Below are positions 1-64,000 of a DNA stretch of 64,000 nucleotides, piece by piece (position 1 is the stretch's first letter; each line of letters starts with the position of its first letter). Source of the DNA: a virus; IMG/VR virus record IMGVR_UViG_3300049432_000151, positions 21,050 to 85,049 of that record. The stretch is one strand, 5' to 3'. The notes below the pieces were generated by a model. It had not been told where the DNA came from. It saw only the letters and a program-made list of their open reading frames with translations, and searched no databases. A program made the translations under genes and the position numbers.

Positions 1-856
1 ATCTTTGCTGATAAAAATCGACCAAAAGATCGTGTGTGGGATGATCTGGCGTGGTTGGTTTGACCACAGAGGAGTGATTCGTTCCGGGAAGCAACGTAGC
101 CGGGCCGAAGTAGCGCCCCGCCGATTCGGCTGTCACAACTCGTTGCTTGGTGAGGAAGGGAATATACCGATAGTGAAGGATGAAATGATGTTCGTATGCT
201 TCCATCCCCGTCAATCGCGGTATTCGCTTCAGATCAACCAAGCGTTTGAATCGCGCGTCCAAATCCTTCAACAAATCACTACCCCATTGAAGATCCTGAC
301 CGGCCTCGTTCTCATACATCTCGGCGAGCCATTTCAACGAGTCCGCATTGTTCGATCCGTATGAGGGCGACGCGATCAGTAAAAGTCCTACCGTTTTGTC
401 TTTGAAGTCCGGCCAATCTTCCGTTAGAAGGTAGCGCACAACCACGCCGCCGAGGCTGTGCGCCACGAACAAAATGTTGCGCGCATCCATCACTCTTCGG
501 CCGAGCTGATCACGACGCTGTAGGCTGCGACTTACGGCATCGGCAGCGGCGCGGACACTGAAGTCAGAAGAGTCGGCCGCCGTGTAGTACCCGGCCAGAA
601 AGATTCCGCTCTCTTTAAAACGCAGGTCTTTTTGTACGAGCTGCGGCCAGTACGCTGGCGTCTTCCCTTCAGCGTACCAGGCATCTCCACTGTCCGACAG
701 CAACCCGTGTACGTAGACGATCACGGTGTTCTTGCTTCGAGCCTCGAACCACACGTTGTTCGGACGTGGTACTGCTTTCGAATAAACATCTCCTGCGGTC
801 ACTATCATCAGGAGAATCAGCGCGGATACGAATCGGTACGGTCTCGCGTAAGTCAC
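1..856 (-). CDS. Secreted alpha/beta serine hydrolase (lipase/esterase-like), 3' end outside window
   Basis: The reverse strand is open from about 904 to the window edge, so the C-terminus is missing. Numbering from the GTG at 856, residues 8-22 form a hydrophobic signal-like segment, the oxyanion-type HG motif is at 50-51, and the nucleophile elbow HSLGG is at 133-137 (Ser134). A late NHSS motif could supply the catalytic His. This is the lipase/PGAP1-like fold, so the likely role is hydrolysis of an ester outside the cytoplasm. I chose GTG because GAGGGTGAG lies just upstream. An in-frame ATG at 904 is the alternative and sits closer to the shared upstream motif at 957-986. The substrate cannot be told. 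Confidence 0.75.
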   Translation of the reverse strand, partial: MTYARPYRFVSALILLMIVTAGDVYSKAVPRPNNVWFEARSKNTVIVYVHGLLSDSGDAWYAEGKTPAYWPQLVQKDLRFKESGIFLAGYYTAADSSDFSVRAAADAVSRSLQRRDQLGRRVMDARNILFVAHSLGGVVVRYLLTEDWPDFKDKTVGLLLIASPSYGSNNADSLKWLAEMYENEAGQDLQWGSDLLKDLDARFKRLVDLKRIPRLTGMEAYEHHFILHYRYIPFLTKQRVVTAESAGRYFGPATLLPGTNHSSVVKPTTPDHPTHDLLVDFYQQR

Positions 857-956
857 AATCTCACCCTCAGACGAGCGTGGCTTGACGCGTCTCGATCGAG
901 ACATTCATGCCGGAACATCTCGACCGAAGCTTCACTCCTTCGACTGGGGATACTTT

Positions 957-986
957 GGAGTGTGCGTCCGACGCTAAATCCCTACC
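957..986 (-). promoter_or_regulatory. Bipartite motif copy A (GGTAGGG-N17-CACTCC)
   Basis: On the minus strand GGTAGGG (986-980) is followed after 17 bases by CACTCC (962-957), upstream of the hydrolase gene. The same pair recurs at five other sites in this window. Downstream of CACTCC a complementary GGAGTG occurs, so a hairpin is also possible. The rest of the stretch between the hydrolase and position 1150 holds no gene I can support. Confidence 0.55.
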
Positions 987-1150
987 CTAGTCAGTGACAT
1001 TGTCCACCACTTCGACGCCGAGCGGACGCCGTGGACCTGGGAGCCCCGTCTGAGTTACGCCAACGGTGTGCCCTCCGGCCGATCTGCCCTGCGAAGAACG
1101 TCACCGAGCGCAGTGTCCGCGAGCGCGACGCCGTCGTAGCCTTTCGCGAT

Positions 1151-1378
1151 GCTTCGACGCTATGTCTTCTGCGCGGGTACCGCGACGTTGAGCGCAGCCG
1201 GTGGGCAACATCGTCGAGAACTGTGGATTGGCGTCGAGCTCGAGTCTCCGCGTGGGCGTCGACGTGCGAGCCTTCTCACGAGAGCATGGCTATGACCTCG
1301 TTCCCGCGGAGGCCTTCAGCGCCGAGGAGTTGGCCTCGATCGGTGTCGGCACCTTCGCTCACCTTCAAATCGTGTAGC
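1151..1378 (+). pseudogene. Frameshifted paralogue of the 82-aa protein at 4061
   Basis: Reading from ATG at 1151, the first ~30 codons match the protein at 4061 (shared FCAGTAT, then RRELWIGVE). Homology then continues in another frame (DVRAFSR.HGYDLVPA, ELASIGV) up to a TAG at 1378. The break is a net 7-base length difference just after the WIGVE segment, so the open frame is destroyed. This is a decayed duplicate. The two copies sit on either side of the membrane-protein gene at 1467-3734. The function of the family is unknown to me. Confidence 0.7.
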
Positions 1379-1466
1379 GACTCCTTAGGAGGAAGCAACC
1401 GACCCTGACGACAGGTAAATACTGCACCGCCTAGTATCACCGCGGCCGTTGTTGATCGCCCCGTAC

Positions 1467-3734
1467 TTACTGAGCCGCCTGACTGCCGGCTTCGACCGTA
1501 GCGGTGACGGTGTAGGTAACCGGCCCCGGATAACCCTGTACGACGATCCACCAAAGTCCGGCCGCCGGGTTGCGGTGGATACACTGCTCCGTTCGCGCAC
1601 GTCCGCTTGCGGCACAGACGCGGCGATTACCTTTTGGTGGCTCGGCAAAGTTGGTATACAGGTCAACGTCCGATGAGCCTTGAACGTCGACGCGCAGGGT
1701 CTTTGCTTGGTTTGGGACTGTGATCGCATAGCTGCGCGCGCTATTGCGCGGCAGGGTTTCGCCAACTCTCGCTACGCCGCTCGTGAGGTCGAGGTACGGA
1801 CATGACGAGGTGAAGTCGACCGTCTTCGTAGTCGGGATACTCACCGTCTGCGTCGTCGGCGAGAACTCGCAGAACGGCTTTGTCAGCGTTACTCCGTAGG
1901 TGCCCGCGACAAGGTCCGTCACGGTGTACACGCCAGTATCACCATTCGCCGTGAAGCTTAGCGGCGTGGCGCCTTTAGTCAAAGTAATGCTTGTATATGG
2001 CGACGGAACGCGAATTTGCAAGGAGTACGTCAAGCGCGCGGTCACCGTTGGACTGACATCCGCCGCGGCTGCGTGTAGCGCGATCCACCAGCGACCGGGA
2101 CGCGGAACCTCTGCTTCGCACATCCTTTCCCCGACGCCGGACACCCGGCAAGGAGTGGAAGCGCCTGTTGCTTTGGAGCCGAAAGTTGCAAACAGCTCTC
2201 CGCCAGCGGCGTCGCTACTTGTGACATTCAACCCTTGAGTTCCCGGAGGCACATCGATCCAATAATATCGCCACCGACCGCGTTCGAGCCGCTGGCCTGC
2301 GGCTGGGTTTCCATCGAAGAGTGGAGTATCCACTTCCGCTCTAATTTCTTTCGGCGCCGGTGCAGGCAACTCCGCCGGCGCTGGGCTGAACCAGTTAGTG
2401 AAGGCCGTGCGGAACATGCCGTCGCGACGGTCGGAGAGCAGTAACACGGCGATGACCAGCGCGCCTGCGATTGCGATCGGCAGGCCCCCTGCCCAATTGA
2501 CTTTGGCGCCCGCGGATGGCGGGATCGCGGTCTCTGGTGCCGGCGCAGATTCAGCCAACTTCGAGCGAAAAAGCCACATGACAGCGACAAGCGCGAGAAC
2601 AGCCCAAGAGACGATTCCGACCGTCGAGAAACCCGGGATGTCGAACCACGCTGCAGCAAGCCGGACGAGCCAGCCGGTCAAAGCACACGGCACCGCTGCG
2701 GCTACCGCTATTTGATACGAGCGCTGCAGCGTTCGCTGTCCAGTCATATCGGTACGCCACATCTTCGCGAGTGCCGCCGTCCCCAACGGCAGGATCAGGA
2801 AAAGGAGGAAGCCGACAAGCACTGTTCCAGCGACGAACGGTGCTCGAGCTGGGTCGATGAGGGTTGTCGGTGCAGTCGACGTGCGTAGATATTCAACGAG
2901 CTTCGGCGCGAAAGCTCGCGCGCCCAGAAGCAAGGTGCCGGCGGCAACCGCCGTCAGAAGGTACTGAAGGAGATATTTCGCTTGAGATCTAAATCCGCGT
3001 AAGAAGTCGTCATAGATGCGCTGGGCAACGATGGCGATCACGGCACCGACAGCTGCGGGAAAACGCACCGGTACCTGGGCAAGCGCGCTAGGAACCGCGA
3101 TGGTGGTCATCCACACATCAGGGACCGCATCAAATGAACCCTGCGCGCGACTTCGGACGATTGCAATGATGACCCAGGTGATGACTATCGGCAAGAGGAG
3201 GAGTAGGCGGATGTCTGCGAATCGATGAAGCGCTGCGATTAGTTTGACATCAGCGGCCGGGTACAGCGTTCTAGGCAAGGCGCGCCCGAGACTATCGAGT
3301 AACAGGATAACCAAGTAGGCGACCTGAGCGCTCGCGAGCCATCGCGGGATTGTGGAGTTGTTCTTCTCGTCGCTTGTATGGACGTCCACTACATATGCAG
3401 CGATAGTCGCGTGAGCCATCAGATACGCGAAGTAAACCTCCGGTCGCGTCGGCCGGTGGAGCACTAGTAGCGCCGTGGGAAAAGCGAGGAAAGCGACACC
3501 CAGAAGGGAGCCGACGCTGGATGCGAATGACGTGGCTGTACTCGCAACCACGTGCAACACAACTGCGACTAGAAGAGTGGCGGTAGTAACGTCAACGCCA
3601 ATCGCGTCGGCACGATCGCGTGAAAATCCGGAGATATAGACCGCCAGCGTGATCCACAGTACCGCGTACACACAGATCACTGCGACGGTGTAGTCGCTGC
3701 GGAGCCAGGTGCTGGACTTCGGTTTCGCTGCCAC
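1467..3734 (-). CDS. Polytopic membrane protein with C-terminal PPC-like domains
   Basis: A 755-aa protein. Roughly residues 15-430 contain about ten hydrophobic segments separated by short basic loops. A proline/alanine linker around 455-470 leads to an extracytoplasmic part with two pre-peptidase C-terminal (PPC)-like beta domains, each carrying the pattern R.Y.I.VP...L.V and ending near GRWWI or GLWWIVV. A TonB-box-like beta segment (TLTKG....FTANGDTGVYT) lies between them. Family knowledge: PPC domains are secreted beta-sandwich modules. The membrane part matches no transporter I recognise. It stands alone, with no operon partner visible. It is probably a cellular gene just left of the phage-like region. 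Confidence 0.75.
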   Translation of the reverse strand: MAAKPKSSTWLRSDYTVAVICVYAVLWITLAVYISGFSRDRADAIGVDVTTATLLVAVVLHVVASTATSFASSVGSLLGVAFLAFPTALLVLHRPTRPEVYFAYLMAHATIAAYVVDVHTSDEKNNSTIPRWLASAQVAYLVILLLDSLGRALPRTLYPAADVKLIAALHRFADIRLLLLLPIVITWVIIAIVRSRAQGSFDAVPDVWMTTIAVPSALAQVPVRFPAAVGAVIAIVAQRIYDDFLRGFRSQAKYLLQYLLTAVAAGTLLLGARAFAPKLVEYLRTSTAPTTLIDPARAPFVAGTVLVGFLLFLILPLGTAALAKMWRTDMTGQRTLQRSYQIAVAAAVPCALTGWLVRLAAAWFDIPGFSTVGIVSWAVLALVAVMWLFRSKLAESAPAPETAIPPSAGAKVNWAGGLPIAIAGALVIAVLLLSDRRDGMFRTAFTNWFSPAPAELPAPAPKEIRAEVDTPLFDGNPAAGQRLERGRWRYYWIDVPPGTQGLNVTSSDAAGGELFATFGSKATGASTPCRVSGVGERMCEAEVPRPGRWWIALHAAAADVSPTVTARLTYSLQIRVPSPYTSITLTKGATPLSFTANGDTGVYTVTDLVAGTYGVTLTKPFCEFSPTTQTVSIPTTKTVDFTSSCPYLDLTSGVARVGETLPRNSARSYAITVPNQAKTLRVDVQGSSDVDLYTNFAEPPKGNRRVCAASGRARTEQCIHRNPAAGLWWIVVQGYPGPVTYTVTATVEAGSQAAQ

Positions 3735-3887
3735 GGATTTTTTCCGTCATCATACGCCACCGTCTGGTCAGACAGCGACGGTTCCGAATCGGCTTCGCAA
3801 ACCGGTCGTGTCGACCGGTGTCACTGGCGCCACTGGCGCGGTCCTTCAATGGGGCAGAAGGCACTGGACTGACCGTGGCCTTCGAAT

Positions 3888-3954
3888 GCTACGATGATCC
3901 CCGAATCGTGGATGGGCTGAGCGACTAACCTTCCCGAGCTTTCGGTCAGCTCAT
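3888..3954 (+). repeat. Direct repeat copy A (partner at 4705)
   Basis: About 67 bases, roughly 80% identical to 4705-4771, with identical cores GAATCGTGGATGGGCTGA and TTCGGTCAGCTCAT. Each copy starts with TACGAT and has ends able to pair (ATGRGCTGA with TCAGCTCAT). The 815-base interval between copies holds the 82-aa gene and the HTH gene. Apart from this repeat, I see no gene in the 3735-4060 stretch. Candidates are a transcription signal, a recombination site or a remnant duplication. Confidence 0.65.
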
Positions 3955-4060
3955 TGCGTAGATTCGTGTCAGCTAACTCCTGGCTTTACCCGGCCGAAGC
4001 CTCTGATTTCCGGCGCGTACCGCAGTTCAACCGCGCAATGGTCCATCGCATGATCGCTTC

Positions 4061-4309
4061 GTGCACCGCCGCTTCGTCTTCTGCGCCGGCACGGCCACCA
4101 TCAGAGCCGGTGGCCACGAACACCGCCGAGAATTATGGATCGGAGTGGAAGTTCGGCGTGACGTCGATGTCCGCGCATTCTCGCGAGATCACGGTTATGA
4201 CCTGGTGCCGGCGGACGACTTCACCGCTGACGAGCTGGCGTCGATCGGCGTCCGGACGTTCGCTCTCCTGCACATCGACGGGGACTGCGGAAATACTTCC
4301 TCACCGTAG
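4061..4309 (+). CDS. Hypothetical 82-aa protein
   Basis: Begins with GTG (no strong ribosome-binding site). The reading frame is supported by the decayed paralogue at 1151, which aligns from its first codon with mostly conservative changes. It is a small soluble protein with the conserved segments RRELWIGVE and FSR.HGYDLVPA, followed by an acidic tail. No catalytic motif is recognised. It lies between the direct repeat at 3888 and the HTH gene at 4360. Because it has a paralogue and is confined to this repeat-bounded interval, it may be cargo of a small mobile unit. That is inference only. Confidence 0.5.
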   Translation: MHRRFVFCAGTATIRAGGHEHRRELWIGVEVRRDVDVRAFSRDHGYDLVPADDFTADELASIGVRTFALLHIDGDCGNTSSP

Positions 4310-4359
4310 TAGACTTGCAGCAGACGCAACGGTAGCTCGGCCCTACTCGCGCCCACCTA

Positions 4360-4701
4360 ATGCCAGTCTGCGGCACTGTCGTTGCGCCATCGGCGGACAC
4401 GAACACTCCTCGTGTGCCGATCGGCGGGACGCGACTAGAACTCGCAATCAAACGCGCGATCGCCGACATCGAAGCCTCGGGGCGCATGGTGCTGATGCCG
4501 GCGGACTTCGGCATCCCGGAACGCCGCTGCTTCACCCCGACCGAGCTCGCGCCGTTCCTCTACATCTGCCCGAAGACGGTGCAGCGGATGATTGATGACG
4601 AGATCCTGCTCGCGCTTCCGATGCGCGAGCGCGGTGAGCCGAAGATTCCCTACTCCGCGGTCGTGTACTACTTCCTGCGGCAGCAGGGAGCGATGAACTG
4701 A
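4360..4701 (+). CDS. Excisionase/MerR-like helix-turn-helix protein
   Basis: A 113-aa protein whose C-terminal half (about 58-108) follows the HTH_17/excisionase pattern: FTPTELAPFL..., a turn, then KTVQRMIDDE, a short wing and PYSAVVYYF. Such proteins bind DNA as small winged-helix factors and act as phage excisionases or AlpA-like regulators. The N-terminal ~50 residues are not recognised and the true start could be internal (an ATG begins MVLMPADFG). A second copy of the 67-base direct repeat begins three bases after its stop codon, so repeat and gene may act together. No integrase gene was found nearby, so an excision role is unproven. Confidence 0.65.
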   Translation: MPVCGTVVAPSADTNTPRVPIGGTRLELAIKRAIADIEASGRMVLMPADFGIPERRCFTPTELAPFLYICPKTVQRMIDDEILLALPMRERGEPKIPYSAVVYYFLRQQGAMN

Positions 4702-4704
4702 TCT

Positions 4705-4771
4705 GTTACGATTGCCGCGAATCGTGGATGGGCTGACCTACTGACCCTGCCCGAGTTTTCGGTCAGCTCAT
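4705..4771 (+). repeat. Direct repeat copy B (partner at 3888)
   Basis: Starts just after the HTH gene stop. It contains GCTGACC and GGTCAGC as inverted arms about 22 bases apart, so it could fold as a hairpin and end transcription from the HTH gene. There is no T-tract. It sits between two converging transcription units, the HTH gene from the left and the 57-aa gene from the right. Confidence 0.6.
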
Positions 4772-4784
4772 CCAGATTCACTTC

Positions 4785-4958
4785 CTACTTCTCCTTCCGA
4801 ACTCCCTTGAACGGCTTGTCATCGGACGTCTTCCGGTCCAAGAACTTGCCGGTCTCCGTGTCGCGCTTCGTCCAGTCGTCCGTCTTCGGGTTGTGAACCT
4901 GAGAACGGTCACGAACTGCGCCGACGCGACCGGGGCCCTTCGGTGGGTTTGTTGCCAT
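4785..4958 (-). CDS. Small basic/charged 57-aa protein downstream of ImmA-like gene
   Basis: A 57-aa highly charged protein starting MATNPPKGPGRVGAVRDRS and ending with VRKEK. A near-perfect ribosome-binding site (GGAGGTGAG) lies 7 bases before the ATG, which strongly supports translation. It starts 28 bases after the stop of the XRE/ImmA gene and is presumably the last gene of that leftward operon. There is no membrane segment or known fold. I recall similar short proteins (PPKGPGR...DRSQ..NPKT) annotated as hypothetical in many genomes, but cannot check it here. It may be the third component of the regulatory or toxin-antitoxin-like cassette. Confidence 0.75.
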   Translation of the reverse strand: MATNPPKGPGRVGAVRDRSQVHNPKTDDWTKRDTETGKFLDRKTSDDKPFKGVRKEK

Positions 4959-4986
4959 TGTCTCTCACCTCCTCTCTATTGAGATT

Positions 4987-6075
4987 TCAGCGCACAACGC
5001 GCAGCGCCGTCTGATCTTTGAAATAGATGTCTCGCAGCCTTGACTCGACCGTCATGAGGTTGTGCTCGAAGTCGTCGGCGGCCCAGCCGAGGTCCGTCTC
5101 GCACGTCGTGATCACCTTCTGCATCAGCGACGGCTGCTCGAGCGTTATGTCGAGTTCACGCGGTTCCCTCTTCCGGAATCCAAGAGCGGAAAACTTTGAC
5201 CACATGTAGCGCTGCTGGTTTGCGGTCAGTTTGCCCAGATCACCGGCACGTTTCAGCAGCGATGCCATGGATACCTTCCAGTACGGTTTCAAGCGGGCAA
5301 GCTGCGGCAACGTGATGTTGTTCAGGCTCGTGCGAATGTCGACCGCAGGCATCAAGAACTCCGCTGCGAACGCGTCTGCCTGCGCCTCCATCTCCGGGTT
5401 TGGGTGCGTGTGCATGACCAAGTGGCCGACCTCATGCGCAAGCGAATAGCGGTACCGGTCTCCCGGGAGACAGGAGTTCAGAAAGAACATCGGCGGCAAG
5501 CCTGGGTACCAGCGGCTAACCGCATCGAGGAGCGTCGTCTCAAAATCGAGCACGAACACCAGGCCACCTGCGCCCTCAACAAGTTGAGTGAGGTTGCTCA
5601 CCGGGCCCGACGGCACGCGCCACATGGCGCGGACGTGGCGTGCTATCTCAACGGCGTCCCGCGATTCGAGCGGGTCGTCGACGTCGATCAGCGGAAAGAC
5701 ATAGTCGCTCTCGAAGTCGATCGATTTGAGAATCTCTTCGAGGTGAATCCGAATGGTGTCAATGAGCGCGTGAAGGCGCGCGAGCTGCCTCTTCGGCATG
5801 ATCGCGCGCTTACGGTGGTAAATCTCCGTCACCCCTGTGCCGCTGTGCCGCCGGCCTGGCCGAGTAAAAAAGGCGGGTGTCCGCCCAAGCTGTGCGCTCA
5901 GCCGCTCGAGGAAAGCGTTATCAACGCCAGTCTCCTGAGCTTCCATCCTCGACAGCTTTCCTTGAGCGATCTCCAACCGCGCAGCGAGCTCCGTCTGCGT
6001 CAAGCCATCGGCTTCGCGCGCGAGCACGAGCATTTCTGGATTGATCGAGATGCGATCGCCGAACAAGTCAGCCAT
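4987..6075 (-). CDS. XRE-family HTH / ImmA-IrrE metallopeptidase fusion
   Basis: A 362-aa protein counted from ATG 6075. This start is chosen because it overlaps the upstream stop (ATGGCTGA) and opens directly into the HTH domain. Residues ~13-60 are a Cro/C1-type HTH (LTQTELAARL...GKLSRME). Residues ~200-245 form the ImmA/IrrE zinc peptidase core with HEVGH at 214-218 and an EAQADAFAAEFLMP segment carrying the third ligand region. Family role: cleavage of, or partnership with, repressors in mobile-element and toxin-antitoxin-like switches. It sits in the middle of a three-gene leftward operon driven by the promoter at 6784-6811, whose embedded palindrome is a good target for its own HTH. Confidence 0.88.
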   Translation of the reverse strand: MADLFGDRISINPEMLVLAREADGLTQTELAARLEIAQGKLSRMEAQETGVDNAFLERLSAQLGRTPAFFTRPGRRHSGTGVTEIYHRKRAIMPKRQLARLHALIDTIRIHLEEILKSIDFESDYVFPLIDVDDPLESRDAVEIARHVRAMWRVPSGPVSNLTQLVEGAGGLVFVLDFETTLLDAVSRWYPGLPPMFFLNSCLPGDRYRYSLAHEVGHLVMHTHPNPEMEAQADAFAAEFLMPAVDIRTSLNNITLPQLARLKPYWKVSMASLLKRAGDLGKLTANQQRYMWSKFSALGFRKREPRELDITLEQPSLMQKVITTCETDLGWAADDFEHNLMTVESRLRDIYFKDQTALRVVR

Positions 6076-6724
6076 TCTTCTTCTCGTCTGATTTGGATTT
6101 GAAGGGCACAACCTTCGCTGCGTCCTTCTTTACTCTTACGGTCGTCTGCGGCGCTGAATGCCGGGGTGGCATCGCGGAGATCGGCTGCGTGCGCGCGTTC
6201 GGGTAAGGAAGATCGATCGAGTAGGCGACGCTGTCGACGCCAACCTGCTTCGGGAAGACGACGTGAGCGGATGAGATCGCGGTACCGAAACGATCCAGGA
6301 TGTAGCCAGCATCTAGACAAGCTGTGCTTTCAAGGAAGCCAGCCATGTCGCCATTTGCGAATTGCAGCGACTGCTGAGTCTCAATGTTCCGCGACCGCTT
6401 GTGAGAATCGAGCTTTTTGAAACGTACGCAAGCCGCGCCGTCGATGACCAACAGGAACATACCGCGCCGTTCCACAAATTGAATCCCGGCGACACCGTCG
6501 AACCGGCGCTTCACAGCGGCGACGATAAAATCGCGAATGTCAGAAGCCTGACTGCGAGCGTGAAGCTTGATCCTCTGCTCCTCCGGCAGGCGAAAATACT
6601 CGTCGAACCCTTCATGAACGCAGTTGGCGATCTCCTGAAGATGCGGCCGGAGGTGCCGTTTGACCTTCTCTCTCGGTATCCAGACTTTGACGTCACCCTT
6701 CACTTTTACCTCTCTCTCTAACAT
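6068..6724 (-). CDS. Uncharacterised 218-aa partner of the XRE/ImmA protein
   Basis: First gene of the leftward operon; its stop overlaps the next start by 8 bases, indicating translational coupling. It is soluble, with a basic helical N-terminal part (about 1-80), a central beta-rich segment (FLLVIDGAACVRFKKLD, near 90-107) and a low-complexity Lys-rich tail. I know no family for it. Genes of this shape beside XRE/ImmA proteins are often the cognate antitoxin or toxin, but nothing in the sequence decides which. Start ATG 6724 follows a leader of about 50 bases from the predicted transcription start. Confidence 0.7.
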   Translation of the reverse strand: MLEREVKVKGDVKVWIPREKVKRHLRPHLQEIANCVHEGFDEYFRLPEEQRIKLHARSQASDIRDFIVAAVKRRFDGVAGIQFVERRGMFLLVIDGAACVRFKKLDSHKRSRNIETQQSLQFANGDMAGFLESTACLDAGYILDRFGTAISSAHVVFPKQVGVDSVAYSIDLPYPNARTQPISAMPPRHSAPQTTVRVKKDAAKVVPFKSKSDEKKNG

Positions 6725-6783
6725 GTTGAATTTGCTGCTTGTGGGCGAGCGGACACGAAAGAGATTTGCTTTTGATCCTCTCG

Positions 6784-6811
6784 ATTATACAGGGCGATTG
6801 ACCCCTGTCAA
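6784..6811 (-). promoter_or_regulatory. Consensus sigma70 promoter with embedded operator palindrome
   Basis: On the minus strand TTGACA (6811-6806) and TATAAT (6789-6784) are both perfect consensus hexamers with a 16-base spacer. A perfect 6-bp inverted repeat ACAGGG-N8-CCCTGT (6789-6808) fills the spacer, exactly where a Cro/C1-type repressor would block polymerase. The first codon of the 218-aa gene is 60 bases downstream. Autoregulation by the XRE protein of this operon is the simple reading. Confidence 0.88.
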
Positions 6812-6879
6812 CGCCAAAAGTCGGCCTTTCCTGGAATCGTCGCGGGGACAGGTCCGGACAAATTCGACTCCCTGATCAC

Positions 6880-6912
6880 CCCGGCCTAACTCGCCTCATC
6901 GGACAGGCCGGG
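6880..6912. other. Inverted repeat (8-bp perfect arms)
   Basis: CCCGGCCT at 6880-6887 pairs perfectly with AGGCCGGG at 6905-6912 across a 17-base loop, just upstream of the zinc-ribbon gene. There is no T-tract, so an operator or an mRNA 5' structure is as likely as a terminator. Confidence 0.45.
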
Positions 6913-6930
6913 TCTAGCACCCTGCGCGGC

Positions 6931-7140
6931 ATGAAGATGCCCTGCACTGATCCGAACTGCTCCGAAGGCAAGCTCACCGTCATCCGCTCGCGCCATTACC
7001 CCGAGGCATCGCAGACGCGGCGTGTCTACCGTTGCGACCGATGCGGCCGGCTCGCTTCGTCCAGTGAAAAGCTGACGAACGGCAACCGGGCGTCGACCTA
7101 CCTGCCGCCCGCGAAAAAGTTCTCGCCATCCACCTGCTAG
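6931..7140 (+). CDS. Small zinc-ribbon protein (NrdR-type ribbon)
   Basis: A 69-aa protein with a single predicted zinc ribbon: C.....C at residues ~5-10 and CDRCG near 33-37, with the intervening VIRSRHYPEASQTRRVYRC resembling the ribbon of NrdR and related phage proteins. It lacks the ATP-cone of true NrdR, so it is not a ribonucleotide-reductase regulator by itself. Short ribbon proteins of this type are common in phage early regions and probably bind DNA or protein. It is the first gene of a rightward run that continues to 8806. Confidence 0.7.
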   Translation: MKMPCTDPNCSEGKLTVIRSRHYPEASQTRRVYRCDRCGRLASSSEKLTNGNRASTYLPPAKKFSPSTC

Positions 7141-7164
7141 ACGCGGCTCAGAAAGTGAGGAGTT

Positions 7165-8022
7165 ATGCAGCTCGTTATCGAAACTGCTACCTGTAGCACG
7201 TTCGCGGTTGCTCGTGAACCAGGAAAACCGCATCATTTCGCTACGGTGCCGATGGTGCGACAAGCACTCAGCACCCCCGCCGAAGCAGCGCAATCCGACA
7301 CGGACAATGTGATGGGCGAACAGCGGACGGTAGTCCGTTCGGCCGTGGTCCGGATGGTCGCGCGGTACGTTGCTCTTCGTCAGCGCGGACGGATTCGTTC
7401 CGCCGCCGGCCAAATAGCCATCGATGAGAGCCGCACCGGGCGCCTCCGGATCACGGACGCGGACCTTGACGGGCTCACCGATGTCCAAACACTCGACCTG
7501 ATCGCGCTGGCATCGCTGCGACGAGCGATCTACGCGGCACCTGAGAAGCGGACCGACGTCCGCTACGCCAGCGGAAACCTGATGCGGTCAGTCGCGCCGC
7601 TCCGCGTCATCGCGCAGATCGTCAGGTCAAGGCCGGCTCGCCACTCGGCGTCGTCTCCCGAAGATAGTGAGCTCAACCTCTGGCTGACGACAGTCGCCTC
7701 GAAGCTCCATCACATTCCGCGCGAGAACGCGTTGGCAATACTCGAGGCGGAGACGCGACGCTTCCGCCTGGTCGAGATTCGGAACGAGCTGCAGGCGGCG
7801 CGGTCTGCCGTACAGCGGTTTCGCAGCGGCGGCAAGAACGCAAAGAACCTGAGGCGCCTCGCTGATGAGCGCGTCGCGGAGATCCGCTCTCGCGAGGCGT
7901 TCGAGTCGGACCGCCTCACCCGGCTCGTTCGGACCCGGCTCTACAAAGACGGGCTTGAGCTGCTGTGGCGCGTCTGCACCGAGACGCCGGAGATCGAAGC
8001 CTACTGCTTCGGAGAAGAATGA
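7165..8022 (+). CDS. Hypothetical 285-aa phage early-region protein
   Basis: A soluble, Arg-rich, mainly helical protein. Around 190-245 it has a charged segment with heptad-like leucines (LVEIRNELQAARSAVQRF) that could be a coiled coil. A conserved-looking ITDADLDGLTDVQTLDLIALASLRRAI helix pair lies around 95-120. No known domain recognised. The start is preceded by GTGAGGAG, a good ribosome-binding site. Its stop overlaps the next start by 4 bases (ATGA), so it belongs to one operon with the two following genes. Confidence 0.7.
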   Translation: MQLVIETATCSTFAVAREPGKPHHFATVPMVRQALSTPAEAAQSDTDNVMGEQRTVVRSAVVRMVARYVALRQRGRIRSAAGQIAIDESRTGRLRITDADLDGLTDVQTLDLIALASLRRAIYAAPEKRTDVRYASGNLMRSVAPLRVIAQIVRSRPARHSASSPEDSELNLWLTTVASKLHHIPRENALAILEAETRRFRLVEIRNELQAARSAVQRFRSGGKNAKNLRRLADERVAEIRSREAFESDRLTRLVRTRLYKDGLELLWRVCTETPEIEAYCFGEE

Positions 8023-8234
8023 ACCTTGTCGTCAGTCACCCCACATCGCGCGGCGGCGGAAGGCTGCTCCTGCCGGTCTGGGGGACTGCGCACATCGCAC
8101 TTGGCGGGCGCGTCTATGACGTCCCGCTGCTGGGCGAAAGCGTTGAAACACTCGTTGGGCTCGAAGTGGATGGCATGTCGCTCGACAAGGGCGAGGTCTG
8201 GTTCGAAGACATCCGCGAGGCGCACTCCCATTGA
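8019..8234 (+). CDS. Hypothetical 71-aa protein
   Basis: A small protein starting at the ATG that overlaps the previous stop (ATGA). A longer frame exists upstream, but translational coupling favours this start. Beta-rich pattern (GGRLLLPVWGTAHIALGGRVYDVPLL), with no zinc site or membrane segment. It overlaps the metallopeptidase gene at its end (TTGA), so the three genes 7165-8806 are translated in series. Function unknown. Confidence 0.65.
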   Translation: MNLVVSHPTSRGGGRLLLPVWGTAHIALGGRVYDVPLLGESVETLVGLEVDGMSLDKGEVWFEDIREAHSH

Positions 8235-8806
8235 AGTCCGCATTCGATGAGATCCGTGCGGATGAGTACTCTGTCGCGAACGAAGCGGCGCAGCTCGGCC
8301 TGCTGCTGATCAACAAGGTCGAAGAACACGAGCACCTGCAGCCAGCGAACATCGGGTACGTCTTTCGAGATGACGAGATCCGGCGCCGCGGCAAGGTGGT
8401 TGGTGCCGAGGCAATCCTCGTCGAACGCATTCTGCAAAGCGACCCGCGATACGCGCGGCTCGTAAAGTGGGCGTTTCTCCGGGTCTTGGGCGCCGCCGAG
8501 CTGCCCGACTTCATCGTCCTCATCGACCACAACATCTGGGAAGGGCTCGACGTAGAGCAGCGCCTCGCGCTCGTGGACCACGAGTTGTCGCATTGCTCTT
8601 ACCAGACCGAGGACGACGGCGCGACCCAGAAGTTCCGCAAAGATGGATCGCCCCTCTGGGCCGTGCGCGGGCACGACGTTGAGGAGTTTGCGTCAGTGGT
8701 CCAGCGCAACGGCCTATGGAACGCCGAGCTGGTAACGTTCGCGCGCGCAATCGTCGATTCCTTGGCGACCCGCGGCACACCGGCTTACCTCGACGGAGCG
8801 CAGTAG
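8231..8806 (+). CDS. Putative phage metallopeptidase (HExxH)
   Basis: A 191-aa protein with zinc-binding HELSHC around residues 117-122 inside VDHELSHC, preceded by the hydrophobic strand DFIVLIDHNIW. It ends with a VRGHDVEEFASVVQRNG helix. This matches the putative phage metallopeptidase family (PF18894, as I recall it) found in many tailed phages and prophages; its substrate is unknown. Starts with TTG coupled to the previous stop. It is the last gene of the rightward early operon and converges on the secreted-protein gene at 8810. Confidence 0.75.
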   Translation: MKSAFDEIRADEYSVANEAAQLGLLLINKVEEHEHLQPANIGYVFRDDEIRRRGKVVGAEAILVERILQSDPRYARLVKWAFLRVLGAAELPDFIVLIDHNIWEGLDVEQRLALVDHELSHCSYQTEDDGATQKFRKDGSPLWAVRGHDVEEFASVVQRNGLWNAELVTFARAIVDSLATRGTPAYLDGAQ

Positions 8807-8809
8807 CAA

Positions 8810-9118
8810 CTATTTGATCGTGCCCGCGTCCTTGCTGCACGATGTCCAATCGTTGAGGCAGTTTTGATGGCATTTGTCCTGGATCGCGCCATTCTCTTCC
8901 TTCGATAGCTCCGCGCGGCGGCCCCGATGTAGAGCGTTGCACTTCTTCAGGCAGTTGCCGATCGCGAGGTTGCATCGGCCCTGTTTGTCATCAGGTTTTT
9001 TCGCGACGACCTTCGGCTTCTTAGTCTTCGATACCGTGGTGGTGGTCTGAGATTGCGTCGCGGGCAAAAGCGCGACGAAGGCGAACATAACCGCAAGCGC
9101 TAACGCTGATCTCACCAT
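8810..9118 (-). CDS. Small secreted cysteine-rich protein
   Basis: A 102-aa protein with a clear Sec signal (hydrophobic ALALAVMFAFVALLPA, cleavage near TQS), a Thr/Lys-rich linker, and a C-terminal domain with six cysteines in two clusters (C......C...C and C...C......C), which would form three disulphides. It faces against the surrounding phage genes and has its own upstream element (copy B at 9148-9176), so it behaves as an independently transcribed cargo gene. No family recognised. A GGAG ribosome-binding site lies just before the ATG. Confidence 0.7.
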   Translation of the reverse strand: MVRSALALAVMFAFVALLPATQSQTTTTVSKTKKPKVVAKKPDDKQGRCNLAIGNCLKKCNALHRGRRAELSKEENGAIQDKCHQNCLNDWTSCSKDAGTIK

Positions 9119-9147
9119 GATTGATCTCCTGTTTCCGCTTCATGGAA

Positions 9148-9176
9148 GGAGAGCCATCCGGCTGCAAACCCCTACC
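9148..9176 (-). promoter_or_regulatory. Bipartite motif copy B (GGTAGGG-N16-CTCTCC)
   Basis: On the minus strand GGTAGGG (9176-9170) and CTCTCC (9153-9148, one mismatch to CACTCC) are 16 bases apart and end 30 bases before the start of the secreted Cys-rich gene. The CTCCT part could also pair with the AGGAG ribosome-binding site of the same gene. Confidence 0.55.
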
Positions 9177-9193
9177 CGCAAAATGGAACCGAC

Positions 9194-9523
9194 ATGACTG
9201 AACGAGGAGAGGGCTTCGTCGCGTCGAACCTGGCGAGCATGGCCGCAGAGATCGCTGCTCTCGACGCTGCTCCCGCTCCGCTCGTTGATCAGATCGTGGT
9301 GGACGCATCCGCACAGGGCTCACCCGCCGTCGTGTCGCTTCGGTGCGGTGATGAGGAGTTCGGGTGGCATGAGGTCCCCGGCGGACTTGCCGCCGTCTTC
9401 CAGCACGTGATGACACTCACCCATGAGTACGGCACGCGAATTGTCGAGGTCCACGGGAAGCATGAAGCCGTTGATCGATGGCTCGTACAACCCCTGAAGG
9501 ACTACGGCCACGCTGTTCGGTAG
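9194..9523 (+). CDS. Hypothetical 109-aa acidic protein
   Basis: A soluble acidic protein; the second half shows alternating beta and helix (IVVDASAQGSPAVVSLRCGDEEFGWHEV, then a helix with VFQHVMTLTHEYG). No domain recognised. It starts 18 bases beyond motif copy B, which points the other way, so the region between it and the 8810 gene is a divergent promoter region. It could be a phage accessory gene. The coding call rests on length, codon pattern and position only. Confidence 0.55.
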   Translation: MTERGEGFVASNLASMAAEIAALDAAPAPLVDQIVVDASAQGSPAVVSLRCGDEEFGWHEVPGGLAAVFQHVMTLTHEYGTRIVEVHGKHEAVDRWLVQPLKDYGHAVR

Positions 9524-9634
9524 CGCTGATTGTCGAACGGCCAAAGTCCAGTACCGAACGTGCGTCACTGACGGTCTTCACTCCGCCGACCTATGCGAAC
9601 AGAGTAGGACGATTACAGTCACGAAATCAGGCGA

Positions 9635-10669
9635 CTACCCTGCAACGCCGGAGAGCACGGCCTTCACCGTGGTTGCCGGCACATCCATTTGGAAGCTCTT
9701 GGACGATTGCCTGAGGATTGGACCGATAGGTTCACTGAAATCGCCGAGGTACGTATTCGCAGCGTCGAAAACACTAAAGTAGACACTGATGCTCAACTCT
9801 TTATCGGAAGCGTTGAAAGCTGATCCAACGATAGATGTTCTGCTTCCAGACTTAACGACACGCCACCCGGATATGCTCCAACGTTTATCGGCACCGCTGA
9901 AATCACCGCCGACGGGAGTCGCAAACTCGGCGCTGAAAGCCTTCTGAACTTCGCCGACCTCCTTAATACGTTGTTCGAGACGACGTCGCTCTTCATGAGG
10001 CAACCCGCTAGTTTGGCTCTTTGCGTACAACGCCGAAAAGAGTAGGGAAACGAGGTTACGATCGGCGTTCGTAGCGACCGCCCCCTCGAGTAGGACTATC
10101 GCTTCATCCCATCGTTGCGTGCTCGTCAGCGAATCTGCGAGTGCGGCAACGCGCTGGGGATCATTTGGCAGTTCCTTTAGCAGCGCACGGCGAACATTGA
10201 TCGCCGACTGCCAATCGGATGAGGCTTCGAAGTACCACGCCATCAGGTTTCTGGCTCGCACATCACGTGGATCACGAATGAGTACGTCGCGCAAGAGACG
10301 GCGAGCCTTCTCGCGCTGCTCCGGCGTGGCCGTTCGCGGCAATCGCGTAGGCGCTGATTCAGGGACTCTCACAACTGCAGGACCAAGACTAGTACCCGCG
10401 AGCAAGTCCCAAGCAGCGTCTAGGTCGCGTTCTGCCTCTAGCTGTGTCGTGCGCTCCGACGTGCGAGCCGTGGTGAGGTAGTTCGATACAACAATGACGC
10501 TATTAGTCACGCCGATAGTCAGACCCAATGCGGCAATCACTAACGTGACGCGATCCTTTGTTGCCATCCGGTCGGCCGCCGTAGGCGCCCGGGCTCCCTT
10601 GGGCGCTGGCGCGTTTGAGGCGTCGTCAGTTGAGGTTTCTGATTTAGTGGTGATGTCGCTCTCGGACAT
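9635..10669 (-). CDS. Membrane-anchored TPR protein
   Basis: A 344-aa protein counted from ATG 10669, which has GGGAG 8 bases upstream; a longer N-terminus is possible. After a Ser/Thr/Ala-rich tail comes one membrane helix (about 45-65, VTLVIAALGLTIGVTNSVIVV), then tetratricopeptide-like helix pairs around 120-215 (ARNLMAWYFEASSDWQSAI..., ALADSLTSTQRWDEAIVLLEGAV), and a C-terminal beta domain. The N-in topology with an outside TPR suggests a scaffold at the envelope. It lies antisense to the phage block directly before the terminase genes, so it is probably cargo rather than morphogenetic. Confidence 0.7.
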   Translation of the reverse strand: MSESDITTKSETSTDDASNAPAPKGARAPTAADRMATKDRVTLVIAALGLTIGVTNSVIVVSNYLTTARTSERTTQLEAERDLDAAWDLLAGTSLGPAVVRVPESAPTRLPRTATPEQREKARRLLRDVLIRDPRDVRARNLMAWYFEASSDWQSAINVRRALLKELPNDPQRVAALADSLTSTQRWDEAIVLLEGAVATNADRNLVSLLFSALYAKSQTSGLPHEERRRLEQRIKEVGEVQKAFSAEFATPVGGDFSGADKRWSISGWRVVKSGSRTSIVGSAFNASDKELSISVYFSVFDAANTYLGDFSEPIGPILRQSSKSFQMDVPATTVKAVLSGVAG

Positions 10670-10835
10670 TTGCCCTACTCCCTGCACCGCGGTGCTACGC
10701 GTGTTGCCGGCTGTCTCTCTGACGACTAATGATTCCCATCGGTGAGGCCTCCACCGGCAAACATGCGCATTCCACAGGTAGTGAACTGGTTTTCTGAATT
10801 TGTGGCGTGCGGATTCACGTTCCGTCCGTAAGCAT

Positions 10836-11465
10836 ATGCTTCCCTACGTCCAGTCGTACAACGACCCGAAGATCGAGAAGGCGTATCACCGCTACCTGAA
10901 GGGTGACTCTCAGCGGGCCATCGCCAAGGCGCTGAACATCCCGCCGCGGACGGTCGCTCGGTACTGCAAGAAGGACGGCTGGCAATCGGAGCGTGAAGCC
11001 CGTCACGTGGCAGCAGAGGCCCCAAACGTGGCAGCAGTGGCAGCAACCGTCCAGACGCCTGCTGCCACCGAGGGACCTGTTCCGGAGAGTCGGATGGTCG
11101 GCATGGAGCGGATGCTCGGCGCACAGCAGCAGCTCACCGGGCTACTCGTCGAGGCGTTCAAGAAGGACGTCGAGAAGACGATCGCCGACGCGGCCACTGT
11201 CGGCAAGCCGATGAGCCGGTCGCAAATCGCGCAGCTCACGTCGCTCGGCAACAACCTGCTAACGATGCAGCGCAAGGCGTGGTGTGTACCGGACAAGATC
11301 GAGACGAAGGACACCACGCCAACCGCGCCTGATCGCGTGCGCACCCTGAAGGATGACGAACTCCAGAACCGCCTCACCGAGGCCCGTCGAGCTCGAGAAG
11401 AGGCCGATCGAAGAAGAGGAGCTGCTGCTCCTCGAGGAGGATCTGCGACGCCGAGCGTCAACTAG
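10836..11465 (+). CDS. terS: Terminase small subunit
   Basis: A 209-aa protein. Residues ~15-45 form a helix-turn-helix (YLKGDSQRAIAKALNIPPRTVARY), typical of small terminases that recognise the packaging site. The central part (about 90-150) is helical and probably drives oligomerisation, and the tail is Arg-rich. Its 3' end overlaps the large terminase start by 113 bases. The start is ATG 10836 because the HTH begins shortly after. With TerL it selects and cuts concatemeric phage DNA for loading into the procapsid. Confidence 0.8.
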   Translation: MLPYVQSYNDPKIEKAYHRYLKGDSQRAIAKALNIPPRTVARYCKKDGWQSEREARHVAAEAPNVAAVAATVQTPAATEGPVPESRMVGMERMLGAQQQLTGLLVEAFKKDVEKTIADAATVGKPMSRSQIAQLTSLGNNLLTMQRKAWCVPDKIETKDTTPTAPDRVRTLKDDELQNRLTEARRAREEADRRRGAAAPRGGSATPSVN

Positions 11466-12909
11466 CCTGCACGAGTTCGTTGCGCAGGCGTGGCACGTCG
11501 TCGAGCCCGCAGTACCGTTCAAAGACAACTGGCACGTCGGCGCGATCTGCGAGCACCTCGAGGCCATCTACCGGGGCGAGATCCTGCGGCTGCTCATCAA
11601 CGTTCCATTCCGCACGGCGAAGTCCACGATTGTCAGCGTCATGTCACCGGCGTGGCAGTGGATTCATCGGCCGGCTCACAAGTTCCTCTGCGGGTCGTAC
11701 GCGGCGAAGCTGGCGATCCGCGACAACCTCAAGATGCGGCGGCTGATCCAGTCGCCGTGGTACCAGGAGCGCTGGGGCCGCGGCTTCAACCTCGTCGACA
11801 ACAGCGACTGGGGCGACCCTGACGGCTTCAAGCTCACGGACGACCAGAACCAGAAGGTCCGGTTCGAGAACGACCGCACCGGATACCGCATCGCGTTCGG
11901 GTTCGACGGCGGCGTGATGGGCGATGGCGGCAACACCGTCATCATCGACGACCCTCACGATCGCAACCAGGCACACTCCGAGAAAGAGCGCGACAGGCAT
12001 CTCACCACGTTCGACGAGGCGGTTACGACTCGTCTCAATGACCCAACGCGAGATTCGATCGTGATCATCATGCAGCGACTGCATGAGAGCGATCTCTCAG
12101 GTCATGTGCTCGCGAAGGGCGGCTACGAACACGTCCTGATCCCGATGCACTACGACCCGAAGCGGTCGCGTGTGACGGTAACCGGGTGGGAAGATCCGCG
12201 CACGGAAGAGGGCCAGTTGATGCACCCCGATCGGTTCCCTGAGCCGGTCGTCGCGCAGATCGAAAAGGACATCGGCCCGTACGCGGCGGCCGGGCAGCTC
12301 GAGCAGCGACCCGCGCCATCGGAAGGCGGCATCCTCAAAAAGCAATGGTGGCGGTTCTACAACGACGACGAGCTGCCGGAGACGTTCGATCGCGAGTGCC
12401 AGATGTGGGATCTCGCGTTCAAGAAGACAAAGACGTCGAACTTCATCGCTGGCCAGGCGTGGGGCAAGAAGGGAGCGAACTGCTACCTGAAGCCCGACGA
12501 GGTCTACGCGCGGCTCGACTTCCCCGAAACGATCAAAGCAATGAAGGCGTTCTCGGTCCGGTATCCGCGCGGAGCTAAGCTGGTCGAGGACAAGGCCAAC
12601 GGGCCCGCGGCGATCTCGACGCTGAAAAATGACATCGCGGGCCTCATGCCCGTGGGCGAGGACGGCGGAGCCGAGGGCGTTGCGCATTCAGTCGCTCCAT
12701 ACATAGCCGCTGGCAACGTCTTCCTGCCGAACCCATACGACCGCCAGGGCAATCAGCGGCCTGACCGCGCTTGGGTATTGAGGCTCATCGCAAACGCGGC
12801 AACGTTTCCGAACGGGTCCATTCCGGCCGGGTCGCACGGTGACGACATCGTCGCGATGGTTTACGCAATTCACTACCTGATGCACCGACCGAAGGCGAGG
12901 GTGATCTGA
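11353..12909 (+). CDS. terL: Terminase large subunit (ATPase-nuclease packaging motor)
   Basis: A 518-aa protein. N-terminal ATPase: Walker A-like VPFRTAKST at 84-92 and Walker B VIIDD at 196-200, followed by a RNQAHSE segment. C-terminal RNase H-like nuclease: first acidic residue in MWDLAFKKT (Asp353), second in VEDKANG (near 411-417), third in HGDDIVAMVYA near the end. These are the expected motor and nuclease elements of large terminases, and the length fits. The overlap with the small subunit and the TGATG junction with the next gene mark it as part of one late operon. Confidence 0.93.
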   Translation: MTNSRTASPRPVELEKRPIEEEELLLLEEDLRRRASTSLHEFVAQAWHVVEPAVPFKDNWHVGAICEHLEAIYRGEILRLLINVPFRTAKSTIVSVMSPAWQWIHRPAHKFLCGSYAAKLAIRDNLKMRRLIQSPWYQERWGRGFNLVDNSDWGDPDGFKLTDDQNQKVRFENDRTGYRIAFGFDGGVMGDGGNTVIIDDPHDRNQAHSEKERDRHLTTFDEAVTTRLNDPTRDSIVIIMQRLHESDLSGHVLAKGGYEHVLIPMHYDPKRSRVTVTGWEDPRTEEGQLMHPDRFPEPVVAQIEKDIGPYAAAGQLEQRPAPSEGGILKKQWWRFYNDDELPETFDRECQMWDLAFKKTKTSNFIAGQAWGKKGANCYLKPDEVYARLDFPETIKAMKAFSVRYPRGAKLVEDKANGPAAISTLKNDIAGLMPVGEDGGAEGVAHSVAPYIAAGNVFLPNPYDRQGNQRPDRAWVLRLIANAATFPNGSIPAGSHGDDIVAMVYAIHYLMHRPKARVI

Positions 12910-13193
12910 TGCTCATGACGATCATTACGATTTTCGTCGTCACGCAGCTCGCGATCGCCGCCGTTGTGCTGCCGATCGCCTACATCCGGCGCCACGTTTA
13001 CCGCCGAAAGATGCTGTCGTTCTGCATGCGCGACTCGAATGGCGAGATCTACATCGTTGATCCGCAGACCGGCACGGCCCACAACTTCTCCAAGCTGCTC
13101 ACGGAACGGATGACGCCGTACAAACCGCGTTCTCCTCGGCAATCGAAGCGAGCACGCAGTCGCTTCCGTCGCCATCTCGCCGGGGCGCAATAG
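12909..13193 (+). CDS. Small phage membrane protein
   Basis: A 94-aa protein with one N-terminal membrane helix (about 1-28, rich in Ile, Val and Ala) followed by a short soluble part and a strongly basic tail rich in Arg and Lys. Its start overlaps the terminase stop (TGATG), and the portal gene begins 3 bases after its stop, so expression in the late operon is likely. Its position between terminase and portal sometimes holds head-joining or inner-membrane proteins, but no family is recognised. Confidence 0.65.
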   Translation: MLMTIITIFVVTQLAIAAVVLPIAYIRRHVYRRKMLSFCMRDSNGEIYIVDPQTGTAHNFSKLLTERMTPYKPRSPRQSKRARSRFRRHLAGAQ

Positions 13194-13196
13194 CGG

Positions 13197-15635
13197 ATGA
13201 GGAACTTTCTTTCACTCCGCGGAGCCGGCGTTCTGCCTGGTATTCCGCGCAGTGACTCGTCTCCTCTCGCCGGCTTGCCCGTCCTGTTTCCGAACGGCAC
13301 TCAGTCGCGTGACGGTGCTGTGTTCACTCGCGACCAGCCACCCGGAACGCAGCGACGCACGCACGACGAGATCGCATGGGAGGCGGTCAACCGTCTCTTC
13401 AGCTCGTCGCAGATGACGGGAACGTACGCGCCGAAGGAGGCATACGCGCTGTCGCCATGGATGGCGCCGGCGATCAACGCATTCGCAGGGACCGTGGCAG
13501 CTCGGACCTTCCGCGTCATGGAGCGGAAGAAGGTGCTCGACGAGCACTGGCTCCTCGACCTGATCGCACGCCCCAACAGGATGCTCCGCACGAGCGAATA
13601 CGCGCTGCTGTACTACACCGCCGCGCTGTGGCGCTACGACGGCGAAGTGTTCTGGGAGCTTGAGTACGGCAGTGACCCAAAGAAGAAGCCGGGTGACCGC
13701 CGAAGCGTCAAGGCGCAACCCACAGCGATCTGGCTCTGGCACCGCGGCTGCGTGACGCCGGCGCTCGACTCGCGGACCCGCGAGTTCCTCGGATGGGAGA
13801 TCAATTTCGAAGGCGCTCGGAAGTTCGTTGATCGCCTCGACATGCTGCACCTCCCGCAGTTCGACCCAACGAAATTCAATCCGCTCGGCCCATCGCGCGG
13901 CACGTCGATCTGGCAGGCGAAGCGTCTCGCGATGACAAACGAGATCCGCGCGCAGCGTTGGAATACCGAATGGTGGAGTCGCGGTATCGCGCCGTCAGTC
14001 GCGTTCGTGAACAAAGATGGCAACGCCGTCGGCGACTCGCCGGAAGCGGAAGAGCAGTTCTTGGCCAAAGTGAAAGCGAAGGTCGCCGGAAAGAACGGCG
14101 AGCCGATGCTATTCCTCGGTGACTGGGTCATCCAGCAGCTCGAGGCCTCGCAGCGCGACGCTCAGTTCATCGAGGGCATGGACCAGAACCGTAAGGCGAT
14201 CCTAGCCGGCAACACGCCGCCGATTGCGATGGGTGACAACGAAGCAAACTACGCGAACGCCAATGCGCAGATCAAGGCGTGGCTGTCGTTCGACGTCATT
14301 CCTGCTCTTTCGTTCTTCGCATCGTGCATCGACGTCACGTTCATTTACGACGAGCCGCGGATCTGGACGGACTTCTCGACCGACGACATCGATGAGCTGC
14401 AGGAGGGCAAGGCAGCCCGTGTCGAACGGTATGTGAGCCTCATCCAGGCGCGTCACTCGCCGAAAGTCGCGGCACAGATCGCCGGCATCGACGTTGACCC
14501 GAGCATGCCCGGCTACGACCAGGTGTTCCTCTCGTTCTCGCAAATCCCGTACGAGTACGCCGTCGAAGGCCAGAGCGTCAGCGTGTCAAAGGATGACGAC
14601 CCAATGGGCGCCGACGCCGTACCAGCACAACAGGCCGCGGCTCGACCGAAACCCGTCGGGCAGGCAGCCGCAGACGAACCGACACCGCCAGCGGCCGCCG
14701 CCAAGAACGTCGAGCCAGCGCAGCGGACCCTCCGCATCGCGGTGCCGACCGATCCAACTCCGACACGAATTGTGAAGCCTATGTCATCCCGAGCCGCAGA
14801 CAGGGCTGACGACAAGATTCTCCGCGTCATTCTCGAGATCGTCGGCAAGGACACGAAGAAGCTCCGAGACAAGTCGCGTACATACCAGCTCCGCGCGTTC
14901 CAGGTCGGAACGGAGCAGGTCGGGAACGCTCTCGGTTTGGAGAAGTTCCTGCCGATCGACAACCCGCGTGTGATCGCGTTCCTTGAGGAGCGCGGCAACC
15001 TCATAACGTCGGTCCCGGAAGGCGTGGCGAACCGCATCTTCGCGAAGACGACAGGCCTGATTGAGAAGGGCACTACGCCGGAAGACATCGGGACCATCAT
15101 CCGCAAAGACTTCAACGTCCTCTCCGACTTCAAGGCGAGGCAGATCGGCCGGCAGGAAGTCGGCTCAGCGCTCAACGGCGGCCGTCACCTGCAGATGGTC
15201 GAAGAGGGCGTCGACGGTCGCGAGTGGCTATCGTCGAAAGACGCGCGCGTCCGGGACTCTCATGTCAGCGTCGACGGTGAAGTTGTCGAGGGCGTCGACG
15301 CGAAGTACTCGAACGGATTGCGCTACCCGCAGGATCCGGAAGGCGACGCATCAGAGACGATCAACTGCCGATGCATTGAACTGCCTGCTGTCGGCGGCGG
15401 GCAGCGCGCAGCTCGTTGCGCCGCACACCTGCGCGCGATCGGCGCGCTGGCCATTCGTGAGGCTGCAGCACAGAACGAAACGATCGACGAGCGCGCCGGG
15501 TACTGGCGTGCAGTCGTGCTGGCGAAGGATGTTCGGGCGATCGAGCGGCAGATGGCCAGTGCCATCAGCTCGGTCATCAACGGCTGGCGCGCGCCGATTC
15601 TGAAGGCGCTCGCTGAACTCGGCGTCGCGAAGTAG
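13197..15635 (+). CDS. Portal protein fused to MuF-type head morphogenesis domain
   Basis: An 812-aa protein, about twice the size of an HK97-type portal. Residues ~40-430 carry portal features (INAFAGTVAARTFRVM; PIAMGDNEANYANANAQIKAW, the usual portal active helix region). A proline/alanine-rich linker around 470-530 leads to a C-terminal SPP1 gp7/Mu F-like domain (about 545-740) ending in the hallmark ETINCRC (NCRC 723-726). The portal forms the dodecameric DNA gateway, and MuF-type proteins are minor head proteins, sometimes delivering toxins. Fusion of the two in one chain occurs but is uncommon. The extra C-terminal ~85 residues are helical and not typed. Confidence 0.88.
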   Translation: MRNFLSLRGAGVLPGIPRSDSSPLAGLPVLFPNGTQSRDGAVFTRDQPPGTQRRTHDEIAWEAVNRLFSSSQMTGTYAPKEAYALSPWMAPAINAFAGTVAARTFRVMERKKVLDEHWLLDLIARPNRMLRTSEYALLYYTAALWRYDGEVFWELEYGSDPKKKPGDRRSVKAQPTAIWLWHRGCVTPALDSRTREFLGWEINFEGARKFVDRLDMLHLPQFDPTKFNPLGPSRGTSIWQAKRLAMTNEIRAQRWNTEWWSRGIAPSVAFVNKDGNAVGDSPEAEEQFLAKVKAKVAGKNGEPMLFLGDWVIQQLEASQRDAQFIEGMDQNRKAILAGNTPPIAMGDNEANYANANAQIKAWLSFDVIPALSFFASCIDVTFIYDEPRIWTDFSTDDIDELQEGKAARVERYVSLIQARHSPKVAAQIAGIDVDPSMPGYDQVFLSFSQIPYEYAVEGQSVSVSKDDDPMGADAVPAQQAAARPKPVGQAAADEPTPPAAAAKNVEPAQRTLRIAVPTDPTPTRIVKPMSSRAADRADDKILRVILEIVGKDTKKLRDKSRTYQLRAFQVGTEQVGNALGLEKFLPIDNPRVIAFLEERGNLITSVPEGVANRIFAKTTGLIEKGTTPEDIGTIIRKDFNVLSDFKARQIGRQEVGSALNGGRHLQMVEEGVDGREWLSSKDARVRDSHVSVDGEVVEGVDAKYSNGLRYPQDPEGDASETINCRCIELPAVGGGQRAARCAAHLRAIGALAIREAAAQNETIDERAGYWRAVVLAKDVRAIERQMASAISSVINGWRAPILKALAELGVAK

Positions 15636-15663
15636 CGCGCTTCCACGACGAAGGAGAACGAAC

Positions 15664-18024
15664 ATGCCGGACATCATCACGCCGTTCGAGATCGCGCGGC
15701 ACCCACTCCGCGGCACGAAAGAGATCAGCTCTGAACGGATCGTGCTCGTCGCCGCCGAGATGCGCGCGGCCGATGGCGCGAGCGACGAGCGGCCGATCGT
15801 CGAGATCACTTCGACGTCGACCGGTGAGGATCGCCACGGCTCGACGATCATCGAGTGGGACGACGCCACGTTCATGCGCACCGGTCACGTGTTGTGGGCG
15901 CACGACATCGTTCCGGCATACCCGTTCGTGGGCAAGAAGCTGTCGTCTCGGAAGGTGGGAAACAAGTCGGTCTCCGAGGTCGAGCTGCTCGTCAACCTGT
16001 GGCGCCACATGAACTGCAATCTCGCCGCGTTCCTCTGGGAGGCGTACCGCGATCACGGGATGGGCGCCATGTCCCGGGCGTTCATTCCTAAGGTGTGGAA
16101 GAACCGGACAGCGACCACGATCCCGACCGAGCTCGCGGAGAACATCGAGTACCTGAAGGTCGAGCAGACCGAAGAGAGCTTCGTCAACGTGCCTTCGAAC
16201 CGCGACTCTTTGGCACGCGCCATCGAACGTAAGCGCACTGCCGGCACATTCAACGACCAGCTCGCCCGGATGCTCGGATACGAGTTCACGCCGATCATCC
16301 TCCGAACTGAAAAGGAACCGTCAATGCCGACACGTACCCTCGAGTCTTTCCGATCCGATCTCGCGGGAGTTCTCACCCGCTGTGGATGTGAGCCGTACCG
16401 CGAGCCGAAACCCGAATCGCTGACGGACGAAGAGAAGACCACAGAGCTCGCGCTAATGACGGAGATGGCGGTCGCGATCCTCGCCACCATGGATGTCGCG
16501 CTGCGCGGCTGGAAGGCGACCCTCGAGAACTTTCAAAGGAACATCTACACGAACGTGGTCGTCGACGCGATGTATCGCATCGAGGGCCTGATCTGGCGCG
16601 CGAAGGAATGGTACGGGGCAGACCTCGTTCTCGCGATTCCGGAGCTCAGTGCCGACGATATGGAGAGGATTGCTTCCGCGGCGCCTGGCGCTGCAACTCG
16701 AGGTATCCGCTACGTCCAGCGCACGGTTCTGCCGACGACCGAGCGAGCTGCAACGCGCGCGAAGGTGACGGAACTCCTCCGCTGCTGCGGCTGCGGTCCT
16801 TACGAGGAACCGAAGCCCACGCTTCCGTCAGACGACGCGACGCGCGCTGCCGAAGTGACGATCCTCCGTGAACTCGCAGATCTCGCGATGCAATTGGCGG
16901 AAGCAGGCATGAGAGGCTGGAAGGGCGCCGAGACGGAGCAGTTGCGCGGCATGTCGTCGAGCCGCGTTTACGACGGCATGTGGCTCTTCGACTGGTGCGC
17001 CCGCTCACTGAGTGAGTGGTACGGCGAAGAGATTGACGCGATGCCTACCGTCGATCTCGTCGAGGTGGAGCGCGCATTGAAGGGCAGCGTGGCTGGGATC
17101 CGCGCCGGCGCCGTATTCGCGAAGAAGAACCTCGAGAAGATCGACCAGGTCATCGAGATCATGACCGAGCTCCGTGCGGCCGCGAACAAGCCGACCGCGG
17201 ACGACATCCCGGCGGAGGAGCGCAAGCGTCAGGCTCGAGCTGTTCAGTTCATCCGAATGGCCGGGCCGTTTGAGTTCGCGTCAACGCAGGTGAATCTTGA
17301 AGGCGAGGCGGCCGAGAAGATCCTCGCCCTGGCCGCGACGATTCCTGATGACGCGCTTGCAGAGAAGGGTCGCGAGACCGAACCGCACGTGACGGTGAAG
17401 TTCGGGATAGATCCAGAAGTCGGCGCGGTGTCGCTCGCCGAGACAATCGAAAACTCCGACTCCGCGAAGGAGATGGCAGAGCGCGGCGCAACGATGACAC
17501 TCGGTGCGACCGCAATCTTCGAAGCTGACGAATATGACGTCGTCTTTGTCACGGTCGACTCCCCCGACCTCCTCCTGCTGAACAAGATCATCTCCGAAGA
17601 CGTGCCGGTCACGGACACGCATCCTGAGTACATCCCGCACGTGACGCTCGCCTATGTGAAGAAGGGCGAGGGTCAGAAGTTCGCCGGCGACGAGACTCTC
17701 GCCGGCACGATCGTCACGTTCGACGCGATCACCTACTCCGACGTCGACGGGAACACTACGGACATTCAGTTCGCCGCCGAAGCTGCCCGAGCCGAAACGG
17801 AGACCGGTGAACGCAGCGGCATCCGGATCAACGGCGTGCCGATCGAACAGATCGCCGGCGTGACCTCATTCATCAGAATCAAAGACACCGGCAGCGTGGC
17901 GCGCGAGCACGTCACGACCAGCCAACCCATTCGTGTGCTCGCACCGGACGCTTCGCGAGATCGCCGCGAGGAGAGTCCCGCCACCGGGCGATCAGGTCTT
18001 TACGTGAAGCTGCTCAGCGACTGA
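15664..18024 (+). CDS. Prohead protease with duplicated helical domain and 2H phosphoesterase-like domain
   Basis: A 786-aa multidomain protein, far above the ~200 aa of a simple HK97 protease. Residues ~30-200: U35-like prohead protease core (EITSTSTGEDRHGS..., LWAHD....PFVGK, GAMSRAFIPK). Residues ~225-350 and ~360-490: two copies of a helical module sharing CGC.PY.EPKP (near 240 and 375) and G.RGWK-type motifs, perhaps acting as scaffold. Residues ~535-700: 2H phosphoesterase-like domain with HVT at 575-577 and HVT at 659-661. The final ~70 residues are a small beta segment. Expected role: cleavage of scaffold and capsid delta domains. The 2H part may hydrolyse 2'-5' or cyclic nucleotides. 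Ribosome-binding site GAAGGAG. Confidence 0.85.
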   Translation: MPDIITPFEIARHPLRGTKEISSERIVLVAAEMRAADGASDERPIVEITSTSTGEDRHGSTIIEWDDATFMRTGHVLWAHDIVPAYPFVGKKLSSRKVGNKSVSEVELLVNLWRHMNCNLAAFLWEAYRDHGMGAMSRAFIPKVWKNRTATTIPTELAENIEYLKVEQTEESFVNVPSNRDSLARAIERKRTAGTFNDQLARMLGYEFTPIILRTEKEPSMPTRTLESFRSDLAGVLTRCGCEPYREPKPESLTDEEKTTELALMTEMAVAILATMDVALRGWKATLENFQRNIYTNVVVDAMYRIEGLIWRAKEWYGADLVLAIPELSADDMERIASAAPGAATRGIRYVQRTVLPTTERAATRAKVTELLRCCGCGPYEEPKPTLPSDDATRAAEVTILRELADLAMQLAEAGMRGWKGAETEQLRGMSSSRVYDGMWLFDWCARSLSEWYGEEIDAMPTVDLVEVERALKGSVAGIRAGAVFAKKNLEKIDQVIEIMTELRAAANKPTADDIPAEERKRQARAVQFIRMAGPFEFASTQVNLEGEAAEKILALAATIPDDALAEKGRETEPHVTVKFGIDPEVGAVSLAETIENSDSAKEMAERGATMTLGATAIFEADEYDVVFVTVDSPDLLLLNKIISEDVPVTDTHPEYIPHVTLAYVKKGEGQKFAGDETLAGTIVTFDAITYSDVDGNTTDIQFAAEAARAETETGERSGIRINGVPIEQIAGVTSFIRIKDTGSVAREHVTTSQPIRVLAPDASRDRREESPATGRSGLYVKLLSD

Positions 18025-18082
18025 GACGTCGGGAGCTAACGCAGCCGCAACCGTTCCACTCATTCACCCTTCAACCGCACGA

Positions 18083-18110
18083 GGCCGCCGCGAGGCGGTC
18101 TTTGTCTTTT
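18083..18110 (+). terminator. Hairpin with T-rich tail upstream of major capsid gene
   Basis: GGCCGCC and GGCGGTC arms (one wobble) close a short loop and are followed by TTTGTCTTTT, in the 97-base gap between the protease and capsid genes. It could end part of the upstream transcript or stabilise the capsid mRNA 5' end. Confidence 0.6.
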
Positions 18111-18121
18111 CAGGAGAAAAG

Positions 18122-19399
18122 ATGGCTACCAAAGATGTGACGCTCAATGACGTTGCCAATTTCGTCTTCGAGCAGATGTTCAACGACCCGAAGCTCCGTG
18201 AGGTTCCGGAGAACGAGCGCGCGGCATACGTCGCCAAGCGCTTCAATGCTCTCGCCGAGGAAGTCGCTGAGGCTCGCGCCGAGGCGAAGGTCACCGGCAT
18301 CCGCACGCAGATGACCGAGCTGCAGTCGGCGATGACCGAGATGCAGGAGCGCGCGACGCGCGCCGAGAAGTTCCGCGCCAACGACCACGGCTTCCACCGC
18401 GGCATCGATGGCAAGCTCCAGCCGAACGTCTCCCGCGAGACGGCGGAGACGCTCGTCACGATGATCCGCGCCATGAAGGACAAGGAGTTCGAAAAAGCAC
18501 GCGCCGTTTCGAGCGGCGTGGGCGCTGAAGGCGGATTCCTCCTCCAGACCGATGTCGCTGCCGACATCCTTCGCCTCGTCCCTGACACCGGTCTGTATCC
18601 GCAGATTGCGCGTCCGTGGCCGATGGGAACGAAGAAGGTCGACATCGGCAGCGTGCTCTCTCAGATGGGTGCGTACTGGCCCGAAGAGAACAACGCGATC
18701 ACGCCGAGCTTCCCTGGCTTCGGAAAGGTCTCGCTCGAGGCGAAGTTGCTCGGCGCGCTGATCCCAGTTCCTCTGACACTCATCGAGGATTCCACCCCCG
18801 AGCTCGGCCAGCTCTTCGCTGATCTGATCCGGGAGTGCATCGCACTCGAGATTGACCGCGTCGCCATCGTAGGCAAGTCGGCCGCGAACGGCGGAACGGA
18901 TCCGTTTGACGGTCTGCTCAACTCCACGGGCATCAAGGTGAAGGTCATGGACAATGGCCACACCTCGTTCAAGAACATCGGCTGGGAGTATCTGCAGGAC
19001 CTGCAGGACACCGTGCCGGAAGGTGCTCGCGACGACAACTCGTACCTCATCAACCAGTCGGTGTTCAACTTCCTGCGCAAGCAGAAGGACGCCGACGGTC
19101 AGCCGATCTGGCAGCGTCCTGCTGACGGTGAGCCGGGCACGTTGTGCGGTAAGCCGTACTTCAAGACCGAGCGGATGCCGGCGTACAGCGCGGCCGCTCA
19201 GCCTTCCAAGCGCAGCGCGCTGTACGGCAACTGGAAGAAGTGGGCAATCTTCGGCAACCGCAAGGAGCTGACGATCGCCACCTCTGACGTTGCGGGTGAC
19301 GCATTCAAGAACGTGCAGCTGATCCTGCGCGGAATCACGCGGGTCGGCTTTGCTTCGTTCGGGCCAGCGATCTCCACGCTCGAGACTGCGGCGAACTAG
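18122..19399 (+). CDS. Major capsid protein, HK97 fold
   Basis: A 425-aa protein. Residues ~1-125 form a charged coiled-coil delta/scaffold region (repeated TELQSAMTEMQERA pattern) expected to be removed by the upstream protease. From ~135 the HK97-type body begins (SSGVGAEGGFLLQTDVAADILRL, then PIPVPLTLIEDS, LIRECIALEIDRVAIVG). It assembles the icosahedral head. A strong ribosome-binding site (CAGGAGAAAAG) precedes the ATG, and hairpins lie on both sides of the gene, as expected for the most highly expressed structural gene. Confidence 0.9.
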   Translation: MATKDVTLNDVANFVFEQMFNDPKLREVPENERAAYVAKRFNALAEEVAEARAEAKVTGIRTQMTELQSAMTEMQERATRAEKFRANDHGFHRGIDGKLQPNVSRETAETLVTMIRAMKDKEFEKARAVSSGVGAEGGFLLQTDVAADILRLVPDTGLYPQIARPWPMGTKKVDIGSVLSQMGAYWPEENNAITPSFPGFGKVSLEAKLLGALIPVPLTLIEDSTPELGQLFADLIRECIALEIDRVAIVGKSAANGGTDPFDGLLNSTGIKVKVMDNGHTSFKNIGWEYLQDLQDTVPEGARDDNSYLINQSVFNFLRKQKDADGQPIWQRPADGEPGTLCGKPYFKTERMPAYSAAAQPSKRSALYGNWKKWAIFGNRKELTIATSDVAGDAFKNVQLILRGITRVGFASFGPAISTLETAAN

Positions 19400-19449
19400 T
19401 TCGCGTCAGCCTCCCCTCGTCTCTTCTCCCATCATCAACCATCTGATCG

Positions 19450-19482
19450 GTGCGGCGCGCTCCAGCCTGGGGCGCGTCGCAC
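19450..19482 (+). other. Intercistronic hairpin after the capsid gene
   Basis: GTGCGGCGCGC (19450-19460) pairs with GCGCGTCGCAC (19472-19482), 11 bp with one G-U pair and an 11-base loop, ending 15 bases before the next start codon. There is no T-tract, so an RNA-processing or stabilising role is as likely as termination. Confidence 0.6.
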
Positions 19483-19497
19483 TCAGGAGACACGGCT

Positions 19498-20193
19498 ATG
19501 CCGTTCAACGAAAACAACGTGTTCTACCAGGACCCAGTCCTGCTGCCGGGCGCGCAGGTCACGCCTCGCATCGTCAACGCGGACGTCAGCCTTCCGGCGA
19601 CACCGTTCGACTTTGCGGATGCTCAGACGCTCTTCGCGAATCTGAACATTCACGAGTTCCTCGTCACCGCCCTCGCTGGCGCGAACAACGACCTCGCGTT
19701 CATCGCGCGGACGCCGGGCACCACGCCGACGGTTCGCGTAACGTTCACCGTCGCTGGCAACAACACCCCCCTCTCGATCGCAGTGGTCGGTGAGGACATC
19801 ACCGTCAACGTCGCAACCGGCGCCGGTGGTGCTGCTACGTCGACGGCTGCGCAGGTGAAGGCGGCGATCGAAGCGCACGCTGCGGCGAGCGCTCTGGTCG
19901 TCGTCGAGCTCGCGCCGGCCAATGATGGCACCGGTGTCGTCACTGCCCTGGCTCAGACCCCGCTCGCTGGGCCCACGGGCACCACGCCGACGATGGACGT
20001 CAAACTCCAGCACGGCATCACCGCGACCACTCTCGCGGACCATTCCGCCTTCGCACAGAAGACCGCCGCGTCCGTCGAGTTCAAGACGTTCGCGAACGTC
20101 GCGTCGAAGGGTCAGTGGGTCCTCGACCGCGGCGCCGACGCTGACGAAGTGTTCGCCGTCAGCATCGTCGCGCAGTACCGCCCGAAAGCGTAA
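19498..20193 (+). CDS. Probable capsid decoration or head-associated protein
   Basis: A 231-aa protein counted from ATG 19498, chosen for its CAGGAGA ribosome-binding site. The middle section (about 55-165) is Ala/Thr/Gly/Val-rich with alternating strands (TVRVTFTVAGNN, ITVNVATGAGGAATSTAAQVKAAIEAH, LVVVELAPANDGTG), similar to the Ig-like or phage-virion beta domains seen in decoration and tail-tube proteins. Position directly after the capsid gene favours a head decoration role. No specific family could be assigned; it might also be a stray tail-type protein. Confidence 0.6.
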   Translation: MPFNENNVFYQDPVLLPGAQVTPRIVNADVSLPATPFDFADAQTLFANLNIHEFLVTALAGANNDLAFIARTPGTTPTVRVTFTVAGNNTPLSIAVVGEDITVNVATGAGGAATSTAAQVKAAIEAHAAASALVVVELAPANDGTGVVTALAQTPLAGPTGTTPTMDVKLQHGITATTLADHSAFAQKTAASVEFKTFANVASKGQWVLDRGADADEVFAVSIVAQYRPKA

Positions 20194-20226
20194 CCGCGCA
20201 ACCCAACCATCATCAACGCATTCCGA

Positions 20227-20254
20227 GTGAGGGGCGGCTTCCGCCGCCTCTCAC
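20227..20254 (+). other. Strong intercistronic hairpin
   Basis: GTGAGGGGCGGC (20227-20238) pairs with GCCGCCTCTCAC (20243-20254), 11 of 12 pairs plus a G-T, with a TTCC tetraloop. It stands between the decoration-like gene and the next start at 20267. UUCC closed by G-C resembles very stable tetraloops. Confidence 0.65.
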
Positions 20255-20266
20255 GCTGGAGAATCG

Positions 20267-20665
20267 ATGCGATTCGAGATCACAACCGCGGTCCACTTCG
20301 GCTACATGCGGACGCCGGGTGTCTATGACGACATGACCGAAGCTGATGCGGCGAACCTGTCGGCACCGCGGGCAGGGCTGCCACACGGGTACGGGCGTGC
20401 CGTTGCTGAAGAGAACTCGCCAGTGGTGGCGCCCGTTGTCGCACCGCTTCAGCCGGCAGTCGAGGACACAAATGATGAAACCACCGCAGAGAAATCCGAG
20501 CCGCCCTCCAGCGGAACGGGATCGAATGATCCGGCAACAGGATCATCGAACACGGATCCGAAACAACCTGCCGAGTTCACCTGCCCCACCTGCAGCAAGT
20601 CCTTCACCGAGTCCGCAGACCCGGCAGTCTCCCTCTCCGGACACAGACGTTCGAAGAAACACTGA
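20267..20665 (+). CDS. Phage protein with C-terminal C2H2-like zinc finger
   Basis: A 132-aa protein. The first ~45 residues look like a small folded domain (FEITTAVHFGYMRTPGVYDDMTEADAA cut by short loops). A long Pro/Ser/Thr/Glu-rich disordered linker (about 50-105) leads to a C-terminal CPTC...H.....H finger (Cys104 and Cys107 region, His near 126 and 132). Single C2H2-like fingers are rare in bacterial viruses outside a few families. It follows the hairpin at 20227 and precedes the 57-aa gene, in the late operon. Confidence 0.6.
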   Translation: MRFEITTAVHFGYMRTPGVYDDMTEADAANLSAPRAGLPHGYGRAVAEENSPVVAPVVAPLQPAVEDTNDETTAEKSEPPSSGTGSNDPATGSSNTDPKQPAEFTCPTCSKSFTESADPAVSLSGHRRSKKH

Positions 20666-20675
20666 GGAGTGACGC

Positions 20676-20849
20676 GTGCCAGGCGGCTACTCACACAGCA
20701 ACGTCGAGGACTTCGAGCGGAACGAGGGTGATCGCAAGGCTTCGAACCTGCGGATCGCGTTGCTCGTGATGCTCTGGGACCTGCTGCTTCACCTCATCGA
20801 CGTTCGATACGGGTCACTTTTCCGCGCGTTGTTTGAGTACAGGTTCTAA
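20676..20849 (+). CDS. Small 57-aa phage protein
   Basis: Reads from GTG 20676 (GAGGAG ribosome-binding site 6 bases upstream) to TAA 20849. A charged N-terminal half (NVEDFERNEGDRKA) is followed by an amphipathic or hydrophobic helix (IALLVMLWDLLLHLIDV), which may be a membrane or coiled segment. It sits tightly between neighbours, 10 bases after the finger protein and 3 bases before the next gene, so it is probably translated in the late operon. Function unknown. Confidence 0.6.
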   Translation: MPGGYSHSNVEDFERNEGDRKASNLRIALLVMLWDLLLHLIDVRYGSLFRALFEYRF

Positions 20850-20852
20850 CCG

Positions 20853-21155
20853 ATGGCGAAGAACGGGCCCGACCAGTACGACGTGATCATCACTAATCCG
20901 AGCGAGGTCATACCTCTCGGCGATGAATTGCCGATCAGGGGAACAGTTCTGATCGTGGCTCGAGAGGAGAACGTCGGGCGGCCAAAGTTCGGCGTTGTCG
21001 GCGTGCTCTCTCCCGTGAGCTCCGGTAAGCGGCTGCGTCGAGAAGACGTCGTAACGCTTGACCATCCTGGCGGCATACGCCTCAGCCAGTACGGCATAAC
21101 CGGTGGCAACGTCGGCGACGGTGTGACGATCATCCATGGAGGCTGGTCACTGTGA
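20853..21155 (+). CDS. Hypothetical 100-aa phage protein
   Basis: A small beta-rich soluble protein (VIITNPSEVIPLG, GTVLIVAREEN, VGVVGVLSP, GVTIIHGGW). Its stop overlaps the next start (GTGA), so the two are translationally coupled. No known motif. Starts 3 bases after the 57-aa gene. The beta content and location suit a minor virion or head-surface protein, but this is inference. Confidence 0.6.
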   Translation: MAKNGPDQYDVIITNPSEVIPLGDELPIRGTVLIVAREENVGRPKFGVVGVLSPVSSGKRLRREDVVTLDHPGGIRLSQYGITGGNVGDGVTIIHGGWSL

Positions 21156-22876
21156 AGTTACTTGCCTCACTGGTTGCCGTGTCGCTCCTTGCGGGACCGG
21201 TATTCGCGCAGAACCGCGAGGTCGACGCGAACATCTACGTCAACGGCCAGCCGGTGACCGCGCTGAACCCGTTGCCGATTACGGGCCTCGCCGGCGGTGG
21301 CGGCGGCGGTTCGGTGCAGCTGCAATTGAGGAGCGCGCTGAGCGTCTGGACGGATCTCGGCTACTGCGCCGGCTGTCTCAACATGCCGATCCAAGGCACA
21401 GTTTCAATCACCGGATCCGTAGCGGTTACAGGAGGCCTCACCGACGCTCAGCTTCGGGCGAGCGGTGTAGCCGTGACCGGCACTTTCTGGCAGGCGACAC
21501 AACCGGTGAGCGGCACGCTCGGCCGGTCGTGGACTCTTGCCAGCGGCACAGACAGCGTCGCTATCTCAGGTTCGATCTCGAACACGTCGTTCAACGTCGG
21601 CAACTTCCCGTCCACATACGACACCAGCGATCGCGCCGCGCGTCTGCTGGGCATCGTGTACGGCGAACAGGGCCAGCTCGCGCAGCGCACGACGACGCGC
21701 GACCTGTTCATGCAACTGCGGACCGGAGGCGCTGAGTACGACGCACGGCAGATCCGGACCATTACCGAAACTCTCGTCACCAAGGGCGCCGGAGCCGTCG
21801 TCGCCGAATCGTTGGCCGTCCGTTGCGTCAACGCTGCCGGCAACGCCTTTGAGTCGTGCGCAGGCGCAGGCGGTCCGGGCGGTGGAACCGTGGCGATCGA
21901 CCAGACCGGAACAGCAAACGACGTCGAAGTCACGAACTCCTCGATCGCCGTCACGGGAACATTCTGGCAGGCTACCCAACCCGTGAGCGGCACCTTCTGG
22001 CAGGCGACGCAGCCTGTCAGCGGTCCTGTGACAGACGCGCAGCTCCGCGCGACCGCGGTTCCGGTCTCCGGTACGTTCTGGCAAGCAACGCAACCAGTCA
22101 GCGGGCCGCTCACGGACGCGCAGTTGCGCGCGACGGCGGTGCCGGTCAGCGGCTTCCCGACGACCGCGGCGTCCACCGCTGTGGCGGTCCGGTGCGTGAA
22201 CACAGCCGGCAACGCGTTCGAAGCGTGCGGCGGCTCGAGCTCGGGCGGAGGTGCGACGGCAACAGCAGCCGCGCCGACGTATCTGGAAGGTGCAGCCGCA
22301 GCTCTTTCGGTTGACCTCAGTGGGGGCTTGCGCGTCGAGACGAAGTACGGTGGCGCTCACAGTTCAGTGACGCCAGCCGACGCAGCGATGACGGGCGGCT
22401 ACGCCGAGGCAGAGGCAGCAGCGCTAGACTCGAGCGGCGTGGTCGAAGGCGACATCACGCGCAACAAATCGGACATTGAAGGCCGGCAGTTCATGCGGAC
22501 CGATCATCCGAACAGCTTCTTCTGTGCGATGACGTCGACGGCTGTCGCGGCCACGGTCATCACCGGGTGCGTCGGTGCCGGCGGCGCAACGATGGCGTCA
22601 CCTGGAGCTGGGCTGCGGCGCTACATCACGGACATTTCATACAACTCCTCGATCATCTCCACGACGGCGAACTTTATGCAGCTCAGCTACGGCACCGGCG
22701 CTACCTGCGCGACCGGCAACGTGCCGTTCTATCGTGGCAGCAACTCGGTGGCGTTTCTCACTGTCACAGAGCCGATCGTCACTCCGATCCGCACCGGCGT
22801 GGCCACAGACGTTTGCTTCATTCACCCTGGCGCCGGCACGAGGCAGATCAACATCCGCGGCTACGTCGCGCCGTAA
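21152..22876 (+). CDS. Sec-signal-bearing repeat protein of the virion module
   Basis: A 574-aa protein opening with a textbook signal peptide (basic start, hydrophobic LLASLVAVSLLAGPVFA, cleavage before Q). The body is Gly/Thr/Val/Ala-rich and contains several copies of GTFWQATQPVSG and TDAQLRA.AVPVSG (about 95-130 and 265-335). I know these from phage and phage-like surface proteins as beta-helical spacer repeats. A second theme, AVRCVN.AGNAFE.C, occurs twice. A signal peptide on a gene embedded in a late morphogenesis operon is unexpected. GTG start coupled to the previous stop. Likely an exported, fibre-like protein. Confidence 0.7.
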   Translation: MKLLASLVAVSLLAGPVFAQNREVDANIYVNGQPVTALNPLPITGLAGGGGGGSVQLQLRSALSVWTDLGYCAGCLNMPIQGTVSITGSVAVTGGLTDAQLRASGVAVTGTFWQATQPVSGTLGRSWTLASGTDSVAISGSISNTSFNVGNFPSTYDTSDRAARLLGIVYGEQGQLAQRTTTRDLFMQLRTGGAEYDARQIRTITETLVTKGAGAVVAESLAVRCVNAAGNAFESCAGAGGPGGGTVAIDQTGTANDVEVTNSSIAVTGTFWQATQPVSGTFWQATQPVSGPVTDAQLRATAVPVSGTFWQATQPVSGPLTDAQLRATAVPVSGFPTTAASTAVAVRCVNTAGNAFEACGGSSSGGGATATAAAPTYLEGAAAALSVDLSGGLRVETKYGGAHSSVTPADAAMTGGYAEAEAAALDSSGVVEGDITRNKSDIEGRQFMRTDHPNSFFCAMTSTAVAATVITGCVGAGGATMASPGAGLRRYITDISYNSSIISTTANFMQLSYGTGATCATGNVPFYRGSNSVAFLTVTEPIVTPIRTGVATDVCFIHPGAGTRQINIRGYVAP

Positions 22877-22900
22877 TCCACCAACCAACAAAGGAGCAAC

Positions 22901-23356
22901 ATGAAACGAGCACTCGTCCTCGTCCTGGCACTGGTGTGCCTCTTCACCCTCACGTCGTGCGTCGGCAATCCTCCACCGCATTCGGGAGCGACACTCGACG
23001 CGCCGGAGCGGATCCTGCTCCCTGCAGCGAAGTCGGCCTGCGCCATCTACACGAAAGCGCGGCCGCAGGTTGCCGCATTCAAAGCGTGGGCGACTGTGAA
23101 CTGGAACGCGACGGTTCCAGGGACGAACACTCCGATCATTGCGGCCGAGATGAAAGCGACACTCCTCGAGTTCGACGCATACGTGCCCGCGCTGAAGATC
23201 GTAGGCAACGCGTCGTGCTCGGCCAGCCTCGTCGAATACGAGTCAGCACTCTCTCCTCTTCCATCTGAGCGGCATTTCGATTGGGACCGCGTGCTCAACA
23301 TCACCGCGAAGGTCGCCGGCGTCGCACTCGACCTCCATCAGCAGGGGGCGTTCTAG
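22901..23356 (+). CDS. Small lipoprotein in the late operon
   Basis: A 151-aa protein. Residues 1-20 form a lipoprotein signal with lipobox LTSC, followed by a Pro-rich linker and a helical body with two further cysteines (SACAIY, NASCSA) that may form a disulphide. It would be anchored to a membrane after signal peptidase II processing. In phages, small lipoproteins act as outer spanins or superinfection-exclusion factors; nothing here distinguishes these. A good AAGGAG ribosome-binding site precedes it. Confidence 0.65.
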   Translation: MKRALVLVLALVCLFTLTSCVGNPPPHSGATLDAPERILLPAAKSACAIYTKARPQVAAFKAWATVNWNATVPGTNTPIIAAEMKATLLEFDAYVPALKIVGNASCSASLVEYESALSPLPSERHFDWDRVLNITAKVAGVALDLHQQGAF

Positions 23357-23358
23357 CC

Positions 23359-23709
23359 ATGGCGCTAAAGACAGGTGATAAGGCCACACCGCCTGCCGTG
23401 AGCGCGAGCCCAGAATCCGTTGAGACGGCAACGGCAACTGCACCAACTCCCGGACCGAAGCCGGATGGAATCGTCATCAATCCCGCTCGCGAGAGCCGGA
23501 AGCTCACCATCCTGACGATTGAGGAAGGTCCCGAGGTCCTCGCCGAGACGACCGTCGACGGTGACGCATCCGCAGTGATTGGCCGTGTACTCGAGGCGGT
23601 CAAGAAGCACGGGGTCACCGTCATCCGCGTCTGGCAGCACGGCGAGGGGAAGCTGATCGCCGAAGCGCTTCGGCAGGTCGCGGGGCTCAAAGTTCTCGAG
23701 CTGAAGTGA
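23359..23709 (+). CDS. Hypothetical 116-aa protein
   Basis: Starts at ATG 23359, two bases after the lipoprotein stop. The first ~45 residues are a Thr/Pro/Ala-rich disordered region. The remainder is a compact alpha/beta domain (RKLTILTIEEGPEVLAETTVD, then VIGRVLEAVKKHGVTVIRVW and a GEGKLIAEALRQVAGLKVLEL ending). No family recognised. It is in the same tight gene series as the two signal-bearing neighbours, but itself has no signal peptide. Confidence 0.55.
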   Translation: MALKTGDKATPPAVSASPESVETATATAPTPGPKPDGIVINPARESRKLTILTIEEGPEVLAETTVDGDASAVIGRVLEAVKKHGVTVIRVWQHGEGKLIAEALRQVAGLKVLELK

Positions 23710-23717
23710 GGTACCCC

Positions 23718-25145
23718 ATGAAACGCACTCTCTCAGCGGCGATCGTCGCGGCAACGCTCGTGGTCTATCCAGCCTGCGCGCAGTTCGACTTTCGCGGCAT
23801 CGGCACGCACACGATGACCTATCAGGTCTTCAAGAACGCTCCAACGTTGCCATCGGTCTCAAAGCTCGGCGAGACGCTCATCGTCATGGACCCGTTGTGC
23901 AACTGCCTGAAGATCTCGATGAACGGCACGGCGTTCCAAACGCTCGTTCAGACACCGGGCGCGGGCGGTACCGTTCTCAGTGTCTTCGGCCGTGGCGGCG
24001 CGGTCGTGGCGAACTTCGGCGACTACACGGGTGCGCAGGTCCAGGCGACGCCATTCAACACGATTGCCGGTACGAACGTTCAGACGCAGCTGCAGCAGAT
24101 CGACGCACGGATCACCGCGTCCGCGATCACGACCGTGTTCGGCCGGGCCGGAGCTGTTGCTGGCCTCGCTGGCGACTACACCGCCGTAAAGATCACCTCG
24201 ACCGCTTCAGGCTCGATCGGATCCACCGACGTGCAGGCAGCGATTGCTGAGATCGCGAGTGAGAAGTTGGACGGCACCGTCGCCAACACCTATACCGCGC
24301 TCCAGACCTACAACTCACCAACCGCTGCGGTGAGGATCAAGCCGTCGTCGGCTCCGGGCGCAAACGCGAAGCTCTTCGAGCTGCGGTCTAACCTCGATGC
24401 GTCACTCGCATGGTGGGATGCCGAAGGCGACGAGACCGTCAACAGCAGCTACCTCACTTCCGGATCGATCGACACACTCACCGCCCTGACTCTCAAGACT
24501 GCGGGCGTCACGCGCGCTACGATCAATTCGACTGGGGCTACGTTCGCAGGCGTACTGGCGGCGCCGCAGGCAGTCTTTAATTACACGAACGGCGGAGCAG
24601 TCATCGGAACCACGATCGTGGTGACGAACGCTCTGGGTAGTAACGGCATCGGCGTGGACTCTACGGCCACTGCAACTGGCGCAATCGGCTTGAAGGGCAC
24701 GGCCACCAACACGTCCGGCATCGGTGTCAGCGGTACCTGTTCGGCCGCTGCGAACTGTATCGGCGTGCGTGCCGAAACTACCAGCACAAACGTGAACGCG
24801 ACCGCCATCACCGCGGCGGCGGCGCGCGGAACGACTGTGTTCGCTCAAGCGAATGACGCCCTGAACACCAAGTCGACAATCGTCGCTCGTGACTTCGGTC
24901 AGGCAGCGGACACCAAGATGATCGATGCGCAGAGCTCGGGCGGCACTTCGGTGGGCTGGATTGATCGCGAGGGTGACGCCGGGTTCAAGACGATCACCAT
25001 CACGGCCACGGCGTTCGCCTCACTTGGGACGCCTACGAACGGGTCGATCTACTACTGCAACGACTGCACGATCGCAAACCCGTGTGCGGGCAGCGGGACC
25101 GGTGCACTCGCGAAACGCTTGAACGGCGTGTGGGTCTGCAACTGA
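23718..25145 (+). CDS. Exported fibre-like protein with VFGR.GAV repeats
   Basis: A 475-aa protein from ATG 23718. Signal peptide in residues 1-21 (hydrophobic core, cleavage after ACA). An N-terminal motif DPLCNCLK (near 55-62) is shared with the next gene. Two copies of VFGR.GAV....GDYT followed by a predicted trimeric coiled segment (IAGTNVQTQLQQID) are typical of phage tail-fibre/appendage proteins I know. The C-terminal half is low-complexity beta (Thr/Ala/Gly/Ser). It probably assembles as a trimeric fibre, but how a secreted fibre reaches a virion made in the cytoplasm is unclear. Confidence 0.7.
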   Translation: MKRTLSAAIVAATLVVYPACAQFDFRGIGTHTMTYQVFKNAPTLPSVSKLGETLIVMDPLCNCLKISMNGTAFQTLVQTPGAGGTVLSVFGRGGAVVANFGDYTGAQVQATPFNTIAGTNVQTQLQQIDARITASAITTVFGRAGAVAGLAGDYTAVKITSTASGSIGSTDVQAAIAEIASEKLDGTVANTYTALQTYNSPTAAVRIKPSSAPGANAKLFELRSNLDASLAWWDAEGDETVNSSYLTSGSIDTLTALTLKTAGVTRATINSTGATFAGVLAAPQAVFNYTNGGAVIGTTIVVTNALGSNGIGVDSTATATGAIGLKGTATNTSGIGVSGTCSAAANCIGVRAETTSTNVNATAITAAAARGTTVFAQANDALNTKSTIVARDFGQAADTKMIDAQSSGGTSVGWIDREGDAGFKTITITATAFASLGTPTNGSIYYCNDCTIANPCAGSGTGALAKRLNGVWVCN

Positions 25146-25195
25146 TCAGGCCCGTCCCCCGCTCATTCCCACAGATCGACCGTCAAGGAGTTCTG

Positions 25196-28100
25196 ATGAT
25201 GAAGAGACTCGCAATCGCGGTTCTGCTGATGCTGACGCTGCCCGCGTCCGCACAGTACAACCGCCCTTCAACGTCGACATCGACGTACATCTGGGCGTTC
25301 AAGCCGACCGCTGTGGCGCCTCCTGTCGCCGAGACTGGCGTGGGTAAGATCTATCTCGATCCGACCTGCGGCTGCCTGAAGTGGAGTTACAGCGGGTCCG
25401 TCTGGGCAAACCTCTACACGCCTGGGCTTGTCTACGTCGCCACCTTCAACGGCCGGACGCAGGCGGTCGTCCCAGCAAACGGGGACTACACCGCGACACA
25501 GGTGACAAACACGCCGGCCGGGGCGGTAGCCGGCACGACGGTGCAGAGCGCACTGAATGAACTTGACACTGAGAAGGCGCCGCTCGCCTCGCCTACCTTC
25601 ACGGGCACCGTTACGGTGCCCTCGCCGTTCACCCTGGGCGCCACGTCGATCACGGTCACCGGGACGGAGATCAATCGACTCGCCGGGGTCGCGTCGAACG
25701 TTCAGACACAGATCGATGCGAAAGCGCCTCTCGCGTCGCCGGCATTGACCGGAACGCCATCCGCACCGACAGCAGCGGTGGACACGAACACGACGCAGAT
25801 CGCAACGACTGCGTACGTCGTCGGTCAGGCGTACCTGAAAAGTGCGACTGCAGCGTCGACATACGAGACGCAGGCGGCACATGCGGCCGACGTCTCTACG
25901 ATCAACGCCGCCATCGCGCTGAAGGCGCCACTCGCATCTCCGACGTTCACAGGAACGGTCACAGCTCCGTCAATCACCGGCGGCATCACGCCCGGCACCG
26001 CTTCGACGTCCACGACAATCGCAAAGAGTGGCATCGGCAGCAGCGTCGCCGTTCAGGTGCAAGCCTCAGCCGCAGCTGACCGAGCGCTGATGTCGCTGTC
26101 AGCTGGCGACGGCACGACGTCCGGACGATTCTCCTTCGTTGACTACATTGCCAACGAGACGACACCTCAGAGGTGGCGCGCGGGTATGAATGGGACGAAG
26201 GACTTTGTCGTCCGTGATGAAACGGGGACGCGGACCCCGATCAGCATCGCGCAGTCAGACGGGACGATCATTCTCACCGCCCCGAGTGCGGCGGCTGTCT
26301 TTATGAACACGGGCTACGCGCGGCTGAGGCATGCCGCGGCTGGAAACACGACGTTCGACGTTCAATCCAACGGAGCAGCAAACAACGCGTCGATCGGCAT
26401 CATGAGCGGCGATGGGACAACGTCTAGCCGCTTCGCTGTTGTCAGCTTCGCTTCCTCTGAGACGGTTCCTCAGTCTTGGGCAACGGGCATGTATTCCAGC
26501 AAGAACTGGGTCGTCAGGGACGACACGGCTGGGCGCACACCAATCTCCATCGCTCAGACCGACGGCCTCGTCTCAATCGCGAACGGCTTGAGCGTCACCT
26601 CCGCAAGCGGCAACACCTTCGTAGCGATCACAACGGTCGCCGATGCGGTTGCTCGAGTCCACGCCAATTCGGCGACTCACGCGGCGCAGGTTGACGTCGT
26701 TTCAGGTAACGCAACGACCTCATCTCGAAACTCGTTCATTCGTATTCGGTCGAGTGAAACAGCGACGCAAGAGTGGCGCATCGGAATGGAGGCTAGCAAG
26801 AACTTCTCAATCAACGACACGACGGCGGGTAAGTCGCGCATCGTTTTGCGGCAGGACGTGCCGGGCCTCGTCGGTATCAATGGCTCACCGTCCGCTGGCA
26901 CGCTCGATGTTCGACCCGCGGACGGCTCGGTTGCAGCGTCAGTGGCAGCGACGGCGCCAAACACAACCGGTGCTGCAACAGTTCGGGTGTCCAGCGGAGA
27001 CGGTACAACGTCCGCGCGGGCTGCGTACCTCGACGTGGTCTCAAGCGAAACGTCGACTCAGCGATGGATCGCGGGCATGAACGGCACTAAGAACTTCGTC
27101 GTGACCGACATTACCGGCTCTCGAACGCCGATCAGCGTTGCTCAGACCGACGGTGGCGTCACCTTTTCTGCTCGCATCGGAGTCGGCGTCGCGGCGGCGA
27201 CCGGGTTGGAGCGCATTAAAGGCTACGGCACTGATGCTTCCGAATACCTGACCATCGAAAACGCAAGCACGACAGGTGCTTCGATCATGAACTCCGTGGC
27301 CGGGAACGGAACGACGTCGAGTCGCAACTCCTACCTCCGCCTTTTTTCGAATGAGACGATTACGCAAGAGTGGCGAGCTGGGATGCAGGGCGACAAGACC
27401 TACAGAATTCGCAACCAGACCGCATCCCGAGATCAGATGGTGTTTCGCGACGATCTCGCGTACGTAGGTATCAATGCCACACCGTCCTATCACCTCGATG
27501 TTCAGGACGCGACAGCGAGTGCAACAGTTCGGGTCCGCTCTTCTGCCGCTGCCACCAATGCGATCTTTCGCGCTGAAGGCGGAAGTGGAACGAGCGTAGC
27601 TGGCGTCATTCTCTCGGCGGGCGACGGCACCACCTCTAACCGTAACGCGTACACGCAATTCGTAGCCAACGAAACGTCCTCGCAAACGTGGAACGCGGGA
27701 ATGGTTGGTTCAAAAGATTGGCGCATCTCGGATGCAACGGGTGCGCGCGTTCCGCTCAGCATCGCGCAGACCGACGGCCTCGTCACGTTCGCTAATGGCC
27801 TCGACGCCAGCACGGGTGATCAGCGGGTGAAGGGCTACAAGTTGCAGGCTTTCACACTGCGCATCGTGAACACGGCCGGGGTGATTCAGCACTCGATCTT
27901 CGCCACGTCCACGGCGTTCGCGACCACGATCACTGGAGCCACAGCGACGCTAGCGAACACACCGACCGTCGACGCGGCGACGCCGTTCGTGTCAGGCGGC
28001 GGGCTGATGTCGGGAGCGACTGAGAACTTCGTGTTCGACACAGCTACCGCACAGGGAGTCGAGATTATCGGGGTCGCAAGCGTGGAGTTCTATTCCGCTG

Positions 28101-28288
28101 GCGCGACTGGCACAGCAGCGCCGCCGCTTCCACTCTTTCACTTGCGCAACATCAACGTAAACGGCACCACGATCACGCGACCCGCAATCGGGTTTTACAA
28201 CTCACTCTCGGCGGCGTGGAATCTCACGACGGCGAACCTCGCAGCCGGCAAGGAAATCCGGGTCAAATTCCTCGGCTACATCAAATGA
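25196..28288 (+). CDS. Large exported fibre-like protein with ~100-aa repeats
   Basis: A 1030-aa protein from the double ATG at 25196 (AAGGAG just upstream). Signal peptide 1-20 ending ASA. DPTCGCLK near 50 matches the previous gene, then T.VQSALNELDTEKAPLASPTFTGT, a typical tail-fibre collar repeat. From ~290 to ~890 there are about seven copies of a ~75-110-aa module built on GDGTTS.R...., ET..Q.W..GM..SK, followed by R.PISIAQTDG. The last ~120 residues are a distinct C-terminal head, presumably receptor-binding or trimerising. A long beta-structured fibre is the best reading. Confidence 0.75.
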   Translation: MMKRLAIAVLLMLTLPASAQYNRPSTSTSTYIWAFKPTAVAPPVAETGVGKIYLDPTCGCLKWSYSGSVWANLYTPGLVYVATFNGRTQAVVPANGDYTATQVTNTPAGAVAGTTVQSALNELDTEKAPLASPTFTGTVTVPSPFTLGATSITVTGTEINRLAGVASNVQTQIDAKAPLASPALTGTPSAPTAAVDTNTTQIATTAYVVGQAYLKSATAASTYETQAAHAADVSTINAAIALKAPLASPTFTGTVTAPSITGGITPGTASTSTTIAKSGIGSSVAVQVQASAAADRALMSLSAGDGTTSGRFSFVDYIANETTPQRWRAGMNGTKDFVVRDETGTRTPISIAQSDGTIILTAPSAAAVFMNTGYARLRHAAAGNTTFDVQSNGAANNASIGIMSGDGTTSSRFAVVSFASSETVPQSWATGMYSSKNWVVRDDTAGRTPISIAQTDGLVSIANGLSVTSASGNTFVAITTVADAVARVHANSATHAAQVDVVSGNATTSSRNSFIRIRSSETATQEWRIGMEASKNFSINDTTAGKSRIVLRQDVPGLVGINGSPSAGTLDVRPADGSVAASVAATAPNTTGAATVRVSSGDGTTSARAAYLDVVSSETSTQRWIAGMNGTKNFVVTDITGSRTPISVAQTDGGVTFSARIGVGVAAATGLERIKGYGTDASEYLTIENASTTGASIMNSVAGNGTTSSRNSYLRLFSNETITQEWRAGMQGDKTYRIRNQTASRDQMVFRDDLAYVGINATPSYHLDVQDATASATVRVRSSAAATNAIFRAEGGSGTSVAGVILSAGDGTTSNRNAYTQFVANETSSQTWNAGMVGSKDWRISDATGARVPLSIAQTDGLVTFANGLDASTGDQRVKGYKLQAFTLRIVNTAGVIQHSIFATSTAFATTITGATATLANTPTVDAATPFVSGGGLMSGATENFVFDTATAQGVEIIGVASVEFYSAGATGTAAPPLPLFHLRNINVNGTTITRPAIGFYNSLSAAWNLTTANLAAGKEIRVKFLGYIK

Positions 28289-28698
28289 GCATGCGTAACC
28301 GCATCGCCTCTGTCGTCGTGACCATTGGCCTCATCGCGGCCACGCTGGGCAACGCGCTACTCCTCGTGAGCTGCGCGAGCGAGCGGACGGTGCGACGCGA
28401 GTCCGCGTACCTCCTCGCGGCGACGACCGCTGACATGGAAACGACGTTCGCCGTAGTACGCCGCGGAGGCGCCGAGGCCAACCCGGTCATGAAGCCCTTT
28501 GTAGACCGCGGCAGGCCTGCAACCTACGCGCTGCAGCTCGCGATCGACGGAGCACTCATCTGGTACGCGATGCGACTGAAAGAACGTGGCGACCCGCGAT
28601 GGCACTGGCCACTCCGGATCGTCGCATTCGGCCATCTCGGCGCAGCAACTTGGAACGCGACACAGATCCGCAAAGCGGAGAAGGATAAAGATCGATGA
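28285..28698 (+). CDS. Lipoprotein/membrane protein, DUF5658-like
   Basis: A 137-aa protein. N-terminal hydrophobic segment (about 5-29) ends in lipobox LVSC. The middle carries the pattern DMETTFAVVRRGGAEANPVM, which resembles the D..TT......G..E.NP.M signature of DUF5658-type membrane proteins, followed by a second hydrophobic helix (YALQLAIDGALIWYAM) and a third near 110. It may be a small integral membrane protein rather than a true lipoprotein. Overlaps its neighbours by four bases on both sides, so it is translated with them. Confidence 0.6.
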   Translation: MSMRNRIASVVVTIGLIAATLGNALLLVSCASERTVRRESAYLLAATTADMETTFAVVRRGGAEANPVMKPFVDRGRPATYALQLAIDGALIWYAMRLKERGDPRWHWPLRIVAFGHLGAATWNATQIRKAEKDKDR

Positions 28699-29126
28699 AA
28701 CGATTCACTCTCGCAGCACTCCTCCTGCTCGTCTCGCTCTCAGCATTCGGCGACGGCAAGGTCGTCACGCCTGCGCCGGAGGATCCGGTCGAGGCATGGC
28801 GCTTCCTCGACGTTCGCAACGCGATCGCTGATCCGGCCGCGCCTGTGGCCATCATCGAGGTGGGCTACTTCACAAAGTCGGGTAAGTTTCATCACGCCTC
28901 GACGGTGAACCTGCAGGGCCCGGCGTATCACCAGTTCCTCGGCGCGATCGTCACCGTGGCCGATGCCGCCTACGAAGCGACCCTGACCATGATGGTGACC
29001 AAGGCCGACGGAACGACGGTGACCGTCCCCGACACTCAGTCGATCTTCCGCTTCCGCATCGCGAAATACCTTCTCGCTATCGGCGAGCTGCCCGCCAGCG
29101 TCACCGCCGAGAAGCTCCCGAAGTAA
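28695..29126 (+). CDS. Exported 143-aa protein of unknown function
   Basis: Starts with a clean signal peptide (MKRFTLAALLLLVSLSAFG). The mature part is a small beta domain (VAIIEVGYFTKSGKFHHASTVNLQG, ATLTMMVTKADGTTVTVPD) with no cysteines. No family recognised. Start overlaps the previous stop by 4 bases. It is the last of the block of exported genes inserted between the head genes and the head-tail connector gene at 29136. Confidence 0.6.
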   Translation: MKRFTLAALLLLVSLSAFGDGKVVTPAPEDPVEAWRFLDVRNAIADPAAPVAIIEVGYFTKSGKFHHASTVNLQGPAYHQFLGAIVTVADAAYEATLTMMVTKADGTTVTVPDTQSIFRFRIAKYLLAIGELPASVTAEKLPK

Positions 29127-29135
29127 GGAACTGAC

Positions 29136-29699
29136 ATGCTCGTCACTCCCGAAGAGGCGGCCTCCTTCATCGGAGGCGAAGCGAACGCCCAAGATCCGAC
29201 TCTCGTGCGCCTGACGGCAGCCGTCTGCTCCGCCGTACAGAAATCGTGTGGCCGCTTCTTCGAGTACGCCGAGAGAACCGACTACGTGCGCGGCTTCGGG
29301 CTCGACTACGTCTTTCTCACGGACGCGCCGATCGCCGAGATTGTCGAGGTGCGCATTGATCCGACCGGCTTGTTCGCCGGCGGGACCGTGCCGATCGATC
29401 AATTCTTCTTCCGTCCGGGAGAGGATGACCGCCGGCTTTGGTGGCGAAACGGTAAGTTTCCCGAAGCCGACATCGTAGCGCGCGTCACTCGGCGCGCGGG
29501 GTATCAGGTAACCGGCGACACCCAGCCACAGCTGCCCGCCGACATCAAGACGGTCATCCTCGATGAGATCGCGGCGCGGATACAGCGTGGTTCGGCCGAG
29601 GTGATGAAGTCGGAGACGATCGGCAGCTACAGCTACACCAGATTTGACGGTGCGTTCAATCCTCAGAACCTCGCGTGGCTGCGCCCTTACCGGCTATGA
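29136..29699 (+). CDS. Head-tail connector protein (gp6-like)
   Basis: A 187-aa protein. N-terminal helices (LVTPEEAASFIGG..., VRLTAAVCSAVQKSCGRFF) and a central beta part (TDAPIAEIVEVRIDP) fit the HK97 gp6 / phage_connect_1 pattern of head-tail connectors, which dock beneath the portal as a ring. Position before the head-closure gene agrees. The C-terminal ~60 residues (DEIAARIQRGSAEVMKSE..., YSYTRFDG) are typical for these adaptors. It shares a 4-base overlap with the next gene. Confidence 0.8.
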   Translation: MLVTPEEAASFIGGEANAQDPTLVRLTAAVCSAVQKSCGRFFEYAERTDYVRGFGLDYVFLTDAPIAEIVEVRIDPTGLFAGGTVPIDQFFFRPGEDDRRLWWRNGKFPEADIVARVTRRAGYQVTGDTQPQLPADIKTVILDEIAARIQRGSAEVMKSETIGSYSYTRFDGAFNPQNLAWLRPYRL

Positions 29700-30016
29700 A
29701 CAATCTCCTTCGGCACCGCTGCGCGATCGAACGACGGGACGCAGTCCAGGCTAGCGCCTCCGGCGAAACCATTCAGAACTGGCAGACGATCGCGGATGGC
29801 GTTCCGTGCCTACTCGATGCGAAGGGCGGCTCCGCGCGGCAAGGCGAGTACGGTCGTACGACGCCCGTCAACTTCGTCGGCTTCTTCCGGTGGATGACCG
29901 ATCTCCAGGTGGACGATCGCATCGTGGTGAACGATCAACGCTACGCCGTCACCTTTCTCGCGGACCGTAGCGGGCACCACATCGAGGCGGACCTAGCGCT
30001 CGTAATCGCACCGTGA
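29696..30016 (+). CDS. Head-closure / head-tail adaptor protein
   Basis: A 106-aa protein from ATG 29696 (overlaps the previous stop). It has the compact beta-barrel pattern of the phage head-tail joining family (SPP1 gp16 / HK97 gp7 type): RHRCAIERRD.VQ....GE....W, later VDDRIVVNDQRYAVTFLADRS. The protein seals the connector after packaging and accepts the tail. Short size and position support this. GTG start of the next gene overlaps its stop. Confidence 0.8.
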   Translation: MNNLLRHRCAIERRDAVQASASGETIQNWQTIADGVPCLLDAKGGSARQGEYGRTTPVNFVGFFRWMTDLQVDDRIVVNDQRYAVTFLADRSGHHIEADLALVIAP

Positions 30017-30423
30017 GCGTCGAGTGGGATCCGAAATTTGATGCGCAGCTCGATGACGTCATCCGGAAGAAGCTCACGAACATCGTCCGTCGAATAGCGC
30101 GAAAGGTTGACGACCTGTTTCGATTGCCGAAGTCGGGCCGCTTCTACGGTAAGCATCAAGCCTCCGCACCAGGCGAGGCTCCGGGCATTGAGACGGCCGC
30201 GCTGCGAAAAAGCGTGACAACGTCCGTACAGAAAGTGGGCGACTCCTGGGCGGGAGACGTCGGCCCCTCACTGCAATCAGGTCGGGCGGAGATCGCCAGC
30301 ATGCTGGAGTTCGGAACGTCGAACATCGAGCCCCGACCAGCCTGGCGGCCGGCACTTGAAGCGGTCATCGCTGAAGAAGAGCGAGTTGGCAGCAACACAG
30401 TCACAATCACAACGGAGGCCTGA
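30013..30423 (+). CDS. HK97 gp10-like tail completion protein
   Basis: A 136-aa protein. The N-terminal half is helical and basic (LDDVIRKKLTNIVRRIARKVDDLF), followed by the family signature of gp10-like proteins: conserved G.L..S......GD....VG and MLEFGTSNIEPRPAWRPALEA. The FGT...PRP.. segment is diagnostic. It works at the neck between head and tail. The gene starts with GTG overlapping the previous stop, and the next gene starts within its stop codon. Confidence 0.85.
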   Translation: MSVEWDPKFDAQLDDVIRKKLTNIVRRIARKVDDLFRLPKSGRFYGKHQASAPGEAPGIETAALRKSVTTSVQKVGDSWAGDVGPSLQSGRAEIASMLEFGTSNIEPRPAWRPALEAVIAEEERVGSNTVTITTEA

Positions 30424-30836
30424 TGCAGAGTGTCAAGCAGAGTCTCCGCGCGCGAGCGATCGCGGACGCGACGCTCGTTGCCGCGTTGGGTGGGCAGTAC
30501 TTCTATCACCGCAATCCCGCAACGTCGCTCAGTCAGCTGCTGACCGATGCGACCAAAGCGGTCGTGACGTACTGGCTCGTCGTCGGAACGCCGGATGAGG
30601 AACTGCCGAGGTCCGACGAGTTGTATCAGATGGACATTTGGTCGAAGACCGCAGACAAGAACGACGCGGTCGCGGAGCTGCTCGTTGCACGCTTCGATCA
30701 GAAGCCGCTCGCTATGACAGGCCGCCGGCTCGGCCGCATCGTGCACGTCGCTCCAGTGCTCGAGTTCTATGAGCCCGAGACCGAGCTTCACCACAAAGCG
30801 ATTCAGTTTCGAATCATCAGCTACGCCGCATCGTAA
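30423..30836 (+). CDS. Tail terminator protein (DUF3168-like)
   Basis: A 137-aa alpha/beta protein. The helical N-terminus (SVKQSLRARAIADATLVAALGG) followed by strands (VTYWLVVGTPDEEL, YQMDIWSKTADKNDAVAELLVARF) resembles DUF3168/lambda gpU-type terminators that cap the tail tube. Location between gp10-like and tail-tube genes is exactly where a terminator lies in lambda-like phages. A small GGCCG/CGGCC hairpin follows its stop, before the tail-tube gene. Confidence 0.75.
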   Translation: MQSVKQSLRARAIADATLVAALGGQYFYHRNPATSLSQLLTDATKAVVTYWLVVGTPDEELPRSDELYQMDIWSKTADKNDAVAELLVARFDQKPLAMTGRRLGRIVHVAPVLEFYEPETELHHKAIQFRIISYAAS

Positions 30837-30897
30837 CCAACTTTCGGCCGTTCGGCCGGCTCACCACCAATCTCAAACCGCATAGAAGGAGATCACC

Positions 30898-31464
30898 ATG
30901 GGTGACGTAGCGAAACTTTTCAACGGGCCGGTGCAGATGCTTATCGACATCGCCGGCTCGCTCGCCGACATCGGCTTCACGAAGGGCGGCCTGAAGATCG
31001 ATGTGACGCCGAAGGTGCAGGCGTTCACCGTTGATCAGCAGGGCGACACTGAAGTGAAGCGCGTGCTCAAAGGTGTCGACGTGAAGGTGATGTTCTCCTG
31101 CGCCGAGTACACGCTCGACAATCTGAAGCGTGCGCTGGTCAATGGCATCACCCTTCAAGACGACGTTACGGCCACGAAGAAGAAGCTGTCCATCCGTCCT
31201 CTCGCTGGAAAGTCGTTGGCGGGGACGAAGTGGGTCTTTAAGCCGATCGATCCGCTGACCGGCGTCGGCAGCATCGATGCGAACACGTGGGTCACGGTGC
31301 CGAAAGGCGTTCCGGATGAATCCACTGTGTCGCTCCTTCTGTCTCCGGACGACCTGACGCTGATCCCGATCACGCTCGACTGTCTCCCGGATAGCGCGAA
31401 CAAAGATGAGGTCATCTTCTTCGGCGACGGCTCCGTCGTCGACGCGAACGAGTCCGGCTTCTAA
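30898..31464 (+). CDS. Major tail (tube) protein
   Basis: A 188-aa protein. Pattern of tail-tube proteins: an early strand pair (GGLKIDVTPKVQAFTVDQQGD), VKRVLKGVDVKVMFSCAEYTLDNLKRAL, and a beta-rich C-terminal half ending with a short acidic tail. Strong GAAGGAG ribosome-binding site. It is preceded and followed by intergenic hairpins, like the capsid gene, which fits high expression. It would polymerise around the tape measure protein to form the flexible tail. Confidence 0.8.
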   Translation: MGDVAKLFNGPVQMLIDIAGSLADIGFTKGGLKIDVTPKVQAFTVDQQGDTEVKRVLKGVDVKVMFSCAEYTLDNLKRALVNGITLQDDVTATKKKLSIRPLAGKSLAGTKWVFKPIDPLTGVGSIDANTWVTVPKGVPDESTVSLLLSPDDLTLIPITLDCLPDSANKDEVIFFGDGSVVDANESGF

Positions 31465-31473
31465 ACGAAAGGA

Positions 31474-31494
31474 CGGGGAGGCTTGCCCTCCCCG
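31474..31494 (+). other. Perfect 8-bp hairpin after tail-tube gene
   Basis: CGGGGAGG (31474-31481) pairs perfectly with CCTCCCCG (31487-31494) over a 5-base loop. It is located between the tail-tube stop and the chaperone gene start at 31505; there is no T-tract. Confidence 0.65.
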
Positions 31495-31504
31495 CCTCAA
31501 TTCA

Positions 31505-31855
31505 ATGTCAGAAACGAAACCGACCGAAGTTATCGATGCGGACGCGTTCGATCCGCTCCCGACCCGCCAGGTCAAAATCGGCAGCAGCGCGTACGGCGCT
31601 CTCTCGGTCCTCGACGTGGACCAGCTGACGCTCATGAAGCTGAAGCGATTCGATGACCACCTGAAGCTGCTCGAGCTGAATGAGCAGATCGCGTTCATCT
31701 CCGGCCTGATCATGAAGTTCGTTCCGACGCTGCCGTCCGAAGTCCTTTCCGACTGGCCTGCGAACAAGCTGATCTGGCTCCTCGGCAAGGTGACGGCTCC
31801 GCCCAAAGGCGAGGTGGCCGACCCTTTAGCGATGAGCCCAGCCGCATCGAATTAG
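31505..31855 (+). CDS. Tail assembly chaperone, G-like
   Basis: A 116-aa acidic protein from ATG 31505. Equivalent by position and size to lambda gpG, which binds the tape measure protein before tail assembly. Its final codons contain a -1 slippery heptamer at 31822-31828 in the correct frame, so a fraction of ribosomes would bypass the TAG at 31853 and continue into the overlapping T frame. An ordinary 116-aa product is expected to predominate. No other domain is seen. Confidence 0.78.
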   Translation: MSETKPTEVIDADAFDPLPTRQVKIGSSAYGALSVLDVDQLTLMKLKRFDDHLKLLELNEQIAFISGLIMKFVPTLPSEVLSDWPANKLIWLLGKVTAPPKGEVADPLAMSPAASN

Positions 31856-32133
31856 CGCAGCAGTTTGCGGCTCTCGCTGCGTTCTACGGCTGGGATCACG
31901 ATTCGATGATGGGACTGTCGTCGCGTCAGGTGCAGGCGTATCACCGGCAGATCGGCCGCCTCCGAGCCGCGAACGACATGCGTCTGCTGAGGATCATCCG
32001 AGCGCCTCATCTGAAGCCGGACGCGCAGAACGATCTGTGGCGTGAGCTGCAGCAGGAAGCGCGCGGCACCCCTGAGAAGACGATCACAGTTTCCAACAAC
32101 GAAGAACTGAAGCATCTGCTACGCAGACAGTGA
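31822..32133 (+). CDS. T-like extension read by -1 ribosomal frameshift (GT chaperone)
   Basis: The -1 frame is open from inside the G-like gene to TGA 32133. The shift site C CCT TTA (31822-31828) fits X XXY YYZ relative to the G frame. Slipping gives ~101 extra residues beginning SDEPSRIELAQQFAALAAFYGW, a sensible helical continuation, and a total product of ~209 aa. An internal ATG at 31906 exists but lacks a clear ribosome-binding site. In lambda the GT fusion recruits tail-tube protein to the tape measure; the same is expected here. Confidence 0.78.
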   Translation, partial: PFSDEPSRIELAQQFAALAAFYGWDHDSMMGLSSRQVQAYHRQIGRLRAANDMRLLRIIRAPHLKPDAQNDLWRELQQEARGTPEKTITVSNNEELKHLLRRQ

Positions 32134-32141
32134 GGTAATCG

Positions 32142-33644
32142 ATGGGTCTACTCGGCAAATGGTTTGTCCGCGTCGAAGTCGACAAGGGCAAGGCGACGCG
32201 TGACGTCCGCCAATTTGAAGCCGACGTAGATCGTTCAGCAAAGGCGGTTCAGCGTTCTACCAAGCAGCTGGGTGGCGAATCGTTCAACCAGCTGAAGCGC
32301 GCGACGATGGGTTTCGACAACGTCGCGGAATCACTCGGCGACGTTGGCGGGAAAGCCGGCTCTCTCGTCGGAAAGATCACCCTCGTTACCCTCGCGCTGC
32401 AGCAGGGCTGGAGGGTCGGCCGATCGTTCGGGCAGGCGATCGGCGTCAACTACGCAGCGTGGGACGGTCTGATTGGCAGCATCAAGACCCACACAAAAAG
32501 CGTCGTCGACAACATCGGCGACATCGAGCTCGCGCTGCTGCGAATCGCCACACTGCAGAACGTCGACGTCAACCAGGGCAACCTTCTCGCTCCGATCAAA
32601 GCCGGCAGCAGTCTTCGCGGAGCGCGCATGGGAATGTACATGGCGGATCCCGGTGCCGAGCTGGCGAAGCAGTTCCGGACCGAGCAGGAGAAGCTGGCCG
32701 ACGTTATGGGCACCCGCCTGCTTCAGATGGACATTGAGGCCGCGCAGGTGACGAACAACACGGTCCGTCTTCGCGACCTGACGCTCCAGATGATCGAGCG
32801 ACAGGCCTACGAACTGAAGCAGCAGGGCTTCGATGAAACCGCGATTAAGTACCTCACCGATCGCGCCAAGGCCGTGGAGCGGCTCAGAGCAGCGGAGGAA
32901 GACCGGCTCCCCACGTCCGGTGGTCCCGGCTTCTTGTCGGCGAAGCTGATGACCCCGCAAACCGACGAAGAGGGACGACTCGCTGCAGCGGCGCAGTCGA
33001 ACGACTTTGCCGCGGCGGTGGCCTCAGGAGCGCGCTCCTTCGCCGGGGCTAACCTGACGGCCGCTCGCACGACACTTGGCAAGCTTTCCGACGAGTACCG
33101 TCGCAACGCCGAGACTATGGTGAACGTCTACCGCGATGCGACGATGGCGGTTGAGGGGCTGTTCACGGACGTTCTGTACGCCGGAATCACCGGCAACCTC
33201 GATCAGATCGATGACGCATTCAAAGCGACACTGAAAAGCATCGCGCGCGAGATCTCGAGCTTCCTGGCGCAGAAAGCGGTGATGAAGCTCTTCGGTATGG
33301 CGCTCGGTGCCGGCGGCGGATTCGTGGCCGCGGCGGACGGCGGCGTGTTCAAGGGCGGCATCTCAACGCCGATGCGCGCATTCGCGTCAGGCGGCGTCGT
33401 GACTCAGCCCACCGTCGGCCTCGTCGGGGAGGGTCGATACAACGAAGCCGTCGTGCCTCTGCCTGACGGCAACTCGATACCGGTGGTTATGAGCGGCGAC
33501 CGCGAGGTCGTGGTTCGCATCACGAACATGCTGGTCAATGATCCTGCCGCCGCTCGCGTGTCATCGGAGGAGATTATCAACACCGTTCAGACAGACATCC
33601 TCCGCGGCGGTCCGACCTACCGCGCGATCCGGTCGAGGAAATAG
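32142..33644 (+). CDS. Tail tape measure protein
   Basis: A 500-aa protein with an N-terminal coiled-coil part (VRQFEADVDRSAKAVQRSTKQL), hydrophobic central stretches near 85-110 and around 390 (MALGAGGGFVAAADGGV), and a C-terminal beta segment (FKGGISTPMRAFASGGVVTQPTVGLVGEGRYNEAVVPLPDG), typical of tape-measure tails. It sets tail length and passes to the host membrane during ejection. At 500 residues it predicts a short siphovirus tail by the usual length rule (roughly 1.5 A per residue). Ribosome-binding site GAGGTAATCG. Confidence 0.85.
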   Translation: MGLLGKWFVRVEVDKGKATRDVRQFEADVDRSAKAVQRSTKQLGGESFNQLKRATMGFDNVAESLGDVGGKAGSLVGKITLVTLALQQGWRVGRSFGQAIGVNYAAWDGLIGSIKTHTKSVVDNIGDIELALLRIATLQNVDVNQGNLLAPIKAGSSLRGARMGMYMADPGAELAKQFRTEQEKLADVMGTRLLQMDIEAAQVTNNTVRLRDLTLQMIERQAYELKQQGFDETAIKYLTDRAKAVERLRAAEEDRLPTSGGPGFLSAKLMTPQTDEEGRLAAAAQSNDFAAAVASGARSFAGANLTAARTTLGKLSDEYRRNAETMVNVYRDATMAVEGLFTDVLYAGITGNLDQIDDAFKATLKSIAREISSFLAQKAVMKLFGMALGAGGGFVAAADGGVFKGGISTPMRAFASGGVVTQPTVGLVGEGRYNEAVVPLPDGNSIPVVMSGDREVVVRITNMLVNDPAAARVSSEEIINTVQTDILRGGPTYRAIRSRK

Positions 33645-33647
33645 CCA

Positions 33648-34022
33648 GTGCCGGCATACGAGGAGTTCCCGGTACTGTCGGACGAAGCGGTCATCCGTCA
33701 CGGCAGGTTCAAGTACCAGCGGCCGAACGTGAAGACCGACTACGAGGCCGGGCCCGAAGAGGTTCGGCTCCTGACGAGTCAGGGTCGGTACAGCGAGATA
33801 CCAGTCACGATGGTGCTCCGCGCTGACACGGACTTTCAAACTGTGATGACGTTCCTGGAAGCGCGCGGCATGGAAGCGGAGCCGTTCTACTACACGCATC
33901 CGTTCCTCGGTCGCGGGCTCGTTCGCTACAACTCCAGCGAGCTGGAAATCGATCCGATCATCAACGGCAACCCGGCTTGGTTCCAAATCGAACTGGTCTT
34001 CCGAGGTCAGTGGAATGCTTAG
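33648..34022 (+). CDS. Minor tail protein, M-like
   Basis: A 124-aa protein. Pattern PVLSDEAVIRHGRFKYQ....TDYEAGPEEVR, then a strand-helix block (VMTFLEARGMEAEPFYYTHPF) and QIELVFRGQW at the end, consistent with lambda gpM/DUF2460-like distal tail proteins. It follows the tape measure and overlaps the L-like gene by 8 bases, matching the lambda order H-M-L. It probably joins the tube end to the baseplate hub. The specific family match is from memory. Confidence 0.65.
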   Translation: MPAYEEFPVLSDEAVIRHGRFKYQRPNVKTDYEAGPEEVRLLTSQGRYSEIPVTMVLRADTDFQTVMTFLEARGMEAEPFYYTHPFLGRGLVRYNSSELEIDPIINGNPAWFQIELVFRGQWNA

Positions 34023-34575
34023 CATCCCAGCGTTCGTCGCAGAGAAGGAGAAGCGCTCCGGGAAGGCGTTTCTCCACCTGCTCGAGATCGAATACTCGGA
34101 CGGACAGTTCGTGAGGTACGTCCGGTACGACAAGCCGAACAGCGGCTGGGAAACTGAGCCGGGACAATGGCAGTCGTCGATCGCGCCCGACGGCTCACCA
34201 CTCCTCTTCGAGGGTGTCTTCTGGTCGCCATTCCCGATGTCAAAGCCGACACGGTCAGAGTCAGCGAACGGAGAGATTCCGGTACTCGACATCTCAATCT
34301 CCGGCGTAGGCCGAGAGATCGCTTCAATACTCGAGTTCTACGATATAGAGCAGCGGCCCGGGCGCACCGTCCGCGTTCACCCGGATCATCTCGCGGATCC
34401 GACAGCGAAGCGGGAATCGAAGTTCATCGTGAAGTCCGCGCGCGTGCTCGCCAACACCGCGATCATCACGGTGACACCGCTCATCTTCGACCCGCTGGCG
34501 ACGTACCTCCCGCGGCAACGCGTCAGCTCGGCGAAGTTCCCCGGGATCCTCGGCGCCGGTCACTCCATTCGATAA
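34015..34575 (+). CDS. Minor tail protein, L-like
   Basis: A 186-aa protein. The central block PSKPTRSESANGEIPVLDISISG followed by ILEFYDIEQRPGRTVRVHPDHL resembles lambda gpL and related tail-tip proteins. In lambda-type gpL the C-terminal region carries cysteines for an iron-sulphur cluster. Here it reads LPRQRVSS.KFPGILG with no cysteine, so the metal site is absent. Starts inside the preceding gene and is followed 4 bases later by the K-like gene. Confidence 0.7.
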   Translation: MLSIPAFVAEKEKRSGKAFLHLLEIEYSDGQFVRYVRYDKPNSGWETEPGQWQSSIAPDGSPLLFEGVFWSPFPMSKPTRSESANGEIPVLDISISGVGREIASILEFYDIEQRPGRTVRVHPDHLADPTAKRESKFIVKSARVLANTAIITVTPLIFDPLATYLPRQRVSSAKFPGILGAGHSIR

Positions 34576-34578
34576 CAC

Positions 34579-34920
34579 ATGCGATTCTCACAGCAGGCCG
34601 CGCAGGCTCTCACCAGCCTGGTCGGGATGAAGTACGCCCGGATGAATTGCTGGCGTGTCGTCCAGTTCGCGTACAACGTGCAAGGCGTAAAGCTGCCCGA
34701 CTACTGGTCAGCGCTTTCGCTGTTCCGAACGCTCGGTCCTACTGAGGAGCGTCAGCCGTTCGACGTGGCTGTCATTCGGAACCACTCGATCGTCACCAAC
34801 CACGTCGGCCTCTACCTCGGCGACGGTCAGATCCTGCACTCCATGGAAGACACAGGCGTCGTCTGTCAGCCGCTCTCGCGCATCGAGCGAGTGGTCGGCT
34901 TCCTCCGCCTCCACACCTGA
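34579..34920 (+). CDS. NlpC/P60-like tail-tip peptidase, K-like
   Basis: A 113-aa protein. NlpC/P60 features: catalytic Cys in MNCWRVVQFAY (Cys24 region), His in TNHVGLYLGDG (near 77) and a second polar residue in ILHSM (near 88). Equivalent to the C-terminal domain of lambda gpK, the tail-tip enzyme placed next to the J hub, which may cut peptidoglycan during entry. The gene stop overlaps the hub start. The JAB domain found in full-length gpK is missing. Confidence 0.8.
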   Translation: MRFSQQAAQALTSLVGMKYARMNCWRVVQFAYNVQGVKLPDYWSALSLFRTLGPTEERQPFDVAVIRNHSIVTNHVGLYLGDGQILHSMEDTGVVCQPLSRIERVVGFLRLHT

Positions 34921-37900
34921 TGATCAAAGTTCACGTACCCACTGGCCTGCCGACCTCTGGCGGGAAGCTGGAGTTCTGCTCGTACGAGCGCGACTTCCGT
35001 CCTGGCGCTTCGGTCGCGGACTACCTGATCGAGCTGGCCATCCTGCCGGAGCTCGTGTCACACGTCATCTACAACGGCGGATCGCTCTCACCGGAGAAGA
35101 CTGTCCGGTATCGGACGAAGCCGAAGGGCTTCTGGCGCCGCATGCTCCGGCTGAGTCCCGCGAAAATCGCCGTCCTTCAGTCCGATCTCGAAGCAGCCAC
35201 ACCTCGCGACGGTGATGAGTTTCATGTCATCCCGAGCGTCGAAGGAAAGAACGCCGCTCAGATCCTCGGAGCGGTAAGTGCCGCCGTCGTCATTGCCGCC
35301 GGCTTCTACGTTGGCGGTCCATCTGGAGCTCTGTTCGCGGCGAAGGCTTGGGGTCTCTACGCGTACGCCGCTGGATCGTTCGCCGGCTCGCTGCTCACAC
35401 CGCGCGCGGACAACATCAAAGCGCCTGGCGACGACGGTCCGACAACTCACACGTGGGGCGGTCTGCTGAATGAAGACCGAGAGGGCGTTCCCGTCCCCAT
35501 TGTGTTCGGTAAGAACCGCACCGGCATCGTGCGTGTGGGCGCTTTCATCCGACGCAGCAAAGGCATTCCAGGTTACACGAATGGCGTCGAGACGCTGCAC
35601 ATCCTCGGGCTCGTCTCAGTCGGTCCGGTGCACTCGATCGGCGACATTCGGGTGAACGACCAGCCGTACACGAACTTCCCCGGCGTGACCGTCGAGACGC
35701 GCCTGGGCACAACAGGCCAAGCGCCGCTGAAGGGTTTCAGCGTTGTAGCTAACACGTTCCCGCTGAGTGTCGAGCTCACGCCGAGCGGCTACACCTATTC
35801 GACTCGCGCGAACTTTCCGGTTGATTCGCTTGAGGTGTTGCTCACGATCCCCGCTCTGTTCCACGTTGACGAGGATCGCGGCGAGCAGAAGACCAACGCG
35901 ACGCGTTACCGGTACCGCCATCGCCTGAAGGGTGGAGCCTTCGGAGCGTGGACGGATGTCGAGGTGAAACGCTCTTCGCGGAGCGCAGTGCTTGAGACCG
36001 TCCGCATCGAGAACCTCACACGCGGCGAGTACGACGTCGAGATCCAGTTTGTCAGCGCTGACCACGTCAATGACCAGCGTGATGCGTGGAAAATCTTCCT
36101 CACCGGTGTCACCGAGGAGCTGGAGGATCTACGCACGTATGACGGCTATGCAATGGTGGCTGTGCGCGCGATCGCGCGTGAGGACCTGAACGGGCAGATC
36201 CCGAACATCTCCGTACTCTGCGAAGGTCTCGAGCTGGAGACGTGGAACGGATCCGGGTTCACAGCGCCGGCGTACCTTTCCGGTGCCGAGGAAATCGGCC
36301 GTTCCCCGGCGTGGATCATTCTGAAGCTGCTGCGCGACCGATCCGTCAGGGATGCGGTAACAGGCGAATACACCTACGAGGCGTTCGGTCTCGGCGACTG
36401 GATCACGGACGATCAAATCGACCTCGACTCCTTCCTCACGCTCGCCGACCGCGCGAATGAGGCGGTAACCGCCAAGCGGATCGTGAAGGATTCGAACGGC
36501 GCTGAGAACGCCGAGGAGTTTCAGGAGCCGCGCTTCCTGCTCGACATCGTCGTCAACCAAGAGCAGCGCGCGCTCGAGCTCATTCGCACATTGTTGGCAA
36601 CGTGCCGGGCATTCCTTGTCTTCTCTGGCAACCAGTGGCGAGTTGTCTGCGAGATGCCCAAGACGCCGGTTCAGCTCTTCACGATGGGCAACATCAAGAA
36701 GGGTTCCTTCTCGATCGCCTACAACGCAGACCGGACAATCAACGCCCTCGTCCCGCAGTTCATCGACGCGGATCGCGACTACGAATTCACGACACACGAG
36801 CCGATCGACGGCCCGGGTGTGACGCACTACAACCAGCCGCGACGTAGCGAAAACCAGCAGTTTGTGGGCATCACGCGCCGGACTCAGGTCATCCGCGAAG
36901 CGCTCTACAACCTGAACAAGCGGTGGTACATCCGTCGGTTGATCGGGTTCACGGCCGGAACCGCCGGAATCCTTGCCGAAGCCGGAGATCTGATTCACGT
37001 ACAGCACGACATCCCGCAGTGGGGCTTCGGCGGTTGCGCGCTTGCGAGTACTCCCAACGGCCTCACCAGCTCGGACACTCTCGTCGTGCTCGGCCGCGAG
37101 GTCACCCTCGAGGCGGGTAAGACTTACCAGCTCGTCGTCCGATTCCAAGATGGATCCCATGACGAAGGTGAGTCTCGCACCGTAGCGGACGGCCCTGGGA
37201 CGTACAGTGCGCTCTACGTCACGACGCCGTTCTCACGCCCCGTACAGGAGAACGACATCTGGTGGTTCGGCGAGGTCTCGCCGCAGCCGTGCACCGTCGT
37301 TGAGATCGCTGAGACGGACGGCGACGAGGATGAGCGGCAGCTTCTCGCCGTCGAGTACAACGAGTCGATCGAGAACGACGAGACGGTCGTCGTCGTACCG
37401 CAGTTGTCGAACCTGCCGAGGTTCCTCGCTCCCCCTCCTCCGATCACATCGGGCGAAGCGAAAGAGATCATCTCCGCGCGCAACGATGGCCGGTGGTCAT
37501 CGACGATCGTCGTCCAGTGGACGCCACCGACAGCGCAGAGCGGCTACGGGGTTTACTCGCACGCCGATGTAGACATTTCGTTCGATGGCGGCACGTCGTG
37601 GGTGCCGGCGCCGAACGGCCAAGGGCTGGGCTCCGACTACCGCATCACGGACGCAGAGCACGGCACTCCGTACAAGTTCCGCATCACACCTATCTCCACA
37701 CGTGGTATCGCGAACCGGGCAGGCGCGTTCACGACAGCGTCACTGACGACACAGGGCAAAACGACCGCACCGCCGACACCGACCGGTTTCGTTGGTGCGG
37801 TGGAGGATGGCGTATTCCTCTTCTCGTGGAACCCGGTTGCAATCGATGACCTGCAGCGTGAGGTGGAGTACGAGGTTCGCACTTCGAATCCCGCTAACTG

Positions 37901-40259
37901 GAAGACCGATCTCACCGGCCTGCTTTGGCGCGGGAAGACGATCCGCTTTCAGATTGACGACCCGACGCAGCGGTCGTACACGCTGTACCTCCGTGCGGTC
38001 GACAAGTTCTCGAACTACTCCGCTGGCGCCGCAACGACCACCCTGACCGATACAGCGCCTGCAGCTCCGTCGATCATCTCGATCACAAGATTCAAGAATC
38101 AGCTGAAGGTGAAGGTCGGGGCGGCCGCTGACAGCGACGTGTTCGCGCAACGCCTGCATGCCTCGCAGTCAACAGGCTTCACGCCTGATGAGAGCAGCAT
38201 TGTCAGCGGTATCGTCGGCCCGAACGGCGGCGAGTTCGTCGTCCCGATTACCGCATCGGGCAACTGGTATTTCAGGCTCGCGGCTGAGGATTGGCTGTCC
38301 GATCGGCTGAACGACTGGATCTACTCGCCGCAGGCCTCGAGCTCAATCATCGTGGTCTCACCGGTTGATCCCACCGCTGTGACGCTGACGATCCTCGATC
38401 GCCCGGACAAGCCGATGGGGTCCGTGAGGAATCCGGACAACACGGTGATGCCGATCAAGCTGAAGGCAGCGAACGTCGGCTTCACTTTCAGCGACGTCGT
38501 CAATCCGGCGAACTCGCTCATTGGGTTTGACGTTCTCATATACGAGAGCGTCGATGGTCCGTCAACGCCGGCGGCGCAGCACTTCCTCACGAACGTCGCG
38601 GACCGCGCGCATTTGTTTCTGAACTTTCAGCCGAAAGGCGCGAGCACCTACATCGCGGCGGTGCGCGCCGTCTACGTCGACGGGCTGACGTCGAATCTTG
38701 TCACCCATACGGGAGTCGTGATTCCCCAGGAGACGAATCCGAACTTCCGCGACGCTGATGATCGCAACGTCACCGCACTTGCGGAGAGCTTCGAAGGAGC
38801 CGGCGTTCCAACAGGCATCACTGTGCCAATTGGGACGATCATCACGGTGGCCAATGGGCTTCTAATCCTAGCAACGACGGCATCCGGCGCCAAGATCACG
38901 TGGAATCTAGCGACGTGGGTGGCGGCGTACCTTGACCGCCACTACGCGCTCTCCGAAGCGGTTGTTCTGCTGCGCGTCTTGTTCAGTGGCGCGTCGTACA
39001 ACCAAGCGGCGCGTCCCTACATTGAAAAAGGCGCATCTACTTACAACCTCGATCCTGTAGCGGTTGACGGCAACCTGCACACTTATCGTCTAAAAGTCGG
39101 CGGTGTAACAACCTCCGCGGAAATCATCTCCCTGGTTGTGCCGGCCGCGTTCATGCCGAGTGGCTCGGCAGTGGCCTTGTCTGCCATTGCCGTCGCGTAC
39201 GAGAACTTCGATGAGTCGCTCGACGGCTACATGGACCGCGCGCAACGAGCGCGCGATCAGTTTGGAAAGGATCCGACAGGAGGAGGCTTCTTCCTCCAGT
39301 CGCCATTTCGAAACTCCGACGACAGCGGGCAGATCACTCTCATCGACGGTAACGGGATGACGTGGCTGCGCACCGGCGGCGGTGCGGAGTTCGCGCTAAA
39401 GTATGCCCACAAGATTGTGCTGTCTGACGTTTACGACGGCCTCGTTCTCAACTGGGACACGCTGTACGGCAGCAACCCCTCAGTCGATCCTCCGGTACGA
39501 AAACCGTCAGCCAGCAACAAAGCCCGCTTCATCGTGGAAGCGGTTGCGCCCGTTCAGCCTAACCCCGCCGCGTATCCGGTTCGCCGGTACGCGGAGATCA
39601 CGATGGTCAACGACTCCAACTTCCAAGTGAACCTGATGGAGTCATACGGCGGAACAAAGGGTAGCTATCGCGACGTCGCGCCGGCGACTCCCGGGTGGAA
39701 CGTTGCTGCGAAGAAGAGTCAGATTCTCAAACACGCGACGCATTCGCACAGCGCGAACGATGGCAGTGACGGATGGTACGACTTCACACCCCTAAGCCCA
39801 GCCACATTGCCGAACACCGGCGCCGCGTACTATCGCGTGGTCGCGTGGTTGAAGACCACGTTTCCAGTTCAGAAGAAAGCGAACGGTTCGTATTACTGGG
39901 TGAAGTTGCTGCTCGATGCCTGGGCGTCCGCACCCGTGGCCGCGTCGAACCCGCTCACTTTATCCAGCGCTGGACTGGCGAATCTGCAGCTCACATTCAA
40001 GGGAGTCACTGACGGTACCGAAGCCCGAATGCCGGTTGTGTTTGCCGCGTCGACGCTCGGGGCGATGCAGTCGTACGCCCACGCGTTGAAGTTCGACTGG
40101 TGGTCGACGGTGCTCGAATCCGGAGCGCCCGGCGGAGCTGAGCCGAGCGCCGTGTACCTTGACGCGGTCGAGGTCTACTGGATGAACAGCGCGGCTTACT
40201 CGCCCGTCACTTCGACGCAGGGCTACAACATCAATCTCATCGCCGGGGAGGCGTTCTAA
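34920..40259 (+). CDS. Central tail hub / host specificity protein, J-like with I-like N-terminus
   Basis: A 1779-aa protein. Residues ~1-130 resemble lambda gpI-type proteins (beta-grasp start, then a hydrophobic Gly/Ala-rich segment at ~105-150). Residues ~165-900 carry gpJ-like hub elements (GVPVPIVFGKNRTGIVRVGAFI; AEAGDLIHVQHDIPQWGFGG). Two or three fibronectin-III-like repeats follow (about 905-1130: ITSGEAKEI.., APPTPTGFVGAVEDGVFLFSWNP, TAPAAPSII). The remainder to the C-terminus is a mixed beta tail likely to contact the receptor. It closes the lambda-like order M-L-K-I/J and should set host range. Confidence 0.85.
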   Translation: MIKVHVPTGLPTSGGKLEFCSYERDFRPGASVADYLIELAILPELVSHVIYNGGSLSPEKTVRYRTKPKGFWRRMLRLSPAKIAVLQSDLEAATPRDGDEFHVIPSVEGKNAAQILGAVSAAVVIAAGFYVGGPSGALFAAKAWGLYAYAAGSFAGSLLTPRADNIKAPGDDGPTTHTWGGLLNEDREGVPVPIVFGKNRTGIVRVGAFIRRSKGIPGYTNGVETLHILGLVSVGPVHSIGDIRVNDQPYTNFPGVTVETRLGTTGQAPLKGFSVVANTFPLSVELTPSGYTYSTRANFPVDSLEVLLTIPALFHVDEDRGEQKTNATRYRYRHRLKGGAFGAWTDVEVKRSSRSAVLETVRIENLTRGEYDVEIQFVSADHVNDQRDAWKIFLTGVTEELEDLRTYDGYAMVAVRAIAREDLNGQIPNISVLCEGLELETWNGSGFTAPAYLSGAEEIGRSPAWIILKLLRDRSVRDAVTGEYTYEAFGLGDWITDDQIDLDSFLTLADRANEAVTAKRIVKDSNGAENAEEFQEPRFLLDIVVNQEQRALELIRTLLATCRAFLVFSGNQWRVVCEMPKTPVQLFTMGNIKKGSFSIAYNADRTINALVPQFIDADRDYEFTTHEPIDGPGVTHYNQPRRSENQQFVGITRRTQVIREALYNLNKRWYIRRLIGFTAGTAGILAEAGDLIHVQHDIPQWGFGGCALASTPNGLTSSDTLVVLGREVTLEAGKTYQLVVRFQDGSHDEGESRTVADGPGTYSALYVTTPFSRPVQENDIWWFGEVSPQPCTVVEIAETDGDEDERQLLAVEYNESIENDETVVVVPQLSNLPRFLAPPPPITSGEAKEIISARNDGRWSSTIVVQWTPPTAQSGYGVYSHADVDISFDGGTSWVPAPNGQGLGSDYRITDAEHGTPYKFRITPISTRGIANRAGAFTTASLTTQGKTTAPPTPTGFVGAVEDGVFLFSWNPVAIDDLQREVEYEVRTSNPANWKTDLTGLLWRGKTIRFQIDDPTQRSYTLYLRAVDKFSNYSAGAATTTLTDTAPAAPSIISITRFKNQLKVKVGAAADSDVFAQRLHASQSTGFTPDESSIVSGIVGPNGGEFVVPITASGNWYFRLAAEDWLSDRLNDWIYSPQASSSIIVVSPVDPTAVTLTILDRPDKPMGSVRNPDNTVMPIKLKAANVGFTFSDVVNPANSLIGFDVLIYESVDGPSTPAAQHFLTNVADRAHLFLNFQPKGASTYIAAVRAVYVDGLTSNLVTHTGVVIPQETNPNFRDADDRNVTALAESFEGAGVPTGITVPIGTIITVANGLLILATTASGAKITWNLATWVAAYLDRHYALSEAVVLLRVLFSGASYNQAARPYIEKGASTYNLDPVAVDGNLHTYRLKVGGVTTSAEIISLVVPAAFMPSGSAVALSAIAVAYENFDESLDGYMDRAQRARDQFGKDPTGGGFFLQSPFRNSDDSGQITLIDGNGMTWLRTGGGAEFALKYAHKIVLSDVYDGLVLNWDTLYGSNPSVDPPVRKPSASNKARFIVEAVAPVQPNPAAYPVRRYAEITMVNDSNFQVNLMESYGGTKGSYRDVAPATPGWNVAAKKSQILKHATHSHSANDGSDGWYDFTPLSPATLPNTGAAYYRVVAWLKTTFPVQKKANGSYYWVKLLLDAWASAPVAASNPLTLSSAGLANLQLTFKGVTDGTEARMPVVFAASTLGAMQSYAHALKFDWWSTVLESGAPGGAEPSAVYLDAVEVYWMNSAAYSPVTSTQGYNINLIAGEAF

Positions 40260-40720
40260 TGTTCAAGTCGATCACTGCTCTCCGAGCTGCTTCAGAGCAG
40301 CTCCTGAGTTCATTCATCAGTTTCCGCGACGGGGGCGAGCTCGACGCTGCGACAGACGTCAGCGGCGGCCAGAAGAAAGTTCATGAAGCTCGCGGCGTGG
40401 GCAAACGCGCGAAGACCTTCCTCGAGCTTGCCGATCGTTACATCAGCGATCCCGGGTTCAATGCTCTTCCACCCGATCTCCAGGAGGACATGACAACGCT
40501 GAAGACGGAAGCCTCGCTCGTCGCGGCGGAATTGGGTGATGCCGTCGATCCGGACGCCATCTTCGCGAGACTTTCGCCCGAGCAGAAAGCGGCCATCACG
40601 GACGCCCTATTCGTGAATGACAGCGCGGTCCTCGAGCACGCGAAGGCGCGGCTCAAAGGACAGAAACGCGGGTTACCCGCCGGGGCGGCGCCGGTCGGCG
40701 ACTCGAAACCCAAGAAGTAA
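40259..40720 (+). CDS. Hypothetical 153-aa helical protein after the tail hub
   Basis: A soluble, mostly helical, charged protein with long amphipathic helices (ALRAASEQLLSSFISF, MTTLKTEASLVAAELGDAV, PEQKAAITDALFV) and a Lys/Pro-rich tail. Starts within the hub stop (TAATG). It may be a chaperone or tail assembly factor, because small helical proteins often follow J genes, but no family was recognised. Confidence 0.6.
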   Translation: MFKSITALRAASEQLLSSFISFRDGGELDAATDVSGGQKKVHEARGVGKRAKTFLELADRYISDPGFNALPPDLQEDMTTLKTEASLVAAELGDAVDPDAIFARLSPEQKAAITDALFVNDSAVLEHAKARLKGQKRGLPAGAAPVGDSKPKK

Positions 40721-40763
40721 CCCATCCGACAGAACCCAACGAAATCAGGCGAGCGATCTCGCC

Positions 40764-41153
40764 ATGCCGGAGGTGTGCGCAATGCCAGATATAGAGGAGG
40801 GGAGGTTGTCGATCAGGAAAAGATCAGAACCTCCTTCGCCGGACGACGAGATGATCGACCTCTTTCAGTTTCAGGCGCGGACAGAGCAGCGCCTCGACGA
40901 TCACGATGATGAGATCGAGCGCTCACGCTCGGCTCGCGAGGAGTACATCCCTCGATTTCAGAACATGGAGAAAGTGGTGCTCGAGTTGACGAACACGGTC
41001 GTACCGAAACTAACGAACGCGATTGACGCCATGACCACGGAGCTCGTCGCGCAACGCACATACCGAGCTGTGATGGTGAAGATCTTCAGCTGGGGCCTAG
41101 CCACCGCGACAGCGATCGCGATCGCTGTAATCAGCGCGAAGCTCGGCGCGTAG
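40764..41153 (+). CDS. Holin-like protein (XhlA type)
   Basis: A 129-aa protein from ATG 40764 (a second ATG at 40782 is possible). A charged coiled-coil body (QFQARTEQRLDDHDDEIERSRSAREEY) and a single C-terminal membrane helix (IFSWGLATATAIAIAVISA) with one lysine behind it give the arrangement of XhlA-type holins/haemolysins. It stands between the tail genes and the endolysin candidate, the normal site for a holin. Expected role: timing of lysis by permeabilising the inner membrane. Confidence 0.65.
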   Translation: MPEVCAMPDIEEGRLSIRKRSEPPSPDDEMIDLFQFQARTEQRLDDHDDEIERSRSAREEYIPRFQNMEKVVLELTNTVVPKLTNAIDAMTTELVAQRTYRAVMVKIFSWGLATATAIAIAVISAKLGA

Positions 41154-41190
41154 TCATCCCTCCTCGTACCCCCCAAAAGGCAGGCGACCC

Positions 41191-41712
41191 TTGTTCAAGA
41201 TTGTCTTTGACAACGCTGCGCGCGACGCGGCTCGGATCAGCACGCTCGATCGACAAGTCATCACCGACCTAGCGACAGCTGCGGGTATCCCATTCGTAGT
41301 CATTACACGTACGGCCTCCACACCAGAAGAGCAGGCCTTGGCCATGTACCGCAACTGCGTGGTCGACGGTCCGCAGAACGACCTCGATATGTACAGCAAG
41401 TACGGAGATCTCGTCGTTCAGGTCTACATCGATCACGTTGAGAAGGGCGTGACGGCGCAGGCCGTGGTCGTGGGGGCAATGACGCGGATGATCAAGCAGA
41501 TCGGACCCGAGCGAGTCTCGCACCACTGCGTAACCGACTGGAGCAAGCTGCACGTCCTCGACATCTCGAGCTCGCGCATCGAAGCAGCGAAGCGGGCCCC
41601 GTTCGAGGCTGCGATCGCAGCCGACAAGCGGATCAGCCGGCACTTCTCGCCGTTCACAAAACCAAAGGATCCAGCGTTCCACCTCGAGATCCTGCAGTCG
41701 GCGAACGCATGA
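41191..41712 (+). CDS. Endolysin candidate, M15-peptidase-like
   Basis: A 173-aa protein starting with TTG. Features of M15-type D-Ala-D-Ala peptidases: GIPFVVITRTASTPEEQA (positioned like the R..EEQ segment), SHH..TDW....LDIS with possible zinc ligands His and Asp, and the final FHLEI His. No signal peptide, consistent with holin-dependent release. Spacing between the SHH and LDIS motifs is longer than usual, so the assignment is tentative. It lies immediately after the holin-like gene. Confidence 0.55.
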   Translation: MFKIVFDNAARDAARISTLDRQVITDLATAAGIPFVVITRTASTPEEQALAMYRNCVVDGPQNDLDMYSKYGDLVVQVYIDHVEKGVTAQAVVVGAMTRMIKQIGPERVSHHCVTDWSKLHVLDISSSRIEAAKRAPFEAAIAADKRISRHFSPFTKPKDPAFHLEILQSANA

Positions 41713-41987
41713 GCCTGGTCGCGGTTGTGTCGCCGGCCGAGCGGTCGATGCGTGCTCTCTCTGACTACGCTCGAGCTGTATGTCCAGCCGAAGTGATGAC
41801 GCTCGACCTCTCGCACCGCGACGTGCTCGAGGCGCTCATCGGAAAGCGGTACCTCTGCGGCGACGACGGCACGGTGCTGCCGACGCGTCAAGGTCTCTGC
41901 CCGTCATGTGCTGGCCACGTCGAGCCTTTCGACGCGCACAGACGAGATGTCGTGGGCCGGCTGTGGAGCGAGCTGCAGGCAATGTGA
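41709..41987 (+). CDS. Hypothetical 92-aa protein with CPSC motif
   Basis: A small soluble protein overlapping the endolysin stop by 4 bases. Contains a helix around residues 35-50 (HRDVLEALIGKRYLCG) and CPSC near 63-66 with a further Cys before, possibly half of a zinc site. No known family. Likely translated with the lysis genes. Confidence 0.5.
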   Translation: MSLVAVVSPAERSMRALSDYARAVCPAEVMTLDLSHRDVLEALIGKRYLCGDDGTVLPTRQGLCPSCAGHVEPFDAHRRDVVGRLWSELQAM

Positions 41988-42058
41988 GACCGCGTGGCGC
42001 GGGTCGCGTCGCGTCCTCGTAGTAGCCGGACAAATCCAACCAAACATCGAGGTGCGCA

Positions 42059-42487
42059 ATGATGAAGCGTGCCGTGCTCGCCGCCCTTGTGGCGGCGTTT
42101 TCATTTCAGTGCGCGTCGCGGCCACGGCCGAGTCCGACGCCAAGGAACCCGATCGCCGCTTGCGTCGTGTCCTGTCCGGACGGATTCAGTTTTCGTCGGC
42201 AGCATCTCTGCCGCGCTGGCCGTCGGCACTTCGAGGAAGGCCGCGCCATCGGAGAAAACGTAACTCGCGGCGCCGACGGCGGGATCCTCTCCGCTTTCTG
42301 GATTTTCTGCATCGGCCAGTGGAAGCCGGACGGCACCTGCACCGAGACAGCTGACTACCCGAAAGAAGACGTCGAACTGCAGTCGTGCAGCTCGCTGATC
42401 CACTCCATCGACAGCAGCCGCGAGCCGTCTGAGCGCGGGCGCCGTGAAGGCGAACCGCTGCCGTGGAACCTGCCTGCGAACCCTTAG
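42059..42487 (+). CDS. Cys-rich exported or lipoprotein-like 142-aa protein
   Basis: The basic, hydrophobic N-terminus (MMKRAVLAALVAAFSFQC) could be a lipoprotein signal, though the lipobox is poor. The mature part has eight cysteines in all, including ACVVSCP and QSCSS, so it probably forms disulphides outside the cytoplasm. A double ATG starts the gene. Position after the lysis genes would suit an outer spanin or a superinfection-exclusion protein; neither is shown by sequence. Confidence 0.5.
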   Translation: MMKRAVLAALVAAFSFQCASRPRPSPTPRNPIAACVVSCPDGFSFRRQHLCRAGRRHFEEGRAIGENVTRGADGGILSAFWIFCIGQWKPDGTCTETADYPKEDVELQSCSSLIHSIDSSREPSERGRREGEPLPWNLPANP

Positions 42488-42519
42488 CCCTTAACCCACA
42501 ACCCGAAAGGAATCACCTC

Positions 42520-43137
42520 ATGCGCTTCATCAGCGGTCAGCTCCGCATCACCATCGGTATGCTCATTCTCCTCGTGTCGCTGCCCGCGGTCGCCGGCGAC
42601 GTCGTCCTGCCGTTCTACAACGCTGACGGCTTCACGTCCGCGGTCGTGTACTCGAATCGCACCGCTTCGGACATTGCTCTCCCGTCCGACAGTCGGGTCA
42701 GCCCTTCGGTCGCTGAGATCGTGAAGGCTCAGGCGGCGATCCGAAAGACCGTCACGCTTCCCAGCTTCGGCGTGCTCTCCGTCCCAGCGCCGGCGGGTTT
42801 GACGGTGTACGCGGAACTGACGTCTCCGTTCGGTGCGGTCATTCGCATCAAGCCGCTCCAGGCCGTTGCGAGTGCAAACCTCTACGAGCTGCTCACGAGC
42901 GACGGCTACAACTCGGCCATCTTCATCGGAGCTCTCTCGCCGACCGTCGCTCGCATCGTGAACGGCACCGAGGCGTCCATCCCTGCCGGCGGCGCCGTCA
43001 TTCTCCCGGCGTCAGCCGAGACGGTCGCCGTGGAGAACAAGCTCGCCTTCGGAACCCAAGGCGCCGCTCCGATCTACGTCTTCGCCTATGTGAACCATCA
43101 CAGCACAGGATCCCTCTTCGCTATCCAGCCCGAATGA
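42520..43137 (+). CDS. Exported beta-rich protein
   Basis: A 205-aa protein from ATG 42520 (AAAGGAATC upstream). Signal peptide: residues 1-25 with hydrophobic ITIGMLILLVSLPAVA. The mature domain alternates short strands with an evenly spaced hydrophobic pattern (SVPAPAGLTVYAELTSPFGAVIRIKPL), resembling immunoglobulin-like or DUF-type secreted beta domains. No cysteines, no active-site motif. Part of the cluster of exported genes at the right end of the phage block. Confidence 0.6.
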   Translation: MRFISGQLRITIGMLILLVSLPAVAGDVVLPFYNADGFTSAVVYSNRTASDIALPSDSRVSPSVAEIVKAQAAIRKTVTLPSFGVLSVPAPAGLTVYAELTSPFGAVIRIKPLQAVASANLYELLTSDGYNSAIFIGALSPTVARIVNGTEASIPAGGAVILPASAETVAVENKLAFGTQGAAPIYVFAYVNHHSTGSLFAIQPE

Positions 43138-43322
43138 AATCCGCCGAGCGAGAGCTCGAGGTCCTTGCGACCTTCGTCCACGGTTCCCTCGCTGCGCTTC
43201 ATGTGTTGGGTGTGGTGTTTAACGCGCGACGCGGGAACCGTGGCGAAGCTGCCGTGCACCTGGCCGCCGCAGCGTTCGATGTATGGGCAATGCAGAGGCA
43301 CTCAAGGAGGTCGCATGCGTGA
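43134..43322 (+). CDS. Small 62-aa hydrophobic protein
   Basis: Starts within the previous stop (ATGA). Two short hydrophobic helices (LATFVHGSLAALHVLGVVF and AAVHLAAAAFDVWAM), a shape seen in small phage membrane proteins or holin/antiholin factors. Downstream is a DUF1353-like gene that starts 7 bases before its stop codon. Function unknown. Confidence 0.55.
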   Translation: MKSAERELEVLATFVHGSLAALHVLGVVFNARRGNRGEAAVHLAAAAFDVWAMQRHSRRSHA

Positions 43323-43779
43323 GCCGCACTTCGACTGCGCCGAGTGTCTTCTCCCGGTCCTGAAGAGGATCGGCACGAATAGGTTCGTCATCAGGGAACA
43401 TTCGATCGTCTTCACCGGCTCTGACGGCATTCGTCGCGAGGCGCCTATCGGCATGTTCACCGACGGCGGCTCGATCATGTGGCTCATCGAGCCGATCGCG
43501 GGCGATCCCATCGACTCGCCCGCTCTGCCCGGGTTCCTGGTGCACGACGCTGATTATCAAAGTGCACCGGCCTCAGATGCATCGTTCTGGCGCGCGAACC
43601 AGTCGCCGCTTCGGCGCGCAGCCGACGGTCGACTGAAAGAGGCGTGCGCCGTTCTTAACCTCGCTTGGTGGAGACGCCAAGCGATCTACCACGGAGTCCG
43701 TATCGGCGGATGGCGTGCATGGATGCTTCACGCGCGCGACAAAGTCGGTCAGAGTCGCGGCGAGGCCGCTGAACTTTGA
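43315..43779 (+). CDS. DUF1353-family phage protein
   Basis: A 154-aa protein. Signature of DUF1353: an early DGGSI segment (MFTDGGSIMWLIEP), then PALPGFLVHDADYQ, a RRAADG.LKEA helix and a closing YHGVRIGGW. Members are common at the 3' end of tailed-phage late operons; the activity is not established. ATG 43315 is chosen because an AAGGAGG ribosome-binding site lies close upstream. It is the last clearly phage gene of the rightward block. Confidence 0.8.
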   Translation: MREPHFDCAECLLPVLKRIGTNRFVIREHSIVFTGSDGIRREAPIGMFTDGGSIMWLIEPIAGDPIDSPALPGFLVHDADYQSAPASDASFWRANQSPLRRAADGRLKEACAVLNLAWWRRQAIYHGVRIGGWRAWMLHARDKVGQSRGEAAEL

Positions 43780-43811
43780 AGTTGACAGTACGCGGCAGCC
43801 ACTCGTCTGCA

Positions 43812-44327
43812 CTACGCCTCAAGGCCGGCGTACCACGCAACTATGGTGTTCGCGTTGTTTCTGAACGCCCGGTCATCGGTCAGCCGTATCGCATCGCCCG
43901 TTTTCGTGTAGTTCGACGAGCTGCAATGAATTATGTTCACGACACCGCCGGCCACGTCATGCACGATCCCAACGTGACCGATGTATTTCTTCGGCGCTTT
44001 CCCAGGCGCGACGATCTTCCCTGCCGGGAAAACGAGGAGCCCGCCGGGAACGGCACTTTGAAGGCGCGAGAAGAATCCGACCTCCTGCCTCGCGTCATGA
44101 ACGATCGCGTCGGTATTGATCCATCCCCCGTTGAATACGCGGTAAAGCGGATGCTCCGTCTTTCTGCTGATTCCCAACGCCCAGCACACGAAACCACTGC
44201 AGTCACACCTGCCTTGCACGTTCATGGGCAGTGAATGCTCGGGGAACATACCGCCAGCGCCGAGCTCGTACACCGCGCCCTGACCTATCGCGCTGCTCGC
44301 GCGCGCCAATAACGTTGCGACGTCCAT
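43812..44327 (-). CDS. NlpC/P60-type cell-wall peptidase
   Basis: A 171-aa protein from ATG 44327, chosen for its AGGAGGAGAC ribosome-binding site. Catalytic Cys in RCDCSGFVCWALG (near 44-47), His in IGHVGIVHD (near 118), with a following SSSN segment. This is the NlpC/P60/CHAP-like papain fold. No signal peptide. The start is 12 bases after the stop of the secreted 539-aa gene, so the two form an operon (promoter motif C). It is expected to cut peptidoglycan cross-peptides. It may act as a phage-type endolysin or as a secreted effector exported by another route. Confidence 0.75.
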   Translation of the reverse strand: MDVATLLARASSAIGQGAVYELGAGGMFPEHSLPMNVQGRCDCSGFVCWALGISRKTEHPLYRVFNGGWINTDAIVHDARQEVGFFSRLQSAVPGGLLVFPAGKIVAPGKAPKKYIGHVGIVHDVAGGVVNIIHCSSSNYTKTGDAIRLTDDRAFRNNANTIVAWYAGLEA

Positions 44328-44338
44328 CGTGTCTCCTC

Positions 44339-45958
44339 CTACTGCTCGGCAGCGGTCGTTGGCGACGCGGTACTGCCGGTGTTTCGATTCTGGATGTCCG
44401 CGAACCCGAAACCGACGTAGTAGTAAAAACGGTCGCCGGGTACGTTCAGGTTCCATCCGGCGCCGACATGCAAGCGATCACGGAACAGCCCGAATACCGG
44501 ACCAGCACCGACCTCAAGATTCTGAGTCGTGTCAAAGTCTAGGTATGAGACGTTGATTCCGGCGGAGAGGCCGTTAAACACGACCCATCGCGTTTCGGAT
44601 CGTCGCGCGCGGTGCGAGAAGAGGAGTGAGATACCGGCCGCGCCCTTGAAGTTGGAGGTCTGTGTGTTAGCCGCCGGCTCGCTGCTTCGCTTAACTAACA
44701 TGAAGGACGGTGAGACATTTGTCGCAAATCCGAAGTCGCGGATGTAGAGCGGCGGCAACGGTACAGTCCGATATGTCGTGGCGTTCTCGCTCGGATACAC
44801 GCGAAGGTTGATGTACAGCGTGTCGCCGACTTTCGCGTCCTGCGTCCGAAGATTAATGTAGCCGTTGGGTACCTCGCTCGACAGCGTCGCAGCGGTGCGG
44901 AGATCCTGTTCACGGGGCGGGAACAGTTTCGCAAGCGCAGCGATTGTTTCCACGATGCTGGCACGCACACGTGCCTCACTTTCAACCCCTGCGCGAATCT
45001 GCTCGTCAAGTTCTGTCAGTGCGCGGTTTCGGCTCTCGGCCTCGGTCGCAGCGTTTGATGTAACTTGTTCGCGCGCGGCTCGTGCGGTTCTTGCAGCTTG
45101 CAGAGCGGTCTGCGCGTCAGCGATCTCCTGCGGCGTTCCGTTAGCAGCGGTGACAGTCTGCAACCGCGCCGCAGCAATGTCCTCCACCGTTAACGCCTGT
45201 TCCAACGCGGTACGTGCGGCTTGCAATGACGCTGTCGCCTGCTGCGACGACGTAAGCAACTGAGGTCGGCGTGGCTCGAGACTCTCGATACTCGTGCGCG
45301 CAGCACGAATCGCGATTAGGTCTGACGCTAAGTCTTCGCGCCTAGCAGTGAGATCGCTGATACTTGTCTGCAGAATGTCGCTTGTTGCCTCTGAGACTGC
45401 GTCGTTCGCGGTGCTCGCTGTAAGACTGTCGAGGACATCCTGTGCGCGGCTTATCAGGACGCTACCGACAGCTCCTCGCGCGGAGCCGACGCGCCGCATG
45501 AACGTGCGGAGTTCTGGAAGTGAAATGCTGCGGAGTCCGACGCGCACTGCATCAGTCGGTTTGCCAACCTCCGTGTAGTTCTGTACCTCTACCGCACGAG
45601 ACCCGATCCGCGCCTCAAATGAGATTTTTTTACGCGCGTAGTCCGGATCGGCATCGAGCGCCGACGCGTCGACGCAGAGTATGAGAAGGCTGTCGGCATC
45701 AACGTGCAACCTGCCGGGCTTCTCCCAAGCATCAACGGAGATATTTTCCGTCCCGTCGTACTCGGCGACGGTGAGGAAGGGCAGTGTAGGGAGCGGCTTA
45801 ACCGTTTGGCAGTCTACGCTGTTCCTAGCGCTGGAGGTGGTGCGAGTGGCGGTGGCCTCTGTCTTTGCTGCGGTGGCGCGATTTGTCGATGTGGCGGGAC
45901 GGTCCTGCGCCGAAGCGCAGATTGACGTGGCGAGGGCGAGCAGCAGCGCGAAGCGCAT
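44339..45958 (-). CDS. Secreted coiled-coil protein with C-terminal beta-barrel-like part
   Basis: A 539-aa protein. Signal peptide 1-17 (LLLALATSICASA). A Thr/Ala-rich linker and a beta domain (about 55-150) precede a long Ala/Glu/Arg-rich coiled coil (about 185-340). The last ~170 residues alternate strands ending in aromatic residues (YYYYVGFGF), as in outer-membrane barrels or porin-like sensors. GGAGTG ribosome-binding site 5 bases before the ATG, complementary to the CACTCC box upstream. Cotranscribed with the NlpC/P60 gene. Likely an envelope protein; function unknown. Confidence 0.7.
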   Translation of the reverse strand: MRFALLLALATSICASAQDRPATSTNRATAAKTEATATRTTSSARNSVDCQTVKPLPTLPFLTVAEYDGTENISVDAWEKPGRLHVDADSLLILCVDASALDADPDYARKKISFEARIGSRAVEVQNYTEVGKPTDAVRVGLRSISLPELRTFMRRVGSARGAVGSVLISRAQDVLDSLTASTANDAVSEATSDILQTSISDLTARREDLASDLIAIRAARTSIESLEPRRPQLLTSSQQATASLQAARTALEQALTVEDIAAARLQTVTAANGTPQEIADAQTALQAARTARAAREQVTSNAATEAESRNRALTELDEQIRAGVESEARVRASIVETIAALAKLFPPREQDLRTAATLSSEVPNGYINLRTQDAKVGDTLYINLRVYPSENATTYRTVPLPPLYIRDFGFATNVSPSFMLVKRSSEPAANTQTSNFKGAAGISLLFSHRARRSETRWVVFNGLSAGINVSYLDFDTTQNLEVGAGPVFGLFRDRLHVGAGWNLNVPGDRFYYYVGFGFADIQNRNTGSTASPTTAAEQ

Positions 45959-46001
45959 GAGACACTCCTGAAGAATCCGTATTTTTATGGAAGCTAAGTG
46001 G

Positions 46002-46030
46002 GGAGTGACGTGGCTCGCCTTTTCCCTACC
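46002..46030 (-). promoter_or_regulatory. Bipartite motif copy C (GGTAGGG-N16-CACTCC)
   Basis: On the minus strand GGTAGGG (46030-46024) and CACTCC (46007-46002) are exact, 16 bases apart, and end 44 bases before the start of the secreted 539-aa gene. The CACTCC box is perfectly complementary to the GGAGTG ribosome-binding site of that gene. The rest of 45959-46196 shows no gene. Confidence 0.65.
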
Positions 46031-46196
46031 CGCACAGCGGACACCGACTTATCCCTCCAACACGGAACACGGTGTCACGCTCGCTCGGCTCACTAGCGGC
46101 AGAATATCGCTTGCTACTTTACCGGCCGTCAGCATTCGCTACCGCGACGCCGCGGGCCGCGACCGTCCCAGCTACTTTTCGATCGAGAAAACGCGA

Positions 46197-47042
46197 TCAA
46201 AAGGCGCTGTAATCTATGAATCCCTTGTTGATCGACGCAACTTTGCGCGAGTCTCGGCGGAACACGCCGATTCCATCTCGAGACCCGTCATCGTTTGTGT
46301 TTCCTTCGATCGTCACTAGGCGGCCATTCGCGACGCCGAGAACAATTCCGGAATGGCCCTTGCCGCCACCTGTATCAATGATGAAGAGCGCGCCAGGCCG
46401 GACGAGCGTGGGATCATCGGTCGCCGCCGCGCCGGTGACGCGGGTAACGTTCGGTTCGGTGCGCGCGAGCCGCCAATGCTCTAGCACGCCGGCCGTCTTG
46501 ATATGCGGACTGCGGATGGTGAGCGCCGCAGCTGCCTGCATGTAGCAGAAGTGCGTAAAAGCTACGCACCATGCGTAACTAGCCTTTGCGGGATTCTTTC
46601 CGACGCTTCGTAGGTATTCATCGATTTCAGGCCCGCGGTTGGATCCGACAGGATCCTCCATCACACCGACCTGCGAAGCGGCGAAGACGATAACGGCTTC
46701 AGTTAACTCGGACGTTGCAACGAAATTCGATGGGACACTACTCGCTCCGAACAATGCGCCCCAAGTCAAAGATCCGACGTGACCATCCACTTTTAGCGGA
46801 CGCTTCGTCACGTCCAAATGACGAGCTTGGAACAGCCTGACAGCTCTGTCGGTCGCTACATCGAACACGCCGTTCTCAGCTATGGGGCCGCACCCGATTT
46901 GATTTAGACGGACCTGGATCTGATGTACTGCAGCGTCAGTACTGCCACGCTTTTGCAGAACGCCGGGATAGGGCGTCGCCGAAGCATCGGTGTCAGGCAT
47001 GCGAGTGGCGCTGCTTGCCGGCGGATAGCTTGGCGCGCTCAA
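46197..47042 (-). CDS. Peptidoglycan-binding / CHAP-type amidase
   Basis: A 281-aa protein. Residues ~32-100: peptidoglycan-binding domain 1 (VHQIQVRLNQIG, FDVATDRAVRLFQARHL, VDGHVGSLTW). Residues ~125-280: CHAP/TIGR02594-like amidase with catalytic Cys in SYAWCVAFTHFC (near 158), His in GKGHSGIVLG (near 231) and an Asn after EGNT. No classic signal peptide, as in phage endolysins. Starts with TTG (an ATG at 47000 is also possible). Last gene of the fulvocin-like operon, 15 bases after the Clp-N-like gene. It would cleave peptidoglycan in target or own wall. Confidence 0.75.
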   Translation of the reverse strand: MSAPSYPPASSATRMPDTDASATPYPGVLQKRGSTDAAVHQIQVRLNQIGCGPIAENGVFDVATDRAVRLFQARHLDVTKRPLKVDGHVGSLTWGALFGASSVPSNFVATSELTEAVIVFAASQVGVMEDPVGSNRGPEIDEYLRSVGKNPAKASYAWCVAFTHFCYMQAAAALTIRSPHIKTAGVLEHWRLARTEPNVTRVTGAAATDDPTLVRPGALFIIDTGGGKGHSGIVLGVANGRLVTIEGNTNDDGSRDGIGVFRRDSRKVASINKGFIDYSAF

Positions 47043-47057
47043 AGAGCGCGAACGGTC

Positions 47058-47546
47058 TCAACCTTCATCCTCCTTGTGCTTCGTCGAGATCGCACTCTCG
47101 TCGAGGCCGTGAGCCGCAAGCCGATCCGCCAATGAGCGGTCAGCACGCAAAATGTCGAGCAGCAACTCCAACGGTGGGATGCCCACGTGCCCGTGCTGCT
47201 CGATGATGCGCGTCATTATTTGTCGCATGACCGCATCTGCCGGCGGTGGCTTGTGCACCGCCAGGCATTCGTTGGATGGCACAGCGATTCCTTTGCGTTC
47301 AAACTCCTGCTCGAAGTTACGCTGGCACGCCTCGAATCGCATCGCCTGCGGGTCTTCTACACTCTCAAGCAGTTCCGCATGATTTAGTCCCGCATGGGCA
47401 CAGAATTTGACTACGGACGGAGTCCGCAGAAGTGCCGCGACCACTCGGCGGGTCGCGGTTTCGGGCTCCCCTGCAACCCCGGCCACCGCTCCCGCCCAGA
47501 AAGTAGCGAGATACGTCTCACGTCTGTGACGCCAAGCGATCTCCAT
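47058..47546 (-). CDS. Clp N-domain-like 162-aa protein
   Basis: A soluble protein with two helical repeats reminiscent of the Clp N-terminal double motif: ALLRTPSVV.......AELLESVED (about 38-65) and ELLLDILRADRSLADRLAAHGLDESA (about 127-152). No ATPase part. The gene starts 9 bases after the fulvocin-like gene and precedes the CHAP hydrolase by 15 bases, so it is internal to the operon. A chaperone, adaptor or immunity role would fit, but none is shown. Family call is from pattern memory. Confidence 0.55.
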   Translation of the reverse strand: MEIAWRHRRETYLATFWAGAVAGVAGEPETATRRVVAALLRTPSVVKFCAHAGLNHAELLESVEDPQAMRFEACQRNFEQEFERKGIAVPSNECLAVHKPPPADAVMRQIMTRIIEQHGHVGIPPLELLLDILRADRSLADRLAAHGLDESAISTKHKEDEG

Positions 47547-47555
47547 GTCAAATCT

Positions 47556-48263
47556 TTACGGGTTCGGAACGTTCTGTTTGCATTTTCCCCAGCATGCCTC
47601 GTTGCCGAAAACCCCACAATGCGAGAGGGTTGTGTTGCAGTATGAGTCCGAACACACCGATGTAGTCATCCACCCGGCACCACATTCCCAAATGCCCGAG
47701 CACGTGCACTTCGGAGTTGCGTCGCCGACATCGTTCACACCCACTTTCATCCGCTGCAACATTGCGCCCGCTGCGTTCTCAGCGGGGATCATCGGACCGT
47801 GACCCAAGCGAAGAAACGCTTCAGTGTAGATCTCCCGCGACAGAACGGCCTTAGCGTCAGTCTTGAACGCTTCGAGAGCGTTGGTTTTTGCGTCGTATCC
47901 AATCGAGCCGACCTGAAGGTCAAACCAGCCGGGACTGGCGGCCAGACTCGCTCCGCGTGCGAGAATCTCCCTCGCCTCGGGCGAGAGCGCTGGATGATCT
48001 CGAACGTACTTCTCGATGTTGTACGACCACAGGGCGCCGAGCGTGGCCGAACGTAGCCCCCATGTTTGCTCGCGCTGTAGCTCGAGCGGCAGATCGGCTA
48101 GCGCAAAGTAGAGCTGCTCCACTTCGCTCTGCGAGACTTGTTTCAGCCGTGCACACGACTGTTCGTCCGTGCCGCCACTGCCGGTGGGATCACTGCCTGG
48201 TTCCACCGCCTGTGCGGCGAGAGCCAGCAAAATAACAGCAAACGTCACAAGCATTTTCCTCAT
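47556..48263 (-). CDS. Fulvocin C-related bacteriocin precursor
   Basis: A 235-aa protein. Signal peptide (MRKMLVTFAVILLALAAQA), a helical proregion (about 35-135: LPLELQREQTW, YVRDHPALSPEAREILARG) and a C-terminal core of ~45 residues with eight cysteines, CxC-x5-C-x9-C-x4-C-x6-C-x7-C-x3-C, close in size and cysteine order to the myxobacterial peptide fulvocin C. Family knowledge: fulvocin C-related proteins are annotated as bacteriocin precursors. Its start overlaps the CxxCH gene by 4 bases, and a CHAP hydrolase lies downstream. Maturation protease unknown. Confidence 0.7.
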   Translation of the reverse strand: MRKMLVTFAVILLALAAQAVEPGSDPTGSGGTDEQSCARLKQVSQSEVEQLYFALADLPLELQREQTWGLRSATLGALWSYNIEKYVRDHPALSPEAREILARGASLAASPGWFDLQVGSIGYDAKTNALEAFKTDAKAVLSREIYTEAFLRLGHGPMIPAENAAGAMLQRMKVGVNDVGDATPKCTCSGIWECGAGWMTTSVCSDSYCNTTLSHCGVFGNEACWGKCKQNVPNP

Positions 48264-49600
48264 CGTTTTTTCTCCTCTTCGCCATTTAAGATATTTGCAT
48301 GGTCGCGAGTCGTCGCGACCAGACGCTGCACTAGAACCTCGTCGACGTACGCGCGGAGTACAGAGATGCGGTACGGAAGAAACACCGTCTCGAGAGCGGG
48401 CGATAGCCGCACCGCTTGTGCCGTTGAGTCGTCTTTTACATGCTCACCAGTCTCGAACGCGCTCGGAAAGACGTCCCGGCCACCAACTGGGCCTGGCTTC
48501 CCATGGCACCCGACGCAGTTCTGTGTCTCCGACCGGTCGATAATCTCTTCCGGAGTGAGGGCGCTGCCAATTCGGAGCAGCTCGGCGGCAATGTCGTCTC
48601 GAAACTGCTGCCCCGCCTCCGTCCGCATCGATCGTCGAAAAGGCAAGCGGTAGTTGAAACCCGCTTGCACACCGCTAATGTCCGTAATTGCATAGGAGAG
48701 ATCGGTACTCATCGAATATCGGTTCACACCCGAACGGGCGAGCGACTGCACCTGCCGAAGAAAATCGCGCCGAAAAGCTGCGCCGCGCTCACCCGCTACG
48801 TTCGTGTCGAAGAGGTTTCCGTCAGGCGTGTTGTGAAGCGGAACGCGGGTCAGGCGGGCAGCGCACGGATGGAAGGCGGAACAATCTCGCCTTATCGCGA
48901 ACTCGGCGAAGTTCGGCCGCCCATCTCCGACTTCGCTGGTACGGACGCGTCCGTACTGCTCGAAAGTCGCGCGGCTGAGCACAGGCGGAAGTTGTTCGAT
49001 ACCGTCGAAGAAGAACGCCGATAGCTTTGCGGCGCGCTCTTGGTCGGAACGCAGATTCGCCAGCTCCCACCAGAACGCAGCGATTGGTGCACAGCCAAGC
49101 TTTCCGAGCGCCGGACTCGGATTGGCGACGACTGTCTCGAAGGCGACATGTAGCCGACGTCGCTGACCATTGCGGTGCGAAAAGATTACCCTGTACTCGC
49201 CACAGTTCGAGTAGTCATCCGGGGCGAGATCGAATCGGTTGATTACGGCGATCGGCCTGACGTTCGCCCATCCGATCGAGGCCGCCGGCAGCCATCTGAC
49301 GTTCCCCCGCATCGCGACAAATCCCGCGAGCGGTACGACCGCTTGTCGCTGCTCGAACGTTGTTCGTGTCGTATTGAAGACGTCGAGCCACGCGTCTGCC
49401 GAACTTGAGCTGACCGCAGTCACTACTTTCTCAAACGAAAAAGGCGATAACGAGTGGCCGTCCGTGATAACGAAGGCTCGGCCGGCCACCACTTTACTCG
49501 TCGATTCGAGGGAGTCATAAGGGTCGCTTCCGGCGACGTGCGCCGCGATACAGAGCACAGCGATGATCTTGGCGCTGGCGAGAAGATAGCGCTCCACCAT
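48260..49600 (-). CDS. Exported haem c-binding (CxxCH) protein, first gene of fulvocin-like operon
   Basis: A 446-aa protein from ATG 49600 (the frame stays open further upstream but that part lacks coding character). Signal-like N-terminus (IIAVLCIAAHVAG). One CVGCH haem c motif near residue 362, in the C-terminal third, and two other cysteine pairs (YSNCGEY..., CAPIAAF). The rest resembles the large periplasmic proteins with a lone C-terminal cytochrome motif found in Acidobacteria and Myxococcota genomes. Overlaps the bacteriocin gene (ATGA). Motif D lies 40 bases upstream. It might take part in oxidative maturation of the Cys-rich peptide; this is speculative. Confidence 0.7.
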   Translation of the reverse strand: MVERYLLASAKIIAVLCIAAHVAGSDPYDSLESTSKVVAGRAFVITDGHSLSPFSFEKVVTAVSSSSADAWLDVFNTTRTTFEQRQAVVPLAGFVAMRGNVRWLPAASIGWANVRPIAVINRFDLAPDDYSNCGEYRVIFSHRNGQRRRLHVAFETVVANPSPALGKLGCAPIAAFWWELANLRSDQERAAKLSAFFFDGIEQLPPVLSRATFEQYGRVRTSEVGDGRPNFAEFAIRRDCSAFHPCAARLTRVPLHNTPDGNLFDTNVAGERGAAFRRDFLRQVQSLARSGVNRYSMSTDLSYAITDISGVQAGFNYRLPFRRSMRTEAGQQFRDDIAAELLRIGSALTPEEIIDRSETQNCVGCHGKPGPVGGRDVFPSAFETGEHVKDDSTAQAVRLSPALETVFLPYRISVLRAYVDEVLVQRLVATTRDHANILNGEEEKKR

Positions 49601-49640
49601 CACGCGACACGTGGACCACTTTTTTTGCACGATTAACAGA

Positions 49641-49669
49641 GGAGTGATGGACGGACGGCTTTCCCTACC
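49641..49669 (-). promoter_or_regulatory. Bipartite motif copy D (GGTAGGG-N16-CACTCC)
   Basis: Exact GGTAGGG (49669-49663) and CACTCC (49646-49641) on the minus strand, 16 bases apart, ending 41 bases before the start of the fulvocin-like operon. Confidence 0.65.
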
Positions 49670-50005
49670 ACGCTCGCCAAAACATTTCGGCGAGCCCCGC
49701 GGCCACACCGCATTCACCGCACGCGGCGGCTTAAGGCGTGCCGCACCACTGCGAGTCCGATACTCGACGTCCGATAGGGGGTCAGTCGCACCGAGCATCT
49801 GGTCTTCCGCGACTTCGGATGCTCTTTCCAGATGGGGAGGAACGGAATCATCCGGCTCCGCGGCAGATCGCGGCATGTCCAGCAGCTGAAACGCACTCGA
49901 GGCGCGCGTTGCTCCTGCGCGCGCGTCTCGAACTTCGGGGCGGCGCGGCAACCCACCTTCGACGGCGATCTGACCGTCAACCGCGAGCCGATTTTCGAAT
50001 CACGA
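49670..50005. other. 336-base divergent intergenic region, no supported gene
   Basis: Lies between motif D (leftward operon) and motif E (rightward SGNH gene). The minus strand is open in frame with the cytochrome-like gene, but without a ribosome-binding site or recognisable protein. I see nothing else convincing. It serves as the divergent control region. Confidence 0.5.
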
Positions 50006-50034
50006 GGTAGGGAAACGTGCTCCGGCATCACTCC
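50006..50034 (+). promoter_or_regulatory. Bipartite motif copy E (GGTAGGG-N16-CACTCC)
   Basis: Exact GGTAGGG (50006-50012) and CACTCC (50029-50034) on the plus strand, 16 bases apart, upstream of the SGNH hydrolase gene. It is the divergent partner of copy D. Confidence 0.65.
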
Positions 50035-50115
50035 ATGGGAAAGCTCAAACAGCACGAAGGTGGGAGAACGCTCGCAGTGCGGGTGTATTCACTTCGGTGG
50101 GTGTTTACGGGAGAG

Positions 50116-50916
50116 ATGATGGTCCAACTGTCTTGGGTACAGCAAAGGCAGCTGTTGCAGTTCTTCACTGCTTCGATCCGCGACTATCCGAGTTATCCCG
50201 TAGTGATAAGCGAGGGAGACTCGTGGTTTTCATTTCCCGTTCACGCGAACATCATCGATCACCTCGACGACATGGTCGGACGGCGTATGTCGCTCCTGCG
50301 TCTCGAGCGCAGCGGTGATGAGCTGGTCGCGATGACCACCGAGTCGAAATTGAAAACGCTCGGCGGCTATCTTCAACGGTACAAACCGCACGTGCTTCTG
50401 TGGAGCGGCGGTGGAAACGACATCGTCGGGCCGGAGCTCCTCAAGTTCATCGCACCCCGCGGAAACACATTCGACGTGACCGCGGCGCTTGGGACTCAAA
50501 CGCTCAAGAAGCGCTTTGCCGATATTAATGCTGGGTACCAGCGAGTCATCGCGATGCGCGATGCCAAGGCACCCGCATGCGTGATCATCACGCACGGGTA
50601 CGGAAACGCCATTCCATCTGGCCGAAAAGCGAAGCTGCTCGGAATCACCGCGGGCCCGTGGATCAAGCCTTTTCTCGAAGCTCAGGGCTACACAACGAAG
50701 AAGGAGCAGCAAACGATCCTCGATGAACTGCTCGGAAGGTTCAACGCGATCGTCGATGGGTACGTCGGCGCGGGCTTCATCAAGTGCGATGTAGCAAGCG
50801 TGGTCGGTCCAGACGAGTGGAACGATGAACTCCATCCCACTAGAAAGGGGTTCGAGGATGCGGCGACCGTCTTCCACGCCGAGCTCCGGAAGCAACTGCC
50901 GGCGAAGTTCCCCTGA
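50116..50916 (+). CDS. SGNH/GDSL hydrolase
   Basis: A 266-aa protein from ATG 50116. Block I: EGDSWFSFP with catalytic Ser near 34. Block III: GGNDIVG near 95-101. Block V: DELHPTRKG near the C-terminus with catalytic Asp/His. The SGNH family cleaves esters on polysaccharides, lipids or peptidoglycan O-acetyl groups. No signal peptide in this version; earlier starts (GTG 50077 or ATG 50035) stay in frame and cannot be excluded. The gene has its own upstream motif (copy E), divergent to the bacteriocin operon. Confidence 0.85.
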   Translation: MMVQLSWVQQRQLLQFFTASIRDYPSYPVVISEGDSWFSFPVHANIIDHLDDMVGRRMSLLRLERSGDELVAMTTESKLKTLGGYLQRYKPHVLLWSGGGNDIVGPELLKFIAPRGNTFDVTAALGTQTLKKRFADINAGYQRVIAMRDAKAPACVIITHGYGNAIPSGRKAKLLGITAGPWIKPFLEAQGYTTKKEQQTILDELLGRFNAIVDGYVGAGFIKCDVASVVGPDEWNDELHPTRKGFEDAATVFHAELRKQLPAKFP

Positions 50917-50952
50917 GTAGACCGCCCGACTAAGCACGGGAACAACGAAGTG

Positions 50953-50982
50953 GGTACGGATACACCCAACCCTTGTCACTCC
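50953..50982 (+). promoter_or_regulatory. Bipartite motif copy F (GGTACGG-N17-CACTCC)
   Basis: GGTACGG (50953-50959, one mismatch) and exact CACTCC (50977-50982) on the plus strand, 17 bases apart, ending 33 bases before the small lipoprotein-like gene. Confidence 0.5.
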
Positions 50983-51015
50983 CCAATCGACGCAACTTCA
51001 ATCGAGGGGGTTCCG

Positions 51016-51183
51016 ATGCGATCCAGAGAAGTCGCCTTACTATTCGCTCGCTTCATCCTTATAGGCTGTCCGCCAGCAATGGATCAAACTAATGTTGAAG
51101 TGCCCGGCACGAGCACGCAACCACCCGCAGCAACTCAAATTGCAGTGAGTGCTTTAGCATCGACGCGTTCCGAACAGGAGTAA
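51016..51183 (+). CDS. Small lipoprotein-like 55-aa protein
   Basis: From ATG 51016 (GGGGG upstream). Hydrophobic ALLFARFILIGC gives a possible lipobox, followed by a Thr/Pro/Gln-rich exposed tail. It is very short, so confidence is modest, but the upstream bipartite motif and the closely following gene at 51190 support a transcribed unit. Confidence 0.5.
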   Translation: MRSREVALLFARFILIGCPPAMDQTNVEVPGTSTQPPAATQIAVSALASTRSEQE

Positions 51184-51189
51184 GACTTC

Positions 51190-51513
51190 ATGGAAGACGA
51201 TGTTCAGTTCACCTCTGGCGACGAGATCCCTGCGCAGCAGCTTGGTGCTGCGGTAAAGCAAGGCCTTGAGATACGCGTGGTGATGGTTCAGGATGACGGC
51301 GCCACGGTAGCTTTCAATCTGACTACTGCCTTCGTTGACGCTCAGGGCAATTTTGGCGGGCAAGGGGCGCCGTACTACGAGATGACGAGCTATGCGTCTC
51401 TCATCGGCAGCGGTAAGCAGTTTGCCCGGGCCGTCAATGCGAGCGGCGTTTTCGTGGACATCCCGAAAGGCCAGATCCGAACGGCGAGCTCAATACGGTT
51501 TATCGCTCGTTAG
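51190..51513 (+). CDS. Hypothetical 107-aa protein
   Basis: A small beta-rich protein (LEIRVVMVQDDGATVAFNLTTAFVDAQGNF, SGVFVDIPKGQIRTASSIRFI). No signal peptide, cysteine or catalytic motif. Starts 6 bases after the lipoprotein-like gene, so probably cotranscribed from the motif F promoter. Function unknown. Confidence 0.55.
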   Translation: MEDDVQFTSGDEIPAQQLGAAVKQGLEIRVVMVQDDGATVAFNLTTAFVDAQGNFGGQGAPYYEMTSYASLIGSGKQFARAVNASGVFVDIPKGQIRTASSIRFIAR

Positions 51514-51554
51514 GGCTCTCGAGATCACCGCCCTCGCAGCCAAGGTTCGGAGCC

Positions 51555-51878
51555 TTACGGCCGCCACTCCATCGTCAACGCCTCGAAGTGCTGCTGCGGC
51601 GTGAGCACGTCGTGGGCTCGCCGCTCGAACTCCTTGAACCTCGCCATGACAGCTGGGTCTCTCACCGCAGCGTAGAGCTCCGGGACGATGGCGTGAACCG
51701 CTTCCCCGAGGAAGGTGATCTGCGCGTCCGTGAGCTCGTCCCGATGGCGCTCGAGCCACCCGGCGACCTGGGATCGGACCAGTTCAGCTTTGCCATCCGG
51801 AGTGAGCGCGTTGAAGATGCGCAAACGCTGATCCCAGGTCAGGGCGCGGAAGTCGTCGTAGGGAATCGGCACGAACAT
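51555..51878 (-). CDS. Proregion-like protein related to fulvocin C precursors
   Basis: A 107-aa helical protein. The pattern RLRIFNALTPDGKAELVRSQVAGWLERHRDELTDAQITFLGEAV...PELY resembles the proregion of fulvocin C-related precursors (compare LPLELQREQTW... and HPALSPEAREIL in the gene at 47556), but there is no signal peptide and no cysteine core. It could be an orphan proregion or immunity/chaperone relative. Assignment is weak and based on pattern only. Converges with the 51190 gene. Confidence 0.5.
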   Translation of the reverse strand: MFVPIPYDDFRALTWDQRLRIFNALTPDGKAELVRSQVAGWLERHRDELTDAQITFLGEAVHAIVPELYAAVRDPAVMARFKEFERRAHDVLTPQQHFEALTMEWRP

Positions 51879-51960
51879 CCGTCACAAACGTACCACGCGT
51901 TCAGCGTAGCGGCCGGCGAAGATTCTCGCAGGTTGGGAGAGTACGCCTCTTCGCGGCGAT

Positions 51961-52512
51961 ATGCTCGACATACTCATGTCGAGGTCTGAAGACGAGGCGA
52001 TCGCGAAGTCGCTCGGTAAGTGGTCTCAGGCGGGATTTCCGCACCGTGGCTGGACGTGCGTGGAAGTCGAGGACAACGGCCAGGCAGGTCCGATATGTGA
52101 AATGTGCGAGTCTCGAAGGATTCGTTACATCCATCACATGTCGCACCCCGACGTAGCCACCTCGCTCGCGTGCGGCTGCGTCTGTGCGGGCTACATGGAA
52201 GGCGACCTCGCCGCTGCGCGACGGCGCGACGCGCTCATGACTTCAAGAGCAGGCAAACGGTCACGTTGGCTGACGCGCAAGTGGAAGGAATCTGCGAAAG
52301 GAAACGACTGGATCAAAGCCGACGGCTTCGCTGTCACGATCTATCGCGACAAACGCGGCTACTCGAAGGCTGCCGTCGTTTCAGACGAACGCGATTTCAA
52401 GCACTTCACTCGTCAGTCATATCGCGACCCGTCCGACGCGAAGTTAGCCGCGTTCGACTTAATTACGCGCGTTTTGGCTGAAGAAGAAGAGCGTCGAAAT
52501 GAGGTTCGCTGA
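51961..52512 (+). CDS. Cys/His-rich hypothetical protein of mobile elements
   Basis: A 183-aa protein (start ATG 51961 or 51976). Two paired cysteine/histidine clusters, CEMCESRRIRYIHHMSHP and CGCVCAGYMEGD, look like a zinc site. The rest is basic, with W-rich helices (RWLTRKWKES.KGNDW). I recall similar proteins as conserved hypotheticals next to accessory genes. A perfect inverted repeat (CTCGACAT-N4-ATGTCGAG, 51964-51983) surrounds the second ATG and may control translation or be an operator. Converges on the Vsr-like gene. Confidence 0.6.
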   Translation: MLDILMSRSEDEAIAKSLGKWSQAGFPHRGWTCVEVEDNGQAGPICEMCESRRIRYIHHMSHPDVATSLACGCVCAGYMEGDLAAARRRDALMTSRAGKRSRWLTRKWKESAKGNDWIKADGFAVTIYRDKRGYSKAAVVSDERDFKHFTRQSYRDPSDAKLAAFDLITRVLAEEEERRNEVR

Positions 52513-52522
52513 TGGTAGCGCA

Positions 52523-52969
52523 TCAGGCGCTGAGGCGCGCGCTGGACTGTCGCACGCGAACCGACTTGCGTGCGACCTGGCCGCGCACGCGTAAGGCGGC
52601 GCGATCGACTGCGCGCATGATCTCAAAGTCCCAGACGCGAACGACGCACCATCCCATGCGGCGCAAGGCCCTGCGCTGCCTGACGTCGCGCTGGCGGGTC
52701 CTCTCGATCTTCTCTCGCCAGTAGGGCTGAAGCCCTTCGCTCCACCGCTCAAACTGATAGCCGTGCCAAAAGCGGCCGTCGATAAAAACCGCCACGCGCG
52801 CCGATCGAAACACGATGTCGGGCCGACCTGGCAGATCACTGCTATGAAGCTGAAAGCGAAGTCCGAGCCGGTGCAGGGCTGAGCGCAACCGCACCTCAGG
52901 CGCGGTGTTCTTGTTCTTCACGCGCGACATTGCGTAGCTTCGCTGCTGTCGCGTCAGATTGTCCGTCAT
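52523..52969 (-). CDS. vsr: Vsr-like very-short-patch repair endonuclease
   Basis: A 148-aa protein from ATG 52969, which overlaps the methyltransferase stop (ATGA). It has RQQRSYAMSRVKNKNTAPE, the usual Vsr start, then LPGRPDIVF with the catalytic Asp and FIDGRFWHGY. Canonical Vsr has CFWH with zinc-binding cysteines; here the Cys is replaced (DGRFWHG), so zinc coordination differs. In classical systems Vsr nicks T:G mismatches produced by deamination of 5-methylcytosine. Here it is coupled to a Dcm methylase and a MORC-like ATPase and may serve as the nuclease of a restriction system. Confidence 0.85.
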   Translation of the reverse strand: MTDNLTRQQRSYAMSRVKNKNTAPEVRLRSALHRLGLRFQLHSSDLPGRPDIVFRSARVAVFIDGRFWHGYQFERWSEGLQPYWREKIERTRQRDVRQRRALRRMGWCVVRVWDFEIMRAVDRAALRVRGQVARKSVRVRQSSARLSA

Positions 52970-54060
52970 CGGCGAGGTCGTTTCAGGATCTGCTCGTGGC
53001 GCTCGATCGCGTCGCGGATCGTGGAAGCCGCGATGGCGGCGAAGAGCGGCGGCACTGCGTTCCCGATCATGCCGCACACCTGATCGATGTGCTCTGACTT
53101 GAATACATAGTCTTCGGAAAATGTCTGCAAGAGAGCCGCCTCCCGCACCGAGATCGTCGTGCGACGCCGGTCAGGATGACCGAAGCGTCCCTTAGCCGGC
53201 GTTGTGCAGCCGGTCGTGATCGTCGGCGATTCGCGGTCCCACGACATGCGTCCGTAGACGTTCGTGAATCCGACGTAGCCTTCCTGATGACAATGAGGTC
53301 TTACACTCTCGGGTACTTCCAGCCACGTCTTGCCAGGCATTGCAACGCGCAGACGATCGCGCGTTTGCGGTTGAAGGTCTCGAACTACGTGCCATTTCTC
53401 TTGCAGCGGACTTCCATCTCGGCGTGCAGCTGATAGTCGCTTCGCTGCGCGCATGTGACCTATGGTCTCGCGCACGGTTGCCCAGTGCGGCAGCTCGCCG
53501 TCTCCTCGCTTTGAGTGAGTAGCTTCGGGAAAAGGGATCGCGAAGCCGCGGCCAGCGAGAAGAACCAAGCGGCGTCGCGACTGTGGTACGCCATAGTCAG
53601 CCATCTGAATCGTCTTCCATTGCGGAAGGTAACCAAGCGCATTCAGCCGCGCGACGAACTCCTCGAAAATCGCCTGCCCGCGTGTGAGGAGACCCGGGAC
53701 GTTCTCCATGAAAACTGCTGTCGGACGAAGTTCTTCAACTAAACGCGACATCTGCAGAACGAGCTGATTCCGCGGATCTTCTCGCTTCACTTTCTCGGTG
53801 AGGGAGCAGAAGCCTTGGCAAGGTGCACAACCGGCGATGAGCGCGATTGGTGCGGCGGCGGACCGTCGAAGTACTCGCGGACTCACGTCGCAAATATCGA
53901 CTTGAAACATCTTCGTCGACCGATGATTCGCTCTATACGTCTCCGCAGCAACTTCATTGACTTCAACCGCCGCTGCGACTCGGAAGCCGCCATTTTTCAT
54001 CCCGACGGTGAGTCCGCCGCAGCCAGCGAAGAGATCGATCGCGACTAATTTTCGCTTCAT
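52966..54060 (-). CDS. dcm: DNA (cytosine-5) methyltransferase
   Basis: A 364-aa protein. Motif I FAGCGGL (11-17), motif IV PCQ with catalytic Cys81 (GCAPCQGF), motif VI ENV (119-121), motif VIII QSRRRLVLL, and motifs IX-X at the end (GMIGNAVPPLFAAI). Typical single-chain 5mC methylase. The recognition sequence cannot be inferred. The start is one base after the stop of the MORC-like gene, and the stop overlaps vsr, so the three genes form an operon. Expected to protect self DNA. Confidence 0.92.
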   Translation of the reverse strand: MKRKLVAIDLFAGCGGLTVGMKNGGFRVAAAVEVNEVAAETYRANHRSTKMFQVDICDVSPRVLRRSAAAPIALIAGCAPCQGFCSLTEKVKREDPRNQLVLQMSRLVEELRPTAVFMENVPGLLTRGQAIFEEFVARLNALGYLPQWKTIQMADYGVPQSRRRLVLLAGRGFAIPFPEATHSKRGDGELPHWATVRETIGHMRAAKRLSAARRDGSPLQEKWHVVRDLQPQTRDRLRVAMPGKTWLEVPESVRPHCHQEGYVGFTNVYGRMSWDRESPTITTGCTTPAKGRFGHPDRRRTTISVREAALLQTFSEDYVFKSEHIDQVCGMIGNAVPPLFAAIAASTIRDAIERHEQILKRPRR

Positions 54061-54061
54061 T

Positions 54062-55987
54062 CTACGAAGCGGTTTTTGGCACTGCGACCGGTTTCAGTTT
54101 GCGCTGCCGCGCGTACTCGGGCGCGTACTTTTTCAAAACCCGCCTCACTTCCCCGTAATACTCAGTCGCTTTCGCATACAAATCGCTGTACGACTCAACG
54201 AAGATTTGCTGTTGCGCAAGCATGTTCCTGCGCTGAAGAACCTCCGGGTTCGAAGTCAGATGACCTACGATCAGGAGCCCCGATGCGGAATTGGGCGAGT
54301 GCGGGCCGGTATTTACGATCTTCGACCTAGCCCAAAAAACATAGTCAGCAATCTGTTCGAGATCCTTCTTCGAAAGCACCTTCTCGGGCCTCTTCAACTC
54401 GACCACAGTTAATTTTCCGCTCACCGCCATACCGAGAAGATCGATGCGGCGGTCTTCGGCTGAGATAGTCTTTTTCTCGGGAAACTGCTCGCGTAGCATC
54501 TTGGTGTATGTCGCTTGGCCGTCCACCTCTGTCCACGCCTGGTCGATAAGCCAAGGGTGGGCCTCGAAGAGTGGCTGCATCTGTTGGACTTCGAGCGCCC
54601 CGTTCTCAATAAACTCGTGGAGTTGATCTATTGCGGCAAGCCTGCCGTCTGAGAGGCGGAGGTGTTCACGAGCTTCGATGAGGCGCCATTCATCGAAGAG
54701 CTGAAGGAGCATGTCGATGTTTGAGCCCTTTTCCTCGATCTCGTCGACGAGCTCGCGAAACGCATAGTGCTCGACGCTCGCCTTTACGATGTCGAGCAGC
54801 GGTTCAGCGCTCTCTGAATCGAGTCGATCGTCATCGACCAAAATGTTGACGAGCCGTTCCGCGACACGGCGCTCGTGCGCGCTTCGTGAAGTCAACCACT
54901 GATCAAAATTGCCGACCTTAATGATCCGGTTGGTTTTCTCTTCTTTTCGCGCTTTCACCCAGCTGTCGAAGGCCCATTTCATCAGCTCCTGTCCCCAATC
55001 CTCGAGCGCTTCGCCTTGGGGGGACTCCCACACAACCGAATTGCGCGCCGTGGCAGCCAAGTCGTCCTCTTCGTCGAGGAAGTCAGCATGAACTTCGCCG
55101 ATGACGTGCGCACGCGCAAACTGCGCATGCGTGCTCGAGAAGTTGAAGAAACTACCCAGCTCGACAGCTTTGTTGTTGGCGAAAATGTCGATCCCACGTT
55201 CCGTCTGCGCCGCCTCTGGAAGAAACCCCAACCATCCAGATGTCTTCAGGCCGGGACCAACCTTTGGGACCGGGATCTCGTCGAGCGACCACGATATTTT
55301 GCAATCCTCGCGGCGGATGCGGTCACCTGGACCGATCGGTTTCCCGTTCACGTACACCTGAAACTTCGTGCCGATGAAGCGAGCGCGGCGAGCCAAGCCC
55401 CTGCGAACAATCTGGGGTGAAAACGGTAGCTTGCGGTGGAAACCGCGTAGGCGAACCTCGGTTCCGCTTGGGTCTTTCGTCTTGCCGGTTCGATCGTCGA
55501 CGACTTCCGGCTCGTACGGTTTTGTGCCGTACTTCTGAGCCCATTTCTTTATTGCGAAGTAGTTGAACCTGAGCGTCACGGCGAAGCCGTTCGCGATGGT
55601 TCGGACATCCATCTCGCCCGCGACACCGAAGGCTGAGAGCTTTCCTAGTCCTTTTCTGCCGGTCACTCTAACTTTGTTGTTTTTCGACATCACGTCGGCA
55701 GAGTTTTGGCCGCGTCGATTCCGTCCGATCGGCAGGTACTCCTTGACGAGCTCATCCGGTGTCATTCCATGGCCGTAGTCGCGCACGACCACTTCGGTCA
55801 CTGGGGTGATGGGACCCTCTGGAATGGTGATCTCGATCTTAGGCGCCTCCGCATCGTAAGCGTTCGAGACGATCTCGGCTATCACCGGCGGAAGCGTGCT
55901 GTACAGACGCAGGCCGAGATGATCGATGGTGTTCGATTCGAACGCCATTGCGAACTTGGGCAGAGCTGCCTGCTTCACGGTAGCCAT
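54062..55987 (-). CDS. MORC/MutL-like GHKL ATPase with PD-(D/E)XK-like C-terminus
   Basis: A 641-aa protein. GHKL motifs: N box E38..N42..D45 (EIVSNAYDA), G1 DYGHG (70-74), G2 GRKGLGK (110-116). The middle is a helical and beta transducer. The C-terminal region holds RIDLLG (Asp516) followed after about 14 residues by VELK (Glu530, Lys532), the layout of a PD-(D/E)XK nuclease. Published comparative work describes MORC-like ATPases in operons with Dcm and Vsr as restriction-modification-like systems. Likely role: ATP-dependent DNA clamp with nuclease activity against unmethylated DNA. ATG 55987 is taken as start. Confidence 0.82.
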   Translation of the reverse strand: MATVKQAALPKFAMAFESNTIDHLGLRLYSTLPPVIAEIVSNAYDAEAPKIEITIPEGPITPVTEVVVRDYGHGMTPDELVKEYLPIGRNRRGQNSADVMSKNNKVRVTGRKGLGKLSAFGVAGEMDVRTIANGFAVTLRFNYFAIKKWAQKYGTKPYEPEVVDDRTGKTKDPSGTEVRLRGFHRKLPFSPQIVRRGLARRARFIGTKFQVYVNGKPIGPGDRIRREDCKISWSLDEIPVPKVGPGLKTSGWLGFLPEAAQTERGIDIFANNKAVELGSFFNFSSTHAQFARAHVIGEVHADFLDEEDDLAATARNSVVWESPQGEALEDWGQELMKWAFDSWVKARKEEKTNRIIKVGNFDQWLTSRSAHERRVAERLVNILVDDDRLDSESAEPLLDIVKASVEHYAFRELVDEIEEKGSNIDMLLQLFDEWRLIEAREHLRLSDGRLAAIDQLHEFIENGALEVQQMQPLFEAHPWLIDQAWTEVDGQATYTKMLREQFPEKKTISAEDRRIDLLGMAVSGKLTVVELKRPEKVLSKKDLEQIADYVFWARSKIVNTGPHSPNSASGLLIVGHLTSNPEVLQRRNMLAQQQIFVESYSDLYAKATEYYGEVRRVLKKYAPEYARQRKLKPVAVPKTAS

Positions 55988-56310
55988 CTACCAAATCTTA
56001 GCAGGGCGAAAGGCGGACGAACGTAGGCGAGGCAGGATCGCGGCGCATTCAGTTGACCGCTGGCGACGCGAACGAAAGCTGCATTGCGCGCTCGTACACG
56101 ATCGTGCGAGCTTTCTCGACCGTGCGGCGTGTGCGTTCGCTACCCAACTGCGGACGAGGAAATCGGGATGACGGCTCGTCGATACTGCGTCATCAGCGGT
56201 TCGAGAATCGTCCTCCCTCCCCAGCCACCGGCAACGTGCCGGTGCGTTTGTTGGCCCAGTCTTCCTGACGCTGTACTACTCCAGGATGGCTTTGCGCGGA
56301 GTCGAAGCGG
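55988..56310. other. Intergenic region upstream of MORC-like operon with two inverted repeats
   Basis: No gene supported. Inverted repeat GCTCG-TA-CACGATCGTG-CGAGC at 56090-56111 contains a perfect 10-bp palindrome about 100 bases upstream of the MORC-like start and may be an operator. A second perfect hairpin, CACCGGCA-ACG-TGCCGGTG at 56226-56244, is followed by GCGTTTGTTGG and may end transcription from the right or left. Confidence 0.5.
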
Positions 56311-56508
56311 CTAGCGCTTCGTGAATGGGCGATCGGGTGCGCGTTTGTCCCCGATCGTGCGGAGGCGGCTGCACAGATCGTCGACCACTTCACGCGTCTG
56401 GTCGGCGGTCAGCTTCTTCGTGAGTTCGCGGGTAAGCGTCTCCAGCGCGGAAACGACTGAAGACAGCTCGATCGGAAGGTCGGGCTGCTGAGGTTCTTTT
56501 TCGGCCAC
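56311..56508 (-). CDS. Hypothetical 65-aa protein
   Basis: A small charged protein starting with GTG, helical throughout (ELSSVVSALETLTRELTKKLTADQTREVVDDLCSRLR), possibly a coiled coil. Ends with a basic tail. It lies just downstream of the lipoprotein gene and could be cotranscribed with it. No known family; the coding call is modest because of its short length. Confidence 0.5.
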   Translation of the reverse strand: MAEKEPQQPDLPIELSSVVSALETLTRELTKKLTADQTREVVDDLCSRLRTIGDKRAPDRPFTKR

Positions 56509-56536
56509 CGGTGGTAATGAAGAGCAAGAATCGCGC

Positions 56537-57595
56537 TCATTCCCTCAATGAGAGCAGACCATCGCCGTAAAGGACGCGAATCGTGCTCTCTTTGAGCTCG
56601 CTCTCGCCCTGCCACGTCAGCCGATACGTCAGGGTGTGTTGCCGCTCATCGAGCTCGATCAGCTCAAACCGGCCGCCCCGCACCGGGAATGGCGGCCTAT
56701 AGCGCGCGATGACGCGTCGCGCATCCTCAACCGGATAGTCGATGTCGTCGGCAGTCAGCAGCCGCGCGAGCGACTCCGCGTCACCTCCTCCGACAAGGCG
56801 CGAGAAGCTCGCGGCGAAGAGTCTGGAGCGCAGCGAGTAGTCGATGAGCGGGCTGTGGAAGCTGCGCACCCGGTCCTGGTAGATCGTGAGCGAGATCGGT
56901 CCGCCTTTGTCGCCGCGCAGCGTCGCATCGAAGCGCTGATGACTGCTCGACTCTTCCGATGTCGTGAAGGTCGCGGAAATGTGCTCGCCGAGGAGTGAGC
57001 GGTAGTCTTCGACGGCAGCTCGCAGGGCTTCGGGTCCACCCGGGACATACGCGCCCATCGATACATCGAGACGATTGTCGCCGTTGAGCATCGCAACGAA
57101 TGACTGCAGCAGTGCCTCACCGTCGGCGCGCGTCATCGGATCGATCCGATCGAGAATCAGGTCCGCACGAAATCGCTCCGGCTGGAGGGCCGGCGAAGTC
57201 GTTCGGAATTGCACGCCTTCGATGTTGCGCGTCGTCGTCGCGCCGCCGAGCATCGCTTCCACCAAGACGCACGTGATGAGATCGGGCCCACGCCCTGCCT
57301 CGACGGTCACGGAGTAATCGCCCCGATCGTCCGCGAAGATCTGCAATTTCTCTCCAGCGGGTGCACACCCGGGCAGGGCCACGGTTACCGATACCAACGC
57401 GTGAGCCGCGGGCGTGGAGCCACCCGGCTCGCGCACGTGGCCATGAATCGTCGCAGCCAGGACGAGCCGATCGGGCTGGGGCGGGACTGGAGGTGGGGTC
57501 GAAGGAACGGGCGCCGATAGCGGCGCCGACGCGCATCCAACCATCAGGACGACGGAGCAGATGACTGCGAACGTGCGGCACGTCACATTTCGCAA
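56537..57595 (-). CDS. Lipoprotein of unknown function with carboxypeptidase-regulatory-like N-terminus
   Basis: A 352-aa protein (TTG 57595, or GTG 57586). Lipoprotein signal ending VGCASAP. Proline-rich linker, then a beta domain (about 45-120: IHGHVREPGGSTPAAHALVSVTVALPG, DDRGDYSVTVEAGRG) resembling a carboxypeptidase-regulatory/Ig-like fold. A C-terminal alpha/beta part resembles NTF2/SnoaL-like domains (MNGDNRLD.., RRVIARYRPPFPVRGGRFELI). Cellular gene; envelope role inferred. Confidence 0.7.
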   Translation of the reverse strand: MRNVTCRTFAVICSVVLMVGCASAPLSAPVPSTPPPVPPQPDRLVLAATIHGHVREPGGSTPAAHALVSVTVALPGCAPAGEKLQIFADDRGDYSVTVEAGRGPDLITCVLVEAMLGGATTTRNIEGVQFRTTSPALQPERFRADLILDRIDPMTRADGEALLQSFVAMLNGDNRLDVSMGAYVPGGPEALRAAVEDYRSLLGEHISATFTTSEESSSHQRFDATLRGDKGGPISLTIYQDRVRSFHSPLIDYSLRSRLFAASFSRLVGGGDAESLARLLTADDIDYPVEDARRVIARYRPPFPVRGGRFELIELDERQHTLTYRLTWQGESELKESTIRVLYGDGLLSLRE

Positions 57596-57722
57596 CCCTG
57601 CAAACGCCGCGCTGAGCCTGACGATGGTAAGTTTATTTTCCTGACTTCGTGATGTGTATCACCGGACTCGACTTATCCGGCACCTCGATTGCTCGGCTAC
57701 CCGTCCGGCCCCTGGCGCATCG

Positions 57723-58682
57723 ATGAAAACCGAGGAACAGCACAATCGAAGGAAGAGCGAAGATGCTCCGGCGATCCGGATTCTTGCGGTTGACGACGAT
57801 CCTGCGTATCTGCGTTACCTCCGTCTTGTGCTCACTCGCGCCGGTTTCGAGATCGACGTTGCGTACGACGGCGCCGCGGCGATCGAGCGGATTCGCGAGG
57901 GGGCGCCGGTTGACCTTTTGCTCATCGACCTGACGATGCCCGGCCTCGATGGCATCGAGACTGTTCGCCACATTCAGCAGGAGTCACACCTTCCTGGTCT
58001 TTACACCATCCTCCTCACCGCGAGCGATGGCGTCGACCTGAAACTGCGCGCGCTCGACGAGGGCCTCGACGACTTCATTACCAAGAGCTCGCCCGAGTCG
58101 GAGATCCTGGCGAAGATCCGAAGTGCGGCGCGGCGGCTGCAGCTCGAGCGTCAACTGCACATCGAGAATGAGCAGCTCCATGCACTGGCACTGACCGACG
58201 AGCTCACCGGAATCGGAAATCGCCGCGCGATTTTTCAGGCTGGCGAAGCGATCCTCAACGCCGAGCGACAGCTCAGCGTCGGCCTTTTCGACCTCGACCG
58301 GTTCAAGCAGGTGAATGACACTTACGGTCACCTCGCTGGTGACAGGATCCTCTCGGACGTAGCGGCGATGTTCAAGAGCCACACGCGCTACGGCGACTTG
58401 ATCGGGCGGTACGGCGGCGACGAATTCGTTCTGCTTCTACCAGATACGGGGCCCGACGAGGCCCGCCAGATTGCTGAGCGCATCGCTGCCAAAATCCGTC
58501 AGCTCGTTTGGACGATTAACGGCGCTCAGGTCAGCGTGAGCGTGCAGTTCGGTGTGGCCACATGCCCCGGCACTGCGCGGACGCTTCCCGATTTGCTGGC
58601 CTGCTGCGATCAGGCCCTGTACCGCGGGAAAAAGCGCGCCCGAACGGCAGCGCGCGCACAGGGACGCGTTTCCAAGGGCTAG
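57723..58682 (+). CDS. Response regulator with GGDEF domain (diguanylate cyclase)
   Basis: A 319-aa protein from ATG 57723. Receiver: VDDDPAYLR with the acidic pocket, phosphoacceptor Asp in LLLIDLTMPG (near 71), Thr in LLTAS, Lys in ITKSS. A coiled-coil linker (ARRLQLERQLHIENEQLHALA) precedes the GGDEF domain: DELTGIGNRRA, DLDRFKQVNDTYGH, active-site GGDEF and an RYGD inhibitory I-site five residues before it. Expected to make cyclic di-GMP from two GTP upon phosphorylation, with product feedback. No partner kinase visible in this window. Confidence 0.93.
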   Translation: MKTEEQHNRRKSEDAPAIRILAVDDDPAYLRYLRLVLTRAGFEIDVAYDGAAAIERIREGAPVDLLLIDLTMPGLDGIETVRHIQQESHLPGLYTILLTASDGVDLKLRALDEGLDDFITKSSPESEILAKIRSAARRLQLERQLHIENEQLHALALTDELTGIGNRRAIFQAGEAILNAERQLSVGLFDLDRFKQVNDTYGHLAGDRILSDVAAMFKSHTRYGDLIGRYGGDEFVLLLPDTGPDEARQIAERIAAKIRQLVWTINGAQVSVSVQFGVATCPGTARTLPDLLACCDQALYRGKKRARTAARAQGRVSKG

Positions 58683-58881
58683 GTAGCGGCTAGCTGGTAG
58701 CGGGTAGCTGAGCGTTCGCCGCGTTTGCCGTTTGCCGTTCGCCGTTCGCCGTTCGCCGTTCGCCGTTGACCGTAGTTGTTCATCGTTCATCGTTCATCGT
58801 TCATCGTTCCGCTTCCCGCTTCCCGCTCCCCGCTTCCCGCTTCCCGCTTCCCGCTTCCCGCTACCCGCTACCCGCTACCCG
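58683..58881 (+). repeat. Heptanucleotide tandem repeat with drifting unit
   Basis: About 28 consecutive 7-base units whose sequence changes along the array: GTAGCGG-like, then TGCCGTT/CGCCGTT, then CATCGTT, then CCGCTTC and finally CCGCTAC. Unit length stays 7 throughout. A similar, oppositely oriented tract (GGCCAAC/GGCAAAC type) lies at about 59298-59325, at the end of the next gene. It looks like slippage-derived microsatellite or a neutral spacer. Confidence 0.8.
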
Positions 58882-58902
58882 TTTCATGCGAAACTCCTTC
58901 AC

Positions 58903-59325
58903 GTGAAGGGGCCTTGCCGCTGGTGCAAGGGAGCAGTCGCCGGACGACGGCGTACGTTCTGCTCCGATGGGTGCGTTCACGAGTGGCGTCTCCGCTCGAG
59001 CACGAGCTACCTCAGGAAGTGCGTCCTCAAGCGCGACCGCGGCATCTGCCGTCTGTGCGGCATCGACACCGTAAAGCAACGGCGGTCGATCATGCGGCTG
59101 CCCTTCGCGCAGCGAATGAGTGAGCTGCAGAACCTGATCGATGCCGGCATCATCTCGCGCCGTCGCAAGAGTTGGTGGGAGGCTGACCACATCCTCCCCG
59201 TTGTCGAAGGCGGCGACTCCAACCTCGAGAACATCCGCACGCTCTGCATCCCCTGCCATCGTGGCGAAACATGGGAGCTGCGCCGCCGGCGCCGTCTCGG
59301 CCAACGGCAAACGGCCAACGGCTAA
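58903..59325 (+). CDS. HNH endonuclease
   Basis: A 140-aa protein from GTG 58903; the frame extends upstream through the heptamer repeat, which is low-complexity and not counted. Zinc fingers: CRWCKGA..GRRRTFCSDGC, then the core YLRKCVLKRDRGICRLCG, WEADHILPVVEGGDSNLENIRTLCIPCH, giving the HNH catalytic site (DHI, N, H). Such stand-alone HNH nucleases act as DNA nicking enzymes in mobile or housekeeping contexts. The C-terminus runs into the second repeat tract (QRQTANG), so the end may have been altered by the repeat. Confidence 0.85.
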   Translation: MKGPCRWCKGAVAGRRRTFCSDGCVHEWRLRSSTSYLRKCVLKRDRGICRLCGIDTVKQRRSIMRLPFAQRMSELQNLIDAGIISRRRKSWWEADHILPVVEGGDSNLENIRTLCIPCHRGETWELRRRRRLGQRQTANG

Positions 59326-59327
59326 CC

Positions 59328-61415
59328 TCACCAGACCCGGATTCTCGCCTCCCGTGCGAGATACAACTTGTCCCCCGGCTTCACCCCGAACGCTCCGTAC
59401 CAGGCGTCCGTATTGCGCACCGTCGCGGCGCGGAACTCTCCGGGCGAATGGCTGTTCGTGATGAGCGACGATCGCATCGCTTCCGGGCGCGCCTTGCTGC
59501 GCCAGATCTGCGCGAACGACACGAAAAAGCGCTGGTCGCCGCTGAGGCCCTGTGAAGCCGGCGCTTCGTTCCCCGCATAGGAGGCGCGATACCCGTCGTA
59601 CGCCGCGGCGATCCCTGCGACGTCAGCGATGTTCTCACTCAGCGTGAGCTTGCCGTTGAGACGCATCCCGGGCAGTGGCTGGTACGTGTCGTATTGCGCG
59701 GCGAGGCGTTCTCCGGCGGCGTTGAAGTGCGCGAAGTCTTCCTTCGTCCACCAGTTCGACAGCCGTCCTTCAGCGTCGAACAACGCGCCCTGGTCATCGA
59801 AGCTGTGGCTGATCTCATGACCGATCACGGTGCCGATGCCGCCGTAGTTCTGCACACGGTCCGTCTTCGCATCGAAGAATGGCGGATTGAGAATGGCCGC
59901 GGGGAAGTTCATCGCATTCTGCAGCGGCAGATTGACCGCGTTGACCGTCTGCGGCGTCATCCACCATTCGGTCTTGTCGACCGGCTGTCCCAGTTTGGCC
60001 AGGACTCCGCGATATTTGAACAGAGCGGCCCGCTCTGCGTTGCCTAACGCGTCGTCGCGTGAGATCTCCAGCGGCGTGTAGTCGGTCCACTTCTCCGGAT
60101 AGCCGATGCCGACATACATCGTCGCAAGCTTGGCCTTCGCCTTTTCTTTCGTCGCCGGCGCCATCCACTCCAGGCGATCGACGCGCGCACCGAACGCGGC
60201 CACGATGTTCTTCACCATCTCCTGCGCCGCTGCCTTCGCTTCGGGTGGAAAGTAGCGGGCGACATACATCCTGCCAACGGCGTTACCCATCGCCTCGTTC
60301 GTCGCGGTGACGCCGCGCTTCCAGCGCTCGCGTTGCTGCGGAGCTCCAGTCAGCGCCGTCCCGTGAAACTTGAAGTGCTCGACATCGAACGGCTTCGACA
60401 GAAGGGGCGCCGCGCGGTCGATCGCGTGGAACGTCAGGTACTCCTTCCACACGCTGAGCGGCTCGCTGGCAACGGCAGCGGAGATACCGGTGAATGCCGG
60501 CGGTTGCCAGACGTAGAGATGCGGCTGCGCTTCGAGACCGGCGGCAGAAAAATAGGCGGTCCAATCGAGGCCCGGCGCGTTCTTCGCGAAATCCGCGAGA
60601 GGCCACCGCTGCGCACGCTGCACCTGAACAGACTCGGTGCGCGTCGAATGCGCGCGGGCGATTTTCTCCTCGAGCGCGTAGACCCGCGCAGCACGCGCGG
60701 TCGCGTCCGAAACGTTTGCCAGCGTGAGAGCCGCGGCGATGTGCTCACGGTATTTCTGCTGAAGCGCCCGGCTCTTTTCATCCGTTCCGATGTAGTTCTC
60801 GCGATCGGGCATCGCGATACCGCCCTGCAGCAGATAGCCCACATTCTTTGTCGGATCGGCAAAGTCCGGAGATGCCCACAGCCCGAAGAGCCGTGACGTG
60901 TGGAACTGCGTGTTGTTCAACGCGTCGACGTCGGCACGCAGCTGGGATCCGAGGAAGCGGGCGAGCGCGGTCTTGTCGGAGATGGCGTCGATGCGCGCCA
61001 GCTCCGGCGAGAGCGGTGACAACCCTTTGCGATCGATCGTCGTTTCATCCATGTAGGCGGCGTAGAAGTCACCAACCCTCTTCTCTTCGGCATCCGTGGA
61101 TTTCGCGGCGTTCCCGATCAGGTCAACCGTGCGCTTGCTCGCCTCCTCGGTAAGGATGGCAAACGAGCCATAGTTGGAACGGTCGGGCGGGATCTCCGTC
61201 TTTGCCAGCCACGTTCCGTTGCCGTAGCGGAAAAAATCGTCGCCAGGCTTGACGCTCCGATCCATCCCGGCGAGGTCGAGGCCGTGCGACTCCGTGTCAG
61301 CCGTCACCGTCGCCGGCGCCTTCTTGTCGCTATGCTCTTCCACAGCACGACATCCAGTGAGAAGGATCACACATACGACTCCGGAGAACACGAGCGGCCG
61401 GCGAATCACGTTCAT
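59328..61415 (-). CDS. M13-family (neprilysin-like) metallopeptidase lipoprotein
   Basis: A 695-aa protein from ATG 61415 (ATG 61424 is possible). Lipoprotein signal ending LLTGC. N-terminal M13 helical domain (FFRYGNGTW, ..YMDE) and C-terminal zinc domain with HEISH near 528-532 (VIGHEISHSFDDQG) and ENIADVAG supplying the third ligand. It degrades peptides up to a few kDa outside the cytoplasm. It stands divergent to the CAP-domain gene. Length matches PepO-type enzymes. Confidence 0.92.
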   Translation of the reverse strand: MNVIRRPLVFSGVVCVILLTGCRAVEEHSDKKAPATVTADTESHGLDLAGMDRSVKPGDDFFRYGNGTWLAKTEIPPDRSNYGSFAILTEEASKRTVDLIGNAAKSTDAEEKRVGDFYAAYMDETTIDRKGLSPLSPELARIDAISDKTALARFLGSQLRADVDALNNTQFHTSRLFGLWASPDFADPTKNVGYLLQGGIAMPDRENYIGTDEKSRALQQKYREHIAAALTLANVSDATARAARVYALEEKIARAHSTRTESVQVQRAQRWPLADFAKNAPGLDWTAYFSAAGLEAQPHLYVWQPPAFTGISAAVASEPLSVWKEYLTFHAIDRAAPLLSKPFDVEHFKFHGTALTGAPQQRERWKRGVTATNEAMGNAVGRMYVARYFPPEAKAAAQEMVKNIVAAFGARVDRLEWMAPATKEKAKAKLATMYVGIGYPEKWTDYTPLEISRDDALGNAERAALFKYRGVLAKLGQPVDKTEWWMTPQTVNAVNLPLQNAMNFPAAILNPPFFDAKTDRVQNYGGIGTVIGHEISHSFDDQGALFDAEGRLSNWWTKEDFAHFNAAGERLAAQYDTYQPLPGMRLNGKLTLSENIADVAGIAAAYDGYRASYAGNEAPASQGLSGDQRFFVSFAQIWRSKARPEAMRSSLITNSHSPGEFRAATVRNTDAWYGAFGVKPGDKLYLAREARIRVW

Positions 61416-61533
61416 GGCGCGCATTTTCCGCGCAACCGGCGCGCGGCATGGCAACGAAACAGGGACAGTCGAACGAGGCATACCGGTTGCGATAGCCAGG
61501 TGTAACAAATCGTTCCAAAGCAGGACCACGAAA

Positions 61534-62139
61534 ATGAAAGTATCCCGTTTGCAAAGGTTTAGCGCCCTGGTGCTCGCCGTGACGCTCGCCGCGCCACTGT
61601 CGCTTGTCGCGGAAACCCGCACTCCACGCAGGACATCGCTCTCCGACCTCGCCCGCGATCTCGAGCAGGCACTGGGTCGCGGCAGCGTCTCTGTCACTGG
61701 CGCGCGGACACCGCAGCGCACGTCTCCGCGCGCGGACGCGTCGTCGCTGAGCGCGCAGACGCTCGTGGACGAGATGAATCGCGAACGCGCCGCAAAGGGC
61801 ATGAGCCCCCTCAGGTTGAACAGCCAGCTCTCTGCCGCTGCCGGCGATCGAGTCTCGGACATGTTCGACAATGAATATTTCGACCACGTCGCGCCCGACG
61901 GGACGAGCCCATTCACCTGGGTCGATAAGCGCGGCTACCGCTACAGCGTGATCGGCGAGAATCTCGCGGTTGGCTACCCGACCTCGGCCCGCGTGGTGGG
62001 CGGCTGGATGAGCTCTCCCGGCCATCGCGCGAACATCCTCAAGCGCGACTTCGACGAGATCGGCATCGCCGTGGCGTCGGGTGCTCCGATCCGCGGGTAT
62101 AGCGGTCCGCTGGTAGTTGCGATGTACGCGGCGAGGTAA
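61534..62139 (+). CDS. Exported CAP-domain (YkwD-like) protein
   Basis: A 201-aa protein from ATG 61534. Signal peptide 1-26. CAP domain from ~75: LVDEMNRERAAKGMSPLRLNSQLSAAAGDRVSDMFDNEYFDHVAPDG in pieces, with the conserved His (FDHVAP), IGENLA and SPGHRANIL motifs. Bacterial CAP proteins are secreted and usually of unknown ligand. A long hairpin begins 6 bases after its stop, probably its terminator. No operon partner. Confidence 0.88.
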   Translation: MKVSRLQRFSALVLAVTLAAPLSLVAETRTPRRTSLSDLARDLEQALGRGSVSVTGARTPQRTSPRADASSLSAQTLVDEMNRERAAKGMSPLRLNSQLSAAAGDRVSDMFDNEYFDHVAPDGTSPFTWVDKRGYRYSVIGENLAVGYPTSARVVGGWMSSPGHRANILKRDFDEIGIAVASGAPIRGYSGPLVVAMYAAR

Positions 62140-62144
62140 GGCGA

Positions 62145-62218
62145 AATCACCACAGAGGCACAGAGCACACAGAGAGTACTTCTCTCTGTGCCCTCTGTGC
62201 CTCTGTGGTGATTGCTTT
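62145..62218 (+). terminator. Long perfect hairpin with T tail (dispersed-repeat type)
   Basis: Arms of 21 perfect base pairs (62145-62165 with 62193-62213) built from CACAGAGGCACAGAG-like sequence, continuing as a slightly bulged inner stem to a TACT loop, followed by GCTTTT. I know this CTCTGTGCCTCTGTGGTG sequence as a common intergenic repeat in many bacterial genomes. Here it lies between the CAP gene and the metallopeptidase gene. Confidence 0.85.
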
Positions 62219-62263
62219 TCAAACCCTCAGCGGCGAGGCCGATGCCCGGCGTATCCTGCGCGC

Positions 62264-63988
62264 ATGCGACGCGCAATACTCCTCCCTCTTCTGATGATGA
62301 CCAGCGTTCCCGCCGGCTACTGGCCGGCGGAGAAGGCCGCGCCGATTCTGGCGAAGATCGAGACGATTCGTCTTGCACCCGATCTCACTCCGCTCAGTGC
62401 TGGCGAACAGGCCGCACTGAAGGACCTCTACGCGGTGGGCGACATCTTCCAGGACCTCTATGAAGAGTCGCGCCATCACCAGGCCCTCAGCGCCCGGGCG
62501 GCACTCCGGAAAAGCGGGCGGGAGGACCTGCTGACCCTCTATCGGCTTTCACAGGGTCCAATCGTCACGACGCTCGAGAACAAGCGCGAGGCGTTCCTTC
62601 CCGTCGTTCCGGAAGTCGCCGCTCGCAACGTTTATCCGATCGACGCCACGCGCGAGGAGATGAAAGCGTTCCTCACCGCACATCCGGATCAGCGCGACGA
62701 CATCCTCGGCGAACGGACCGTCGTTCGCCGTGCCACGAAAGAGAATATCCAGCGTGATCTGAAAGCTCTCGCCACGCATCCGGCGATCGAGGTATTGCAT
62801 CCGACCCTGAAGCCGCGCCTCACCTCGCTGGCACCCTCGGCAAAGACGCTCTACGCAGTGCCTTACTCCGTGGCCTACGCCGATCAGTTGAGCAAAGCAC
62901 ATCGCCTCCTCCGCAGCGCGGCGGACCACGTCGAGTCCAGCGACGAGGAGTTCGCGCGCTACCTGCGCAACCGCGCACGCGATCTTCTGTCGAACGATTA
63001 TGAGAGCGGCGACGCGTCATGGGTGACCGGCCGCTTCAAGCGCCTCAATGCGCAGATCGGTGCATATGAGACTTACGACGACGCCCTTTTCGGTGTGAAG
63101 GCATTTCACAGCGTCGGACTGCTCATTTCGAATGAGAAGGCGACGACCGAGCTTCGCAGCGCGCTGGGCGGTCTCCAGGCGATCGAAGATGCGCTGCCCT
63201 ACTCGCCTCACAAACGCATTCGCGAAGACATCCCCGTCGGCGTCTATCACGTGATTTCCGACTACGGCCAGGCGCGCGGAACGAATACCGCGACGATTCT
63301 TCCTAACGATCCGCTGTTCTCGCGCCGCTACGGACGGACGATTCTGCTTCGCGAGAACATCATGACCAACCCCGACATCTTCGCCGCGTCGCAGCGCGTA
63401 TGGCGCGCCGCGACGGCCGACGTGCACGCGAACGACCTCGCGCCGCAGGGCGACTTCCAGCGCACCCTCTGGCACGAGATCGGTCACTACCTCGGGCCCG
63501 ACCGCGACAAAGCCGGCAGAACGATCGATGCAGCGCTCGAGGATTACGCGGACGGAATGGAGGAGATGAAGTCCGATCTCGTCTCCTTGTTCTCGTTCCA
63601 CAAGCGAAGCGTCCCCGCCGAAACGTTGAGCGCTGTGCGTGCCGCCGGGATTCGTCGCACGCTCCAGAACGTGCAGCCACGCCGCGATCAGCCGTATCAG
63701 ACGATGCAGCTCATCCAGTTCAACTGGTTCATGGAGAACGGGCTGATCACGCCCGATCCGCAGACGGCCCGGCTGACGATCAACTACGACCGCTACAACG
63801 AGGTGGTCAGCTCGCTGCTGCGAGAAGTGCTCGCGCTTCAGTACAACGGCGACAAGGCCGCAGCGGCGAAGTTCTTCGACCGCTGGACAAAGTGGACGCC
63901 GGAAGTACACGGCAAGCTGGCGGAACGGATCCGCGCCGCGCAGGGCGCGCGGTGGCGGAATGTAAGGTACGGCGCGCTAGGAGAGTAG
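62264..63988 (+). CDS. Exported zinc peptidase, M49-like (HEIGH)
   Basis: A 574-aa protein from ATG 62264. Short signal-like N-terminus (ILLPLLMMTSVPAG). The C-terminal half carries WHEIGHYLGP (zinc motif near 397-401) and, about 30 residues later, EEMKSDLVSLF with the third ligand. DPP III/M49 enzymes have HExxxH; this protein has the five-residue HExxH form together with an M49-like EExxxD, so it may be a distinct branch. It could cleave dipeptides from N-termini. Ends 12 bases before the window edge, next to a poly-G run. Confidence 0.7.
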   Translation: MRRAILLPLLMMTSVPAGYWPAEKAAPILAKIETIRLAPDLTPLSAGEQAALKDLYAVGDIFQDLYEESRHHQALSARAALRKSGREDLLTLYRLSQGPIVTTLENKREAFLPVVPEVAARNVYPIDATREEMKAFLTAHPDQRDDILGERTVVRRATKENIQRDLKALATHPAIEVLHPTLKPRLTSLAPSAKTLYAVPYSVAYADQLSKAHRLLRSAADHVESSDEEFARYLRNRARDLLSNDYESGDASWVTGRFKRLNAQIGAYETYDDALFGVKAFHSVGLLISNEKATTELRSALGGLQAIEDALPYSPHKRIREDIPVGVYHVISDYGQARGTNTATILPNDPLFSRRYGRTILLRENIMTNPDIFAASQRVWRAATADVHANDLAPQGDFQRTLWHEIGHYLGPDRDKAGRTIDAALEDYADGMEEMKSDLVSLFSFHKRSVPAETLSAVRAAGIRRTLQNVQPRRDQPYQTMQLIQFNWFMENGLITPDPQTARLTINYDRYNEVVSSLLREVLALQYNGDKAAAAKFFDRWTKWTPEVHGKLAERIRAAQGARWRNVRYGALGE

Positions 63989-64000
63989 TGGGGGGGGGGC

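Follow-up and report, generated by a model that had tools for sequence, protein, structure and literature searches.

The window, a 64,000-nt stretch of DNA that forms the right-hand part of an 85-kb provirus record, raises the question of why six of its transcription units are preceded by the same two-part sequence, GGTAGGG-N16/17-CACTCC. The signal is very probably the promoter of a lineage-specific alternative sigma factor of soil Acidobacteriota, placed by the prophage before its extra genes. A pattern search of the whole window found the exact pair at four places, on the coordinates and strands reported by a previous sequence-only reading, whose chance expectation of 0.004 for an exact pair is correct; no exact pair arose in 100 dinucleotide shuffles of the window. 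The two copies with one mismatch (sites 2 and 6) are also real, and the window contains no further copy with at most one mismatch at spacings of 12 to 21. A weight matrix built from 84 training sites in other genomes, with the window excluded, recovered precisely the same six sites (Table 1), and nothing else in the window scored above 10. Dinucleotide shuffles yielded, per window, 0.08 matches scoring at least 10 and 0.017 scoring at least 18; site 2 was judged the weakest copy because its score is the lowest against this background.

Table 1. Promoter-like sites, the genes that they face, and landmarks of the window
Feature	Coordinates	Strand	Remarks
Promoter-like site 1	957..986	-	Exact, N17; matrix score 26.0
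Promoter-like site 2	9148..9176	-	One mismatch in box 2, N16; weakest copy; matrix score 18.9
Promoter-like site 3	46002..46030	-	Exact, N16; matrix score 32.7
Promoter-like site 4	49641..49669	-	Exact, N16; matrix score 30.0
Promoter-like site 5	50006..50034	+	Exact, N16; matrix score 28.7
Promoter-like site 6	50953..50982	+	One mismatch in box 1, N17; matrix score 23.7
Site 1 target: alpha/beta-hydrolase, signal-peptide-like	2..856	-	Truncated by left window edge
Site 2 target: small Cys-rich protein, hydrophobic N-terminus	8810..9118	-	
Site 3 target: 539-aa protein, signal-peptide-like N-terminus	44339..45958	-	Without Pfam family
Site 4 targets: four co-directional genes (446, 235, 162, and 281 aa)	46197..49600	-	The 281-aa product is endolysin-like (PG-binding + CHAP)
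Site 5 target: SGNH/GDSL-like hydrolase	50119..50916	+	Start uncertain, 50035 also possible
Site 6 target: 55-aa lipoprotein-like peptide	51016..51183	+	33 nt downstream; read from sequence
Phage structural region (terminase, portal, capsid, tape measure, tail fibre J)	11353..40259	+	Site-bearing cargo on either side
Cellular flank (GGDEF response regulator, M13 peptidase)	57654..61916		Puts host in Acidobacteriota

As had been claimed, every copy points into a gene, with a same-strand open frame at all six. For most copies, the start codon had been placed 30-55 bases beyond the element; this holds for most sites (~29, 33, 40, and 43 nt) but not for site 1, which has a leader of ~100 nt, or for site 5, where one ATG abuts CACTCC and the nearest good alternative comes only after 84 nt. 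The abutting ATG is too close to the start site of the proposed promoter. The host flank of the record matches Thermoanaerobaculia-like Acidobacteriota. It had also been suggested that the element joins cellular and phage cargo into one regulon, but all six copies in the window lie inside the provirus part of the record, and cellular members of the regulon were seen in relatives instead. Accessory genes with what appear to be promoters of their own flank the structural region, as phage morons and lysogenic-conversion genes flank structural modules, with their own promoters and an orientation independent of the late genes; what differs here is that a single ECF-type promoter of the host lineage recurs before several scattered units of one provirus. 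A search for related viruses with the tail-fibre protein as query gave no match.

The sequence-only reading had proposed looking in relatives for enrichment of the motif and for a co-conserved ECF sigma gene, and both were found. Site counts in relatives are from pattern searches of genomes. The exact extended motif occurs 229 times in 18 of the 149 genomes of the class, at 2-33 copies per genome, compared with two occurrences of the reversed pattern over the same 18 genomes and four exact extended copies in total in the other 131. Two relatives have 34 and 22 exact matches, versus one each for the reversed pattern. Within the phylum, too, the motif is confined to one lineage, and a ubiquitous sequence is thus ruled out; so is a phage-only promoter, because the motif is dispersed over whole bacterial genomes. 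Scanning IMG/VR with the first pattern returned 17 stretches, most of them apparently due to chance (one sequence, for example, was common to several related contigs), and the IMG/VR records G013 and G014 are regarded as genuine carriers. Further narrow pattern scans of IMG/VR contributed little. A second phage record contains three motif copies.

The fuller consensus is RGGTAGGGAWW-N11/12-G(T/A)CACTCCT, followed by a purine peak 7-8 nt after CACTCC. The spacing is 16 nt at 53 of 66 sites and 17 nt at 13, the search pattern having admitted only these two values; 52 of the 66 are oriented toward genes, as against 19 in reverse, and the start codon lies a median of 33 nt downstream. The spacing, the fixed orientation, and the purine peak fit -35 and -10 boxes. 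Secreted or envelope proteins, proposed earlier as the shared property of the targets, are mildly favoured (16/56 versus 24/153, p = 0.047), but this is a tendency and not a strict rule: members of the regulon also include TIR, patatin, SGNH, RES, AraC, and sigma genes, as well as hydrolases.

A distinct ECF sigma factor subfamily is detected at 144 bits or more in all 18 motif genomes and in one of the 131 others. The link between motif and sigma factor is strong; their co-occurrence follows one lineage and therefore represents few independent events. Nine of the 38 ECF genes have a same-strand site within 1 kb upstream, and eight have one within 2 kb downstream, usually just past the next gene; no opposite-strand site was found at any of the 38. 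In eleven orthologous loci, the distance between the ECF stop and the site is nearly constant, at 1.31-1.42 kb. No exact site lies directly before the ECF genes of the GGTAGGG clade; there, the site precedes a peptide gene instead. Three motif genomes (G017, G019, and G020) lack an ECF of this clade, perhaps because their assemblies are incomplete, and a search run without a positive control on the 85-kb provirus record found no relative of the ECF there. Several members match the Sigma70_r2 and r4 profiles, and most exceed the cut-off of the NCBIfam sigma70-ECF model, the first member scoring 36.7 of 42.9 bits; the assignment is to the superfamily only, and for most members, as no curated NCBIfam ECF subfamily was reached. 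An alternative sigma factor, as first proposed, is therefore supported both by genome-wide enrichment and by a co-conserved ECF gene that often carries the motif. As at other ECF (group IV sigma-70) promoters, the boxes are 16-17 nt apart, linked to a sigma gene, and define small regulons. Many ECFs use GGAAC-type -35 boxes, whereas the boxes here are GGTAGGG and CACTCC; in the literature searched, no description was found of GGTAGGG with sigma factors, or of Thermoanaerobaculia sigma factors.

Adjoining the ECF gene is an anti-sigma-like gene that combines an HxxxCxxC (ZAS) motif with a long TPR domain, and in five of five partners the N-terminal ZAS residues H28, C32, and C35 are invariant. 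Known ECF systems likewise have a sigma gene next to an anti-sigma-like gene with Hx3Cx2C, a motif by which the zinc-binding class I anti-sigma domains are defined (PMC7406223). The TPR domain sets the partner apart, as the class I survey makes no mention of TPR (PMC7406223), and no description of TPR anti-sigma factors was found in the literature searched. ECF42 has a C-terminal TPR extension on which ECF activity is thought to depend (PMC8999054), but there the TPR is fused to the sigma factor, without an anti-sigma, whereas here it belongs to a separate protein, behind the ZAS motif. The partner is predicted to fold as a TPR superhelix, and the PDB neighbours of the model include the Rap and NprR pheromone receptors; this likeness is not specific because TPR superhelices bind many ligands. 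Neither an HTH DNA-binding nor a response-regulator-binding effector domain was found in the partner, which has the N-terminal ZAS motif instead; the exception is G013, where a separate XRE-HTH gene precedes the ZAS/TPR gene. A small secreted-peptide gene is present in 30 of the 38 ECF loci, usually beside the ZAS/TPR gene, and none was shown at the other eight. The peptide genes are commonly under a conserved RNA leader that masks the ribosome site (the GGGCGCCCTCC leader) and begins 5-8 nt after CACTCC. It is absent from the window, and four loci with the leader gave no Rfam match above the gathering score.

The best explanation as a whole, to which we assign a probability of about 0.8, is an ECF promoter with a ZAS/TPR/peptide circuit, borrowed by the provirus cargo. 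GGTAGGG would be the -35 box and CACTCC the -10 box, both read, probably directly, by the lineage-specific ECF sigma factor. The promoter class would drive the small secreted peptide, whose gene directly follows the site, and also other ECF genes, as a cascade, and scattered accessory genes. The provirus would have put this host promoter before at least five, probably six, cargo units, so that in a lysogen the cargo would be expected to come on together with the host circuit. In the most likely mode, the ZAS/TPR protein would act as an anti-sigma factor, holding the ECF until a ligand binds the TPR superhelix; the simplest ligand it might sense would be the secreted peptide, once processed and taken up again. 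The combination of ECF, TPR anti-sigma-like gene, and tiny secreted peptide suggests an undescribed peptide-signalling circuit. It would resemble the RRNPP systems (Rap, NprR, PlcR, and ComR) in having a cytoplasmic TPR protein beside a short secreted-peptide gene and feedback on the peptide promoter. RRNPP receptors act on DNA or response regulators, whereas the putative effector here is an ECF sigma factor, reached via ZAS, in Acidobacteriota; the RRNPP receptors have been described in Gram-positive bacteria (PMC12998947).

A different reading of the same promoter, which we rate at slightly under even odds, is that the small secreted proteins are antimicrobial or envelope-active and that the ECF/TPR module responds to stress or damage, not to a pheromone. 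The peptides indeed carry a signal sequence and a short segment that is both cationic and amphipathic, the peptide gene is followed in one ECF clade by an ABC ATPase and permease, and the hydrolases, TIR, patatin, and RES proteins of the regulon would suit conflict. However, the ZAS/TPR partner looks cytoplasmic, and in most paralogous ECF modules the peptide is a diverged one of the module's own; many of these peptides share a short conserved C-terminus rich in Pro, and this is the pattern that paired signals should show. The sequence-only reading had itself offered two alternatives, and both lose to the ECF promoter. That the motif is an operator, overlapping or close to an ordinary promoter and bound by a classical DNA-binding regulator, is improbable: such an operator could be a conserved two-part sequence with its regulator encoded beside the ECF genes, but the boxes are asymmetric, at a spacing of 16-17 nt and in fixed orientation, certain start codons are only 4-9 nt downstream, and the sequence changes from one ECF clade to another, becoming GGTAGC-N16-CAC, at identical spacing, in paralogous or related clades. 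Finally, pairing of CACTCC with the ribosome-binding site in a leader RNA is scarcely credible, as GGAGTG follows CACTCC at some window copies but within the next 60 nt at only 1 of 84 sites elsewhere, and the true SD-masking leader of the peptide genes is a different sequence, beginning after CACTCC.

Under the ECF promoter reading, a regulon of an abundant, mostly uncultured phylum gains both a promoter sequence and a candidate sigma factor, and gene sets should therefore be predictable from metagenomes. A temperate phage appears to use one promoter from the host lineage for several cargo units that lie apart, and the timing of cargo expression thereby becomes testable. If the peptide step is true, it would be a new form of ECF control, with a secreted peptide as the cue for a TPR anti-sigma factor, and peptide signalling would have a family beyond the Gram-positive bacteria. 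Tentatively, and with the odds somewhat against it, we envisage an Acidobacteriota family of such circuits, in which a processed secreted peptide binds the TPR anti-sigma factor and frees the ECF, with diverging peptide-receptor-sigma-promoter sets, an SD-masking leader, and temperate phages that plug in cargo via the promoter. Were that so, lysogens would express phage-borne enzymes on the population's signal.

All six copies of the bipartite element GGTAGGG-N16/17-CACTCC that the sequence-only reading had placed in the window are present. Four carry the exact pair, which was found in none of 100 shuffles, and the two one-mismatch copies are the sole further matches in the window at up to one mismatch over spacings of 12-21 nt. 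A weight matrix derived from 84 sites in other genomes, with the window left out, returned the same six sites and nothing else above a score of 10; the lowest-scoring copy, at 9148, reached 18.9, a level close to the 18 that shuffled windows attain about once per 60. The sites border the phage structural region on both sides and point at accessory genes, not late genes. The window is positions 21,050-85,049 of an IMG/VR record of 85,049 bases (Table), and its M13 peptidase shares 65-67% identity with Acidobacteriota/Thermoanaerobaculia proteins from metagenome-derived genomes.

Features of the provirus record and of related loci (L-numbers are stretches with their own coordinates)
Feature	Location	Strand	Remark
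Repressor, exonuclease, Gp3-like recombination factor	left of the window, same record		
Terminase, portal, capsid, tape measure, tail fibre	11 to 40 kb of window		tailed-phage genome
C5 DNA methyltransferase, Vsr-like ORF, large HATPase protein, in a row	window 52523-55987	minus	near right end of provirus; looks like a modification/defence island
GGDEF response regulator, M13 peptidase	from about 57 kb of window		cellular genes
Leader GGGCGCCCTCC - variable hairpin - GGAGGG - start codon	L237, L242-L261, L174, L225, L233, others		upstream of peptide genes
Peptide gene of another ECF clade	L174:1650	minus	
Peptide gene of another ECF clade	L257:6036	minus	
N-myristoyltransferase locus	L139:1003-2954		genome G002, contig C74
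S1/P1 nuclease locus	L213:10890-11897		phage record G014
Module without its ECF	L215:10700-13300		viral record G013

Within one lineage, the motif occurs throughout the genome. Counts of the pattern in 12 relatives were 34, 22, 5, and 3 in four genomes and 0-1 in the others, and the reversed pattern gave 0-2 in the same 12. The sequence-only reading had proposed scanning relatives for enrichment, and across 149 genomes of the class, GGTAGGGA-N15/16-CACTCC had 229 matches in 18 genomes (2-33 per genome), versus 2 for the reversed pattern in those 18 and 4 matches in the other 131. Among 396 genomes drawn from the phylum, two or more copies were restricted to members of the same lineage; the genomes surveyed were mostly metagenome-assembled. 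Alignment of 66 sites gave the consensus RGGTAGGGAWW - spacer - G(T/A)CACTCCT, followed by a purine peak 7-8 nt on; the spacer measures 16 nt at 53 sites and 17 nt at 13. A coding frame starts downstream of 52 of the 66 sites, versus 19 in the reverse direction, at a median distance of 33 nt; some sites are followed by a start codon after just 4-9 nt, the arrangement seen in leaderless transcripts. In some target families, such as a small protein shared by four motif genomes (G001, G002, G003, and G005), the site is kept despite a diverged spacer.

In G005, a site is located 14 nt upstream of an ECF sigma gene. Within the first set of 12 genomes, relatives of this gene coincide with the motif: the four that clearly bear it have them, and no others do. 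A co-conserved ECF gene had been suggested as something to look for, and a profile built from 11 homologues scored at least 144 bits in 18/18 motif genomes and in one of the other 131 (G030, 154 bits, without a site), the remainder scoring 102 or less. The Fisher p of 3e-22 for this co-occurrence overstates independence because the motif genomes form one lineage, and positional linkage is the stronger evidence. Among the 38 ECF genes with listed sites, a same-strand site lies within 1 kb upstream of nine and within 2 kb downstream of eight, and none has an opposite-strand site nearby. Seven of the eight downstream sites are 1.35-1.42 kb from the ECF gene, directly past the next gene (the remaining one is at 1.96 kb), and the genes with this arrangement form a single clade in the ECF tree. 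In related ECF clades, peptide-gene promoters read GGTAGC(A/G)-N16-CAC(GC/CC/TA) with identical spacing; the promoter thus varies with the sigma paralogue at constant geometry, as predicted by recognition by sigma. The L174 and L257 peptide genes have neither GGTAGGG nor GGTAGC and have in common AACCGTTAA(T/C)ACT...GGTCACCCTCC. GGTAGGG precedes their ECF genes, an arrangement that suggests a sigma cascade.

The motif is linked as well to a ZAS/TPR gene and a small secreted-peptide gene. The ZAS/TPR product, encoded by the partner gene of the ECF, combines an N-terminal H-x3-C-x2-C motif, invariant in 5/5, with a TPR domain and has no clear membrane segment. It is predicted to fold into a TPR superhelix (pLDDT 83), and structural comparison with the PDB brings up chiefly LGN and the pheromone receptors Rap and NprR of Bacillus; sequence comparison yields NprR and Rap along with many further TPR proteins. 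The peptide gene (53-72 residues) occurs in 30/38 ECF loci with enough flank, usually past the TPR gene or divergent, and a C-terminal P-K/R/H-P is common to many of the peptides. In one ECF clade, a putative ABC ATPase and permease, so named on sequence alone, come next. The G013 module comprises an XRE-HTH gene, a ZAS/TPR gene that a frame change seems to interrupt, as well as a motif site and a gene for a P-R-P peptide.

The 5' end of many peptide mRNAs is AGGGCGCCCTCC; a sequence-variable hairpin, GGAGGG, and the start codon come after it. In 20/20 examples, the leader segment and the ribosome site are predicted to base-pair, enclosing the hairpin and masking the site; no Rfam family matches this leader. 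The exact leader pattern has 19 copies in 11/18 motif genomes versus 7 in the other 131, and its onset 5-8 nt past CACTCC is a further clue, after the purine peak, to where transcription starts.

Targets outside the module include TIR, patatin, RES, trypsin-like, astacin, SGNH, ice-binding, and tyrosinase proteins, multicopper oxidase, AraC regulators, and a eukaryote-type N-myristoyltransferase. The earlier view that targets are secreted or envelope-related held only as a mild enrichment of secretion signals (16/56 versus 24/153, p=0.047). Note that the 351-aa G002 N-myristoyltransferase (PF01233, 2.5e-34) has its site 4 nt upstream, and that an internal start in the next ORF, MGNSIGTP..., would make it a possible myristoyl acceptor. 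Prophages take part in the regulon: the 85-kb provirus record contains four exact sites, and G014, a phage record of 90 kb that includes portal, terminase, and endolysin, contains three. Both were noticed through their sites, so general enrichment in phages is not claimed. In G014, a site is immediately upstream of a secreted S1/P1 nuclease gene.

We conclude with high confidence that an ECF of the GGTAGGG clade initiates transcription at the motif sites and, with moderate confidence, that the ZAS domain restrains it. We hypothesize that the TPR part acts as a sensor for the secreted peptide, which would give positive feedback via the peptide promoter; the leader would contribute translational control to peptide expression, and further ECF genes with the motif would form a cascade. 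No ECF of the GGTAGGG-linked kind was found in the provirus record, and the provirus would rely on that of its host.
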